A stretch of 64,000 nucleotides of DNA from Daucus carota subsp. sativus (Eukaryota > Streptophyta > Magnoliopsida > Apiales > Apiaceae), in contig NC_030386.2 of NCBI RefSeq assembly GCF_001625215.2, forward strand, positions 38,939,296-39,003,295, in the 5' to 3' direction. This document shows positions 1 through 64,000 of the stretch, piece after piece (positions within the stretch are counted from its first letter, which is position 1; each line of letters opens with the position of its first letter). A program made the position numbers and the translations under genes. The notes under the pieces were generated by a model. That model did no database searches. It saw only the letters and a list, made by a program, of their open reading frames with translations, and was not told the origin of the DNA.

Positions 1-223
1 CAAGGAAGTTGCGAGAGCGTTTAGGTTAATGCAACACATCTGATAAACTTCCTTGCCAGGTTTTTCCTTGTCAGGTTTTGGAGCATGAATAAGAAATTAA
101 TTTAGATTTCATTACATGCATACAGGATGTTCTCATTCACAAATTGTGTAACACGAAGCTGCAAATGTATGGAAGAACTAGAAAATTAGTTCAGCTACAT
201 TCAACTATCACAAGAAATCTTAC

Positions 224-3200
224 CTTGACACACATGTACTCTTCAAAGCGTGAGGTTTTTACAAAGCAAGACACCATAATCTGTGAAGTAAGATGGACAA
301 CAATAGAATATATTAACACTTGTGACAACTTCTATCATTTACAGTAATTAACAGAGTATAGGAACTACATATATATCTGTCCTCGGTACTTTTTTTATGA
401 TAGATGCAAAGAACAAAGTTCACAAATTGACAAGTATAATCTAAGAAGCTGTCAAATTTTTAGAAGAAATATCTAGGACAAAGTGGAGATCAGTAACATG
501 AAGAATTAGGTATACTTGCTAATAATCAGTCACACACTAATGCAGATACCAATATTAGCTATGGCCCAATACACAAGTCTAATTTAAATGTTGTTGAATC
601 TGACAACAATTCTATCAGCTATAAGTAAATAGATAACTACAACAATGAAACGGTTCTGCATTGCAGTCATTTAGGGCACTAATTCTTCATAGTTTTTCAG
701 GAGGTTAAAACTCATAGATTGCATGATGTTAAAAATCAAAGCTGTCAAGTAGTGGTCCGAGAACTTATTTCACTAAGCACACTCACTTGTCTGCTTATAT
801 AAGCAACGGGTCAAAAGGCTTGCAGAAAAAGATGATGCGAGAGGCTTACTCGAAGGGCTTGATTTTCTGGATCAATATTGTCTAAAAATATTCGTCGATG
901 CAATTTTTGCTGCTCTACTTGTGGATTTTTAGCCAAAACCTTGCGCATATCTGCTACTATGTTCTGCTCACAGAATTAAGATTTCAGACATAACAGAAAT
1001 TACAGATATTACAACTAAGAATATTCTAGTCAACAGGAAAGTAATCTTATATTACGCACATTTATCTTGTTGACATCCAGGTGACTAATAGCGAGGTGAG
1101 TTTTGACGCGCCAATGAGTTTTTTGAGTAAGATTCCTCACGACATTCACAGTGAATTTATGGTTTGGAATGTGAACTGCTTCCCGATCATCAGCTCTTAT
1201 AATTGTTGGCGACCACCAGCCTATATGCTGAAACAATAAAAAAAAAGTAGAAATAAGATAAATACGGACATATGAATATCAGTTTGGAGCTAGAGCACAA
1301 CTGTACAGTAAATTTATCTTTTACTCTTTTTTTTATATTTTTTGATGCATACATATGTAAAATGAAAATTTGATAATTTAAGATTAGAGTTGGGCATAAT
1401 TATATTTACAGAAACTTATCTTATTAGTTCTACTCCTCAATTGCCACAAATATCATAACTATTCCTTTATTATGAACATCAGGAAACTAAAAAAAATTAT
1501 GAGAAGACGGGCATGTTTCCCTCTATCCATCTTCTGTAACCGTTTAATATGGCTTCATATAGGATCAGAGGAACAGTGATCATAGATGGCTTTAACACAA
1601 GGCATAAGGATAGCGATTACAAACCTCAACTGTACCAGAAACTTCGTAGCCCCCAATTTTTGTCTGAATCCATTCATTTAGTACAAATGGTCTTGATGCA
1701 TGGATCATTACACTTGAAAGAAAATTTGTAAAGATCTGAAAGATCCGAAGGAAGATATAAATGTGGTAAACTGATTGCTTAAATGGGAGGGAGTTGTACA
1801 TATATATATTCATGTGATTATCCAGACTCTAGCATATGTGCTATTGCCATCCACAAACTTGTAGAATGAACAATTTTGAAGAAGCAAAAGTGCAAACATA
1901 AAGGTGGCCAGTACCTCACGTCCAGCAAGAGTGATCAACACAGTGCCAAGCCCCCCGGCAGTGAGCCATTTTTGTGTAGAGAACCCGAGCAACTCCATAA
2001 ACAATGAAACGCCAGCAACCCATACAGCAGTATAAACAGCTTTTCCAGCAAATTCAAAACCCATCTGAAAAGAAAGAATATATTTCAGTAATACAATCTA
2101 TTTGGCATCCATGCAGCAATTGTTCATTTGCAGATTAATCTACTATACTTGTGAACATAAGCAGGAGTTCAATGATAAGATTGTAAAAAGAAGTTTAAAA
2201 ACAGAAGAAACCAAAACTAAATAATTTAAATTCTATCTTGGAGAAAGGAGGAAATAAAATTTCTCTTTGACATTCGAGCCAGATTTCTGCATCAGAGGTT
2301 GACCTATTCCATTAGTGTTAACTAGAGGTAAGAATAGACTAGCTAAACAGGTACAATATATTTGATTAAAGCTCTTTCTGTGTTAAAACAGAATGCACAC
2401 ATTCCACATCTAACACCTCAATGCAAGAGCTTTAAGATAATAATGATGCATAATAGTGACATAAAGTTATATAAGAATGACATACATCTCTTTCATCACT
2501 AAAATCTTTTGTCTCCGTGAAAAACTTCTGTGTTTGTTGAATCAAGCTGCCAAAACAAACAATATGCATTACAAACCTTTACCCAATGTATCATATACAA
2601 AATGCATGATTGGATCAACCTCCTGCCCTTTCAAACAATAGTACATTATTAACCTCAGCAAAAAAACTAAGAATTTAGAAAATAAATCACGAGACTTATA
2701 TGAAGGAAAGAAATTGTAATGATTATTGTGAACATTAAGCAAAAATATTATCCAAATTTAACCAGATGTGTCACTAACTCCCCAATAAACAGGTTATATT
2801 GTTGAAACTATAATGGATTTTAACTTATAACCCAGACAATAATTGTTTAATGTGGGCTGCAATTATCCCCCAAATCTTAATTGGTATTTTCTAAAAGCTG
2901 TTACATTCCAAATTGTCACGCATATATTTTCTATGAAGACTAAAACATTTGCCATTTACTTATTAAGTAAAAATTTGATCTATATAGTACCTGCGAAATG
3001 TCATACTCTATATCTCTCTCCAAAACTTTTTGATTATCCGTTACATGTTGTGACTTTGTATATCATATAAGAGTTGGAGCATTTTTCAACCAAGTGCTTC
3101 TGAAGATTCTAAAAGATGATGAATTGCAAAACTTCTGCAGTATTTTGAGAAGATAAAAGGCAATGCTTTGTCACCCTCACAAGTCATAGGGCACTGAATA

Positions 3201-6200
3201 AGGTTTTTGGTTACTGAAACCGAATTTGAAACCCCGGGGATTAGCCAAAATTCCTTAGAGCATTAACTTCCTTGCTTCGTCCAAGAGAAACATACTTGCT
3301 TAACTAATTTTGGCTAACATAAAAGGCAAAAGCCATAGGGCAGGATACTTGAAACTTAAAAGACATTTCTACTGTGGGAATTGTTTTTTTTATATATATG
3401 AGACAAAGAAAGGAAGTTATAGAGAGAGTTGTCCTGCAATATATAGAAGAGAAACTGAAATAGCGGACACACTTCCAATAAAATGTGTTAAAATTGACAT
3501 AAAGTAACCTGTCAAGTGGCCCCAGAGTTTTTTCAACCCATAGGAGCTCACGTACCCAAAAACAATTTGGTCTTCCTGAATTTGGCCTAACTTTGTTTAT
3601 ACATGGAGAGGAATAAGTTTATGAACATTCCCCAACAATGGACTATATATATAACCCCGTGATGTGGTTTTCTATTCCTCATACATATCTTTGTGAATTA
3701 AAGATACCACTGGGGCGCGCATGCGCATATTGTATTAGGAAAGGGTCCCCTCAACTTTACTTGCTCCCAAAAAATAAAAAAGCACAGCAATATTTCACAA
3801 CTAAATGGATGGACCATATGAAATATATCTTGTCTTACCTTGAAAAACAATAGGCGAAAGCCAGCACAGCAGATAATGATTGTACAAAATTTAGAAGTCT
3901 TTGCTTGACGGCCTGGCTTGCTACTGAAGGTAGAATGACAGGATCCAATACTCTGAGAATTCCGAGAAGTTAGTCTAGAATGGTCAATGTCTAGCACTCT
4001 GTCTGTATGTCTAGTACAGTAGAACTGCAGAAGCTAGCACCATATATGACTATGACTATGGTACTAACCTGCAAATGAGTGCTGCACCAGACCATAGAAG
4101 CAAAGGTCGAACATACGAAGTCAAAACATAGTGTGCGCTACTATTTTTCCAAGTAATATCTTTTTTCTGCATCAGATTATCAACGTGAGTTTCAACACTT
4201 ATAGGGGGTGGTATTTTTTTCAAAAGAACAACAAATCCAATTTGAATGAAAGATGAATGCATACCTGGAAAAGAACTAGGCATAATCTAACCAGTGGAAC
4301 AAGTCCCCATGCAGCAAAAGCAAGAACACCAATTGCTGGTATTAACTGAAGCACAAGAGACCCTTGAGGAAAAGCATTGCATGACCTGAAATTATTTTTA
4401 TATAAAAGTTTATAAGATACCGAATAATAATATCAAGTATTCTGCAACGGGGGAGAAAAATGGGTATCTTGTCATCACTTTCATATATCGCAGTCAGCCA
4501 TAAACACATGCACCTTTCTAGGTACAGTGCTGAATAAAGCTTCATCATGAGGTTTTCAAGTCAATTCACCACATCCCAATTTACTATATACATTACGAAA
4601 TTGAGGTTGAAAACGATTACAAATTTCTTTAAAAAGGTAAGAATGGTTTACATTACTTAATTGGAATTACTAGATTATCCGAAAACAATATATTCTGTAA
4701 CTACTACAACTACGAGAAATATAGTTGCTAAATGGTATGTTCATTATTAACGGGAATCGGAACCTAATACCCATACATTGTGTTTGGATTAGTAAAATTT
4801 TTGCTTGGAATGGGAACCTCATTCCCTCTTGAAGGGTAAATGAATACCTCCACACCCCTTGGGTTACCATTTCCCGTACCCTCCATTCCCATACCCCCCA
4901 TTCCCATTCCCCATTCCCCATTCCCATTCCCACCAATCATCCAAACACCCCCTAGATTATCCGAAAACAATATATTCTGTAACTACTACAACTACGAGAA
5001 ATATAGTTGCTAGATGGTATGTTCATTATTTATAACAAATATAACTTATTAACTCTAAACAAAAAGCATTTATAACTATGATATCTAATAGCACAGGACA
5101 AATGGAATAGGCAGACCACACAACTAAGTCGTTATCAAATTATGAATCACAGATTCTATGAGGCCTCATAAAGTACTAAGTAATCATGATTCATGATACA
5201 GGATTATACACACACATATATATTTAAAACAAAATTGATTTTTGTAAATCAGAAGTAGTAAATCTATCAGAGCAATTATAAGATCTGGCAACTCAAATTT
5301 GATCACATTCATCCACATCCTTCTGAGCACTACTCACATTAGTAGTGCTAGGCATGCATAAATATATTTCCAATCCTCATTATCACTAAACACAGTCTCT
5401 ATTTCAAGTCTTCACTGTTTGATTCATCTATCAAAACCCAAGACACAGAACCACCAAAACAATATAACCAACTGATAGCAGCCTCGTTATGGGCCTTTCT
5501 TAATGAATTGTGTGCCAAAAATATCCTCATTGACATCCACTGATTCAATACATACTCATTTTTAAAATCTTTGCACCTCGACTCCTCGAGAATATCTTAG
5601 AACAAATACTCAAATTGTAAGGCTATAAGCATTTTAGTCAAAAAAAAAAAAAAAGATATCAGAGCTGCTTGAACTCGTGATATTGTTACCTTGTCAGCTC
5701 GGCAATTGTTTTCACAAGAGGAATTTCATGTCCTTTAGATGGTGTAAGAGTGGACCGGCAAAAGAAGACATTATATCTAGAAAGTACAGGACTTTGATGT
5801 CGTTGAACAGAGTTCACTAGATGAATACTCCAAGCATCTTGTAACTGCATATATTAACAAAAAAAATTGCCATAAACAAAACTTAAAACAATATAATTAC
5901 AATTTTCCACACAGACAAGCACATACTGCACGTTATTGTTTTTTTGGTTAATATCAACAAAATGATTAAATAGGCTGCAATAACAAAGATATCCTTGATA
6001 GGTTTATCAGGAATAAGACAACAACAAAAAAAAGACTGTTTTAATGGAAATTTGTGGTTGATTCTCTAGTCTCTAATAAGTGCAGGAATGTAAGTTGTGT
6101 ACATCCATATGACCATAGGTAAAAAGACTCTGGATAAATTGAAAAAAAGCAGAGTATGGTGTTTTTCATCATTTTTATTTTTTTATGGTTACTAAATCAA

Positions 6201-6757
6201 ACATAAGGCCAGTTTCAACTCACTTTTCCACTACATGATATTTATATAACATCTAAAATTTATTCCATAGTGAGTATGGTGTTTTTCATCATTTTTTATG
6301 GTTACTAAATCAAACAGAAGGCCAGTTTCAACTCAGTTTTCCACAACATGATATTTATATAACATCTAAAATTTATTCCATAGTTGGTTCTACAGAGCCA
6401 TTTTCTCAGAATTGGTACACATGCATTCGAGAAACAAAAAACATCTATATAAACATTTCTCCATGAATATTGTCAGGGAAAAGGGGATACGCCATATATA
6501 TAAAAGTAAAATCTACAATTGCATACCGAAGCATGGGAGGAAAGAGTGATGCTGAATAAATGGAAAGGATCCTTCTTAATTGCTCCCTACAGAACCCAGG
6601 CAGAACTGATAACCAAAAAATAATAAAGAGGAGCAACACCGATACACTTGAATAATCTCGACCTACTCACCTTGTACTGGCTTTTATGTCGTCGTCCATT
6701 ATAGGTACAACGAGCATTTACTTCCCGCAACAGTAGTAGGGAAGTGGATGCTGCCAT
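224..6757 (-). CDS. MSL2/MSL3: MSL2/MSL3-type plastid mechanosensitive ion channel, 3' end off window
   Basis: Eleven exons on the minus strand join in one frame of 412 codons: 6671-6757, 5690-5844, 4265-4385, 4069-4166, 3839-3952, 2486-2546, 1915-2064, 1625-1735, 1060-1227, 850-963 and 224-280. The product is an MscS-type channel of the plastid inner envelope, which in this family relieves osmotic stress and affects plastid size and division. Residues 1-80 look like a transit peptide (Ser/Arg/Thr-rich). Four hydrophobic helices follow at about 85-120, 131-153, 170-195 and 217-238. The pore helix and MscS core then begin at [15 protein letters not shown] and continue through [20 protein letters not shown] and HIGWWSPTI. 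The frame is still open after EEYMCVK, so the soluble tail lies left of base 1. The first intron-free ATG (6755-6757) starts the transit peptide. Intron 2 carries a G-rich insertion and intron 1 a tandem duplication. MSL2 and MSL3 cannot be told apart from this. Confidence 0.93.
4670..5030. mobile_element. Short inserted element bracketed by a 79-bp direct repeat
   Basis: Inside MSL intron 2 (4386-5689), bases 4670-4748 and 4952-5030 are nearly identical (I see one substitution). Between them lies about 203 bp rich in runs like CCATTCCC. Its ends read GTGTTTGG-like inward from one side and CCAAACACCCC on the other, a common form for small plant elements. A 79-bp repeat is far longer than any transposase target-site duplication, so simple insertion does not explain it. 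Confidence 0.6.
6152..6384. repeat. Tandem duplication, period 120 bp
   Basis: Two adjacent copies start with GAGTATGGTGTTTTTCATC at 6152 and 6272 and both end near TTTATTCCATAG. They differ by a few substitutions and a short T-tract indel. The repeat lies in MSL intron 1 (5845-6670) and does not touch an exon. Confidence 0.85.
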
Positions 6758-8766
6758 TATCACAAAAGGCGCAAAGTGAAAGTATGCACATCCACATGTA
6801 GTTTATGCTTCTAATTGTAACTACAAAACAAGTAACACAGAGTATCAAAACTAAACCTACTGCTAATCAGAAAACAACACCGAGAGCAAGCAGTTCAACA
6901 AGTCTTGCGTGAATATCAACAAAATTAACCTAAATCGAAAACCATTAACATGTAACTAATCATATAATCATACAATTCACTTAAACACACACTTTAGTGA
7001 CAAAGTAAAGTTATGCATCAAAGTCTAAAGATCTATACCATTAAAACCGAAATAATCATACAATACACTTAACCACACATGCTTAACTACGAAGTTAAAT
7101 TACACATTTAAATTCTATACTAATAAAGCCGAACATGGGATAATCATCGATCTAGAGTTCTAGACTATGGGAAACACGGAGTACCAAAATTAAACATAAT
7201 TAGCAATGATAATAGATCAACATTGAAAACAAGCAGTTCAACAAGTATCGCGTAAATATCAACAAAATTAAGCTAAATCAAAATCATTAACATCTAATTC
7301 AACCATATTATCATACAACACACTTAAACGCACATGCTTTAACTACGAAATTAAGTTACGCATTCAATATCTATACTATTAAAGCCGAACACGAGATAAT
7401 ACGTCGATCTAAACTACGAGCAACACAGAATATCGAAATTAAACATGCTGCTAAACTTAATTAGCAATGACAATATATCAACATTAAGAGCGAGCAGTTC
7501 AACAAGTCCTGCGAGAATATCCACATAATTAAGCTAAGAATGAAAATCATTAACATGTAATTAATTATATTATGATTATCCTGCAATAGTCTATTATCAA
7601 CTCCAGATACAAAATTTAAGTACATACGGAAATATACTATATTATTAAAGCCGAATCACGATAATTTGGTGTTCGAGAGGAGCTGAGGCGAGAAGTGGTG
7701 GGAGGAATTAGATGTGATGAGATTGTGGAAAGTCTAGAAATGATTGCGCAAGGGATTAACACTAATGTAGCGTGTTGAAATTGAATTGGAATAGAGGTTT
7801 TGGAAAGTATAGAGGAGCTTGGGATTGGAAGTTTGGGAACACGTGATTTTATCATCTAATTTAAGGTCCTCGTGGAATTGACGTTCCCGAGTCTCCTCGA
7901 TTTTGGATTTGAAATTCACATTCCATTCCCTGTATTCTATCCACAAGTTTGCCATTCCATTGTTTAACACGTGTATGATACTCGGTTTCTTGGTTGTGTC
8001 CGGATTTTTGTCTCAGTTTCAAAATAAAAATTATTCCCTCCCTCTTGTTTTACGTTGGGATACCTAGACTCGGCAGGTATTCTGATACACTCATTCAAAA
8101 ATATAATTTGATAAATTATTTTAATTTTTTTAAATAAATATTTTATTTAAATGTTTGAAAACAAAAATAATTTAAAAAAAATATGAAACTATATTTTAAT
8201 ACGTCTTAAAATACGTGTCAAATAATGTAAAAAAATATAATTAAATGAGAGGCACCGTAAGAATATACTAATAGGATAATAGCATAGATTTTAATTCATA
8301 ATAATAAATTTGATCTTATGTGAAATGTAACATATTAAGATAAATTATTATAAAATTTGAGATAGAATTTTCAGGATATAAGAAGGAAGAATGAACTATC
8401 CTTCAAATTTAGATGGATTACAAATATATTTCCAAATATCACGATACTGTCAAATCCACACAAATATATAATATTATATATTTTAAATAAATTATATTAA
8501 ATACTACCAAACTGGATGTAATTTCAAAAATTGATTAATTATCATCATATTCTTTAAAATAATTAGAAAAATATTCCAATAACCCAAAATAATATTATCT
8601 AGAGAAACTCGGATTGAGATTTGAGAGAAAAATAGTCCTTGTTGATATAAGGCAACTTCTAATCAGATTCGGGATATATCTCCGTACCCACATATATTAA
8701 GCATACTTGAGTTCTCAACTTCTCCATTGTTTGTTCAGTTTTGTGGTTTCCGAAGAAACGCAGGGC
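6758..8766. other. Intergenic region between two divergent genes, with diverged tandem repeats
   Basis: This is the shared 5' region of the MSL gene (minus) and the DNAJC17-like gene (plus). From about 6885 to 7620 it holds at least three diverged copies of a 265-340 bp unit, each with AGCAGTTCAACAAGT followed by AACAAAATTA, CATTAACAT and AAAGCCGAA. From 8040 to 8600 it is plain AT-rich DNA. I see no coding frame in it. Confidence 0.6.
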
Positions 8767-9390
8767 ATGGATGCGTTTATGGACCATTACGAAGTCCTAG
8801 GGTTACCTAGCGGTGAAGAAGGAGCGAAACTCTCAGAACAAGAAATTAAAAAAGCCTATCGATCGAGGGCCAAGCAGTTGCATCCAGACAAGAGGCCTGA
8901 TGATCCCAACGCTCATCCTAATTTTCTCGCGCTCCATGCATCGTACGAATTTCTCATGGATAAAAAATCTAGACAAAAATTTCATCAAGATGAAAAGAAG
9001 CGGGAGGAAAACAAGAGGAAATTGCAGCAACAAAATCCTTATAAGCGTGATCGAAACACGGATGTGGATGAAAGAGAGCGAGCAGGACGTGCTGCGCGTT
9101 ATAAGGCAAGTGCAGCTTGTAAAGAGGAGGAATTGATTCGGAGGAGAAACGAGGAAGTGATTGCAGCATTGAGACGTGATGCAGCAGCTAGTAAAGTGCG
9201 AGCAGTGGATGTAGCAGGTTCGGGATTGAACGGAGAGGGGGAGAAAGAGGCGGCTTCGAGTCAGTGTCCTTGTGGACATTGTAGGGGGAATTGGCCGGAT
9301 AGGGAATTTAGTGGTAGCAGTCTCGGTGGTGGTGATGGTGGATTCGAGGCACGCCTGAATTCATTCTTGACAAAGGTCCGCAGGGTCTGA
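8767..9390 (+). CDS. DNAJC17-like J-domain protein, intronless, without the usual RRM
   Basis: A 207-residue J-protein. The J-domain spans residues 6-73 (DHYEVLGLPSGEEGAKLSEQ), with the HPD triad at 39-41, so it should stimulate an Hsp70 ATPase. A Lys/Arg/Glu-rich stretch, probably helical, covers 75-155. The opening closely matches the plant DNAJC17-like family, linked to spliceosome function. Members I know have about 300 residues and end in an RNA-recognition motif. Here the frame instead ends in a Ser/Gly-rich tail with CPCGHC. I chose the ATG at 8767 because the frame upstream to 8707 has only a TTG and the J-domain starts just after this ATG. It has no intron and may be a retrocopy or a lineage-specific short form. 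Downstream to 9800 I find no RRM-like reading. Confidence 0.8.
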   Translation: MDAFMDHYEVLGLPSGEEGAKLSEQEIKKAYRSRAKQLHPDKRPDDPNAHPNFLALHASYEFLMDKKSRQKFHQDEKKREENKRKLQQQNPYKRDRNTDVDERERAGRAARYKASAACKEEELIRRRNEEVIAALRRDAAASKVRAVDVAGSGLNGEGEKEAASSQCPCGHCRGNWPDREFSGSSLGGGDGGFEARLNSFLTKVRRV

Positions 9391-10318
9391 AATTATCACT
9401 TTATATCTTTGATTTTTTATTTTTTTTTGGCATTGTCGTTATATTTTCCTTAAAAACAATATTTGATTATATGTATTTTCAAGGAAATTTTCGTTTGGCT
9501 AGTCTCGATTTTTTGCTAATTATGCCTGCATTTTGTGATAAACATGCTGCAGAAAGACCACTGTGTACCCAGGTACTTGTTGCCACTGCATGACGTGCAC
9601 ATTGACAATACTTATGCTAAAGATTTGGAGACATCTCCCTCACTGATACAAGAAAGACATGTAAACTCAGTTTTGGCCAAAATAGCATATGAACAATGCT
9701 TGTGCGGTTGTGTCTACAGGCTACAAGTCTGCTATTTTAATTTTATAGTTAAATGATTTTAACTCACTGGCAAAGGTATGTGTCTTATCATATGTAATTT
9801 CAGAGAAAACATTAATCTAAGATGTGTTTTTGTTTGTTGCATATTACATCTCTTCAAAATAAAAACACATTAGTACTAAAATACTTTAGATTAATCTTTT
9901 AAAAAAAACAGAGCTAGAGGAATAATATGGCCAAACCCCATTCCAGAAAACCTCAGTGGGGGGATTTTTGTACATGAATCTTCAAGCCAAATCCTAGTCT
10001 GAGCCCAACAGTGTTAGGTTGGCAAGTGAGGTGATCCAGTTCCGACCAACTGAATTTAACCCGCAAATGACTAACCAGTTGCTTCTATCTGTTGAATGCA
10101 TCTGAGTTGAATCTGTAAAGCTACAGTGAGGGAGGGGTGCCTCAGGGACCGGGGACCGTGGGGGCAGTGGCGTGCCATATTAGCTTTACCTTCACTCCTT
10201 TCACTGGATGACATATATGTTCACATACACATGTATACAGAATTAAGAACAAATTTCTGATGCTACTTTGCGCAAGCAGTCACGTCTTCTTACTCCTTGC
10301 AGTAGATGACTTTATAGA
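9391..10318. other. Intergenic, 3' sides of two convergent genes
   Basis: Holds the likely 3' UTR of the J-protein gene and then the downstream side of the O-fucosyltransferase gene. An ORF of 73 codons at 9535-9756 matches no family I know. Bases 9950-10200 are more GC-rich than the flanks (GGGACCGGGGACCG near 10145) and have no long frame. Confidence 0.5.
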
Positions 10319-13300
10319 TTAAGCTTGACACATGCAATCAGGAATAGGATAAGTATATATGGATTGCTTCTCCTTTCTCATCCTTAATTGTCCTTGCCTG
10401 TTTTTATGTCCATTCTGTACTGCTTGCTGAAACTCTGTCCAATCCATGCCTGTACTTAGAAAGAGCTGGGCTAACAGAACCATGTTCGGTCTAATAGTCT
10501 TCATGTTATTGTATGCTCGATGAGCTACCTAAAGAATAAATAAACAAAATATAACTTCATCTCCTTGATGGAAGAATATTGAACTTATAGCTTCGAAATA
10601 TTTCTAAAGTAATATAGAAGCTTTGTTTGCACATCCATATACAACCCACTTTCAAGGATTGCACCAACATTACAAGCAATAATGTAAAAGATAACATCCA
10701 AGCTACACTTAGATCAAACACTTTCCATTTAAAGTGATCTCTCACCATTTTTTATGGTATTAACAAAATATATGAAGTTATGATGCATACTTAATGATAT
10801 AATAACCAACCACTTCCATCAGTCAAAGCGAGAGTACATATAATTGGTATGCCTTCTATAACTTAGAGGACAACAGGGAAACTAGAGTATAAATGAAATT
10901 GTAAGCTTAGCTATAAATCATGATATATATTGTACCAATGAATGATGAAATGGCTTGGATGGATAGTGTTTGATCTAAAGCTTACACGAGAGCCAAAATA
11001 ACCACCCTCTTCTGAAAGTCAGTAAGATATCTGTTCTTTTAGAATAGAATTTAAAATCAGAAAGTCTTAGTCTTACCAGTGCATTGTGCATATTGCCCGG
11101 GGAAGCCGAAATAAAGATTTCACTCTGCATGCTGACATAATAGTCAACTGCTGCTGATAGAGAAGCCTTTCCTTCAATTACAGCTCTTTCCTCAGGAGAA
11201 GTAAGGCTTTTTTTATCCTCCATTAGTGGAAACAACTCTCTCAGTGCCGATATTCTCGCCTCTCCACCATAAACCTGACAATGGAAATTGCATGCAAGAA
11301 TGTGAATTATGATAGTTGAATTCTCCAGAAATTCCTAAGACGTGTCTTACATGCCAAATAGGCAAATATCGATAAATATTAAGTAAAGGAGCTAACTGGT
11401 ATATAATTAACTCCTAGGAATGGAGAGAACTGTGACTATTTATTCATATGATATACCTTGTGGGAAGCAAGATATAGGCGTGTGCTATTGTTAAATCCCA
11501 AAGCTGCTAGAAGCAGCCCAATCTCTTCAGGAGTCAATGGACAACGTCCTTGACCTCTCAATTCCTCATCAGTAAATTGTGACTTGAGGACTCTACCTTG
11601 CCAAATTACTTGGCGGTATTTGGCAAGAGCTAGCCTTTCAGCTTTACCCCCACCGAAGTTGCATGCCGAATGGGCAGCCATATCCTGAGCAAAAGAACAG
11701 ATCTATATCAACACTCTAAATCGATCAGACTTTTTCACTGAACAGAAGAAATGTGATTTAGATTAATTTTCTCAAGTCTACACCAACATATAGTATCATC
11801 TATTTTTAAGATCATTAAGATATATAATATAGATGTAACATTAATGATTTCATGATATTTAGCATTTCCTTGTTAGTCATTATGTAAGGCTATAAAGGAA
11901 TGTCTTATTCTTGTATTGGTTTGGACTCAACAATATTGCAATTTTTTTTATTTGATTTCAATCTACTAGAACTTGATATTTTGATAACCTAGTACGTATC
12001 GTGTATATCCAAAAAATTAGAAACTAGACGAGGGTCTCTTGTCAATTGTTATATTAACACTAACATATAAGCCATAGAGGTTGAAGAAAATTTTATTTTA
12101 ATTGTGTGCTAAAAAAGACGGATTAGAAGTGTATCCAAAACCTTTGACTAGGATTTGCTCTGTATTCCAAGCTATAAATCAAATGCTTTTCATATGTATT
12201 TCAAGCTGCAATTTGAAAAGAATTTTTGTTTTTTAACTTCATAGGCAGAAGAATATCATACCTTGTCAAAGCGAAGATGTAACACGACAAACTTCCTATT
12301 TTTTCCATTGTCAATTAAATTTCTTCGCTCATCAAAGGACTTGGTCTCTATTCCAGTAGAATTACCCCGAAGACGATTAACGAGGGCCTCTCCTAATTTC
12401 GTGATCTGGGGAGTAAATACTAAAGCTTGAAAATTCACCCTACATCGGAGATGCTGAATTTCTGCAGGCATATTGTCAAAAGCCAAACGATGCGAGAATG
12501 GGGATATTGCAGCAACCCCGTAACTGAAATTTTTTTAAAACATCATTCGTCACGTTGCCATATCCCGAAGAGGTCATGCATGGTTCAATTATCTATACAT
12601 GAACATTGATGTGGAGAAAAAAATTAAAAAAACATCACTTTGTATTTAATTTATTTCATTATTTCAGAACAGAATTAATTGTATTATTTATATTAGATTA
12701 ATAGCTTATAGGGAGTACTATACAAACCGTCGTATAATAATATAAGAATATATAAGGAAATGAAATTTTCGCATTATTGCAAGAGTTTGATTAGTTATAT
12801 AATGGGTTTTTCTAGTGTGTCCCAATGGTCACATGTTAAGGAAATGTGTTGTAGTTTCTATGTTATTTAGACTTGTTGAACAATCTATTAAATCTTTTGT
12901 CAGTGAAAATATCTAAAATGTTCTTTAATGCTTCCACCTTTCCCAACTAGCCTCTGCAAACGTAGTATGTAAAATCATAGACACACCTCTGCAATATGGG
13001 CACAACATTTTCAAGGTACCAATCTGCAGGCGCATGAACTGGTGCTGTTTTAATTCTAGTAGCTCGTATGCCTGTGGCATAATACTCTCGGGTACTCCAT
13101 GAGTATTTTTCGGGAAGCTCTTTGACTATAGAAACTTCATCCTTCAGGGTATCGATGAAATAATCAACATCAAATATATCTGCAAAGGAGCTGCAAAGTA
13201 CACATTGAAGTCCAGTATAAATTGAAAACTAGAAAACAAGAAAGTAAAGATATCTGACTCATAACCTTGAATCTTGCCAAACAGGATTAACTTCAAGGTG

Positions 13301-16300
13301 TGGGATCACAAGTGTTGCCCCAATAATTTTAGCGACAGCTACTGCATCACAAATCTAGGAAGAAATGTATGATGGGAACAAATATCTATTTTTATTCAAC
13401 TAAATGGAAACATATGAATATATATCATTAAATTATATTAGATAAGACCATTCTGTAAAACATGATAAATGAACATACCCCCATTCTCTGTTGGTTTAAT
13501 CCTCCATCCAAAAATACTTGAATATATCCCTCGATTTTCTTTGGGAGGGCTACAAAATAAAAATGTAAAATTTCATTTCTTTTCCTCCGAAAGAGAAGAG
13601 CCTTCTATTATTTCCCAGCTACCATATACATGAATGGAACATCACCCTATCCCTATGTATTAAATTTGAGTTTCCATGAAGGAGATCAAAATTTAAAAAT
13701 AAATACATGTCATTGTTACCAGCTCTTGTTTAACAATTATCAAAACTCAACAAAGTGGAGGAAATATAAGGACGACACTTCTCAATTTATTATTTTTTAA
13801 ATTTGAATTCCAACACTATTTGCATTGTGTTACTTCCATACAAATCACATCAACAGAATCCCTGACAGTAAACAGCATCGCATATAAACCAATATATTGT
13901 CCCACATTTTGAAGAGGTTAAACGAGAAATGAGAGAGGTTTTTTTATATATTGCGACATTGCATAAAAGTAGATGTTAGAATATCAAGACAGGAGCAACT
14001 CACAAGGCACACTGGTAGTATAAATACAAGGTTTCCATCCTTGGTTGGGTAATGGAGACCACAGGTCAGCTTCTTGTCGGTCAAACTGAATAGCCAAAAA
14101 AGTAATAATCATATATCAAAGATTGACAGTTTGCACCCCCTAAACTGACCAAATTATACTTAAGCATATGTAACTTAATATGTGGCAACTACACAACATC
14201 GTGTATTATCATCATGAACTGAAAAGTGGATACAAGTTTAAAAAATAGGGTACCAATACCCATCCAATACTGCAAAGCATAGTTGAAATTTAGTAGGAGG
14301 CAACAAATAAGAAAAGCTCAAACCTACTTACAGTTTCATGCAGTAGAGCTTTTTTTAGCAAATGCAAGTGCTTGGGACTTGGAGCATTCCATTCCTACAA
14401 AATATAAGGACCTTCATCATGAAATCCAAAAGAAATGTGAAATAAATACATTTGCAGAAAAGCTTAGTCACTTAAACATTTAAATGGGTATAAGATTCAT
14501 AGAGTCCCAACTCATCAAGCAAGATTAAATCGATATGCGAGATCAGTGTACATGTATCATCGTGTTGATGATTTCATGTGATTAAAAGTTATATGGAAAT
14601 TACAAAAACACAGAATCTACTTTACAGAAAGTGTAATCATTGAAGATAAGTGCAATCCATATAACACAATTAGGGAAACGGGATTTTAGATTAATGTAAA
14701 AGCTAGCATAAAAAGTATAAACACAGAAGATGAGATATTCTCCAAAAATTACTACATGGCCATCGGTGCCGAAAGGGGAAAAGAGAAAGTAATAATATAA
14801 ATTGTATTAAAGGAAAGCTATGCCATATTTGACTCACATCAGGGTAAAGAGAGGAAGCTTTTTAAAGAAGATGCACAAGAACTAGAAAGTTTGATAATAA
14901 TAATAATAACAATGTATTTGTAAAGCCAAACCGGCCACACATGTATTCTAAGACGGATTTTCTAGCAGCATTGCTTGACATTCTAACGACGACACAAAAA
15001 AGAAACTATGAAGAGTGCATGTGACATCTTACATTAAACAATTAGTTAAGCAGGGATGTATGTCACATCTTACATCAAAAAATAGCTAATTGTGGATGTT
15101 ATATAAAGGTGAAACAGATACATATGCAACCAAAGCAACTTGGACTTCTCAGCCTAAGACAAATCCATCCACGATATATGAGTCACAAGTTGCCAATTCA
15201 CATTGTGATACCTATTACCTAGGTGTTTGGTTTAGCAAGATTTCAAATATACGTACTCATTTTTCAGAAAAAAATACCAACATAGGTACCCTCTTAAAAA
15301 ACTAGATAAGTAACTATTTTCTGATATTAGCTAAAACAAACACTCTATTTCTGTTTAAAAGTATTACAAACATACTTTGCTAATCTTAGTTAATCATGAA
15401 TTAAAATTGTATTCATTTTTTAATGACGACCAGGTATACTTAGGGAAACTAATCCTATTCCAAGATACTTCTACTCTGAACAACATACCTCTAGTCTCCT
15501 GTTTCAAATGTCTGGTCTAGTATGTAGCTACGCTTAACCAATATAGCCAGGTTACAAAAGAAGGTACATACAGAAGGATAAGCTATGCGGATTAGATTCA
15601 CAGATAAGAATTAATAAAGATGAGGTTGGAGGTTTGGCTTAGTATTAAACGTAACCCTCCTCTTGACAAAAGCCATGTAAAAATATACAATTTTTTTTAG
15701 AAAGATGAGAAAGTAAGTTAGATACTGACATATCAAATCCATCCCCAAACCCACACTAACTTGCTAAAAGAAAGGCAAATAGAATTCCGCTTCATCAGCT
15801 GAAACAAACCAAATAAACTGATCTGGCATTACCTTATCCACATACGAGTCCTTCACTGCTTACTAACCAGTAGCTACATCAACTCTAATTCAAAATAAGA
15901 CCATCCACTAGTGAGTTCCTCATTCCTCCACAACTAATACAACATCGCTAATGCCTTATTTTTCATAATAATAAAACCACAACATAAAAGAAAAATTCAG
16001 AAAACTCGACATATAACTCTTGTTAGTCGACATTCACAGCAGAATTGAGTATATCCTAACGCAACTAGAAAACTCACATTAACTAATTCTACGTGATTCT
16101 CCACCACACCACACAGGATTCCAATACATCCTAATGCAACACGCAAACTGACACTAACCAACTCAACGCGATTCTCACCACACAGTACAGAATTCAAATA
16201 TGTCCTATAGCAACACGCAAGCTCACAATAACAAATTCTACCCGATTCTACACCACACCATACGGAATTCAAATATATCCTAATGCAGCAACAGGGAAGC

Positions 16301-16921
16301 TCACACTTACTAGCTCTACGCGATTCTCCACCACACCATACAGAATTCAAATATATCCTAAAGCAACACGTAGGCTCACACTAGCTGATTCTACCTGATT
16401 CTACACCACACCGTACAGAATTTAAATATATCCTAACAAGTGACACGCAAGCTCACACCAACTAATTCTCCGTGATTCTCCACCACACCGTACAAATTAA
16501 ACATACCCTACCATAGCAACACGCAAGCTCACACTAACTAATTCTACGCAATTCTCCACCACACCGTACAGAATTGAAATAGATCCTAACGCAACAAGCA
16601 AGCTCACGCAGTCACACTAACTCACTCTACACGATTCTCAGCCACACTGTACAAATCAGAAATCAATAATCCTAACAACAGCATAACAAACAAGCATTAT
16701 TTAATTATCGACAACTATTATAAAAGAATTTCTACAAAAACAAACCGATTAACATATAATTATGGAAATAAAAATAGAGAATTAGATCGAATTACAGAGA
16801 ATAATGAAGGATAGGCGCCACCAAGTGGAGTGAAAAAATTGGGGAAAATATTAGGCAATAAAACAGCGAAAATCGCAGCGAATGCAACTTTTTGAGGCTG
16901 ATTTTGTAAGTATTTTAGCAT
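10319..16921 (-). CDS. O-fucosyltransferase family protein (GT106), complete, ten exons
   Basis: Exons on the minus strand: 16796-16921, 14332-14394, 14004-14085, 13479-13549, 13266-13354, 12987-13190, 12262-12523, 11457-11684, 11077-11274 and 10319-10528. They total 1,533 bases, exactly 511 codons with the stop. The product is a type II Golgi membrane protein by family: a hydrophobic anchor at about 12-32 (KVAFAAIFAVLLPNIFPNFF), then the O-fucosyltransferase domain. Family motifs are GGLNQQRMG (106-114), VIPHLEVNPVW in exon 5, HLRFDKDMAAHSAC across the exon 7/8 junction (from residue 294) and STRLYLASHKVYGGEAR. The C-terminus ends TYPIPDCMCQA, typical of a plant subgroup. The family moves fucose or rhamnose to proteins or wall glycans; the substrate here is unknown. 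Every junction is GT-AG and keeps frame, so this is a strong model. Intron 1 holds a minisatellite. Confidence 0.92.
12804..12850. mobile_element. Fragment of a small inverted-repeat element (same family as at 52276)
   Basis: GGGTTTTTCTAGTGTGTCCC and the following ACATGTTAAG match the left end of the element at 52276-52465 closely. Only this end can be followed. It lies in intron 6 of the O-fucosyltransferase gene. Confidence 0.5.
16035..16660. repeat. Minisatellite, about 78-bp unit, eight or more copies
   Basis: Each unit reads roughly: TATATCCTAA, then GCAACACGCAAGCTCACAC, then TAATTCTACG, then GATTCTCCACCACACC and GTACAGAATT. At least eight diverged units are visible in intron 1 of the O-fucosyltransferase gene (14395-16795). 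The minus-strand ORF at 15997-16350 is only this repeat read through. Confidence 0.85.
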
Positions 16922-17523
16922 CGTGTTTTCGCGATTTAGAGAGCTGAAATTAGTGAGGGCTTTGATAGGAGTTTGCGCAGGCTCTGAAGTTCGATCGTGT
17001 ACTTGGAAATTCGAATAGGAAGTTAGATACAGAAATCGTAAGAAAATGTTGTAAAAAAAGTTATTGACGGTAAATTTAATCTGGTCAAATCGTAAGTTTG
17101 GTTCTTAAAAATTTTAATTTTTATAATTTTATAAAAATAATATATACTTATATCATTCCTTAATTAGAATTTATGATTTATAGTCATTAAAATTTTGATT
17201 GTGAAATGTATAACATAAATAATATTTTATTCTCTAAATTAATATTCTATTTCTCTTTTTCGATTCTCGGTATAATTTCAAAAATGATGAATTTATGTAT
17301 AAAAATATATTATAATTTCAAAATTGAAGAATTTGTAAATAAATATGTGCTCCGATAAATCTAGCTACGAATATTATTTTTTAGAGATCTAAGAATAAAG
17401 TATTTTATCGAAGAAAAAGTAAAGGAATATTATCCGAAATTTATTCGAAACGAACACTCGCCATAAAAAGTGTGACTTTACTTTCCGAAATAATCTCCAA
17501 CAGATTATTAACAGTACAGCAAA
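16922..17523. other. Intergenic region between divergent genes
   Basis: Contains the 5' flanks of the O-fucosyltransferase gene (minus) and the J-domain/AT-hook gene (plus). It is AT-rich with no long frame, and I cannot place a clear TATA box for either gene. Confidence 0.5.
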
Positions 17524-18720
17524 ATGACTGACACCGAGCGCCGATCGGAATCGCAACGGCTACTTTCCATCGCCGCGAAGCTTCTCGAAACGCGAGATCT
17601 CACCGGCGCAAAAGACTTTGCCACGTCAGCACAAGACTCCGATCCGTTACTCGACGGCTCCGACCAGATCTTGGCAATCTCCGACGTCCTCATCGCCGCC
17701 GACAAGAAAGTCAACGGTAATCACGACTGGTACGCGATTCTTCAGCTTAATAGTCGCTGTGATGACCTAGTTTTGCTTAAGAAACAGTATCGAAAGCTCG
17801 CTATTTTGTTGCATCCTGATAAGAACAGGTTTGCGCATTGTCATGATGCGTTTCGGTTGGTTTCGGATGCGTGGGATGTTGTTTCGGACTCGTCGAAGAA
17901 GGCGGGGTATGATAAGGCGGTGTTTGGGGATGTTGCGATAAAATCGAATAATAAGAGGAAGAGGTTTGGGAATGGGAATGGGAATGTGAATGTGGATGTG
18001 GAGAAGAGTGGTGTGAATTTTTGGACCGCGTGTCCGTATTGTTATAATTTGCATATGTATCCTAGGGTTTATGTTGATTGTTGTTTGAAATGTAGTACTT
18101 GTGGGAGAGCAATTCAGGCGGTGGAGGTTTCGAGTATGCCTTCGATTGTGAAGGGGAAAGATGGTTTTAATTGCGTTTGGGGGTGTTTTCCGATGGGGTA
18201 TGCGGGAGGGAATGGTGGAAAGGGGGGTGGAGGGATGGAGTTTCCTAATTGGATGCCTAAGATGTTTCCGAATGTGAGTGGTGGCGGAGGGTTTGGGGAT
18301 TTGAACATTCCGGTGGTGGGAAAGGGTGGGAATGTGAATATGAGTGGTGGAGGGGTAGGGTTTGGGAATTTGGAAGTTCCGAAGGTGGGAAGGGGTAGAA
18401 AGGTGAATGTGAGTGGTCGTGTGGGGGCAGAGTCTGGGAAGCTGAATGTTTCGGAGGTGGGAAAGGATAAGAGTATGACTCGAGCTCCAGTTAATGATGT
18501 GACAGCGGTTCAAAAATTGGGAACTCGAAAGAGGGGAAGGCCTAGGAAAGAGGATAAGAGTGTGAATGTGGCTCCGGTTAATGACAGTGCAGAGGGAGTG
18601 GTTCGAACATCTTATGTTCCTGAAGATGAGTATGTGACTCGAGCTCCAGTTTATGATGTCACAGCGGTTCAAAATTTGGGAACTAGAAAGAGGGGAAGGC
18701 CTAGGAAAAATCCGAAGTGA
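17524..18720 (+). CDS. J-domain protein with zinc-ribbon and two AT-hooks
   Basis: An intronless gene of 398 codons. The N-terminal helical part (residues 1-62) and J-domain (about 66-134, HPD at 97-99) match a plant group of nuclear-type J-proteins. A basic stretch NKRKR (143-147) could be a nuclear signal. A zinc-ribbon-like segment follows: FWTACPYC (C170, C173) and DCCLKCSTCGRAIQA (C186-C193). Next is a Gly-rich repeat region with FGDLNIPVVGKGG and FGNLEVPKVGRGR. The C-terminus has two AT-hook cores, KRGRPRK, near residues 335 and 389, inside a duplicated segment (TRAPVNDVTAVQKLGTRKRG and its copy). It probably binds AT-rich DNA in the nucleus and recruits Hsp70, but this is inference. 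The DUF3444 domain common in relatives is absent. Confidence 0.85.
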   Translation: MTDTERRSESQRLLSIAAKLLETRDLTGAKDFATSAQDSDPLLDGSDQILAISDVLIAADKKVNGNHDWYAILQLNSRCDDLVLLKKQYRKLAILLHPDKNRFAHCHDAFRLVSDAWDVVSDSSKKAGYDKAVFGDVAIKSNNKRKRFGNGNGNVNVDVEKSGVNFWTACPYCYNLHMYPRVYVDCCLKCSTCGRAIQAVEVSSMPSIVKGKDGFNCVWGCFPMGYAGGNGGKGGGGMEFPNWMPKMFPNVSGGGGFGDLNIPVVGKGGNVNMSGGGVGFGNLEVPKVGRGRKVNVSGRVGAESGKLNVSEVGKDKSMTRAPVNDVTAVQKLGTRKRGRPRKEDKSVNVAPVNDSAEGVVRTSYVPEDEYVTRAPVYDVTAVQNLGTRKRGRPRKNPK

Positions 18721-19655
18721 TGAAGTATGGAATAATGAGCACAAGATCCTCCTACAGTTGATTCAGATTTTAACAATAAACAGAAGGTTGGATCTATGAT
18801 AGAATGAATTCCTTCAATTGCCAGGGAACTATGATATCAAGGAGCTTTGCTTTAAAACCTTGTACAAGTTTCAAGTCCGTACTTAGCAAAGCATAGAAGT
18901 ATCAAGTCCGTATAATTGAGGTATTTTCAAATAATCTTCTAAATATGGCAGTGTTGTTGTTTGTATAACTTTAAATGGATGTTGACGTTGTCCTTAAATT
19001 CTAACCAAGCCTTGTAGGTTGTAATATAGGATATTGCTATTGTATGATCTTATAACCATCTAGACAGTGTTAGTCTTACTCATAACTTGTATTTTCTTTT
19101 TCACTTGATTATGGTTTCTTAGATGTGGATTTGTAGTAATCTGCAACATGTCTCTATAGTTATGTTAAGTTTTATCTGAATTTCCAGCTTTGTCATCTTC
19201 TCGATGTTCCGTCTAAGAGAATGTAATGCCCTCCGTAACATAGACATTGGCTTCAATAAAATTGGCTAGGGCATATTAATTGCGACATTTGTAGGTTGAT
19301 CGTTTATACTACATCATCACATCTCTCTTAAAAACACAGTGTGATAGAGTATCTGGGGATTTGTCAGTACTGTGCTACTATAATAAATTATAATGCTCTG
19401 AAATAGTTTTGTTCATTGTGATTGTGTAAAAGCCGAACTTGGTGCAAGTCGACAGATAGTATGGCTACAGTTCACTTCTGTTTTCCTCAATCTCTATGAT
19501 GGTGCTTCTAGGCATACGCCTGATATATAGGTCGCTTATAATTCTTCTTTTAATTTATTATGTACATTATGTTTTGTTCTCATATGTTGGTTATACTTTA
19601 TTTTCCAGTGCTTTGTCTTTTGCAAATAAAAAATTGGATCGGAGCATCCATTATT
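18721..19655. other. 3' flank of the J-domain/AT-hook gene, intergenic
   Basis: Likely 3' UTR followed by AT-rich DNA. No reading frame of note before the desaturase remnant. Confidence 0.5.
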
Positions 19656-20230
19656 AATATGTATATTTATCCAAGAAACCCTGATGACCAGTGGATATCT
19701 ACTCTACAACCTCGTGGAGATCTCTCACTTGTGAATATGGGTGGCCAGGATGTGACAAATGCATTCATCTCTTTTCACTCGAGTGCTATTTAGTTAAGTG
19801 TTGAAACAATCTTTTCTCGTTACCATTTCAAAGAACACAAGGTTTCTGATATGTCAAAGGATTACAGAAACTCGCTTCTGAGCTAACAAAAGCTTGGATG
19901 TTTGCGAATAAATGCCATATTATTACTATCTATTATCTCTATTCTGTTAGTTCTATGGTTTATGGATGTGTGTATGTCATTTTACAGTCATTTTACAATC
20001 AAATAGCTTTAGTGTTCATGTGTTATGAGATGCATTGTTGGGATTTTTGTGGATTCAAGTGGCTTTTCTAAGTCATTATTCATGGTATAGCAATGATGAT
20101 TCGCTGATGGAATAAATGGCTGAAATTGTAGTAAGGAACTGTGTTACTGGTATTAGCATTAATTGGAGGAAGTGAATTCAAATGCTCATCACATAGCTAG
20201 CTACTCAATCAACTTGCTTCAAATTTACAT
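19656..20230 (+). pseudogene. Sphingolipid delta-8 desaturase (cytochrome b5 fusion) remnant
   Basis: Several successive pieces in different frames match one protein in the right order. Around 19672-19790: NPDDQWIS, then GDLSLVNMGGQDVTNAFISF, the haem-binding cytochrome b5 domain, but the middle of the domain around its first haem His (HPGG) is missing. Around 19848: VSDMSKDYR, then ELTKAWMFANKCHI, the linker. Around 20032: LLGFLWIQ. Around 20135-20190: RNCVTGISI followed by NAHHIA, the region of a desaturase His box. Stops and frame changes separate them, so this cannot make an enzyme. The order and family pattern fit a desaturase that acts on long-chain bases in the ER. These genes are usually intronless, so a decayed gene and a retrocopy look alike. 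Confidence 0.72.
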
Positions 20231-21247
20231 AACATGAGCATTTCCTCATAAAAAAAACAGGAGCACACAATACATTCATCTTCTGAATTTTGGTATTAAT
20301 TATAAGAGTGTAAAAAAAAGCCACAACAAAATTTTGCATAACTTAAATTATCATATCGGATAAATATAATTGAAATATAATTTATTTAGCTCGAGGCTAG
20401 TAACTAAAACAAGATAAGAAAGGCAGAATTAGTTTGAAATTAAGAAAAAGACAAAAACAAAACATGCGCATTATTTTAAAATTTCAAACACACATAGATT
20501 AGGTGTCATTTGTTAACGAGTGAACCCTTCAAAACGCAACTGGATGATGCATTTCTTGCTGTTAAGTCTGTTTGTTAAAAACTTTTGCACCTTTCCGGCA
20601 AAAAAAAAAAAAAAAAACTTTTGCACCTGACCGACACCGTGAATTAGCTGGACGGTTAAACCGTCCACATAGCAGATGACACGCCTTAAGTCAGCCTGAT
20701 CTTCTTGTAATAAATTTTATTTATACTAATAACACAAAGCTTTTTGTTCATTGATAATTTAAAATGAAAAAAATATATATTTTGCCATCACAATTTATAT
20801 ATTAATTATAAAATTATGATAAAACATATAATAATAAATGATAGTCATGACTAAAATAAATTTAATAAAGTGAAACACATAAAATGAATACCTTATATTT
20901 TGAAAACTTATACTCTCTCTATTTTTTAATATATGTCGTTTTATTTTTGTCACAAACCTTTACGTGCTTTGATTGAACAGTTAAAAGTATTATTTTTGAA
21001 TAAAAATATGTAATCAAAATTTAATTCATAAAACACGTCAGTTAAAAATAATAACTTTTACTATGGCTCAACTCACCTAGAAGTACGTGTCCAAGTCAAA
21101 AGTATCATATAAAAAAATCTGAGAAAATATAAATTTGTATTCAGAACTTTACAAAAAAATAATTAACAAACAACATTATCACGTCGGTTCAAATAGGTTA
21201 TCATTCAGAAATTCCAGCTGTTCAAAATTTTTTTTTCAGATTTAACA
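20231..21247. other. AT-rich intergenic DNA
   Basis: Mostly AT-rich. A short A-run near 20600 is flanked by a duplicated ACTTTTGCACCT. Bases about 20915-21120 start like a Stowaway-type element (ACTCTCTCTATTTTT, GTCGTTTTA) and carry AAGTCAAAAGTATCA at the other side, but no clean right end is left. No coding frame. Confidence 0.4.
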
Positions 21248-21290
21248 AATGACCCCTTACTCTGAACACATTCTCTCTATCTCTCTCTCT

Positions 21291-22277
21291 ATGGCGATAC
21301 TTGACATTAGGGTTGAGCAAAAAACCGATTCGGAATCGGAACCGAAATCGGGAAAAACGGGAGAAAACCGATCCGAATATAACCGATCCGATTTAAATGG
21401 TTGGGTTCCAGTTATTCCTCCCAACCGAACCGATAAAACCGAACCGAACCGGTTATTAAAATAATAAAAATAATTAATATTATATATAATAATATAAATA
21501 AATATTTAATCTATATCATATTAAGTTGAAGCCTCAAGGTGAAGCTTTCAGTAATTTCTTTATATTAATTTAGATTTCAAGACAACACTCTAATATCTGC
21601 AAACAACTCTATTATAATTAAGGAGATAGACTTCCACCGGTAAACATGGTTCCCGAATAACTTTCCTGTTATGTTGAAATATCCACCATCGTCTTCGAAG
21701 AAAAAACACTTGAGAACTAAAAGGCTAAAAAAACAGAGCTGAAAAGATAGGTTAGGGCACCCCAGAGAAGAAAAAACAAACAGAACTCCTCAAATCATCA
21801 GGAACCAGACGAACACACATTGGTCCTTGGCTAAAACATAGATAAATATGACAGACATAGATAAATATTGTTTATAACTCAATGGAGTCTTGAAGAATTG
21901 CGCGGTGGCAGTAGCAATGTCTCTTATACATGTTAGTCGGTTTTGTAACCGAAACCGAGCCGATTACAACCGAACCGAGGTTTTTAAACCGAATCCGAAC
22001 CGGTGGTTGCGGTTTTCGATTTTAAAAACTGAAGATATATGGTTGCGATTCCGGTTTCATCATGAAACCGAGCCGAACCGGCCCATACTCTGCCCTACTT
22101 GACATGTCTGACGATAACAATAACAAGCATAATCATTTGTGGATCGGAGGAGTCATGCTCGCAATGAAGTTGATTAAAGCTACACACTTCAGGCGCGAGA
22201 TACTAACTTCACAGTACCGCGTGTATCCCCGCAACAATCTTCCGATGCCGAAAAATAGCAGAGAACGATCCATATGA
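21291..22277 (+). pseudogene. Small ORF interrupted by the hAT insertion
   Basis: At 21291 ATGGCGATACTTGACAT runs straight into the transposon. If the element and one target duplication are set aside, this ATG is in frame with 22104-22277, giving a peptide of about 62 residues that starts MAILDMSDDNNN and ends PKNSRERSI. A CT-rich leader, as in plant 5' UTRs, precedes the ATG. I recognise no family. An in-frame ATG at 22104 still allows a 57-residue product, so it may not be dead. Confidence 0.4.
21308..22097. mobile_element. Non-autonomous hAT transposon with 8-bp target-site duplication
   Basis: The element begins TAGGGTTGAGCA and ends TACTCTGCCCTA, short inverted termini of the hAT kind. 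It is flanked by a perfect 8-bp duplication, CTTGACAT, at 21300-21307 and 22098-22105. Both subterminal regions are packed with AACCGAACCG-like repeats. The 790-bp interior has no transposase frame, so it depended on another copy. It sits five codons into a small ORF. Confidence 0.88.
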
Positions 22278-25200
22278 AGGAGCGTAAATAGCATTTTACA
22301 TATATATAGACACATATGTAATCGATGTATAATCAAAGCTATGTTACACTTGAAGTTTATGTTATGAATTTAACTTAATGAGAGCCGGATTCTGTTCGTC
22401 ATTTTTTTAAAAAAATTTACATTGTTTACGTATTATGCTTATGTATGAATTACGTATTTATATGTTTATATGTGTATACGTATATTCATGTATTGTGAAG
22501 TCGTACGTACAACTAGCCGTGACTTCACAAATCCCAACCATTTCTCTAGATCGCTCTCCAACAACTGATATACGAACCTTTATAAATCTCCGGTACCTGT
22601 GTCATATGGAAATCGCCCAAGAGCAAACCCCATTTCCATGACAAATCCTATCACATTCAAAAGGTAGTTAAAATACAAGAACAAAAACACATGAATGTTA
22701 TAGAAAAAATCTCCTCTTTATAATAAAGATGTACCCTTGTCAAATTAAATCCACGCACCAACTTATTTCTTATTTTAAAGAGAGTCTTACATTTGAGGGA
22801 CAGAATACATATGTTCCAGCTTTTATATACGCATAATTAAAAATCAGGGGTCGCTGTACTAATCATATGAAGCACAACTGGAAAGCTTCAAATCTAATGG
22901 GAAAACATTGCACAAAATTCGGCTATAAACCCAGCCAATGACCCCCCCGAATAACTCGAGCAAGTAGAGGCTACCAAGTATCAATACTGGTAGATGAATC
23001 CCTTCTAAGTGTCCGTTCACATGTTTTGAAGAATAATTTAAACGCGTCAGGGCCTAATTTAAAAAATTCTGGACGAGATTAAAAGCATATTGAAATTTAA
23101 AAAAAAATGTTTTTGTTTAAATTTATGCTTACATTTCCATATATACCGCGAGAACTGGCTCAATAATTCATAAAGCTTGTAGTTTATATTAACTTTTTTT
23201 CCAATTTATTTTTACTTAAATTAGTTTTTTTTAAAGTTCGATCTTTATTTATTCGATTTTTTGTATATAGTAGTCTGAATGATTCTATTAAATGTTATAT
23301 ATAGTTTATTTTTTTTAAATATTTAAATTCCATGTCCACCAAATTTCTTATTCAGAGTATGTAATCTTTTATCATTTTTTTACCGTTGCATACCATCATC
23401 TACAATACTAGTAGTGTGATTTTTTTCCTCAAATTTATTGCTTTTCTTTATGGAAAAGAACTTTTCTTGACACTTAAAACACTAATTTTTTACCCTTCGT
23501 ATGTTTTTTCTCCTAATTAAAAATTTATTACTGTAAACATAAAATTTTAAGAAAATCAATTTAAATATATACATCATGTGAATATCTATAAAATTATAAA
23601 CAAAAATTTAGGGATCGGCTAACTTCTTTTACCCCTGTAAGGATCTGTCTCTGTCAACAACTCAATCCATTAACAATAAAAGATTAAAATAAATTACAAA
23701 AAGGAAAAATATATAATTACCGGTACAAGAATCTTGAAAATATCTTGTCTAATACTGATATTAATCTCTAACTTTTAAAATATGTATTTAGATTTAGAAT
23801 CTGAAAATTTATTTATTTTTACATAAACGATATAACTTATTTTAAAATTTTAAAATAAATACATATTTTAAAAATTATTTTAAATTTATTTACATCGGTG
23901 TGCGTGTTCAAAAATAATTTCAAAATATAATACATAAATTTTGAAGGATCACGTGGGGTAAAGTAGCTGTTAGAAACTAATATACACACTATTACTTCTC
24001 GAACAGTTAAAGTTAACAGCTGTTTTTAACAGATGTGTGGTTCAGGGTTACAAATCGAAAGCTAAATGAAACTTAGGGTTACAAACTGTCATGTTTCAAA
24101 GTGTACGGTCTGATTTGCTAATGAGTCAAAGTCTGGGGGTTATAAAGTGCAATATACTCCAATATTTAAAATGTAAAATGAGTGTAGTGTGAGTAAAGTG
24201 GTGGGACCAACTAATATTTAATGTATAAAGTGGGTGCAGTGGAGGAAAGTAGTGAATGTAGTATATTACTATATTATAAAAACTTACTACTTTTTGTATG
24301 CATACAATTGATGGGACGTCCTAAAAAGGAAACTGTATACAATTTAATAGGACAGAGGGAGTAATATATTTATTATTCTCTCCATCCTACTAACTTTCAT
24401 ATATTTTTTCACTGATGACACACTATAATATCCTTATGAAATATAATTTTATAATTTGTTGTTAAAATTTTCTTTTCTGATATTAAAATAAAATTTAAAA
24501 AATATATATAAAATTGTATTTTATAAAAACATTAAATTATATATTGTACCGTGTTACTCAATACCTAGGAGACTGATGGAGCATATATATGGATTTAGAA
24601 TCGAAATATTATGTCAAAAATTGAATTGAACTTGTATCATTTTGAAAAATCAAATCATTCAAGATACTGGTTAAAGAAAATAGAATTTGATCAAAATTTT
24701 ACAATTCAATTCAAATTTTTCTCCGAATATAATTCCAACTTCCGCAAAATGAAAATCTCATGGCTTCTCTGAACAAACTTTGTGAAATCAGAATTCGACT
24801 GCCTTGATATTGAGATAAGGAATATGGATAACTGGATACAGAGAGCGCTGCTTTTGGGATAGCATTGTACTTTGAAATACCTTGCGCTCCCACAGATAAA
24901 CCTTCCATTTTCGGATGAGGATTGGTTTCCAGATATGCATCTGGGCCCATTTGTCAAACACATTACACTACATGGTGGGACCCATTCACCATGGACATAC
25001 ATACTGTCTGCTTCCACGCGATACTCTACTATTTTCTTCTACGATCCAAATAATGTGGACCCCTTGCGTCTGCACTTGTCCTTGACAGCAATATTAGAAT
25101 AATTATTTTCAAGAAATAAATTTACATTACCAAAAATTAATATAAGATCGAAGAAATCTGCAACACACCACTCACACATAGATTTTCACTAAAATCATAA

Positions 25201-27045
25201 TTAAACCGATTACATTGATTAAATTTGTTCAGTATATCCATTATCTAGAGCTTAATATATTCTACACTCAAAGCAAGCGTTGACAAATATTGTTATATAT
25301 CATTTTAAAAAATTATTTTAATACATAAAAATGATACTGGGACTTGATTTGATAAATTAATTTCTTTGTTTGGTTCCATCTATTCTCAATCTTTTGAATT
25401 ATATATTTTTAATATTTTAAATGAGGTGGTTGTAAATTGTAATAATTTAGTAAGTGATATTTTGAAGTTTAAATGAGGAAATTAAATCTTTATCTGATTT
25501 TTTTAGAACAAAAAATCGAATATTTTGTCTTTTTAATGCATTATTTTAATCATTAACATTGCTTTTAAGTCACAAGTAGAAGAATGTCTACTGTCTGCAA
25601 TGTAAATAATATATTTGACGTCTGACTTTGAGTAGCTAGCAGCAGCGCATTACGAATTCAAAGTAAGATGAAGACATGATGAAGTTCAAGTCAAATAAGA
25701 ACTGCTTGCTAGATCAAATTGCTCAACTTTGAACGGGCAGTTTCTCATTGAATTATTGGAGTGAGCCTCCTTGTTATTACTTGCCAGTTTGACTGCGCAA
25801 TATATTTAACTTTTTATCTATTTTTATAAATTTTGGGTTTAATATTTAAAATTTTGTTTTCCATTTTTACTTAAATATATTTGTTTAAAATAATATAATA
25901 TAATTACTGAGTCAGACATGTTGAGGGTACGCGATGGAAAGAGGAAAAAGTATATAAGAATAGCGGGCCTAGGTTTTGCAGATAATCTTAAATGAAAAAT
26001 CCTCACTGATTAATTATATGTGATTTTTGACGTGTTTTCATAAAATTTGCCTTTTTAATATTTAATTCTATTAATTAATATTTTACGTATATACTATCTA
26101 TATTAAATTTTTACTAAATAAAAAAGTTATTTAATGTTAAATTTTCTTAGAAACATGTAAAGTAAAAAAAGATAAAATGATTTGTATAAATGTAAAGAGA
26201 AATTATAATATAAACAAATAAATTTGTTGAATATAGTTGTATAAATTTTCAATTCAAAATTCATACACTATATGTTAAATATTTAAAAAAATAACTGGAA
26301 TCTAAAATAGAAAGTTGATAAGTTGAGGTGACCAACTCCATGCCGCCGCATCAATAGGCTGGGGGCAAGAAAAAGAGAAAAAAGAAGAGCATCCCCCATG
26401 ACACAAAAAACAGAAAATCACACAAGTCTTTGTCAATCGGCTCGGTCGGAATGACATCTGCTACTGTCTGCGAGTACAATTTATGCCAGAAATTTATTAT
26501 TGACGCGTTTGTATTATAATATTTTCGGATAAAATAGTTTTATATCCTATTTTTTTACAAAAATAGAAAATGTTAACATATAATATACACATATTTATTA
26601 TTCTAAGTTTTTTGAATAATCCCTTATTAACGTCTTTAAAAAATTAATCAATTTATCGATTATATTTTGATTTGACTAAAACACATCAAGTTATCTAAAA
26701 GATATTATCTAAATTCTGAATACTAGTTATACTAATTAATTCTGATAATCCTACAATCATGCATATGCATAAATTGTGTAAAATCCAAATGAAGAAATAA
26801 CCGGGACGAACCAAGTAAAACCAGAAGTTAACTAAGCGTAATTTGGCTTTTTTTTTCAATCTTTTCTGCATCCTTCGTAAAACTAATGATTTAACAGATT
26901 TTCTAGTTCGTGTATGTGCACAAAAATTATGACATGTATAAACACTCATAATTGTTAATGCATGTTCATGATTTAATTCGTTTTTTATTGCTTTCAGTCA
27001 ATATTAATTTTCAAAAACTTCGGAATAAGTTAATAGTATTATTGT
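22278..27045. other. Long gene-poor AT-rich stretch
   Basis: No gene can be supported. Bases about 24170-24362 carry the worn right part of a Stowaway-like element ending ACAGAGGGAGTA. Around 24740-25090 the base composition is less AT-rich, and overlapping minus-strand frames of 103 and 79 codons occur; neither resembles a known family. The rest is AT-rich filler. Confidence 0.45.
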
Positions 27046-27303
27046 GGGTGTTTGTTTGAGACTTTTAAGTCCAGCTTCTGAATTATAAGTTATAAGCACT
27101 TATTCGTACCGTTTGTGTAATAAGTCAAGAAGCACTTATAAAAAACTAGGAATGCTAGCTTTTGTTTCAGTACTTCTACTTATTTCCCAAACACTTTAAT
27201 CACTTATAAGTCTTATTCTGCTTCTAACTTCTACTCCACTTATTTACTCCACTTATTTATATTAAGCAAGAAGCACTTATTTTAAGCTCACCCAAACGGC
27301 CCC
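27046..27303. mobile_element. Small inverted-repeat element in the AHL promoter
   Basis: Left end GGGTGTTTGTTTGAG and right end CTCACCCAAACGGCCCC are imperfect inverted repeats. Both arms carry AAGCACTTATT-like subterminal motifs. It is 258 bp and non-coding. I could not identify a clean target-site duplication. It ends about 90 bp before the AHL TATA box. Confidence 0.6.
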
Positions 27304-27393
27304 GTTATATCCCATAGGCTATGGGCAATTCATGTTAGTAACTTTAAATACAGAAATAAGTCAAATTAGTTTAATACCCAAAATATCTTTTCC

Positions 27394-27400
27394 TATATAA
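27394..27400 (+). promoter_or_regulatory. TATA box of the AHL gene
   Basis: TATATAA lies 195 bp upstream of the ATG, followed by a CT-rich leader, the usual arrangement in plants. Confidence 0.6.
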
Positions 27401-27594
27401 ACTAACCTCTCAAGTAGCGGCGCTCTTTGTTCACTTGTTCTCTCTTGCTCGGTTTCTCAGCTCATACGCCTCCTCCCTCCTCTTCTCCATCAACCTCTCT
27501 CATCCACCTCTGCCTGCCACTCCCTTGATCCCTCTTTACTCATACTCGTTCGTAAAATACGGACTTCAGTCTGGATTAGCCTCCTCGTATAAAC

Positions 27595-28446
27595 ATGAAA
27601 GGTGAATACACGGATGAAACCCACCGTTCGACCCAAACAATGTTCTCCAAAATCCACCAAACCCAAAAATTCCAACCACACCACCTCCGCAACCCGACCC
27701 CACCTCCGCAACCCTACCCCACACAACCCCTCCACGTCACCCCCTTCCAAGACCACCCCGCCAGCCCTTCCAAACCCGAGCCCTCCCAAAACGACGGCGC
27801 TTCCATCGAAATCCTCCGCCGTCCACGTGGCCGCCCACCCGGATCCAAAAACAAACTCAAATCCCCCATCATCATAACCCGAGAACCCGACCCGGCCATG
27901 TCACCCTACGTCCTCGAAATCCCCGCCGGCTCCGACCTCATCCACGCCATCACTCTCTACTGCAAGAAACGCCAGTCGGGTCTCTGCGTGCTAAACGGGT
28001 CGGGTACGGTGGCTAACGTGACGCTGAAGCAACCGTCGAGCACTCCTAACGCCACCGTCACATTTCACGGCCGTTTCGACATGTTGTCTCTCTCGGCCAC
28101 TATTATTCTCCCTTCATTACAGCACGTAACAAACACGTTCACCATCTCCCTCGCGGGCCCACAGGGACAAGTTGTGGGTGGGGCCGTGGTGGGCCCACTC
28201 GTCGCCGCCTCCACCGTCTACATCATCGCGGCGTCGTTTAATAGCCCGGTGTTTCAAAAACTACCGATTGAAGATGAGCATGAAAATAACGATAATGTTA
28301 ATAATAATAATCATAATAATAGCGGTGGTGGTGGTGACGTGGCGTCGCCGTCGGTGGTGTCAGGCGGCGGCGATATGTACAGTGGCCATAGTATGGGTAA
28401 TGAGGTGATATGGACGCCAACTCCGAGACAAGCGCAGCCGTATTAG
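27595..28446 (+). CDS. AHL: AHL protein (AT-hook motif nuclear-localized), intronless
   Basis: A 283-residue DNA-binding protein. One AT-hook of the RGRPPGSKNK type lies at residues 76-88 and binds the minor groove of AT-rich DNA. The PPC domain (about 105-225) follows, beginning PYVLEIPAGSDL and containing GRFDML (159-164), the variant of the conserved GRFEIL contact motif, and SLAGPQGQVVGG. Lack of introns and a single hook place it in the clade A group, whose members form trimers and tune growth, flowering and defence genes. The N-terminus is Pro/His/Gln-rich; the C-terminus has an Asn run and Gly patches. The start is supported by the upstream TATA box and by family N-termini. GC content is much higher than in the flanks, as is usual for AHL genes. 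Confidence 0.93.
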   Translation: MKGEYTDETHRSTQTMFSKIHQTQKFQPHHLRNPTPPPQPYPTQPLHVTPFQDHPASPSKPEPSQNDGASIEILRRPRGRPPGSKNKLKSPIIITREPDPAMSPYVLEIPAGSDLIHAITLYCKKRQSGLCVLNGSGTVANVTLKQPSSTPNATVTFHGRFDMLSLSATIILPSLQHVTNTFTISLAGPQGQVVGGAVVGPLVAASTVYIIAASFNSPVFQKLPIEDEHENNDNVNNNNHNNSGGGGDVASPSVVSGGGDMYSGHSMGNEVIWTPTPRQAQPY

Positions 28447-28781
28447 CGGTGGATTAGTTTGTGATTAAGGGTGTAATTTTATGATTAGTGAGTGTTGATT
28501 TGTTATTGCAGTGAGTGTAGGGTTTAGTTTGGGTGAGTTTAGTGATGTTGATTAGTGAAATGTGTTTGGTTGTTGTAATGATGTGTGCTTTTTACTATTT
28601 TAGTCATTGTTTGTTGGATGTTTTGTTGCATATATCCTAGTTAAGATAGGGCTATGCTGGTCATAAAAAAAACTCCTATATTTGGCATGCAAGGACTTAT
28701 TATTTGGCGTACTCCTACTTGTTTATATTGTTAAACACATGCACCTGTCTTATTTATTGAAAAAGAATTTGATCTTTGATA

Positions 28782-29062
28782 CTCCCTCCGTCCCACCAGG
28801 TTCTTTACAGTTACCTCTTTTGGACGTCCCATCCATTTCTTTACATTACAAAACTTTCCCAAAATAGTTAATGGGTCCCACCACTTTATCACTTTTCCTT
28901 CCTTTTCACACTACTTTTACTCCACTATCTCTCTTTTATATATTAAAAATCGATGGGTCCCACCACTTCACCCACTTTTCTTCCTCTTTTTCACTACTTT
29001 ATACATATTTCTTAACCTCCGTGCCCAAACCCAATGTAAACAATTGGGTGGGACGGAGGGAG
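28782..29062. mobile_element. Stowaway MITE
   Basis: Begins CTCCCTCCGTCCC and ends GGGACGGAGGGAG, perfect inverted termini of the Tc1/mariner Stowaway kind, flanked by TA on both sides (28780-28781 and 29063-29064). Size 281 bp, non-coding. Lies 336 bp after the AHL stop codon. Confidence 0.92.
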
Positions 29063-29064
29063 TA

Positions 29065-30324
29065 AACGGAAGAGAGCCGGGACAATAATAGATGGTTTTA
29101 TTCAATAATTTGATGAGATTTGATTTTTGAGATCTCCGAAAGAGTGAAAATAATATTACTCAACAAAGGTAATTTAGAAAAGCATAATTGCAACTGTTGA
29201 TTTATTATCGAACCTAATTTTTTTTTGAAATTTTGAAAGATTAATTATTTGATAAATATTGATTTTTTAAATAAAAATTTAATTTTCACCTCGACTAACT
29301 TCTAAAATTTGACAAACTTTTATTAATGATTTCCGACTATTTCATAATTCGTATTAATGATTTGAAAAAACCCGGATAAGAAAAGTGATGGGAATGGAGA
29401 TTGGGAAAAGATGGCGGTGGGATGGGGGTTGTTTGGAGTAAGCTTGAAGATAGAGATATAGGATGGACCGACTGACAAAACTGACCCCCACTCCTTGATG
29501 TCACCACCTGTGTTTGATAATAATTATGAAATATGCCAAACAGGGCATTGAGTAACAATTCAACTGGGGATTGCAATTTGCAGCAGCATGCACAGGATTG
29601 AGATGGCTCATGGCTGCAGCCTGTAAGCTATGTTATAGCATCCTATAGATACTGCCAAGTGGATTCCGGAAACAGCCAACGGATATGCCATTCATTTGAT
29701 TAATGTAGCACAGAGACGATATTGCGAGCCGTGAGAATGATCGGAAATCGGGGAATTAATCGATTAATCAACTGATTTTGAATTTATCGAGAATTTTTTT
29801 GTAGATTAGAGATATCTGGTCAAATTAGAATGTAATTGATAAATCGGGAACATATTTTTTAAGATTAGTTGGAGATTTCTAATTTATTTATAGACAAAAA
29901 TTAAAAATTCTCAAAATTCTGTAAAAATAAAGAAGAAAGGGGGAAGACGCTCTTGGATAAGAGTTATGCGATGAAGAAACTTCTTCACCTCTCATTGCTT
30001 TTGACAGATTTACAGGCGCATGAGTCTAGGTTATTATTTGCTTTTGTCTCGTGGAAATTACAGAGGACTACGGCATGTCAGCGTGTGTTAAGTAGGTAAT
30101 GAAGCTTTTTACTTTTTGTTTCCTTCTTCCAAATCTTTATCTTTTCAGTTTTCACACTCTTGATGCTGATGGAACATTGATTTAGATCAGCTGCTCATGT
30201 TCTTTATTTCTCTATTTCTTCTCTCCCTTAACCCTACTTTTTCGGGGCATGTTTTACTTGCCCTTTTTAGCCTCCAACTCTAAATTATCCTAACCTGGCT
30301 TAAGTCTTTCGAATCGAAACACGG
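29065..30324. other. Intergenic, nothing recognised
   Basis: AT-rich DNA with short frames only, including a 79-codon minus-strand ORF at 29337-29576 without family features. Bases 29930-30060 are less AT-rich but I find no gene there. Confidence 0.4.
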
Positions 30325-30540
30325 GGACATTTGGATGATAGATGAATCGAGAATGAGAAGTATAAAAATGAAAAGCATGAGAATGAGAATCTCACGGAAC
30401 ATGAGAATAATGATTTACCCATCAAGTGAGAATGAGGTTCCCATTTTACATCACAAAATGACTAATTCAAATTCCTAACACATGAATTTGAATTTGAGGT
30501 TCCTGTTGATTAAGCTCATTAACCATTAACCAAACATCCT
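30325..30540. mobile_element. Small inverted-repeat element
   Basis: GGACATTTGGATG at the left and AACCAAACATCCT at the right are inverted. The middle has repeated GAGAATGAGAATCTCA-like motifs. It resembles the insert at 4749-4951 in plan. No clear target duplication. Confidence 0.45.
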
Positions 30541-32311
30541 CTAAATTGAATGCTAATTAAACACGATTTTGCCCGCATCCAAGCTAAATACAATAATGCC
30601 CAGAGGAACCGTGAGGGATGAACATATGAGAGCCAGAGGGATGACGGAGAATTAAAAGAAATGACCAAACTGGAGAAAATTACACAGAAATAATGAGAAA
30701 TAAACCCAATTAAAAGGACATATAGTTTGTAATAAAATTTGTGGGGCTAGATTGGTATAGAAATAGACAAGATGCTGATGGTTATCAACCAATTAAATGG
30801 GTTCATTATTCATTACGTTCCTATCCCATTCCTATATATAAGCCTTGTTCATTAGCTTATCGTTTCTGTAATATATAGGTGGTACAAGGCTCCGAATCAT
30901 AAAATGATGAGATGTCGAAATCGACTTTATTAACATTATACATTGACGCATATCTGCATATCTAACAAGCAAATATTAAAATCTATGTTCTATACAATGC
31001 CACAACGCTGTAGACTAACAGAGAGACATCCACCGTGATGCATCCAACTGCAGGATTTGCCAGCCAAGTTCACACAAACAATCAAAGGACTAAATTTACA
31101 AACTGGAACATATCAAGACTCACATTTCACTCTAAACTGCTTTCAAAAACAAACAAGTGATGGTAGAGATGTGGCAATCTGCACGCAATTCAAGTATAGA
31201 ATGTACTTTTCTCCATAGTAGAACTTGACCTGCACCGAGTCATTTCCATCAACACATTGCAACTTGAAAGGCATATAATATAGAACAGTGTGCACAAACA
31301 TTCTATATGATTAGAGAAGCAAAAATACTTGCGTTACATAAGAAACATATTTAAAATAGTTATGTTGGTGAGTCTATTGGCAAGTCAATCTCTCAACTAA
31401 ATAAAATACTTTTAGGAAGGTAGATAAATGGAGTTATCATGAGAGGTAAACATTAGACGGCATTATAAGCAACCTCAACAACAAAAAATTTCTATCAAAA
31501 ATCGATCAAATACTAACAAACTTCTACTGCAAAGAAGTAATGCTTACTATGTTTTTTTCTAATATAATGACCAACCAAGACACAAGCACCAATTTTTTCG
31601 CAAAAACTCAGGCGATACTGACAGTCCATAGACCATAGGGAATACCCAGTGGACCATATTTCGACCTCAAGACATCCCTAAGACATATAAAGTGTCTTAA
31701 CCCCCATGGCATGGGGTAAGCTATCAGCCTCCATACTCACAGTCCCACAAATGTAACAACTTATCCCATGGCTTCTAGCTGAACACCCCCCCATATCTTG
31801 GTCATTAGAGGTCAAGGGTTCACGCCATGGCGGAACATGTGTGTGATTATATAAATTTCGGTATCTGACCCTCATCGAAAAAAATGTCTCAATTGGGCCC
31901 TCTTTTTTCTCATAATATTAATATGTACTATTAAGTCATGCTCCTTGATAATCCAATATATTAAACTCACTCACAACAAAGTTTTTGGAAATTACCTCAT
32001 CTTTTCCTTAACAGAGAAAAACAGATCAATGAGTTGTAAAACTCAAAGATCCATTTGTATGCTATCATAATTCAAACCATAATGAAAATTAAAAAGAGAA
32101 ATAATAGTTGGGAATATCACAGCCAATATCAATTTCTATTTTCTTTTACAGTTTAAAATAATGGAAATAAACAACTCACATATAAAGCAGAGCAATAGGT
32201 CCTAAAGGAAATGTAATGGCAACGTCCCCTTGTTTAAACATATCAAAGCATATAACAAGGTAATTTAAAGTTCTCAAGAAACAAGAAAGAATACTTGCCG
32301 GAAACATCTTT
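30541..32311. other. 3' flank of the universal stress protein gene
   Basis: Downstream of the minus-strand gene; the first few hundred bases left of 32312 are probably 3' UTR. At 31690-31880 a less AT-rich block with GTCAAGGGTTCACGCC recalls a B-box and might be a worn SINE, but no A-box can be fixed. No coding frame. Confidence 0.4.
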
Positions 32312-35151
32312 TTAAGAAGTGCTCTTGACTATCATAACTGGGCTCACAGCATGGTTGGAGCAATAGTTGCTTACACTTCCCAAAAATATCCTGAACCAAA
32401 TGAAGAATAATTAGGTGTATTAAGTGGAAAAGAGCACACGGAACTGTAATTGCAACACAGTTACTAAGCACACGGTTCAAAAAGTTCTAGAACTAGTTCT
32501 GACCAATGTAGTTAATATCTAGAACATTTTTTTAATACATGTATGTCAGTTCTTTTACTGTTTTAAGCAAATTTGACTGGCAATGTGTTAGCGAGAAGTT
32601 TACAACTGTTTTAATTCTTATGAGTTTAAACACCATCTCACATTCACTTATGAGTTTACAACTGTTTTAATTCTTATGAGTTTAAACACCATCTCACATT
32701 CACTTATGGTAAACAAGATAATGCCACAATGGATCTTCATTACTAAATCCAAACTCCTCACAAGCAGTTGTTGCTTCTAAAACTTGATTCTACAACCGTA
32801 ACAATGTTGCGCTGGAAAATCGTTATATGATAGAAATCATTAAGTCTTGCGATTTAATCTGTGATTAATGAACTGAAACCTCATACGACAAGGCAATCAA
32901 TATAAAATGGCCAATCTAGTTAATATCAGCAGTCAGCACTAACTTCACCTCCCCTTCACTAAGGAAAACGTAAACTAAGTCACTAGTCAGTAGTAGCGAA
33001 CAAAAATGTCCCTGACATCTTACAGAGACCCAGTATGATGACGTGCTTAAAAAAAACTAACCATTTTAAGTCTGTATTTAGAGTCAAAATGAGGCAAAGT
33101 GTAGTCAAGATAGCTACTGTACTCGAGGACATGTAAATGTCAGCTCCCCTGAGTTTTGTGGTCTGAAAGCTAATAAAATTTGAATAGGGCATTAATGTCT
33201 AAGGTTCTAGCTCTAACAAGTTCATATAACATTAGTTTAAATTTTAAAATTTATGCCCACAACTTTGAAATTCATTCTGGTAATGTTCTAAAACGCCGTC
33301 ATACTAGACCCTTGAACTGACTGAGTCCGAGGAAATAATGCAGTTTGAACAGCCATCCAACTTGAGCGTATCTAAAGCATATACATGTCTCCGTTTACAA
33401 AAAGTTAGACTACAATTTAGAAAGCTGGCAACATAAATTGTAAATCATCTACTGAAACAAAATTTTAGGCCAAACTATAACAGACAACAGTATCATATAT
33501 GTCACTCGTTGAGAGATCATAAAAAATGTTGATCCTCCAAGAGCCTAAACTTGGTTGAGGTCATATAAATGATGACCACTCATAAAAAAGTACCTTCCAT
33601 GACCGGGAAATGGGAATAGTAATTTCATTCACTTAATATAAAAAAAAACATATTAATAAGAGAACACTGGCATAATTAATCATCATATAAAGCAGGAAAT
33701 AGAGATATTTGTACCGTTTAATAGGACCAAAAGCACGGCAACCGATTACAAGTAAATCAGCATGCAGATCTTCCACAACTTGACAAATTTTCTCCTTTGG
33801 ATCCCCAATTACAACTTGCGTCTTATAGCTCACCTGATTGATTCAGACAATAGAAGTGACTTTATTAAAGCATGTAGATCATTGACATTTTCAAATCATA
33901 TATATACCCGTCCTCAACTACAAATTCTCTTCACCACTGGCTTGATTTACTTTGGCGAAACAGAATAAGTGATCTATCAAGCATTCAAGCTAAAGCCATA
34001 ATAATCACAAACTATTCATCAGAACAATAGTAACATAAGTTAGAATATACTTTAAACTTTTTGACAATATCTACAAGTTTCGTACTAAACATATCTCTAT
34101 GCAAATGCGTGTGTTACTACTTCCTTCCAAGAGTCAGTAAATCTACAGCTACCTAGTACAGCACTACAGCAGTACAGCTCGTACTACCACTAGTCTTTTC
34201 TAATTTTAGCAGATGCCTCATATAACATCAATTTAAACTCCCTAGTCTAAATTGTCTAATATTAGCAAACAATTCAAGCTGACTTAACTTTAACATCGAA
34301 AGCAAACACAAACAAGTATATATAGAACCCAGGGCAAGTAAGAGTATTAACATTATTTTCAGAGCAAATTTGAACATTGTGACTAATATAAGTTGTTGAC
34401 AATCAACAATTCAAAATAAATATCTACTAGTTTACTACTAAACATATTTAAACAGGAAATGCAACATGTCTAACCACTTCCTTCCGAGAGTCCTCCGATC
34501 TACAGCCACCTATCCTATGGCTCGTACTACCACTAGCCTTTTCAAATTTTAGCATATGCCTTAGATAAGACATCAATCTGAATCCTCTGGTCTAAATTCT
34601 TAAATGCCTAATAATAATAACAAACAATTCAAGCCGACTTAATGTTGACACTATCGAAAGCATACACAAACAAGTATAAATACAATCGAGTGCGAGTTCA
34701 AGACTGCTAACATTATTTTCAGAGCAAATTTCAACAGCATGACTGATAATCGCATCTGAAATGCGCTTCTGATGCTTCTCGATCGCCGCATTAAAAGCCG
34801 GAACCTCCAGATCACCTGCTCAACAAAAGTCAAACATCCAAGTCAACAAATCAATCAAGTCAAGAAGTCAACTCCAATTCACATAAACACACTCTAGAAA
34901 GTTCTAATTCTAGTCGACGAATATATACTATTCGATAAACGAATAAAATAGAATTAACTGGGGCCGCCGAAGGGGATGGCGCCGGGATTGAGGCCGGTGG
35001 CGATGGACGGTGGAGATTGAACGTGGAGGATGAGGAGATGGCCGTCGGTGGGCCGGAGCTTGACGTTGCGGATGGCCCAATTGAGGGCGTTCATGCTCTC
35101 CTCGCTGCTGTCTACTGCGACTATCACGCAGCCCAAGTCCCCGGACGACAT
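32312..35151 (-). CDS. Universal stress protein (UspA domain), complete, four exons
   Basis: Exons on the minus strand: 34959-35151, 34712-34815, 33715-33833 and 32312-32390. They join to 495 bases, 165 codons with stop (164 residues). The protein is a single UspA alpha/beta domain: strand 1 GCVIVAVDSSEESMNALNWA, then VSYKTQVVIGDPKEKICQVV, and the nucleotide-loop region LLVIGCRAFG...IFLGSVSNYCSNH. The classic G-x2-G-x9-G-S/T loop is present only in variant form (GCRAFG then GS). Plant relatives bind ATP or act in hypoxia and stress signalling; the exact role here is unknown. It ends HAVSPVMIVKSTS. Intron 2 carries a partial duplication that includes the end of exon 2, and intron 3 a 56-bp tandem repeat. 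Confidence 0.92.
32598..32709. repeat. Perfect tandem duplication, 56-bp unit
   Basis: GTTTACAACTGTTTTAATTC begins at 32598 and again at 32654, and the rest of the unit is identical. Such identity means a recent event. It lies in intron 3 of the universal stress protein gene. Confidence 0.9.
34060..34745. repeat. Partial tandem duplication in USP intron 2, reaching into exon 2
   Basis: Bases about 34060-34385 and 34425-34745 share a long series of blocks in the same order: ACTTCCTTCC, CTCGTACTACCACTAG, CAAACAATTCAAGC, AACATTATTTTCAGAGCAAA. The last block in the right copy is the 3' end of exon 2 with its donor site; the left copy is therefore a decayed pseudo-exon. Divergence is clear, so this is not recent. 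Confidence 0.7.
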
Positions 35152-35700
35152 CGTTTTGACTTGTCTAAATGATTTACGGTTATCTCGGAAATGTTGTCGT
35201 GATCAGGAGTTGTGTTGCCGTGGATTGTGATGCGGGGTTTTGTGCAAGGATAGAAGATTATCGGAGAAATGGGATATTTTAGATTTACCAGCTGTACTTG
35301 CAAGCTAAAGACGTGGTTTGAATGCCTGACAAAAAAAAACAAAACAAAACGCGTTTTTTTTTTTTTTTAACATGCTCGCAGATGTTTGTATCATAGCTAT
35401 GATAACCGCATCGGAATTACTTTCGTCCGATGCATGCGGTTTGAGTTTATGATTTATAGTTTGAGAGTTTAAAATATTTATTTGATTACCCCTGATATAG
35501 TAATGATTTATAAATTATTAGAAATATAATTATAAAAATAAAAATGATATATAAATAATTTATATTTTACTAGTAATTTAATCAGAAAGTTTTAAAATAT
35601 TTAATTTAATAAAAAATTTATGTCAATTATTTCGACGAAAGTCACAATTGCTTACACAAAAACAAACTAAAGTAGCAGCCCAATCCCTAGCAGTCCGTCC
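35152..35700. other. Intergenic, shared 5' flank
   Basis: Lies between the minus-strand stress protein gene and the plus-strand HISN2-like copy. AT-rich beyond 35470. The right end from about 35640 belongs to the duplicated block that recurs at 49290. Confidence 0.5.
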
Positions 35701-35732
35701 GATATGAAGTCCGATGAATAAAATCCAATACA

Positions 35733-35760
35733 GGCCCAATAGCTCTCCACAGAAACCCTA
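35733..35760 (+). promoter_or_regulatory. Site II element and telo box of HISN2-like copy 1
   Basis: GGCCCA (35733-35738) is followed by AAACCCTA (35753-35760), 65 bp before the ATG. In plants this pair marks promoters of growth-related and snoRNA genes. The same pair, spacing almost unchanged, is found at copy 2. Confidence 0.6.
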
Positions 35761-36577
35761 GTCTCTATCTCTACTTATTCCCACTCCACTCCTGATTGTC
35801 GTCGAAGCTGCTGAGCGTCTCACAATGAGAACTCAATTCAATTGTTTTAAACCCCTAAATCTCACACCCAAACGACGCCGTTCCACCAATCACAAAAGCT
35901 CCTGTCCAAGAAGCTGCTTTGTTTCCGCTACAATTAACAAAACTCACCGCCATATCTCCTTTGAATCAAAGGTATAAAAATAATAATCACATTTAATATT
36001 TTATCTTTAATTTCAATTCAATTTTCAATTATGTATGTTTTGTTTCGAATTGTGTTCTTGTTTTCGACAAGATGTTATTTGAGATAATTGAGTGCAATAT
36101 GCTAATTGAAATGAATTACGGCTATGATTAGTATCCAAACATTTAGTCAAGTGCCCATCGATATCGTGGTAGGTTCTGTTACATGTTTGGGAGATTATTA
36201 TCGCCAGACGAAACGATGATCCGATGGGTTTTCTATCGAATTATCTGCATAGCTGGCGATTACGTTCATCGTTGCTAGGTTATATTTCATTAGTTATAGC
36301 CTCTGTTTCATGTGGACCGTACATCTAAATTAGATGAAATTGTAATTAATGTCGACTAGTTTTGAGGATATTTCAAATTAACTGGTTTCGGAATTCAGTA
36401 GATGATATTTACAAATGTGTTACATATTGATTTTGTGCACTTGTTCAAGAGGAATAATGCATGGATAATGTGGTATCATTTGCTTTGTGTATTAAGGTAA
36501 AATTATGGATCCGACTGTGTTTTTGTTTGGTTTGACTTGGTGATATGTTTGATTTTCTATGTCAAACTATCATTGCA

Positions 36578-36709
36578 GACATTGGCAGGTGTCTTTCCGC
36601 AGTTATGGTTGTGGGGACCGTTGAATGTTTTGCTAAAGAAAATGGTGTCCATCGTTGCTCAATAAGCTTGCTAAAATGATTATATGAGCTACATCTGGAC
36701 ACTATATTT
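36578..36709 (+). ncRNA. Candidate H/ACA snoRNA, copy 1
   Basis: The sequence can fold as hairpin-hinge-hairpin-tail. Hairpin 1 is closed by ACATT/AATGT with an apical stem CCGCA/TGTGG. The hinge has an AnAnnA box (AGAAAA). Hairpin 2 is closed by GTGTCCA/TGGACAC with an inner GCTCA/TGAGC stem. The tail is T-ATA-TTT, with ATA in place of ACA. Four other copies show the same plan. It lies in HISN2 intron 1, as plant intronic snoRNAs do. The target base is not known. Confidence 0.45.
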
Positions 36710-36832
36710 GATTTTACTAATGTAGTTCGCCATGCTTTTGTGCTTATGTTAAGAACCATACATGTTTGTGCCTTGATCAGTTCAAAAACTCGTCTTTTCA
36801 CCGATAGTATGTTGTGCTTTTATTATTAACCA

Positions 36833-36967
36833 GACATTGGCAGGTGTCTTTCCACAGTCATGGTTGTGGGGACCGTTGAATGTTATGGAAAAGTAAGATT
36901 TGGTGTCCATCGTTGCCCAATAACCTTAGTAAAATGGTTAACTGAGCTACATCTGGACACTATATTA
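36833..36967 (+). ncRNA. Candidate H/ACA snoRNA, copy 2
   Basis: Same plan as the copy 255 bp upstream. The apical stem is CCACA/TGTGG, a fully paired form of the upstream CCGCA/TGTGG. The H box is AAAGTA, the closing stem of hairpin 2 GTGTCCA/TGGACAC and the tail ATA-TTA. Confidence 0.45.
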
Positions 36968-37459
36968 ATTGCATTTGAATGTCAACCTTAAACTTCTTTG
37001 TTCTTTCTGTAAATTTCTTTGTCCAACAAGGTATTTATTCTGAGAATGCTATGTTTTTCTTGTTTCTTGTTTGGACATTTTTGTTGCAGTGAGGAGGCTG
37101 ATGAGTTGTCGAACTCTGGAAGACAGTGAGGAAACGTCACGGACTGCATCAGAAATGGCTGATGTTCTGTATCATGCAATGGTATTATTGTCTATTTGTC
37201 TGTGAGAGGAGTGAATATAGAAGAGGTTTTAACAGTCCTCAGGCAAAGATTTTCAAGATCAGGCATCGAGGAAAAATTAGTCGCAAGCTGGAAGGAAGCT
37301 GAAGTAAACATCTTCTGTTAGCAAATACACAAAAGAAAATTGTGTATACAACTGTATGTACAGAAGAAAAATGTCATTAGAAAGTACTCAGATAATTGCC
37401 TTGCAAGGCAATTTGATTATGATTGAGGTGGCCCAACTCGAAGGTATTTTTTTCTAAGA

Positions 37460-37920
37460 GGGGTGTATTGGATTGGGATTTTAAAGGATTTTTTTGCATT
37501 CATGAAATCCGAGGGTATTCGATTGGGATTGTTTGAAATCCATTAAAATCTTGAGGTATTCAATTGGGATTTTAAATTATGCCACAAAATCTGGTGGTAT
37601 TCAATTAGGATTTTAAATTATGCTTTAAAATCCGATGGTATTCAATTGGGATTGTTTAAAATCCATTAAAATCTGATGGTATTCAAATGCTGATGGATTT
37701 TTTTTCATTTCATAAAATGATGGATTTTGTGGCATTCTTCGGTGTATTTTAAGTTTTTTGAAATCCCACCAAATTCAATGGGATTTTGAAGCATTGTACC
37801 TAAATCCTATCAACTCTACGACATTTCATCAAGAATCCGCACAAAATCAAAATCCCATACAATCCATTAAAATCCATAGACTAAAAACAATGCATTAAAA
37901 TCTCAATCGAATACACCCCC
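37460..37920. mobile_element. MITE with long imperfect inverted termini
   Basis: Left end GGGGTGTATTGGATTGGG, right end the inverse of GGGGGTGTATTCGATTGAG. Inside are five or more repeats of the kind GGTATTCAATTGGGATTTTA. The element is 461 bp and non-coding. I could not settle the target-site duplication, so the superfamily is open. It separates the HISN2-like copy from the following small conserved ORF. Confidence 0.7.
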
Positions 37921-37958
37921 GTTAGTGTGAGATGAATGGGCCAACTAGCTCAGGTGTG

Positions 37959-38042
37959 TTGTTGGATGTTGAATGGAAGAATAATGAAACTACGGAAGCT
38001 CTTCTCCAAGGATTAGAAAGACTCAAAAATATTTTCAACTGA
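37959..38042 (+). pseudogene. Conserved 27-residue C-terminal fragment, copy 1
   Basis: LLDVEWKNNETTEALLQGLE, then RLKNIFN and a stop. The same peptide with three changes ends at 51953. Its reading frame is kept in both copies despite base changes, so it was once the end of a protein. I do not recognise the family. Confidence 0.4.
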
Positions 38043-38533
38043 ATGTGAGTATATTTGTGGATTATATGGTTGCAATTTTTTGTGGGGAAGGTGATTTTCT
38101 TTTCCTATTTGAGAACTGAGCAATCAATAATAGAACAAACAACATATCATGAACCTAATGTACGGTGTGTTAAAGGGTAAATTGATATAAGATGAACAAG
38201 TGCGCGCAAAATTTTAACGGTTTGTTCAGGATCTATATTAGATCATATGACCCCAATTTCGTAACATCTTTCCCTATTGTGCATAAAGAACTATTTCAAG
38301 GATACTCATTTTTGTATCTCATGATGGCTGATGCTGTAATATTCAGTTCTTCCGTTTGTTGCAGCTACTCATTTGTATCAAGAAATCATAACGAGACTTT
38401 AGTTGAAGCATGAAGGTAATGTGTCAGGGGAAACATCTCACTACTAAGTACCAATAACTGAAGCAATAGGGATTAAAGAACCCACAACTGGTAAAATTTT
38501 TGACGCGCGACCAAAAATTTAAAAAAGTATACA
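38043..38533. other. Duplicated non-coding DNA
   Basis: Bases 38043-38160 match the stretch after 51953. Bases about 38330-38415 recur at 43740-43810 and 53100-53170 (ATTCAGTTCTTC...ACTCATTTGTA..AAGAAATCATAACG). No gene. Confidence 0.5.
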
Positions 38534-38642
38534 TGGAGAAGCGAGGAATCGAACCTCGATCCTTGTTTCTGTGAGAAACATTCACACATCATTGTAAGAA
38601 GTGGAAATTCAAATCGGTGCTCTACCATTGAGCTACTTCCCC
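38534..38642 (-). tRNA. tRNA-Ala-like element A, anticodon loop CAC, with insert
   Basis: Read on the minus strand: acceptor GGGGAAG pairs with CTTCTCC (with G3:U70, the alanine identity pair), D arm GCTC-AATGGTA-GAGC, anticodon arm TGTTT-CTCACAG-AAACA, variable loop of five, T arm CGAGG/CCTCG, discriminator A. An insert of about 40 nt separates the D arm from the anticodon arm. A run of six T follows 9 nt downstream of the 3' end. Anticodon CAC would be valine, at odds with the alanine-type acceptor. Confidence 0.45.
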
Positions 38643-38904
38643 ATATAATGATTTTTGTTTGGTTTTATATGTTATCTTACCAAATACTAACATAGCTCAA
38701 TTTTTTTTTTTTTATAGATGTGTGAATGAAAATTTTACTGAAATTATATGAAGTAATCTGTTTTTAAAACTGCACTATGAACTAATATAATCATCTTCAT
38801 TTAACAGCTGATGAATTAGTAATTAAGAAATTTGATCAAACCATTTTGCAGGGTAGAGTGAAATAGGAAGACAAAGGGTTGGTAATGATGGATTTTTGTT
38901 TCAG

Positions 38905-39165
38905 TGAAGAGGAGGCTAATGAGTTATGTCGAACTCTGGAAGACAATGAAGAAATTTCACGGACTGCATCAGGAATGGTCGATGTTCCATATCATGCAAT
39001 GATTTCATATTCTGTGAGAGAAGAGACTATGGAAGAGGACTTGACTATTTTTCCGCAAATATTTTCAAGATCAGGCATTGGGGAAAAAAGAGCAGACTGC
39101 AAGGAAGCTGTAGTAAACATGTTTTTTAGAAAAATCATAAAGGAAATTGTAGATAGAACTTAGTT
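38905..39165 (+). pseudogene. HISN2 last-exon copy 2 (HisE fragment), frame open
   Basis: From an acceptor-like TTTGTTTCAG, the frame EEANELCRTLEDNEEISRTA continues through MVDVPYHAM and ends SRSGIGEKR. It is the C-terminal part of the pyrophosphatase domain. Unlike the other copies it has no frame break over this part, but substitutions such as DVPYH for DVLYH suggest relaxed selection. About 100 bases downstream come the HISN2-type 3' UTR motifs (CTGTAACCTTGATTTTGTAT). Confidence 0.65.
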
Positions 39166-39621
39166 AGATAAGTGAATAGATAGATAGATGGGATAATTTA
39201 AGAGATATTCTATTTCTAGACTGGCCAGGACTTGCAAACTCCTGTCTGTAACCTTGATTTTGTATTATATTTTGATATATTTTGTTATAAACTCGGTGAA
39301 TCATCTGAGGTAATCTTTAGAAGCATCAAGCGCATATTTGATTGTCCTTGTTTAGATTTCATCAATGTAAGCACTCCAAGAACCCTGATTCTGAATCTAA
39401 AGAGCTAACACTTTTGTTTTTCTATGTCATCTAACACGCGAGATGAAGGAAAATAGGCTGCATAAACTATATAGAACAATAACGAAAAAGCAAAATAAAG
39501 CCAAAAGTTAGGAAAAATATACATAGAGAACTGAAGTTCCATGAACTAATTTAAAGAGCATCGAAGATAAATGAGATTCGACTATTTAAAAAAAATATCA
39601 AAAATCTTAGGGAAAAAACAA

Positions 39622-39722
39622 TGGAGAAGCGAGGATTCGAACCTCGAACCTTGTTTCGCATGAAACATTAACATCCGATGAAATTGGATAATTTTTTTGC
39701 TCTACCATTGAGCTACTTCCCC
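39622..39722 (-). tRNA. tRNA-Ala-like element B, shortened anticodon loop
   Basis: Same acceptor, D and T arms as element A, with G3:U70. The anticodon stem TGTTT/AAACA closes a six-base loop CATGCG, one base short. The insert (31 nt) can itself pair as TTATCC/GGATGTTAA. A run of six T lies 4 nt downstream. Confidence 0.42.
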
Positions 39723-39761
39723 AATTAATTAGTCTTTCTGTTTGTATCTATAAATTAACTA

Positions 39762-39996
39762 CTCCTTCCATTCCAAAATAATAGTCGCTTTGACTTTTTG
39801 CACGTATTTTGAGGTGCATAAAAAACATATTTGTAAATATTATTTTTCAAATTTTCTTTTTTTGAATAAAAATAGGGATGTTAAACTTTTATTCAGAAAA
39901 AGAAAAATTCAAAAATAATGTATAGAAATATGTTTTTTTTACACCTCAAACTACGTGCACAAAGTCAAAGCGACTATTATTTTAGAATGGAGGGAG
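39762..39996. mobile_element. Stowaway MITE
   Basis: CTCCTTCCATTCCAAAATAA at the left is the inverse of the right end TTATTTTAGAATGGAGGGAG, and TA flanks both ends (39760-39761, 39997-39998). The arms continue pairing (TAGTCGCTTTGACTTT with AAAGTCAAAGCGACTA). 235 bp, non-coding. Confidence 0.92.
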
Positions 39997-40060
39997 TAAA
40001 TGGTATGATATTTGAAACTTATTTTATTTATAATTATATGAATGAATAATTAATTTGTAG

Positions 40061-40086
40061 TTTGCTCTACCATTGAGCTACTTCCC
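40061..40086 (-). repeat. 5' fragment of a tRNA-Ala-like element
   Basis: GGGAAGTAGCTCAATGGTAG on the minus strand, the acceptor and D arm only. The rest is missing. Confidence 0.6.
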
Positions 40087-40324
40087 AATTCATGAATCTT
40101 CTTTGTTTGTATCAATAAATTAACTAAATAGTAATATAAATGAATGGATAATTAAGTGAAATTTTATGAAGTACTAAGTTTAAACTACACACAGTTTTAA
40201 GCCTGTTGCAACAAGCTGTTATTAAGCTTGAGGTGCACATATGGCAAAGTTGTCTCTTTTTTCTCCTTATATCTGGACATTTTTATATTCATTGCTAATT
40301 ATGTTTGAAATTTTTTGTTGCCGT

Positions 40325-40400
40325 GAGGAGGCTGATGACTTATTTCAAACTCTAGAAGACAACGAGCAGCACAGACTGCATAAAAAATGGCTAATGAACA
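40325..40400 (+). pseudogene. HISN2 last-exon copy 3, short remnant
   Basis: EEADDLFQTLEDNE after an acceptor-like TTGCCGTGAG, then frame loss. This marks the left side of the block carrying the first F-box gene. Confidence 0.55.
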
Positions 40401-40681
40401 CTTGTTCCATTGTATGTTAAATTCATTACCGACACAAATACTTGCATTAACATTTGTCAGTACTAGTAAGTTAGGGATTAGAGAGGCCCACAGTTGGATT
40501 AAAGCAAACATATGGGAAAGTCCTGTCATGTTCACTTTGGTAGAGTTACAGCCGAATGCGAGAAGCTGCTAGATGGTCCGGTTTGTCACCAGAATTAAAA
40601 AAGACGGTGTAGAGAAGCCACAAATCAAACTTTGTTTAAGCATGAAACATTTATGCAATCTATTTATAAAAAAAAATGATA

Positions 40682-40788
40682 TGGAGAAGCGAGGAATCGA
40701 ACCTCGATCTTTGTTTCTGCGAGAAACTTTCACACATTCTGTAAGAAGATGAAATCGAACCGGTGCTCTACCATTGAGCTACTTCCCC
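40682..40788 (-). tRNA. tRNA-Ala-like element C, anticodon CGC (Ala)
   Basis: Acceptor, D and T arms as in element A, G3:U70 present. Anticodon arm AGTTT-CTCGCAG-AAACA gives CGC, an alanine anticodon with T33 in place. Insert of about 38 nt. A run of nine T lies 5 nt downstream. Of all copies this one and its twin at 46186 come closest to a consistent alanine tRNA. Confidence 0.48.
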
Positions 40789-41324
40789 ATTTAATTAGTT
40801 ATATTTGTTTTTAAATATTAAGTTGTTGTCATAATCAGCCACTTGACTTAGCGTAGGAGCCTGGAGGTGATTGGAGGTCCGAAGAAAATAAGATTTTAAG
40901 CATGCTTCGGGTCTTATCATTAGTGAGGTTACAACAGAAGCTAGTCGAATGCTCGAATTGGGATCTGGCTGCTCTTGTTGGAGGACTTGCAAACTGATCT
41001 ACGGTTTCTCTGTAACCTTGATTTTGTATTATATTTAGTTATAATACTAATAATGGGGATACGATTAATTATCAGGTTGATTATAAGGAGGACAAGGAAA
41101 AGAAGTTTAATTGACACCTGTGGAATATAGTAAACAAAACCTTTACTGGTTTCCAAACCATCAGACTAAATATAAATGCAATACATATACAAATTAAAGG
41201 GTAAATGGAGAAGCGAGGGGCTGATATATGTAATATCAGTATTCACTTGACCAGTTCAACTTATTTATTAGCGACGAAAAGAGAGAAATACAAAAGAAAG
41301 CAGCAGAAGCCAATTTTACAAGAT

Positions 41325-42452
41325 TTAAGTATATGACTCTTCACCAAGCAAGCCCAAGCTCTCCACGAAAGGACTTGCTCCTATTCCCCGAGTAAATGGT
41401 CCAATGTCAAGAGCTGAACATAAGTCCAATAAATCATCAATGATCTCTGTTGGCTCACCCTTCTCAATATCGTAGGACTTAAATCCATATGGATAGCATC
41501 TTTTCAATATTATTTCATGATTACTCATAAAACATACGGGATCTTGTTCAATATTCTCAAGATCAAGTCTAAATTTGTGCGTCCAAACATCCGCATCTCC
41601 TAGTAGCCATATGTCAAGAAAAGAGGGGCAGCCATTAACATAGTCGAACCCGAAAAGAAACAGGTCACTGAAATTTTGAACAAGGGTGATAGAATTCACT
41701 AGAGAACGATATTTCAATGGCATCATAATCTCTTGCATCATCTCACTCTCTATGTCAAAACAAGCAATAGATCCTCCTGTCCCATTCCAATAGGCAACAC
41801 CATTCACGATAACTGGTTTATCAATATTTCGGGATAGTGGGAGCATGCCTTTGCTAACCGTCTTCCAAGAAGTCTTCCAAGAATTAGTACTTAAGCTATA
41901 AACAAGCACAACAATTTTGTCCGAAATATATCTTCCAATTTCATCATAAGGTCTCACAGTATTGATTACCTTGTAATCATTCATCTTATGTACATATCCA
42001 AAAGCTAAACCCGTGGCGTCAAAACTCCCGCCCGATGATGGATCAGGTATAGGACAACGGGGACTGGTTTTAAATTTTCGAATAACGGGGTTCCAAAGAA
42101 AAATCCGCAGCGGCCTCGGATTATTATGACTCAAATGACTTAAACATATAAGACCATTCGATATTCCAAGTACTTTTGCATGCTTAAAATCTTGAGGAAA
42201 GGGCAGGGAAGAATATTGGTTAAATTGCTTGTCGTTGACACATAAGGAAATAGGCCTATTACAATAGTTGGTGTGAAAAAGAATATAAGCAGGAGTGTTG
42301 TTCTGATGATACCAAGAGAGAGCCTTGTTAAAGTCAGGACTTTGTATTAGACGATACCATGATTTTTGAACTAACATGAGTCTGATAAGAGATGGTACAG
42401 GAAGTCTTTTGAGAATCTCGGTCAAGATATCTTCAGAGAAAGAAGCACCCAT
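41325..42452 (-). CDS. F-box protein with F-box-associated domain, copy 1
   Basis: A 375-residue intronless F-box protein, probably a substrate receptor of an SCF ubiquitin ligase. The F-box is at residues 5-46 (FSEDILTEILKRLPVPSLI, then KSWYRLIQSPDF). The rest is an F-box-associated beta-rich domain with the usual signatures LGISNGLICL, LWNPVIRKFKT, GLAFGYVHKMNDYKVI and VYSLSTNSWKTSWKTV. Many plant relatives (CPR1 type) control defence proteins, but the target here is unknown. A second copy at 46857 is nearly identical. The start ATG lies about 50 bp after a TATA box. Both frames are open, so both copies may be active. Confidence 0.9.
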   Translation of the reverse strand: MGASFSEDILTEILKRLPVPSLIRLMLVQKSWYRLIQSPDFNKALSWYHQNNTPAYILFHTNYCNRPISLCVNDKQFNQYSSLPFPQDFKHAKVLGISNGLICLSHLSHNNPRPLRIFLWNPVIRKFKTSPRCPIPDPSSGGSFDATGLAFGYVHKMNDYKVINTVRPYDEIGRYISDKIVVLVYSLSTNSWKTSWKTVSKGMLPLSRNIDKPVIVNGVAYWNGTGGSIACFDIESEMMQEIMMPLKYRSLVNSITLVQNFSDLFLFGFDYVNGCPSFLDIWLLGDADVWTHKFRLDLENIEQDPVCFMSNHEIILKRCYPYGFKSYDIEKGEPTEIIDDLLDLCSALDIGPFTRGIGASPFVESLGLLGEESYT

Positions 42453-42500
42453 TGTTGTTTGATATTGAATATTGATACCACGGCAAACGATGAATGTACA

Positions 42501-42510
42501 TTATTTATAG
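42501..42510 (-). promoter_or_regulatory. TATA box of F-box gene 1
   Basis: CTATAAATAA on the minus strand, about 50 bp upstream of the ATG and 17 bp from the terminus of an hAT element. Confidence 0.6.
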
Positions 42511-42526
42511 ATAGTTGGATCAAAAT

Positions 42527-42767
42527 TAGGGTTAAAAATGGGCAGCCCGTCTTAAACATTTAAGGGGCCTCGGCTGATATAAAAAACTTGGGCCCATAAT
42601 TTAATACTATCAAAATTTAATTTTTTTATAGGAATTAGAATTACCCATTTTTGAACAGGGCATCTCATTGCTGATATAAAAAACTTGGGCCCATAATTTA
42701 ATACTATCAAAATTTAATTTTTTTATAGGAATTAGAATTACCCATTTTTGAACAGGGCATCTCAGAA
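42527..42767. mobile_element. hAT left end upstream of F-box gene 1, with internal tandem repeat
   Basis: TAGGGTTAAAAATGGG starts right after ATCAAAAT, as in the full element at 48081. The interior then departs from that copy, and a 97-bp unit starting CTGATATAAAAAACTTGGGC is present twice (42574 and 42671). The right terminus cannot be found, so this copy is truncated. Confidence 0.6.
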
Positions 42768-43172
42768 TGAGATGCCCTCAATTTTTCTTCTCCCTCGTCT
42801 TCTTTTTCTGGTTCCTAAATCCTACACATCAAAACAAATTTGTCATTACATAAACATAAGATTCATATTTCAGAAACACAGGGGCGGAAAGAAGCAATTT
42901 GGTGTGCATCTAACAGTGTAATCAATTACATTAAGCAACCATTTGTAATCAATAGAGAGATTTTGCACCTTGACATTTTTGATTAGGGCTTCAATGGACA
43001 TGAGTTTTCGAGCAATGGAAAGCTCATGAATTCACTCTCTTCCATGCCGAAATCCCACTGAATTTCCACTTCACTTTAGGTTGCATCACAACAATCGAGT
43101 TTATAGTTATTAAATGTTCGGATACAATGATCTCTTTATGGGTCATTGTACATTCTACCAACTCAGGATAAT
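42768..43172. other. Intergenic, nothing recognised
   Basis: Short unique stretch between the F-box promoter side and the next duplicated block. A 68-codon minus-strand frame at 43024-43230 has no family features. Confidence 0.4.
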
Positions 43173-43470
43173 CGTACCAGCCGGGGCCTAAAGCGAAAAA
43201 TAAAATAAGAAGTCGCAAGTTCATCTTCACATGCAGTCATAAATTTTCTGGGAATCATATGTTAAGTCTTAGAAAACTGATCTTTGAGGGAAAAGTACAT
43301 AGTACTAATATGTACCTCTAGCGTACCTTGACGCAACAAATTATTGTTTAGACTAGAGGATACTAGATGTAAAAGGTCCGATCTGCCCAACACCCAAAAA
43401 CCAAACCCAAAATACTATTTTCAGTGAAGATCATAATGCCTTTCAACCAAAAATTAAGAAAAAGCATGTG

Positions 43471-43517
43471 TGGAGAAGCTATGGATCGAACCTCGGACCT
43501 TGTTTTTCTACTTCCCC
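43471..43517 (-). repeat. Internally deleted tRNA-Ala-like element D
   Basis: Has the 3' T arm and acceptor (CGAACCTCGGACC, TGGAGAAGC in plus sense) joined straight to the 5' acceptor end CTTCCCC; D arm and anticodon arm are lost. Confidence 0.6.
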
Positions 43518-44162
43518 ATTTGATGATTTGCATTTGTTTTACATGTGAATTAACTGAAATTATATGAAGTAATCTCTTATAAGAGAAACCGTCGCTTATT
43601 CTAACTGAAATTAAGGATTTATTTCTTCTCTTTCCGGGTTACTGGGCTTCTTGCTCTTTTGTAAAGGATCACTGGGGTTTATGACCCCGACGGATGGAGG
43701 AAACCAACTACAGGCAAGATTAAGGTTAATACTAATGCTTCAATATTCAGTTCTTCTGTTGTTACAGATACTCATTTGTAGCAAGAAATCATAACGGGAT
43801 TTCAGTTTGTTTTTAAAACTGCACTTATTGGAGGAAATGCGAACTGATCTATAATTGTCTCCTACCTTTTATTTGATTGTCCTTTTTAAGGTTTCATCAA
43901 AGTAAGCACTCCAAGAACCTTGCTTCTGAATCTAAAGAGCTAACACTTCTGATTTTTTTTTTTGTGAGCCAACACACCTGATAAAAGGAAATAGACTTCA
44001 TGAACTATATAGAACAATAAAGAAAAGGCAAGATAAAGCCAGGAGTTATGAAAAATATACATGGAAGAGTGTGGTTCTGTGAACTAATCTAAAGGGCATC
44101 GAAGATAGATGAGATTCAACTATTTAATAGAAGAACAATCAAATCTCAGGGGAAAAAAAATA

Positions 44163-44256
44163 TGGAGAAGCGAGGATTCGAACCTTGTTTCGCATGAAAC
44201 ATTAACATCCTAAGAAATTAGATAATTTTTTTGCTCCATCATTGAGGTACTTCTCC
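44163..44256 (-). repeat. Decayed tRNA-Ala-like element E
   Basis: Retains the general plan and a T-run downstream, but part of the T arm is deleted and the acceptor and D arm have changes. Confidence 0.5.
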
Positions 44257-44414
44257 AATTCATGAGTCTTCTTTGTTTGTATCTATAAACAAACTAAATA
44301 GTAACAGAACTAAAACTTATTTCATAGTAGTGTAAAACTGAAAAAAGCAAGCAAAACCAATTTTACTTCCTGATTTGCTCTATGCATGAAGCAAGGATAA
44401 GCGCCAGCAATATG

Positions 44415-44450
44415 TGGAAGAGGATTCGAACCTCTAACCTTGTTTCTGCC
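44415..44450 (-). repeat. 3' fragment F of a tRNA-Ala-like element with compensated T arm
   Basis: The T stem is AGAGG/CCTCT where other copies have CGAGG/CCTCG: both partners changed, which points to past selection on pairing. Confidence 0.5.
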
Positions 44451-44487
44451 AAAAAAATAGTGTAAAACACAAATATAAATAAATTCA

Positions 44488-44592
44488 TGGAGAAGCGAGA
44501 ATTCGAACCTCGAACCTTGTTTCAGCAAGAAACAGACCAAAATATGATCAATTCACAATGTGTTAATGCTCTACCAGTTGAGCTACTTCCCC
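44488..44592 (-). tRNA. tRNA-Ala-like element G, anticodon TGC (Ala)
   Basis: Acceptor GGGGAAG/CTTCTCC, D arm GCTC-AACTGGTA-GAGC, anticodon arm TGTTT-CTTGCTG-AAACA with T33 and anticodon TGC, and a seven-base T loop. The T stem has one mismatch (CGAGG/TCTCG). Insert of about 34 nt. No T-run follows closely, so termination is doubtful. Confidence 0.4.
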
Positions 44593-44632
44593 GCTGATAC
44601 AGCTAGGATATGACAATTTACAGCTATTATAA

Positions 44633-44656
44633 TGCTTTACCAATCGAGCTACTTCT
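44633..44656 (-). repeat. 5' fragment H of a tRNA-Ala-like element
   Basis: D arm region AGCTCGATTGGTAAAGC on the minus strand with part of the acceptor. Confidence 0.5.
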
Positions 44657-44817
44657 TCAATGTAGTTATTATATATCTTTGTTTTATCCTTGAATTCAGT
44701 ACTAGATGATAATGCATATGAAAATATTAAAAATAGTTCCTTGCAACATGATTTAGAAATAATTAGTTCTGTTGAATCCTTGCAACATGATTTAGAAAAT
44801 GGTAATAAAAAAAATAA

Positions 44818-44938
44818 TGGAGAAGCGAGGATTCGAACCTCGAACTTTGTTTCTGCATGAAACAATTGTATCGAAATTGTACCGAAATTGTACCAACAAT
44901 TGATATGATTATGTGCTCTACCATTGAGCTACTTCCCC
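44818..44938 (-). tRNA. tRNA-Ala-like element I, anticodon TGC, longest insert
   Basis: Complete acceptor, D and T arms with G3:U70. Anticodon arm TGTTT-CATGCAG-AAACA: anticodon TGC but A instead of T at position 33. The insert of about 50 nt has a repeated GGTACAATTTC unit, so it has grown by slippage. A run of seven T lies 6 nt downstream. Confidence 0.42.
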
Positions 44939-45369
44939 GATGATATTTTAAATGTGTATTCATTTTATGTAATGTTCACTTTAATATAATGAGAATCATT
45001 TGAAGCTTATATGAATCAGATAAGGACGTGATATTCTATTCTGGAAAAAAAAATCATATTGTTACTAATTGATATTAACGAAGCATAAATTTTCTCTGGA
45101 AGAGTTTGCAATATTTAAAACTGATGTCTAACCGCGTTCTGATATTTTTCCCAGTACATCTCAGTTCTGTATTCCGACAATAAGTAGTAGCGCACTAAAC
45201 TTGAGTACTTAAACCATTGTTGAAGTTTTTTTTTGTTCTTTAAATTTGTGGAAAGGAGGTACTTTCTATTGAACTAGAATATGATCGGTTTTGAATTGAG
45301 AATTTGATGTGACATTTGTCGAGGTAGTAGTCTAGGTGTCTAACAACTTACAATATTGGAATAATTATA

Positions 45370-45414
45370 TGGAGAAGCGAGGATTGGAACCTCTAACCTT
45401 GTTCCAGCAAGAAA
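45370..45414 (-). repeat. 3' fragment J of a tRNA-Ala-like element
   Basis: T arm, acceptor 3' strand and part of the anticodon arm; no D arm. Confidence 0.5.
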
Positions 45415-45551
45415 CGACAAAAAAAGTGATCCAAAGAGGTTAATATGCATAATGCGAAATTTATGTTGTGCAACAAAATGGATGAACCTTGTTTAGGGAG
45501 CCGGCTGCCCTATTTAATAGAAGAATTATTAAATCTCAGGAAAAAAAAATG

Positions 45552-45652
45552 TGGAGAAGCGAGGAATCGAACCTCGAACCATGTTTCGCATGAAACACTA
45601 ATATCCTAGACATTCGGACAATTTTTTTGCTCTACCATTGAGCTACTTCCCC
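45552..45652 (-). tRNA. tRNA-Ala-like element K, shortened anticodon loop
   Basis: All arms present with G3:U70; six-base anticodon loop CATGCG as in element B. The insert pairs TGTCC/GGATA. A run of nine T follows. Confidence 0.42.
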
Positions 45653-45775
45653 AATTCATGAGTTTTCTTTATTTGTATCTATAAACTAACTAAAATACTA
45701 ACATAACTGAGACTTTTTTCCTTCCTTTTTTTCTGCTAAGTAGTGTAAAACATGAAAAAGCAAGCAAACAAAATC

Positions 45776-45799
45776 TAACAATTGAGCTACTTACCCTTT
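45776..45799 (-). repeat. 5' fragment of a tRNA-Ala-like element
   Basis: AGTAGCTCAATTG on the minus strand only. Confidence 0.4.
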
Positions 45800-45851
45800 G
45801 GTATATTTTGTAAATTTTTGATTTAAGAATATAATTATTTAGTACTAAATA

Positions 45852-45900
45852 AACTCTAGAAGACAACGAGCACCACAGACTGCATAAAAAATGGCTAATG
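45852..45900 (+). pseudogene. HISN2 last-exon copy 4, short remnant
   Basis: ACTCTAGAAGACAACGAGCA, identical in kind to the remnant at 40350. It marks the exact junction where block C copy 1 ends and the second F-box block begins. Confidence 0.5.
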
Positions 45901-46185
45901 AACACTTTTTCCATTGTATGTTAAATTCATTACCGACACAAATACTTGCATTAACATTTGTCAGTACTAGTAAGTTAGGGATTAGAGAAGCCCACAGTTG
46001 GATTAAAGCAAACATATGGGAAAGTCCTGTCATGTTCACTTTGGTAGAGTTACAGATGAATGAGAGAAGCTGCTAGATAATCCGGTTTGTCACCAGAATT
46101 AAAAAAGACGGTGTAGAGAAGCTACAAATCAAACCTTGTTTAAGCATGAAACATTTATGCAATCTATTTATAAAAAAAAATTAGG

Positions 46186-46292
46186 TGGAGAAGCGAGGAA
46201 TCGAACCTCAATCTTTGTTTCTGCGAGAAACTTTCACACATTCTGTAAGAAGATGAAATCGAACCGGTGCTCTACCATTGAGCTACTTCCCC
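46186..46292 (-). tRNA. tRNA-Ala-like element L, anticodon CGC (twin of C)
   Basis: Duplicate of the element at 40682, with one mismatch in the T stem (CTCAATC in place of CTCGATC in plus sense). Anticodon CGC with T33. A run of nine T lies 7 nt downstream. Confidence 0.42.
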
Positions 46293-46856
46293 ATTTAATT
46301 AGTTATATTTGTTTTTAAATATTAAGTTGTTGTCATAATCAGCCACTTGACTTAGGGTAGGAGCCTGGAGGTGATTGGAGGTCCGAAGAAAGTAAGATTT
46401 TAAGCATGCTTCGGGTCTTATCATTAGTGAGGTTACAACAGAAGCTAGTCGAATGCTCGAATTGGGATCTGGCTGCTCTTGTTGGAGGACTTGAAAACTG
46501 ATCTACGGTTTCTCTGTAACCTTGATTTTGTATTATATTTAGTTATAATACTAATAATGGGGATACGATTAATGGTCATATTGATTATAAGGAGGACAAG
46601 AAAAAGAAGATTAATTGACGCCTGTGGAATATAGTAAACAAAACCTTTACTGGTTTCCAAACCATCATACTAAATACACATCCAAGAAGCTCGGACACAA
46701 AATATAAATGCAATACATATACAAATTAAAGGGTAAATGGAGAAGCAAGGAGCTGATATATATAATATCAGTATTCACTTGACCAGTTCAACTTATTTAT
46801 TAGCGACGAAAAGAGAGAAATACAAAAAAAGCAGCAGAAGCCAATTTTACAAGAAT

Positions 46857-48005
46857 TTAAGTATATGACTCTTCACCAAGCAAGCCCAAGCTCTCCACGA
46901 AAGGACTTGCTCCTATTCCCCGAGTAAATGGTCCAATGTCAAGAGCTGAACATAAATCCGATAAATCATCAATGATCTCTGTTGTCTCACCCTTCTCAAT
47001 ATCGTAGGACTTAAATCCATATGGATAGTATCTTATCAGTAATATTTCATGATTATTCATAAAACATACGGGATTCCAGAACAGTCTGTCTTGTTCAATA
47101 TACTCAAGATCAAGTCTAAATTTATGCGTCCAAACATCGGCATCTCCTAGTAGCCATATGTCAAGAAAAGAGGGGAAGCCATTAACGTAGTCAAACCCGA
47201 AAAGAAACAGTTCACTAAAATTTTGAACAAGGGTGATATTACTCACTTGAGAACGATATTTCAATGGCATCATAATCTCTCGAATCGTCTCACTCTCTAT
47301 GTCAAAACAAGCAATAATCAATCCTCCTCTCCAATTCCAATACGCAACACCATTCACGATAACTGGTTTATCAAAAGGTCCGAATTGTGGGAACATGCCT
47401 TTGCTAACCGTCTTCCAAGAAGTCTTCCAAGAATTAGTACTTAAGCCATAAACAAGCACAACAATTTTGTCCGGAATATATCTTCCTTTCTTATCATAAG
47501 GTCTCACAAGATTGATTACCTTGTAATCATTCATCTTATGTACATATCCAAAAGCTAAACCCGTGGCGTCGAAACTCCCGCTCGATGATGGATCAGGTAT
47601 AGGACAACGGGGACTGGTTTTAAATTTTCGAATAACGGGGTTCCAAAGAAAAATCCTCAGCGGCCTCGGATTATGACACAAATGACTTAAACATATAAGA
47701 CCATTCGATATCCCAAGTACGTTTGCAGTATTCAGCTTAAAATCTTGAGGAAAGGGCAGGGAAGAATATTGGTTAAATTGCTTGTCGTTGACACATAAGG
47801 AAATAGGCCTATTACAATAGTTGGTGTGAAAAAGAATATAAGCAGGAGTGTTGTTCTGATGATACCAAGAGAGAGCCTTGTTAAAGTCGGGACTTTGTAT
47901 TAGACGATACCATGATTTCTGAACTAACATGAGTCTGATAAGAGATGGTACAGGTAGTCTTTTGAGAATCTCCGTCAAGATATCTTCAGAGAAAGAAGCA
48001 GCCAT
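46857..48005 (-). CDS. F-box protein with F-box-associated domain, copy 2
   Basis: A 382-residue twin of the F-box gene at 41325, differing by scattered substitutions and a few in-frame indels, for example extra LNTAN near residue 94 and a RLFWN insertion after EYIEQD. F-box at residues 5-46, then the same F-box-associated signatures. The frame is open further to 48077, but that start would place the promoter TATA box inside the coding region. I therefore use MAASFSEDIL, which matches the start of copy 1. Intact frames with in-frame indels in both twins suggest both have been under selection since the duplication. Confidence 0.9.
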   Translation of the reverse strand: MAASFSEDILTEILKRLPVPSLIRLMLVQKSWYRLIQSPDFNKALSWYHQNNTPAYILFHTNYCNRPISLCVNDKQFNQYSSLPFPQDFKLNTANVLGISNGLICLSHLCHNPRPLRIFLWNPVIRKFKTSPRCPIPDPSSSGSFDATGLAFGYVHKMNDYKVINLVRPYDKKGRYIPDKIVVLVYGLSTNSWKTSWKTVSKGMFPQFGPFDKPVIVNGVAYWNWRGGLIIACFDIESETIREIMMPLKYRSQVSNITLVQNFSELFLFGFDYVNGFPSFLDIWLLGDADVWTHKFRLDLEYIEQDRLFWNPVCFMNNHEILLIRYYPYGFKSYDIEKGETTEIIDDLSDLCSALDIGPFTRGIGASPFVESLGLLGEESYT

Positions 48006-48054
48006 TGAGGACTTGTGGTTTGATATTGATGCCACGGCAAACGATGAATGTACA

Positions 48055-48064
48055 TTATTTATAG
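48055..48064 (-). promoter_or_regulatory. TATA box of F-box gene 2
   Basis: CTATAAATAA on the minus strand, 50 bp upstream of the chosen ATG and about 17 bp from the terminus of the hAT element at 48081. Confidence 0.6.
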
Positions 48065-48080
48065 ATAGTTGGATCAAAAT

Positions 48081-49116
48081 TAGGGTTAAAAATGGGTAAG
48101 GGAGGGGCCTGTGTTATATAAAAAACTTGGGCCCATAATTTAATATCAAAAATTTTATTTTATTTTTTTTATAACAATAATAATTTTTTTATATGAAAAC
48201 AATTTGATAATATTAATTAAAAAAAATAGAAATGATTTATATTCATAAAGGAGGTGTAAATTTCAAAAATGAAAAGTTTTGGTACGAGCCTGCTTCTAGT
48301 TTTTCTCAAATATTATATATTTATAATCGGGCCAGAAATATTTGGGGGTCCTAAAAATTTGAAGGTCCTGTTCAGTTGGGCTGTTTGCACTCCTCAACAG
48401 TCGGCTCTGAAAATGAGACGGGTTCGGGACGGGTACTTCATTTTCCAGCCCCATCCCATATATATTTTTTCTGTCCCGTCCCCGCCCATTCCCCGCAGGG
48501 ATTTATTTTTAATCCCCGTCCCTGCTTAACTGAGGATTTAATATAATTTCGTTCATTTTGCCCCGCCCATCCCGCTGCTATATGTGATATTATATATTTA
48601 AATAATTACTTAAAAGTTTAGTAATTTTTTTTTCAGAATTTAATAAATATATACAATACATGTACATTAAAAACAAAAAAAACTAAAATAATACATGCAT
48701 GTCAAATTAGAATAACAACATAATCATGTAATATTTTCTTAATAATCGCTTTGCATGTAAAAACTTAAAGAAGCATGTTATATATAACTGTAGCACAAGT
48801 TAATGTACTGTGTCTACTAGCTGTAAAGTTATAGTTTTGTGAATCATAAAATAATAAAATTAAATACAGTAAATATATTATATTATATATAATAAATATA
48901 TTATATTCAATATTATTATTTATTTATATTAGATATATGCGGGGCGGGCGGGGAATCCCCGCGGAGATTTAACATATACCATACTTGCCCCAAATTTGGG
49001 CGGGGCAGAAAATTATTCTCCGTCACTACCACATTCCCATATTAACAGGACGGGGCTGCCCCACTCAAAGCGGGTTGGGGCGGTTCCCCATTTTCCCCAC
49101 CCCATTTTTAACCCTA
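48081..49116. mobile_element. Non-autonomous hAT transposon, 8-bp target duplication
   Basis: Perfect inverted termini TAGGGTTAAAAATGGG and CCATTTTTAACCCTA, with the 8-bp duplication ATCAAAAT at 48073-48080 and 49117-49124. Subterminal parts are rich in CCCCGCCC and GGGGCGGG. 1,036 bp, no transposase frame. It sits directly upstream of the TATA box of F-box gene 2, so it forms the promoter flank. Confidence 0.88.
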
Positions 49117-49384
49117 ATCAAAATTGGGTTTGAAATCTGATATCAGATCAAAATTGTGTTTGAAATAAGTTTGACATCAAAATATCTTTAACGATTCTGT
49201 TTATATTAATAAAAATATTATTATATTATTTTGAAAATAAATATTATAATATTATTTTATTTGTTTATATAACAATATTTTAGGAGTCCCCAATATTTCT
49301 ACGAAAGTCACACGATTTCTTGAATTAGCAGCCCAATCCTAGCAGTCCGTCTGATATGAAATCCAATAAACAAAATCCACTACA

Positions 49385-49413
49385 GGCCCAATAGCCTCCC
49401 CACAGAAACCCTA
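49385..49413 (+). promoter_or_regulatory. Site II element and telo box of HISN2-like copy 2
   Basis: GGCCCA (49385-49390) and AAACCCTA (49406-49413), as at copy 1, 66 bp before the ATG. Confidence 0.55.
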
Positions 49414-50220
49414 ATCTCTCTTCTCTGCTTATTCCCACTCCACTCATGATTGTTGTCGAAGCTGTAGAGCTTCTAACAATGTACACCCAATTCAATTGTT
49501 TTAACCCCTAAACCTCACACCAAAACGACGCCGTTTCACCAATCACAGAAATTCCTGTCCAAGAAGATGCTTTGTTTCCGCTACAATTAACAAATCTCAC
49601 CATCTCTCATCTGAATCAAAGGTATAAAAATAATATTCACATTTTTCGTATTTTATCTTTAATTTTCAATTTTTTATGTTTTGTTCTAAATTGTATTGTT
49701 GTTTTCGATAAGTTGTTATTTGAGATGTTTGAGTAATTGAGTTCAATATGCGAGTTGAAATGAGTTACAGCTACGATTAATATCCAAACATTTAGTCAAG
49801 TGCCTATTTGATATCGTGGTAGGTTCTGTTACATGTTTGGGAGATTATTATCGCCAGACGAAACGATGATCGATGGGTTTTCTATCGAATTATCTGCATA
49901 GCTGGCGATTAGGTTCATCGTTGCTAGGTTATATTTAATCAGTTATAGCCTCGGTTTCATGTGGACCGTACATCTAAATTAGATGAAATTGTAGTTTACG
50001 TCGGCTAGTTTTGACGATATCTAAAATTAACTGGTTTCGGAATTAAGGAGATGATATTTACGAATGTCCTGAAATATTTATTTTGTGCACTTGTTGTTCA
50101 GGTGGATTAATGTATGGACACTAATGGGGTGTCATTTGCTTTTTGTGTTAAGGTAAAATTATGGATCGGATTTGTGTTTTTGTTTAGTTTGACTTGGTGA
50201 TGTGTTTGATTTTCAAACTA

Positions 50221-50452
50221 CTCCCTATATTATTTTATTTGACGTTTTGACTTTTGCTACACATCTTTAAGTGGGTTGACCGAATACTAAAAATTATTAT
50301 TTTTGATTGATCTTTTTTGTGAATTGAAGTTTTGATTATATATTTTTATCTAGAAAAAGAAAATTCGAAAAATATATTTTTTTGAATATCCGGTCAAAGA
50401 ACTAAAAAGTGTGCGCCAAAAGTCAAAGCGTCAAATAAAAAAATAGAGGGAG
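50221..50452. mobile_element. Stowaway MITE inside HISN2-like intron 1, copy 2 only
   Basis: CTCCCTATATTATTTTATTT at the left is the inverse of AAATAAAAAAATAGAGGGAG at the right. TA flanks both sides. The paralogous site in copy 1 (near 36566, CAAACTATCATTG) has no element and a single TA, so it is the empty site. Confidence 0.93.
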
Positions 50453-50462
50453 TATCATTGCA

Positions 50463-50594
50463 GACATTGGCAGGTGTCTTTCCACAGTTATGGTTGTGGG
50501 GACCGTTGAATGTTTTGCTATAGAAAACGGTGTCCATCGTTGCCCAATAAACTTGCTAAAATGATTATTTGAGCTACATCTGGACATTACATTT
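50463..50594 (+). ncRNA. Candidate H/ACA snoRNA, copy 3
   Basis: Duplicate of the candidate at 36578. Apical stem CCACA/TGTGG, H box ATAGAA, hairpin 2 closed by TGTCCA/TGGACA. The tail is ACA-TTT, a true ACA box exactly three bases from the predicted end. This is the best-formed copy. Confidence 0.5.
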
Positions 50595-50716
50595 GAATTT
50601 ACTAATGTAGTTCGCCATATTTTTGTGCTTAAGTTAAGAACCATACTTGTTTGTGTTTGGATTAGTTCAAAAATTCTCTTTTCATCGATTGTATGTTGTG
50701 CTTTTATTATTAACCA

Positions 50717-50851
50717 GACATTGGCAGGTGTCTTTCCACAGTCATGGTTGTGGGGACCGTTGAATGTTATGGAACAGTAAGATCTGGTGTCCATCGTTGC
50801 CCAATAACTGTAATAAGATGGTTAATTGAGCTACATCTGGACACTATATTA
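50717..50851 (+). ncRNA. Candidate H/ACA snoRNA, copy 4
   Basis: Duplicate of the candidate at 36833, 254 bp after copy 3. H box ACAGTA, tail ATA-TTA. Both hairpins keep their closing stems. Confidence 0.45.
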
Positions 50852-50984
50852 ATTGCATTTGAATGTCAACCTTAAACTTCTTCATTCTTTCTGTAAATTT
50901 CTGTCCAACAAGGTACCTATAGTTATGAGAATGCTCTATTTTTCTTGTTTCATTGGCAGTGTTGGATATTTATGAATCCTATAT

Positions 50985-51115
50985 GATTGGAAGTTGCCTT
51001 CCAAAGTCTTGGTTGGGCATACTATTGTCTGTAGAAGTGAGAACTAAAGAGATCTTGCACTTCGTTGCTCAATAATATTACTACAATGGTTGTTAAAGTG
51101 ATGCCTGGAAGTTAT
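50985..51115 (+). ncRNA. Diverged candidate H/ACA snoRNA, copy 5
   Basis: Aligns by plan with copies 1-4: TTCCAAAGTCTTGGTTGG corresponds to TTCCACAGTCATGGTTGTGG, with the apical stem CCAA/TTGG re-formed, and CTTCGTTGCTCAATAA is shared with hairpin 2, now closed by CACTT/AAGTG. Neither an H box nor an ACA box is clear. It has no partner in HISN2-like copy 1. Confidence 0.28.
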
Positions 51116-51869
51116 TGATAAGTTCGCTTGCATCATGAACCTAACTTTAAAGAATTTGTTATGACCTGTTAATTGGTTTCTAGAAATCATTTGTCTATTA
51201 AAAATTCTTCTGTATTTAACAGTTGGTGAACTAGTATCTGACGGAGTGGTTCACTTGATATTCTTTTGGATAGTGTGAGATGGGATGATAAAGGTTTGCG
51301 GTGGCTATAGCCCAACATGTTGACACAGGAAGTGTCTTAATGCAAGGAATTGCCAACAGGGATGCACTTTCATACACCATTTCCTCGAAGAAAGCCACAT
51401 TTTACAGTAGCTCAAGGTCAAAGTTTTGGACTAAGGTCGAAGAAAGCCTCTATGAATTACATTAATCTGTGATATCTTCTGAGAGATTCGACAGAGGCTC
51501 TGTCAGACAAATTTGAAAATCCTGTATGATTTCACTTGTATTTGAGTTTACCTTCTGAACTACTCCGATGGACACTCTTGCCATACTGGATCAGAAAGGT
51601 GCCACTATATATCTGGTTTTGGATCTCTGCATAGCTCACAATGGTGTATCTTACCATCTTCCTTCAGCATGCATACCTCTTAATAAAGTTATATTTTTAA
51701 AACTTGATAGTAATTTTAATATTTGTCTTTGAGCAGGCAAAAGAAATTAAATTGGCGATGACGACATTACAGTCCCTAGAGGCAACAATCGTCCAACGAA
51801 AAGCAGAATCCTCAACTGCAAAGCCTTCAGGGACTAGGAGATATCTTTGGATGAGATATCTTGGGTGAG

Positions 51870-51953
51870 ATGTTGGATGTTGAATGGAAGAATAATGAAA
51901 CTACTAAAGCTCTTCTGCAAGGGTTAGAAAGAGCCAAAAATATTTTCAACTGA
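51870..51953 (+). pseudogene. Conserved 27-residue C-terminal fragment, copy 2
   Basis: MLDVEWKNNETTKALLQGLE, then RAKNIFN and stop. It is the partner of the fragment at 37959 and follows directly on the HISN2 linker piece. Family unknown. Confidence 0.4.
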
Positions 51954-52275
51954 ATGTAAGATTATTTTTGGATTAATTGGTTGCAATTTTTTGTTGGGAA
52001 GGTGAGTAATCTCTAATAGAACAAACAAATATTATGGTTGAGCGGTGTAATAAATATCGTTGATTTAAAATATTTATTTATGATAATTGTTGTTAATGTA
52101 AAATATTCATTGATTAATATTTTTATATATTTTTGTTTACATGTGATGGTATAAATAATTGTGAAAATAATAATAAAAGTTTCATTTCTTAAACCGGTGT
52201 TTTATATCCACCTTTCTCTCACATACCAAATAATGCCGAATTCCTTCCAGTATTATAATTGAACAAAAAATAAAA

Positions 52276-52465
52276 GGGTTTGTCTAGTGTGTGCCTATGA
52301 GCACATGCTAAGTGCGGAATTTTATAAGTTTAGGAGGTTTTGATTGGTGTGATTGTTGTATTTGCAGGGGGTCCATCATTATTAAGATATGAGAGCTAAT
52401 CAAAATCTTCCAAGTTTGTAAAATTCCGCGCTTAGCATGTGCCCATGGCCACACACTAGAAAAAC
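52276..52465. mobile_element. Fold-back MITE of 190 bp
   Basis: GGGTTTGTCTAGTGTGTGCC at the left, GGCCACACACTAGAAAAAC at the right, and inside GCACATGCTAAG faces CTTAGCATGTGC, so almost the whole element can fold on itself. A related end occurs at 12804. Confidence 0.75.
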
Positions 52466-52834
52466 TGATAATAAAATCATGTTTTCGCTACGGCTGGTAG
52501 CACTCAAGGGTTACTTCTCACTAGTTTCACTTGCCAAATTGTACCAGCCGGGGCCTAAAGCGAATAATAAAATAAAAAGTCAAGTTCATCTTCACATGCA
52601 GTCATAAATTTTCTGGGAATCATATGTTAAGTCTTTAGAAAACTGATCTTTGAGGGAAAAGTACATAGTACTAATATGTACCTCTAGCGTACCTTGACGC
52701 AACAAATTATTGTTTAGACTAGAGGATACTAGATGTAAAATTCCGATCTGCCCAACACTCAAAAACCAAACCCAAAATACTGTTTTCAGTGAAGATCATA
52801 ATGCCTTTCGACCAAAAATTAAGAAAAAGCATGT

Positions 52835-52882
52835 GTGGAGAAGCGATGGATCGAACCTCGGACCTTGTTTTTCTACTTCCCC
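52835..52882 (-). repeat. Internally deleted tRNA-Ala-like element M (twin of D)
   Basis: Same deletion as the element at 43471, so the deletion came before the block duplication. Confidence 0.6.
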
Positions 52883-53428
52883 ATTTGATGATTTGCATTT
52901 GTTTTACATGTGAATTAACTGAAATTATATGAAGTGATCTCTTATAAGAGAAACCGTGGCTTACTCTAACTGAAATTAAGGATTTATTTCTTCTCTTTCC
53001 GGGTTACTGGGCTTCTTGCTCTTTTGTAAAGGATCACTTGGGGTTATGACCCCGGTGGAGGAAACCAACTACAGGCAAGATTAAGGTTAATACTAATGCT
53101 TCAATATTCAGTTCTTCCGTTTGTTACAGATACTCATTTGTAGCAAGAAATCATAACGGGACTTCAGTTTGTTTTTAAAACTGCACTTATTGGAGGAAAT
53201 GCGAACTGATCTATAACTGTCTCATACCTTTTATTTGATTGTCTTTTTTAAGGTTTCAACAAAGTAAGCACTCCAAGAACCTTGCTTCTGAATCTAAAGA
53301 GCTAACACTTCTGGGTGTTTTTTTTGTCAGCCAACACACGTTACACACCTGATAAAGGAAATAGACTTCATGAACTATATAGAACAATAAAGAAAAGGCA
53401 AGATAAAGCCAGGAGTTATGAAAAATAT

Positions 53429-53521
53429 AGAGAAGCGAGGATTCGAACCTTATTTCGCATGAAACATTAACATCCTAAGAAATTAGATAATTTTTTTGCT
53501 CCATCATTGAGCTACTTCCCC
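53429..53521 (-). repeat. Decayed tRNA-Ala-like element N (twin of E)
   Basis: Same T-arm loss as the element at 44163; the acceptor 5' strand and D arm are better kept here (GGGGAAGTAGCTCAATG). Confidence 0.5.
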
Positions 53522-53679
53522 AATTCATGAGTTTTATTTGTTTGTATCTATAAACAAACTAAATAGTAACTAAACAAAAACTTATTTCATAGTAGTGTAA
53601 AACTGAAAAAAGCAAGCAAAACCAATTTTACTTCCTGATTTGCTCTATGCATGAAGCAAGGATAAGCGCCAGCAATATG

Positions 53680-53716
53680 TGGAAGAGGATTCGAACCTCT
53701 AAACTTGTTTCGGCCA
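53680..53716 (-). repeat. 3' fragment O of a tRNA-Ala-like element (twin of F)
   Basis: Has the same AGAGG/CCTCT T stem as the fragment at 44415. Confidence 0.5.
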
Positions 53717-53752
53717 AAAAAATAATGTAAAACACATATATAAATAAATTCA

Positions 53753-53857
53753 TGGAGAAGCGAGAATTCAAAACTCGAACCTTGTTTCAGCAAGAAACAG
53801 ACCAGAATATGATCAATTCATCATGTGTTAATGCTCTACCAGTTGAGCTACTTCCCC
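53753..53857 (-). tRNA. tRNA-Ala-like element P, anticodon TGC (twin of G)
   Basis: Anticodon arm TGTTT-CTTGCTG-AAACA as in element G, but an extra base and change in the T loop (TTCAAAACTCG in plus sense) damage the B box. Likely inactive. Confidence 0.3.
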
Positions 53858-53897
53858 GCTGATACAGCTAGGATATGACAATTTACAGCTATTATAA

Positions 53898-53921
53898 TGC
53901 TTTACCAATCGAGCTACTTCT
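53898..53921 (-). repeat. 5' fragment Q of a tRNA-Ala-like element (twin of H)
   Basis: AGCTCGATTGGTAAAGC on the minus strand, as at 44633. Confidence 0.5.
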
Positions 53922-54081
53922 TCAAAGTAGTTATTATATATCTTTGTTTTATCCTTGAATTCAGTACTAGATGATAATGCATATGAAAATATTAAAAATA
54001 GTTCCTTGCAACATGATTTAGAATAATTAGTTCTGTTGAATCCTTGCAACATGATTTAGAAAATGGTAATAAAAAAAATAA

Positions 54082-54191
54082 TGGAAAAGCGAGGATTCGA
54101 ACCTCGAACCTTGTTTCTGCATGAAACAATTCTATCGAAATTGTACCAACAATTGATATGATTATGTGCTCTACCATTGAGCTACTTCCCC
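54082..54191 (-). tRNA. tRNA-Ala-like element R, anticodon TGC (twin of I)
   Basis: As element I but with one fewer GTACAATTTC unit in the insert and one acceptor change (CTTTTCC). Runs of T follow downstream. A at position 33 as in element I. Confidence 0.38.
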
Positions 54192-54624
54192 AATGGTATT
54201 TTAAATGTGTATTCATTTTATGTAATGTTCTCTTTAATATAATGAGAATCATTTGAAGCTTATATGAATCAGATAAGGATGTGATATTCTATTCTGATAA
54301 AAAAAAAATCATATTGTTACTAATTGATATTAACGAAGCATAAATTTTCTCTGAAAGAGTTTGCAGTATTTAAAACTGATGTCTAACCGTGTTCTGATAT
54401 TTTTCCCAGTACATCTCAGTTCTGTATTCCGAAAATAAGTAGTAGCACTAAACTTGAGTACTTAAACCACTGTTGAAGGTTTTTTTTTTGTTCTTTAAAT
54501 TTGTGGAGACGAGGTACTTTCTATTGAACTAGAATATGATCGGTTTTGAATTGAGAATTTGATGTGACATTTGTCGAGGTAGTAGTATAGGTGTCTAACA
54601 ACTTACAATATTGGAATAATTATA

Positions 54625-54670
54625 TGGAGAAGCGAGGATTGGAACCTCTAACCTTGTTCCAGCAAGAAAC
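54625..54670 (-). repeat. 3' fragment S of a tRNA-Ala-like element (twin of J)
   Basis: T arm and acceptor 3' strand only. Confidence 0.5.
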
Positions 54671-54809
54671 GGCAAAAAAAAAAGTGATCCAAAGAGGTTA
54701 ATATGCATAATGCGAAATTTATGTTGTGCAGCAAAATGGATGAACCTTGTTTAGGGAGCCGGCTGCCCTATTTAATAGAAGAATTATCAAATCTCAGGAA
54801 AAAAAAAAG

Positions 54810-54910
54810 TGGAGAAGCGAGGAATCGAACCTCGAACCTTGTTTCGCATGAAACACTAATATCCTAGACATTCGGATAATTTTTTTGCTCTACCATTGAG
54901 CTACTTCCCC
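54810..54910 (-). tRNA. tRNA-Ala-like element T, shortened anticodon loop (twin of K)
   Basis: All arms and G3:U70 present, six-base anticodon loop. A run of nine T begins 3 nt after the discriminator base. Confidence 0.42.
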
Positions 54911-55041
54911 AATTCATTAGTTTTCTTTATTTGTATCTATAAACTAACTAAATACTAACATAACTGAGACTTTTTTCCTTCCTTTTTTTTTTTTTCTGCT
55001 AAGTAGTGTAAAACATGAAAAAGCAAGCAAACAAAATCTAA

Positions 55042-55058
55042 CAATTGAGCTACTTACC
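55042..55058 (-). repeat. 5' fragment of a tRNA-Ala-like element
   Basis: TAAGTAGCTCAATTG on the minus strand only, twin of the fragment at 45776. Confidence 0.4.
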
Positions 55059-55189
55059 CTTTGGTATATTATGTAAATTTTTGATTTAAGAATATAATTA
55101 TTCAGTACTAAATAAACTACACTACGGATGGTCCATGTTTGTTAAACTATTTTACCTCAATTCTGGGTAAATCTTAATAGACACCTCAT

Positions 55190-55400
55190 CGTTGTCGAAC
55201 TCTGAAAGACAATGAAGAAATGTCACGGACTGACTGCATCAGAAATGGACATGTTCTGTATCATGCAATGGTTTTATATTCTATGAGGAGAGACTATGGA
55301 AGAGGACTTGACAGTGACTTTCCGCTAATATTTTCAGGGTCAGGCATTGAGGAAAAAAGAAGCGGCAGAACTGCAAGAAAGCTGAAGTAAACATGTTTTG
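55190..55400 (+). pseudogene. HISN2 last-exon copy 5, frame-broken
   Basis: CGAACTCTGAAAGACAATGA is the RTLEDNE part, followed by SRTA, then VLYHAMVL and FSGSGIEEK in shifting frames. A TGAC duplication and other small indels break it. Confidence 0.65.
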
Positions 55401-56134
55401 TTAGGAAAATCATAAAGGAAATTGTAGATGGAACACTATTGTTTTAATAATGAGCCACTTGACTTGTGGCAGGAGCCTGGAGGTCCGAAGAAAATAAGAT
55501 TTAGATCATGCCTCAAGTCTTATTGTTAATGAGGTTACAGCAGAAGCTAGTCGAATACGAGAAACAGTTTTATTAATTTGTACATAAGAATTGATAATAA
55601 TTTGTACATAAGAATTGATAATGATAATGTGCTCTACCGATTGAGCTACTTCCCCGATAATATTTTAATGTCTATTCATTTTATGTAATTTGCTCAATGA
55701 ATCTAGCAAATCCCATTTGATACTTTAAGTACATTATTGACAAATCTCAATAATGGAACTGTATCAAACCAATAAATGATTTATGTTGTGCGGCTGAATG
55801 GATAATTTACTTTTTGCTGGCTTCATCACAAGAAGTTGCAGGGCATAGTTTGGCAGCTCAATTTGCTGTTTTTGAGCTAGGTAAAGTATTTTGGAAAGTT
55901 ATACGTTGCTTCCGACAACAGAATTCAACATAATTAGAAAATTTTATGAAGAAACGAGGATCGGGGATAATACATGTGTATAATACTCTACCAATTGAGC
56001 TACTTCCCCTTCGAGGCCTTACATGTACCGATATGATTGCTACTTATGCTCTACAAGTCTCATAATGTGGTGGGAACAAGTCGAAATCATTTTGATGCAG
56101 GCTGTAACAACTCTAGTGTTCATCTAACTCGTCG
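55401..56134. other. End of the duplicated array and intergenic DNA
   Basis: Holds more HISN2-type 3' flank and two 5' fragments of tRNA-Ala-like elements on the minus strand (55629-55655 and 55984-56009, both with GGGGAAGTAGCTCAAT-type sequence), then the 3' flank of the serine hydrolase gene. A 20-base unit TAATTTGTACATAAGAATTG is tandemly repeated near 55574. Confidence 0.55.
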
Positions 56135-57373
56135 TCACTTCTGAATCCTTTCCAGAAAGCTCAACATCATCTCCAAACCCTTCTCATCTAAAATAAAGAC
56201 ACTTCAATATCTATAAATTGATCATGTACTACATATGGAGGGAGAAGTTTTCTACAAGAGTTGAAAGTAATTTATAAAATTACCAAGTCGTGGTATAGTG
56301 TGACCTTTCGGATGATGAATAACAACAGGGTCGACAAAGTGTTCAATAAGCTCAACCCCATATTGCTTTAGAAAATCCGTCTCTCCTGCAGCACGGATAG
56401 AGGTGTACTAAGCCTAGGCAAATAAATTTTGTAATATTAAGAGACTGTTAACATCGATTTGCATCAACATTCGGTTAGAGCACATTTATACAGTTTAAGT
56501 TACTTATGTACCTATAAAGTGTAAAGATGGGCACTGAATTGGGGAAGAGTAAGCATTTTCAGCCACTGCTTTGTTCATAAACTTAGCTCCACCCACTATT
56601 ATCAGAAACTTGATTTTGGGCACTTTCGAAAGAGCTATACCCTGCACTAAACATCAGATACGACATTAGTCCAGGAAGACATCGCGTTGATAAATAGCTT
56701 CTGCATACCTTAGCTTGTAGTCCAGGAAGTGCAGCTGACAGAATTGATCCCTTCATAGTTTAAAAAAATTCGAAATCAGACTTCCAGGGGTATAATTTTG
56801 TGATCAGTATATGTAAAATTACCACTTAATCTTACAAATTCATAGTATTTTTTGATCTGTAAAATTCAAATGTACCTGTGAGAAACCAAGCAGCCCATCA
56901 AAGGGTCCATTCTTTATCATCAAGTCTTCAATAAAAGCAAGACACTCATCAAAATTAGTGTACTCCGTAAACTCCTATCAAATTACATTGAAAAATGAAT
57001 TAACAAATCCGAGTCCCTGACAGACGTATGTTGCAGCATAATCAGCATGCAACCATTCTTACCCCATATGTTGTGCTGCTACGTACATCTGTCGTGAACC
57101 TGACGAAACATTCATGTGAATATGAAATATTATACAAAAGCTCACCTTGTTGAATTGGAACCATTCATAATAAGGAGGATCAAAGATCCCCTCGACGTCA
57201 GATTTCCCGGAGCACGGAAAAGGAGCATCCGGGAAAACCAAATCGAGCTGATCAAGAACAGAGTCAGGCCATTTTCGCAGCTGTGTTTTGAGAATATGAC
57301 CACTTGTTCTGAACCCATGAAGGCACAGAAACCTCGGCTTTCTCTTCTCCTTCATTTCGCCTTCAGTCACCAT
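56135..57373 (-). CDS. OVCA2/FSH-type serine hydrolase, complete, six exons
   Basis: Exons on the minus strand: 57146-57373, 56876-56974, 56709-56750, 56512-56641, 56284-56385 and 56135-56187. They join to 654 bases, 218 codons with stop (217 residues). It is an alpha/beta hydrolase of the FSH1 family: LCLHGFRTSG near residue 17 is the oxyanion strand, GFSQG at 106-110 the nucleophile elbow (Ser108, split at the exon 2/3 junction), GETDFL (Asp170) and GHTIPRL (His195) complete the triad. Related enzymes are carboxylesterases that cut acyl esters; the plant substrate is not known. Length agrees with the family (about 220). The first ATG, MVTEGEMKEKRKPRFLCLHG, is directly before the first strand and has no targeting signal, so it is probably cytosolic. 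Confidence 0.93.
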
Positions 57374-58155
57374 GATCTTGCCACCTTTTTTCTTGATGCA
57401 AAAATGTGTGCGGAGGAGGGCTATGATTGTGAATCTCTGTGATTGCGGTTAGAAGTTTAAACCATGCAATGGTGATTTCAGGGTGTTTGTTTTATGAATT
57501 TGTGGACACAGATTTCATGTTACACAAACAAGACAAGCCCAACACGTTGATATTAGCATGACAATCTGTTTGCCTGATATTTCTCTAATTTTGAAAGATA
57601 AGTAAAAAATATTAAACATTTATTGAAATAATTATTCAATGATATGGTTGATACTAGCCTACTAGGGTTATAAACTCTCCGAAAAATTTTCAAAAAATAT
57701 TTTATCAATTTATTGATTATATTCTGATTTGATCAAAAAATCTCAATTTATTAAAAAAATCTCTAATAAATTATCTAAATATCTTAAATTAATAGATCAA
57801 CTGATTAGTTATAATTTTCGATTTCGGCAATATAAATATAAAAGAAAATATTATTATATTAATAAATTTATACTTTCGAGGTCATTGAAAATTGTTTTGG
57901 TGTGTCATTTTTCTCTTTCCAGATTTTGGACACAAATTTGGACTATTATGTAAACTCGACTCAAATTATATCACACTTTTGTTATCATCTTGTGTATATC
58001 AACTTTTATATATAAATGATTTTAAAATTAAATATTTTATTACATTTATTGTTCTCAATTTTATTCTTAAAATATTGTTTATTCTCCGTAAATATGATAA
58101 ATTATATATAAATTTTATTATTTTATAAAATAATATAATTTTTTAATATTTACAA
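57374..58155. other. AT-rich intergenic DNA
   Basis: 5' flank of the serine hydrolase gene (to about 57560), then very AT-rich DNA. The frames at 57729-58128 are composition artefacts. Confidence 0.5.
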
Positions 58156-58324
58156 AAATAAAAGGGATCTTTTTAAAAATACTCATCTGTAAAATTAGTT
58201 TTTTAAAAATACTACCATCTTTTTCATTGTTTTTAAAAATACCTTTTCATAAAAAAAAATTCAAAAATACGATTTGCAACTTTTGCAACCTCATTTGCAA
58301 CCTTGGGCGGCGCAGCCGTAAAAG

Positions 58325-58670
58325 TTGCAAATGAGTTTGCAAAAGTTGCAAATGAGGTTGCAAAAGTTGCAAATAAAAATGGAAAGTTGCAACTGTTGCA
58401 ACTGCAATTGCAACTAGTTCAACTGAAAACTGTAAGTTGCAAATGAGGTTGCAAAAGTTGCAAATGAGGTTGCAAATGAAGTTGCAACTGCAGTTGCAAC
58501 TTTTGCAACTGCAGTTGCAACTTCATTTGCAACCTCATTTGCAACTAAATGCAACTGAAAACTATATATAGTTGTAAATGAGGTTGCAAAAGTTGCAAAT
58601 GAGGTTGCAACTGCAGTTGCAACTTTTGCAACCTCAGTTGCAACTAAATGCAAATGAAAACTGTAAGTAA
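58325..58670. repeat. Minisatellite of GTTGCAAATGAG / TTGCAACTGCAG units
   Basis: Dozens of 10-12 bp units such as GTTGCAAATGAG and TTTTGCAACTGCAG, many self-complementary. Long ORFs here only reflect the repeat. Confidence 0.85.
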
Positions 58671-58834
58671 CAATAGATGTATGGTGTGCCCCTGGCGGGG
58701 TCATTAGATTACAATAGAATCAACTGAATGCAACCATATGCAACTGAATACAACCATATGCAACCATATATGCAATTACAAATCCTGATTTCAAGTTCCA
58801 GTTTTCAAATGTCATTTTCGACCTCATTTTCGGA

Positions 58835-58836
<2 letters not shown>

Positions 58837-58916
<80 letters not shown>
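58837..58916. repeat. (AT)n microsatellite, left
   Basis: About 40 AT units without interruption, next to the left end of the inner element. Confidence 0.95.
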
Positions 58917-58921
<5 letters not shown>

Positions 58922-59525
58922 AGTTCTATGGAGTACAAAAAAAATTGGAGTATTGGAATACAAAGTTTGATAAAATGTAATCTAGTCATCTAAATTTCAA
59001 TTTTTTTTGTCCAATAATATTTGTAAATATTTGACAACCTGCACATTATGTTCTGCAACATAAACATCGTGATCAAATGGTAGAATAATTACTTTCCTCT
59101 ATATATATATAGAGGAAAGTTCTATGGAGTACATAAAAACATTGGAGTATTGGAGTACAAATCATAATTTTTTAGTTTGATCCTATATAATATCTTTGAT
59201 TATCCAAATTTTGATATAATCTATCATTTATAAGTTGTCTTGCACATAATTGTCAATTAATCATTAATATCTTTCAACTTTAACAAGTATTAAGATTATT
59301 GTTCTGCTTATTAGTTATATTGCAGAACATAGAGTCCAACAATTTATAAAAGTAATTATTCTACCATTTGATTACGATGTTTATGTTGCAGAACATAATG
59401 TGTAGGTTGTCAAATATTTACAAATATTATTGGACAAAAAAAATTGAAATTTAGATGACTAGATTACATTTCATCCAACTTTGTACTCCAATACTCCAAT
59501 TTTTTTTGTACTCCATATAACTTAA

Positions 59526-59526
<1 letters not shown>
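58917..59526. mobile_element. Inner inverted-repeat element inserted within an (AT)n run
   Basis: Termini GTTAAGTTCTATGGAGTAC and its inverse continue as near-identical arms of about 180 bp (58917-59097 and 59348-59526). Between them, at 59098-59165, is the start of a further relative (AGTTCTATGGAGTACATAA) after the palindrome CCTCTATATATATATAGAGG. (AT)n lies on both sides, as with MITEs that target TA microsatellites. Confidence 0.72.

Positions 59527-59528
<2 letters not shown>

Positions 59529-59586
<58 letters not shown>
59529..59586. repeat. (AT)n microsatellite, right
   Basis: About 28 AT units, right of the inner element. Confidence 0.95.
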
Positions 59587-59590
<4 letters not shown>

Positions 59591-59811
59591 TCTGAAAATG
59601 AGGTCGAAAATGACATTTGAAAACTGGAACTTGAAATCAGGTTGCAACACGGCTGGCGCCGCCTGTAGTTGCAAATGAGGTTGCAAAAGTTGCAAACAGT
59701 ATTTTTGAAAAAAAAAATTTATGAAAAAGTATTTTTAAAAATAATTCTGGAAGGTAGGATTTTTGAAAACAATAAAAAAAAATGTAGGTAGTTTTGTAGA
59801 TTTCCCAAAAT

Positions 59812-60011
59812 AAAATGAAATTCGTTTAAACGAGATGATCGAGTCGGCCGTGTGACGCGTTACCGTTATAACATACGCGCATACAAATGATACAATAACG
59901 AGTAGTTTAATCCGTTGAATATTAAATAAACCCCTCCTTCGTATATTCGTAAATTAAATTTCGAAACTAAGAAGTCTCGAAAGCATTCATTCCTTTGTTC
60001 CTCCTTCTCCG
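59812..60011. other. Promoter and leader of the Bet1-like gene
   Basis: Short region between the fold-back element and the ATG at 60012, with a CT-rich leader (CCTTTGTTCCTCCTTCTCC). No certain TATA box. Confidence 0.4.
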
Positions 60012-63000
60012 ATGGCGTCAAGTTCCCACAGAGGTGGCGCCGCTCCGTACCGATACAGGTTCCTATTATTTTCATCAATTACTCTAATTATTATTATTAT
60101 TATTTTAATAATAACAATTATTATGATAAAATCATCAAATTGATTTTGATTGTGTGTGTATTTGTATGTATAGAGAAGGATTAACCACGAGATCAGGAAC
60201 GAACGCCGATGAAATTCAGTTGCGAATAGATCCGATGCATTCGGACTTGGATGATCATATTACTGGCCTGCATAGCCAAGTCAGAATGCTGAGGAATGTA
60301 TGATTTTATTTTGCGGTGAAAAGTAAAATTAAACCCTAGGTGTTTGTTGAAATTTGGATTTATTGTTTGTTTAAGGCGATTTCCTGCGTGTTTATGATGT
60401 GCTATTGGTTTGTTTTAAGTCTGCTTAGCGGTTTCGGTTTTTATGAATTTTTGATTGGTTAATTGGATTGGGAGTTAATGAAATTGAAGCTCGAGACTAG
60501 GCAAGATAGAGGAGTTGAATTGCGTTACTAGTTTATGAAGTTGCGTATCGAGAGGCAGTCTGGCTTGGATGATCGTAGTTCTGGTTTCCGTAGTCTAGTT
60601 AGGATGCTTAGATATGTATATATAATTGTGTGTTTGTATGTTATGTTGTTAAACTGAAAACCTAAATGTTTGTGAATGTGTAGTTTTATATACTATAGCA
60701 ATTGCCTGCATCGTTACGATATGTTAGTGGTTTGTCTGAATTCTGTTTAGCATTTAGCGGTTTTTTAATGATTTTGTTGTTTCATAACAAGATAGGATGG
60801 TTTGGTACCTTGTGACTTGAGATTTAGTTTGTGTCTTTGTTGTAGTTTCTTATGAAATAGATTAATAGAGGTTCGGGATTAGGCAAGATAGAGGATGTGT
60901 TGTCGAAGTTGAGTGCCTTTTGATCTGAGCCTTTTTGTCCATTGCCTTTACTAGTTCGTGAAGGTGCATTAATTGTGTGATAAGTTTGCAGTAAGATGCA
61001 GGGAAGTTTAATGTTGCACACGATCTGAAAGTTGGTTGTAAAGCTTAGTTGCCTGGGCTTACATGACTTTTGATTCACTAAAGATGATGTAAAGCCCGAC
61101 TAAAGTTGTTTAAAATTTGAGTAGTTTCGTCACAGCTGTCAAGGGGCCTGGTCTAACAGACTGCTTGCTTCAGTTGCTCAATCGCCCAATCGACTGTTAT
61201 ATTTTTAGTATAAACCGACATAAAATGACATGTTAGACAAACTTATAAAGGACGCAAATATATGATTATTTAGTCATTAAATATAGATATACTAGAGTGA
61301 TGTGAAAAAAGATATGAGAGCTCATGGGTTGTTAATAAATCTGATTCTTGTAGTGGGATCATTCGTGGCTAACTTATAGATTTAAAGATAAACTTCGGAT
61401 CTAACAATGGCCTTGGAGCTTGATATCGTCCTCCCATTTGTTGGCCACCCCTTGTGATCTGATTTTTTTTATGGTTTGATAAGCATTTCTGGTAATGCAT
61501 GACTACATATTCAGTCTTTTATAAATGTGGAGAAGGGTGGTTGAGCTTGCTATTTAGGAGAACTTATGACTTTTGACATGGCACAAATTGATATCCTCAT
61601 TGTAATATAGTTCACCTTTAATTACTCTTGTGACTTGTTATTATACATGTAGGAGAGATGTATAATTTAGAAGATGCTTAGAATTATGCTTTTAGTGGAT
61701 ATATTGCTGAGATCAGATTTTTGGGGTAAACCATCTCGGAAAAAGGTTGATATTTATTAATCCCAGTGAAAGTAAAGAAATTACCCCCACCCCAACCCTA
61801 AGAAAAATGCAAAGTTCAAATTGGTTTTGTGTGATTTAATGTGGTTCACTACATTTGCGAATAGATGGTACGCCAGGACTCTGGAGGTGATAGATTTTAT
61901 CATTGTTCTTGTAGTGCCTTAAAAGCTTTCCATTATATTTACTAGTCATTACCTTTCTCGGTGAGCATTAACATTTGACCTGGCTACTTTGTCTTGCACG
62001 AGTAATAACTTTTGCTTGTAGCATATACTGCATTAATTTATCTTTCCGCAAGCCTGTCACTGAATTCTGATGTATCGCCTTGTAGGTAGCTCAAGAGATT
62101 GAATCTGAGGCAAAATATCAGAATGATGCTATCACTCAGCTGGTATGCTATGAACTTTATGCATGTGAATATGTGATATTATCTATATCTTACGATTAGC
62201 TCGGGTACACATCTAAGATATCATATCAGTGAAATATATCAAGTTTGGCTTCCCTGATTTGATAAAGAAATAATCACTATTGTACTTGAGTGGTCCACTT
62301 TGGACACAACTGGATTTGATTTAACTGTTAGAATACATCTCTTGTTACTGTGTACAAGATGTGATTGTATGGACATTTTGAGGACATGGCTTTATGAATG
62401 GTACTATGGTGTGACAGGAATTAAGATTAGAAAATAAAGAAGTGGGCATGAAAAATTCATTGTAGTTGCATGATGTTCTTTTCAGTGACTCTCTCAATGC
62501 TTACCTTGCACAAGTAGTGCTGACAGTGTTATAAGTGAATTCCCCCTCCAATTCATGTGAACATTAATTGATATCTTGCCTTCAAGTTTTTATCAAAATT
62601 TCAGTTTCATGTCCTCCACTGGAAGGTTTAATCTTGTGGTTGTACAGGTAACTTCAGAAAAAAATGCATGTCATGTAGATTTTGTTGCGGGGAAGATGAT
62701 TAAATGCTCTACTCTTAGACTTTCAACTTTTTGACCTTATATGGCAGTGATCTATAGATAGTAACATTAATGAAAGATTTAGATTGCATCAGGCAACAGC
62801 ACAAGCTGTTCCTTATACTGCTCTTACCTGGACATATATAATTTGATTTTCACATGTATTTGTTTGTACATTTTTATTTATCTTCTGACCCTTCTAATAT
62901 TGCAACTTATCATACACCACCTAAAATTATACTGATGTACTGTACCTGGATCCCGTTAATACAATTCTTTCTTCTTTTTTTCTTATTCAATTTTAATTTC

Positions 63001-63170
63001 TTTGACAGCAAATGATGCTGATAAAAGCCCAAGCAGGGGTGAAGAACAATGTGAGAAAGTTAAACAAGAGTATTATCCAGCAAGGGTCCAGTCATGTCAT
63101 GCATGTAGTTCTTTTTGCACTAGTTATATTTTTCATATTGTACTTATTGACGAAAATGTCACATAGATGA
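60012..63170 (+). CDS. Bet1-like SNARE protein, complete, four exons
   Basis: Exons 60012-60058, 60174-60297, 62086-62142 and 63009-63170 join to 390 bases, 130 codons with stop (129 residues). The product is a small tail-anchored Qc-SNARE of the Bet1 type, which acts in vesicle fusion between ER and Golgi. The N-terminus MASSSHRGGAAPYRYREGL is followed by the SNARE coiled coil (about 35-95), with IDPMHSDLDDHITGLHSQV and VAQEIESEAKYQND, then AGVKNNVRKLNKSI, and the C-terminal membrane anchor MHVVLFALVIFFILYLLTKM. It closely follows the Arabidopsis Bet1-like proteins in length and wording. Intron 2 is long (1.8 kb) and I see no gene inside it. Splice phases agree at all junctions. Confidence 0.93.
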
Positions 63171-63585
63171 ATGCTTGCAGCTTCCTAGTACTGGTGCTCG
63201 GAAAATCTTGTTTGTACTTGTTATCATGGGGAAATAAGGAATTTTTTTCGGTCCCTGTTCTGATATATGTTCATACACAATGGACAGTGTAAAGCCGTTT
63301 TTTTTTTTTCAATAGCAGGTCCGAGTCCTTTGTTTTATCAGGAATCAATTTAAACTTAGTATGTTTATATCCCCAAATATCCCTTGCATATCTCCCAACA
63401 GAGAAATCTATGTTTGTCTGGCTCTTGAGGGTTGCATCTTACTTTTGACGCGCACAATATTTGTAGACTTTGTACATGATTTATATTACACAATGGAAAT
63501 GTTACCTTAGTTTCAAGATTTCATCTGTATAGCATTTCAGTATAATGTATATCTAAAGTTTGCGTAAAATTGAAGATGAATAGAG
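63171..63585. other. 3' sides of two convergent genes
   Basis: 3' UTR of the Bet1-like gene and of the glycosyltransferase gene. No other feature. Confidence 0.5.
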
Positions 63586-63984
63586 CTAACAAGCACAAAC
63601 ATTGTTGCTCAACTGTTCCTTGGCGATAGGGGTTTTGGTTGCTTCTAACTTGCTAACTCTTACTTCGTGAAGAACTTTCCTAATCCATTCTGCGAAATAA
63701 GTTTCATTAACACCAACCTTTCCATCTTTATGAAACAAGAAACACTTCCGGTCATCTTTAGGTGTTGGACAGTCCTCTCCGGTAGAATCGCACCACGCGC
63801 CTTGGTGTTTCATTCCAGATTGATTCGCCATCCAGTGGTGCGCATATTGACCTACACCTGCGTGCTCCAACCATCCCTTCGGAAAGAATTCCATCACACT
63901 GCTTCCACGGTCCATGAAGAACATGTTCGTCAGCTGTGCTCCGTGCGGAGATGCAACGACGTCTGTGTAAGTCATTACTTTAAC
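63586..63984 (-). CDS. GT61-family glycosyltransferase, last exon only
   Basis: The exon starts after an acceptor TTGTAG at 63984 and ends at a stop at 63586 (132 codons). It opens VKVMTYTDVVASPHGAQLTN, the DxxxxxHGA(Q)L motif near the C-terminal end of GT61 enzymes, then MEFFPKGWLEHAGVGQYAHH and CPTPKDDRKC. The family adds xylose, arabinose or GlcNAc to xylan or N-glycans in the Golgi; this plant-specific branch is not assigned to a substrate here. The catalytic N-terminal part lies right of the window. The tail KLEATKTPIAKEQLSNNVCA is variable among relatives. Confidence 0.88.
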   Translation of the reverse strand, partial: VKVMTYTDVVASPHGAQLTNMFFMDRGSSVMEFFPKGWLEHAGVGQYAHHWMANQSGMKHQGAWCDSTGEDCPTPKDDRKCFLFHKDGKVGVNETYFAEWIRKVLHEVRVSKLEATKTPIAKEQLSNNVCAC

Positions 63985-64000
63985 CTACAATGACACAACA

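Follow-up and report, generated by a model that had tools for sequence, protein, structure and literature searches.

Array extent and subfamilies

Within the window (64,000 nt of Daucus carota subsp. sativus contig NC_030386.2), a series of sequences resembles alanine tRNA genes with extra nucleotides between the D arm and the anticodon-like stem, which raises the question of whether they are tRNA genes with an unusual intron, genes for another RNA polymerase III (Pol III) product, or relics. The original prediction of about two dozen such elements, all on the minus strand over 17 kb, is confirmed by the Rfam tRNA model, a covariance model built here and blastn, which together give about 26 pieces at 38534-56009, all on the minus strand; at least nine near-complete copies and a dozen fragments had been expected, and we found 12 and about 14, respectively (Table 1). 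Nine of the 12 long copies pass Rfam model RF00005 with 42.4-48.7 bits (gathering threshold 29 bits), while B2, B4 and C2 fall below it. The model made from the alignment of the 12 copies, which recovers those 12 by construction, also returns nine minus-strand fragments in the window with E <= 0.025, and its sole plus-strand match (E 0.05) overlaps the fragment beside a palindromic MITE-like stretch. Five further, shorter pieces were accepted from blastn with the two core halves as queries; the accepted pieces at 44633, 53898 and 41206 reach only E 0.33-0.72 in blastn, a level at which three matches beyond the core cluster (one of them on the plus strand) and another at 46116-46136 were left out. 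ARAGORN called no tRNA.

The long copies fall into four subfamilies, A (three copies), B (five), C (two) and D (two). Several of them are recent segmental duplicates, in which whole kilobase segments were duplicated, and the upstream sequences of A and B copies are partly homologous.

Table 1. Near-complete copies and fragments of the tRNA-Ala-like array (positions in the window).
Feature	Position	Strand	Length (nt)	Remarks	Downstream T-run
A1	38534..38642	-	109	All arms intact; loop CUCACAG (anticodon CAC, not Ala)	T6
B1	39622..39722	-	101	Arms intact; 6-nt loop CAUGCG	T6
A2	40682..40788	-	107	Arms intact but mismatch at foot of anticodon stem; loop CUCGCAG (anticodon CGC)	T9
B2	44163..44256	-	94	Broken; 7-nt deletion removes part of variable loop and T stem	
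C1	44488..44592	-	105	Arms intact; single G-U in T stem; loop CUUGCUG (anticodon UGC)	None within 11 nt
D1	44818..44938	-	121	Arms intact; loop CAUGCAG (A at position 33); 11-bp tandem duplication in insert, not present in D2	T8
B3	45552..45652	-	101	Arms intact; 6-nt loop	T9
A3	46186..46292	-	107	Recent duplicate of A2; one substitution gives U-G pair in T stem	T9
B4	53429..53521	-		Broken; duplicate of B2 with same T-arm deletion; 3' end damaged	T5
C2	53753..53857	-		Duplicate of C1; two T-arm changes	None within 11 nt
D2	54082..54191	-	110	Arms intact; C-to-U change gives G-U acceptor pair	T8
B5	54810..54910	-	101	Arms intact	T10
5'-half fragment	39988..40086	-		Recognisable at 40063-40086; adjoins MITE-like palindrome	
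3' acceptor-end remnant	41206..41218	-		Short; E 0.33, may be chance	
Copy with internal deletion	43471..43517	-		Most of D arm and spacer gone	
Duplicate of 43471 fragment	52836..52882	-			
3'-half fragment	44415..44486	-		Recognisable at about 44420-44446	
Duplicate of 44415 fragment	53680..53751	-			
5'-half fragment	44633..44658	-		Four substitutions; blastn E only 0.72, extended by eye	
Duplicate of 44633 fragment	53898..53923	-			
3'-half fragment	45370..45403	-		C-like loop	
Duplicate of 45370 fragment	54625..54658	-			
5'-end fragment	45778..45796	-			
Duplicate of 45778 fragment	55041..55059	-			
5'-half fragment	55630..55655	-		No substitutions; one extra D-loop base; upstream related to D1	
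Copy with internal deletion	55947..56009	-		5' half well preserved	

Anatomy of the copies

The copies have the anatomy that had been described, namely an alanine-tRNA acceptor with G3:U70, a D arm, a T arm and a five-base variable loop (AGGTT or near); G3:U70 is present in 11 of the 12 (B2 has A3:U70), and all arms are intact in 10. The anticodon loop departs from the decoding form in seven copies, since the B loops have 6 nt and both B and D copies carry A where U33 belongs. A seven-base loop with U33 and an Ala anticodon, CGC or UGC, is found in A2, A3, C1 and C2, and positions 35-36 are GC in every copy (11/12) except A1, with CAC. A cloverleaf in which a 7-nt U33 loop lies right below the D arm is formed by none of the 12, as about 30-50 nt intervene.

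The expectation that most copies keep A and B boxes was borne out by eye: the A box is altered in B2 and B4, the two T-arm changes of C2 spoil its B box, and the B box of C1 departs from the consensus by a single base. A T-run close downstream had likewise been expected for most copies, and T6 or longer starts within the first 11 nt in 9/12, compared with 2.1% of positions by chance. At the level of sequence, the features of a type 2 Pol III gene (A box, B box and T-run terminator) are present.

The insert follows base 26 in every long copy, the non-canonical site that had been proposed, and the spacer, counted as far as GUUUC, measures 31-50 nt (a nucleotide fewer if the preceding U is paired). 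It had been described as varying by copy; it does vary, but the variation is that of four subfamilies, whose inserts cannot be aligned with one another. The further claim that the insert is structured and often can pair on itself found no support, as the inserts of the 12 copies fold no better than shuffles (p 0.05 to 0.73), with no signal either alone or inside the whole element. A canonical intron after base 37 was considered and rejected by eye, because in no subfamily can the 3' anticodon strand be paired with the bases that follow the D stem.

Conservation of cores, spacers and flanks

Between subfamilies, the cores of the 10 copies with all arms are 80-100% identical, while their inserts lie within the shuffled range and the upstream 80-nt flanks are mostly near the shuffled baseline too (this baseline covers upstream flanks only). 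In these copies the 5' half is identical across subfamilies, except that C has an additional base in the D loop; for the 3' half together with the anticodon arm, identity over aligned bases is 80-98%. The first 25 nt contain 0/250 substitutions in the 10 all-arm copies and 26/225 in nine broken copies (Fisher test, 1.6e-9 by copy, 5e-4 by lineage and 5e-3 by a conservative count), a contrast that carries some ascertainment bias, because a copy whose 5' half had drifted badly would count as a 3' fragment, and in which the broken set includes duplicates.

For the older pairs within subfamilies, the core was compared with the spacer plus 37 nt upstream. Differences were fewer in the core for A1/A2 (2/71 against 16/72, p 6e-4), B1/B5 (1/70 against 7/65, p 0.03) and B1/B3 (2/70 against 9/65, p 0.03), and the corresponding contrast for A1/A3 gave p 2e-3, while the four pairs that include broken B2 or B4 showed none (p 0.25-0.56). 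The recent duplicates A2/A3, B3/B5, C1/C2 and D1/D2 show no significant constraint on the core (6/284 against 119/3436 in flanks, p 0.30); their spacers differ at 5/139 positions and their flanks at 2.4-4.1%, so the spacers are not hypermutable. In broken B2, the 3' half is the same as in B1 apart from the deletion, with no substitution in what is left of it, and the 5' half has four substitutions; such 5'-half drift in B2 and B4, set apart by the T-arm deletion, is not what gene conversion predicts.

Compensatory stem changes were not seen, since in none of the 22 base pairs had both partners changed, and stem covariation was no better than shuffled; six changes keep pairing, three of these in broken B2 or B4. 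Differences between subfamilies lean weakly to unpaired columns (2/44 paired, 6/29 unpaired, p 0.05), a tendency that drops to p 0.34 without the anticodon loop. As the acceptor and anticodon stems are kept, beyond the Pol III boxes alone, the pattern points to an RNA.

Weighing the explanations

This pattern, in which cores are kept, inserts are random and intact copies differ from broken ones, appears to be best fitted by one of the possibilities in the original prediction, stable non-tRNA Pol III RNAs, and we tentatively favour, at close to an even chance, a family of non-decoding Pol III tRNA-like RNA genes that was once, and perhaps still is, under selection. Speaking against such a family are the recent duplicates, whose cores are not significantly constrained, the lack of double changes in the stems, the otherwise unchanged 3' half of broken B2, and C1 and C2, which have no T-run close by. 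A distinct possibility, which we take seriously, is that a tRNA-Ala-like sequence, inactive and carrying an insertion, was duplicated with its neighbourhood and that all copies are decaying, the likeness of their cores coming from homogenisation or from repeated arrival from functional genes elsewhere. Such a relic array agrees with the share of fragments (about 14 of about 26 pieces), with core change in recent duplicates that is not significantly slower than in flanks, with the lack of compensatory changes, and with the ARAGORN result and the seven non-decoding loops; it agrees poorly with the 25-nt identity of cores between subfamilies that are random to one another in inserts and most flanks, with the piling up of 5'-half changes in broken copies and not in intact ones, and with the T-runs of six or more at 9/12 copies. 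Gene conversion would also have had to end at the same tRNA borders every time, in tracts of 25 and 46 nt, which is unlikely. B2, B4 and the fragments, at least, are indeed relics, as had been proposed as well, and the remaining copies may be relics too.

That the copies are functional tRNA-Ala genes whose non-canonical 26/27 intron is spliced out in some unknown way seems quite improbable to us. The insert does have a fixed position with free length and sequence, as introns do, arms are intact in 10/12 copies, and A2, A3, C1 and C2 have proper U33 loops with CGC or UGC. Moreover, according to the available excerpts of PMC4090602, extra sequence at non-canonical tRNA sites, as in the array, exists in archaea (where the list includes 25/26), nucleomorphs and Cyanidioschyzon; however, the archaeal and Cyanidioschyzon introns are tied to a bulge-helix-bulge and the Guillardia nucleomorph introns were shown to be excised, whereas the array has no shared motif. 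In our scan, 7/10 examined copies had no bulge-helix-bulge near 26/27, no placement was common to the subfamilies, and by chance alone a bulge-helix-bulge arises in 27-67% of shuffled inserts. Splicing would also leave B with 6-nt loops and B and D without U33, and A1 would read Val codons on an Ala acceptor, so neither scan nor loops support spliced tRNAs. As a whole, the prediction thus stands for the tRNA-Ala-like cores, the insert position, the boxes and the T-runs, and finds no support for the structured insert and the splicing.

A SINE- or MITE-like mobile family with tRNA-resembling ends, which we consider very improbable, would suit the conserved ends and variable middle of the copies and the short imperfect terminal inverted repeat that the acceptor stem forms; yet all long copies and accepted fragments share one orientation over 17.5 kb, duplication took in whole kilobase segments, no target-site duplication was seen by eye in the copy flanks, and the partial homology upstream of A and B is not expected from independent insertion. 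Hardly credible is the idea that the copies are DNA-level elements, i.e., TFIIIC-binding sites or boundary elements of which the boxes alone are kept, because acceptor, anticodon stem and T-run are preserved as well, although it would suit both the clustering and the preserved A and B boxes of most copies.

Comparison with known systems

A phage or bacterial tRNA origin was rejected: three IMG/VR contigs match the 5' half exactly and a fourth matches the 3' end, but these matches fall in other tRNAs. Exact 3'-half patterns had no match among the genome contigs searched, a loop pattern had none among the viral contigs searched, and the single contig matching a gapped pattern was judged unrelated by eye. 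As text strings, the core sequences had no match in the open-access literature, where, among the matches listed, no title or abstract opening describes such a tRNA-Ala-like array.

Published systems were compared on the basis of partial texts of the papers concerned. Plant nuclear tRNA clusters include tRNA-Pro, Tyr/Ser and Ile arrays (PMC11700998), which, like the carrot array, show tRNA-type Pol III genes amplified locally; these are, however, high-confidence tRNAs of other isotypes, whereas the carrot array has an Ala-type core with a 26/27 spacer. In the part of that survey available, intron-containing tRNA-Ala is reported in no plant nuclear genome covered and Daucus is not mentioned in the main text; copies of the carrot kind would probably not have passed its high-confidence filter. 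Plant mitochondrial t-elements (PMC11658184, excerpts) are tRNA-like RNAs that do not decode and that tRNA processing enzymes recognise, as the proposed RNAs of the array would be; these t-elements, reported there to be CCA-tailed but not aminoacylated, are mitochondrial, lie at mRNA ends and do not arise from an internal Pol III promoter. The Arabidopsis 5' tRF-Ala (PMC9928184, excerpts) has in common with the array cores a GGGG start and the two D-loop Gs; according to that review, translation inhibition in Arabidopsis depends on G18 and G19 and not on the four 5' Gs. It derives from ordinary tRNA-Ala-AGC.

Proposed origin and significance

Beyond the anatomy, conservation pattern, T-runs and duplication that are observed, we infer a possible course of transcription, processing, stability and function for the non-decoding RNA genes that we favour. 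They would be carrot-lineage Pol III genes descended from a tRNA-Ala gene into which extra sequence came between D arm and anticodon stem. Their A and B boxes would be read by TFIIIC, Pol III transcription would stop at the T-run, and, owing to the elbow and the acceptor/T-arm minihelix, RNase P and RNase Z would be able to trim the product to a 101-121 nt RNA that retains the spacer and does not decode, and that alanyl-tRNA synthetase could in principle charge, given G3:U70. Purifying selection would have held the cores while spacers and flanks drifted to randomness. The array itself was enlarged by kilobase-segment duplication, many copies breaking afterwards. A more specific proposal, which we regard as rather unlikely, is a lineage-specific nuclear tRNA-Ala-like RNA of Apiaceae, non-decoding and with an unconstrained 30-50 nt loop between D arm and anticodon stem, selected as a stable, possibly alanylated RNA or, considering the invariant first 25 nt, as a source of 5' fragments.

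With tRNA-like parts that look long conserved and an interruption that drifts freely, the array may be a family of non-translating small-RNA genes that is in part decaying now. If the copies are transcribed, they would constitute a plant nuclear tRNA-like RNA family that has retained the tRNA arms and abandoned decoding, and a natural test of how extra RNA at the 26/27 hinge is tolerated by tRNA-processing enzymes and alanyl-tRNA synthetase; if they are not, the locus would be a clear record of the birth and decay of a tRNA-type gene array.

Array and element anatomy

The DNA is plant nuclear, and the predicted minus-strand cluster of tRNA-Ala-like elements was recovered: the Rfam tRNA model gave nine above-threshold copies, every one of them minus-strand, and a covariance model built from the 12 aligned near-complete copies (recovery of those 12 follows by construction) added nine minus-strand fragments in the window, its sole plus-strand match being weak (E 0.05) and overlapping a fragment. 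Five shorter pieces were accepted in addition by blastn with element halves, three of them at E 0.33–0.72, a level that also gives three matches away from the elements. The G3:U70 pair, D arm, T arm and five-base variable loop are present as described: the acceptor GGGGAAG pairs with CTTCTCC (including G3:U70), the D arm GCTC..GAGC is followed by an A and then by a spacer of about 30–50 nt, 3' of which the stem UGUUUC/GAAACA encloses an anticodon-like loop, and the element continues with the variable loop (AGGTT or near), the T arm CGAGG..CCTCG and A73 at its end. The tRNA match on two IMG/VR viral contigs, which appears intron-bearing, shares its first 25 nt exactly with the elements in the window.

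Features in and around the array
Feature	Position	Strand	Remark
tRNA-Ala-like array	38534-56009	-	
Copy A2	40682-40788	-	B-box-like GGTTCGATTTC in spacer, by eye only
Copy A3	46186-46292	-	B-box-like GGTTCGATTTC in spacer, by eye only
F-box genes	41325-42452 and 46857-48077	-	in the duplication also carrying A2 and A3
Two similar regions	49323-52036 and 35670-38151	+	long stretches 87-92% alike
Repeats of ~136 nt, first region	50461-50593, 50715-50850		
Repeats of ~136 nt, second region	36576-36708, 36831-36966		
H/ACA snoRNA match snR191	36133-36326		below threshold, 30.5 of 46 bits
MITE-like palindrome	39761-39997		flanked by copy B1 and a tRNA-like 5' half; MIR6224 match below threshold, both strands
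Stretch partly related to the palindrome	50237-50438		
Dense palindromic tandem repeats	58320-58645		GTTGCAACTG/AAGTTGCAAATG type; sub-threshold microRNA matches, both strands
tRNA match, viral contig	L001:843-951		109 nt, 62.2 bits
tRNA match, viral contig	L002:2233-2341	-	as in L001

Spacer, subfamilies and local duplication

The spacer sorts the long copies into four subfamilies, A (A1, A2, A3), B (B1–B5), C (C1, C2) and D (D1, D2); the variation by copy in the original prediction amounts to these four groups. Between subfamilies the spacer similarity (matches over alignment length) is at most 0.59, with a shuffled mean of 0.49 and maximum of 0.59, and an 11-bp tandem duplication in the D1 spacer is absent from D2. 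The description of the insert as structured did not hold, since in no copy did the spacer fold better than its own shuffles (lowest p 0.05, in B3); hairpins can be drawn in every spacer, and AT-rich random sequence yields the same. The spacer behaves as unconstrained sequence. The B-box-like motif in the A2 and A3 spacers looks like a stray copy of part of the T arm.

A2 and A3 lie within one segmental duplication (offset about 5.5 kb), B2/B4, C1/C2, D1/D2 and B3/B5 within another (offset about 9.26 kb), and an additional duplication joins parts of the two similar plus-strand regions. Local duplication therefore accounts for the shared orientation of the elements and for many of the copies. 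The F-box protein at 41325-42452 has nine protein matches, one being the window's own, one from Daucus carota (88% identity), and the others including four Heracleum and one Apium, which makes Daucus or a near relative the very probable source. The two similar regions possibly represent a snoRNA host gene in duplicate; Rfam, run separately on 50300-51300, yielded no match there.

Conservation of the core and its limits

Between subfamilies (B2 and B4, which share a T-arm deletion, apart), the first 25 nt are identical in all comparisons save for one extra D-loop base in C, and the anticodon arm and 3' half are 80–98% identical over aligned bases. Most comparisons of the 80 nt upstream stay inside the range of shuffled sequence (mean 0.52, maximum 0.62), the exception being A1, which reaches 0.65 when set against B3 and B5, and a related block is kept immediately upstream in A and B copies; downstream flanks give 0.46–0.60, a range without its own baseline. 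Substitutions in the first 25 nt number 0/250 in copies with all arms versus 26/225 in nine broken copies or fragments keeping a 5' half, a count that excludes 3'-only fragments and the internally deleted 43471 and 52836 pieces, whose 5' end is cut down to about 10 nt. Since numerous broken copies are mutual duplicates, lineages were counted by hand, giving 15/150 (broken) versus 0/100 (p 5e-4), or 9/124 (broken) in a conservative version (p 5e-3); some bias is present in this contrast, as strong drift of its 5' half would have put a copy among the 3' fragments.

In gapped within-subfamily controls, the core was compared with the spacer plus 37 nt upstream: A1/A2 differ at 2/71 versus 16/72 positions (p 6e-4), A1/A3 at 3/71 versus 16/72 (p 2e-3), B1/B5 at 1/70 versus 7/65 (p 0.03) and B1/B3 at 2/70 versus 9/65 (p 0.03), with p 0.02–0.11 for these pairs against the spacer alone. 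The contrast is absent in four pairs involving broken B2 or B4 (p 0.25–0.56). The retained 5' halves of B2 and B4 have drifted (4/25 and 2/25), which concerted evolution would not predict; the remaining 3' half of B2 is identical to that of B1, which selection does not predict.

That the array is a relic of decaying copies is a substantial possibility, to which we give somewhat less than an even chance. As evidence against present function, recent duplicates (B2/B4 excluded) differ at 6/284 core and 5/139 spacer positions, the flanks of the two duplications at 30/1275 and 89/2161, and core and pooled flank do not differ significantly (p 0.30), hence no significant constraint is seen since the last duplications. 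Paired changes in the stems were sought and no pair is altered on both sides; six further pair types, half of them in broken B2 or B4, preserve pairing, and a pair is lost in three events. Subfamily differences are skewed weakly toward unpaired columns.

Decoding, splicing and transcription signals

Read with a five-pair stem, the loop is CUCACAG in A1, CUCGCAG in A2 and A3, CAUGCG (six bases) in B, CUUGCUG in C and CAUGCAG in D. Nearly all tRNAs are known to have U33 and a loop of seven bases; 7 of the 12 copies lack one or both, and A1 has a Val anticodon on an Ala acceptor, so that, judged from these loops, most copies are unlikely to decode even after spacer removal. The suggestion of tRNAs with an unknown splicing fares poorly for the same reason, and a scan of 10 copies for bulge-helix-bulge junctions turned up none in common.

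A run of at least six T begins within the first 11 nt past the core in 9/12 copies versus 2.1% of positions, and in four of five flanks taken as independent (p ~1e-6). By eye, A and B copies have in common a TATA-like, CAA-rich upstream block, no more than suggestive because the DNA is so AT-rich. A survey of flowering-plant tRNA genes (PMC11700998) describes upstream TATA-box and CAA motifs, and poly(T) on the downstream side, for a fraction of genes; it records no intron-containing tRNA-Ala, and its clusters are of other isotypes, in contrast to the Ala-type core with spacer found here. Another survey (PMC12652284) describes numerous tandem tRNA clusters. Among the open-access literature matches listed, none describes this tRNA-Ala-like family.

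Proposed role

The elements are best read as encoding a Pol III tRNA-like RNA, which would keep the acceptor/T minihelix, elbow and anticodon-like hairpin and tolerate any sequence at the 26/27 hinge. From established knowledge of the enzymes, RNase P and RNase Z would trim it, and it might be alanylated. According to a report on mitochondrial t-elements (PMC11658184), plants process uncharged tRNA-like RNAs. Activity of tRNA-Ala 5' fragments is reported in Arabidopsis (PMC9928184), and the invariant first 25 nt of the element would suit a hypothetical role of this kind.
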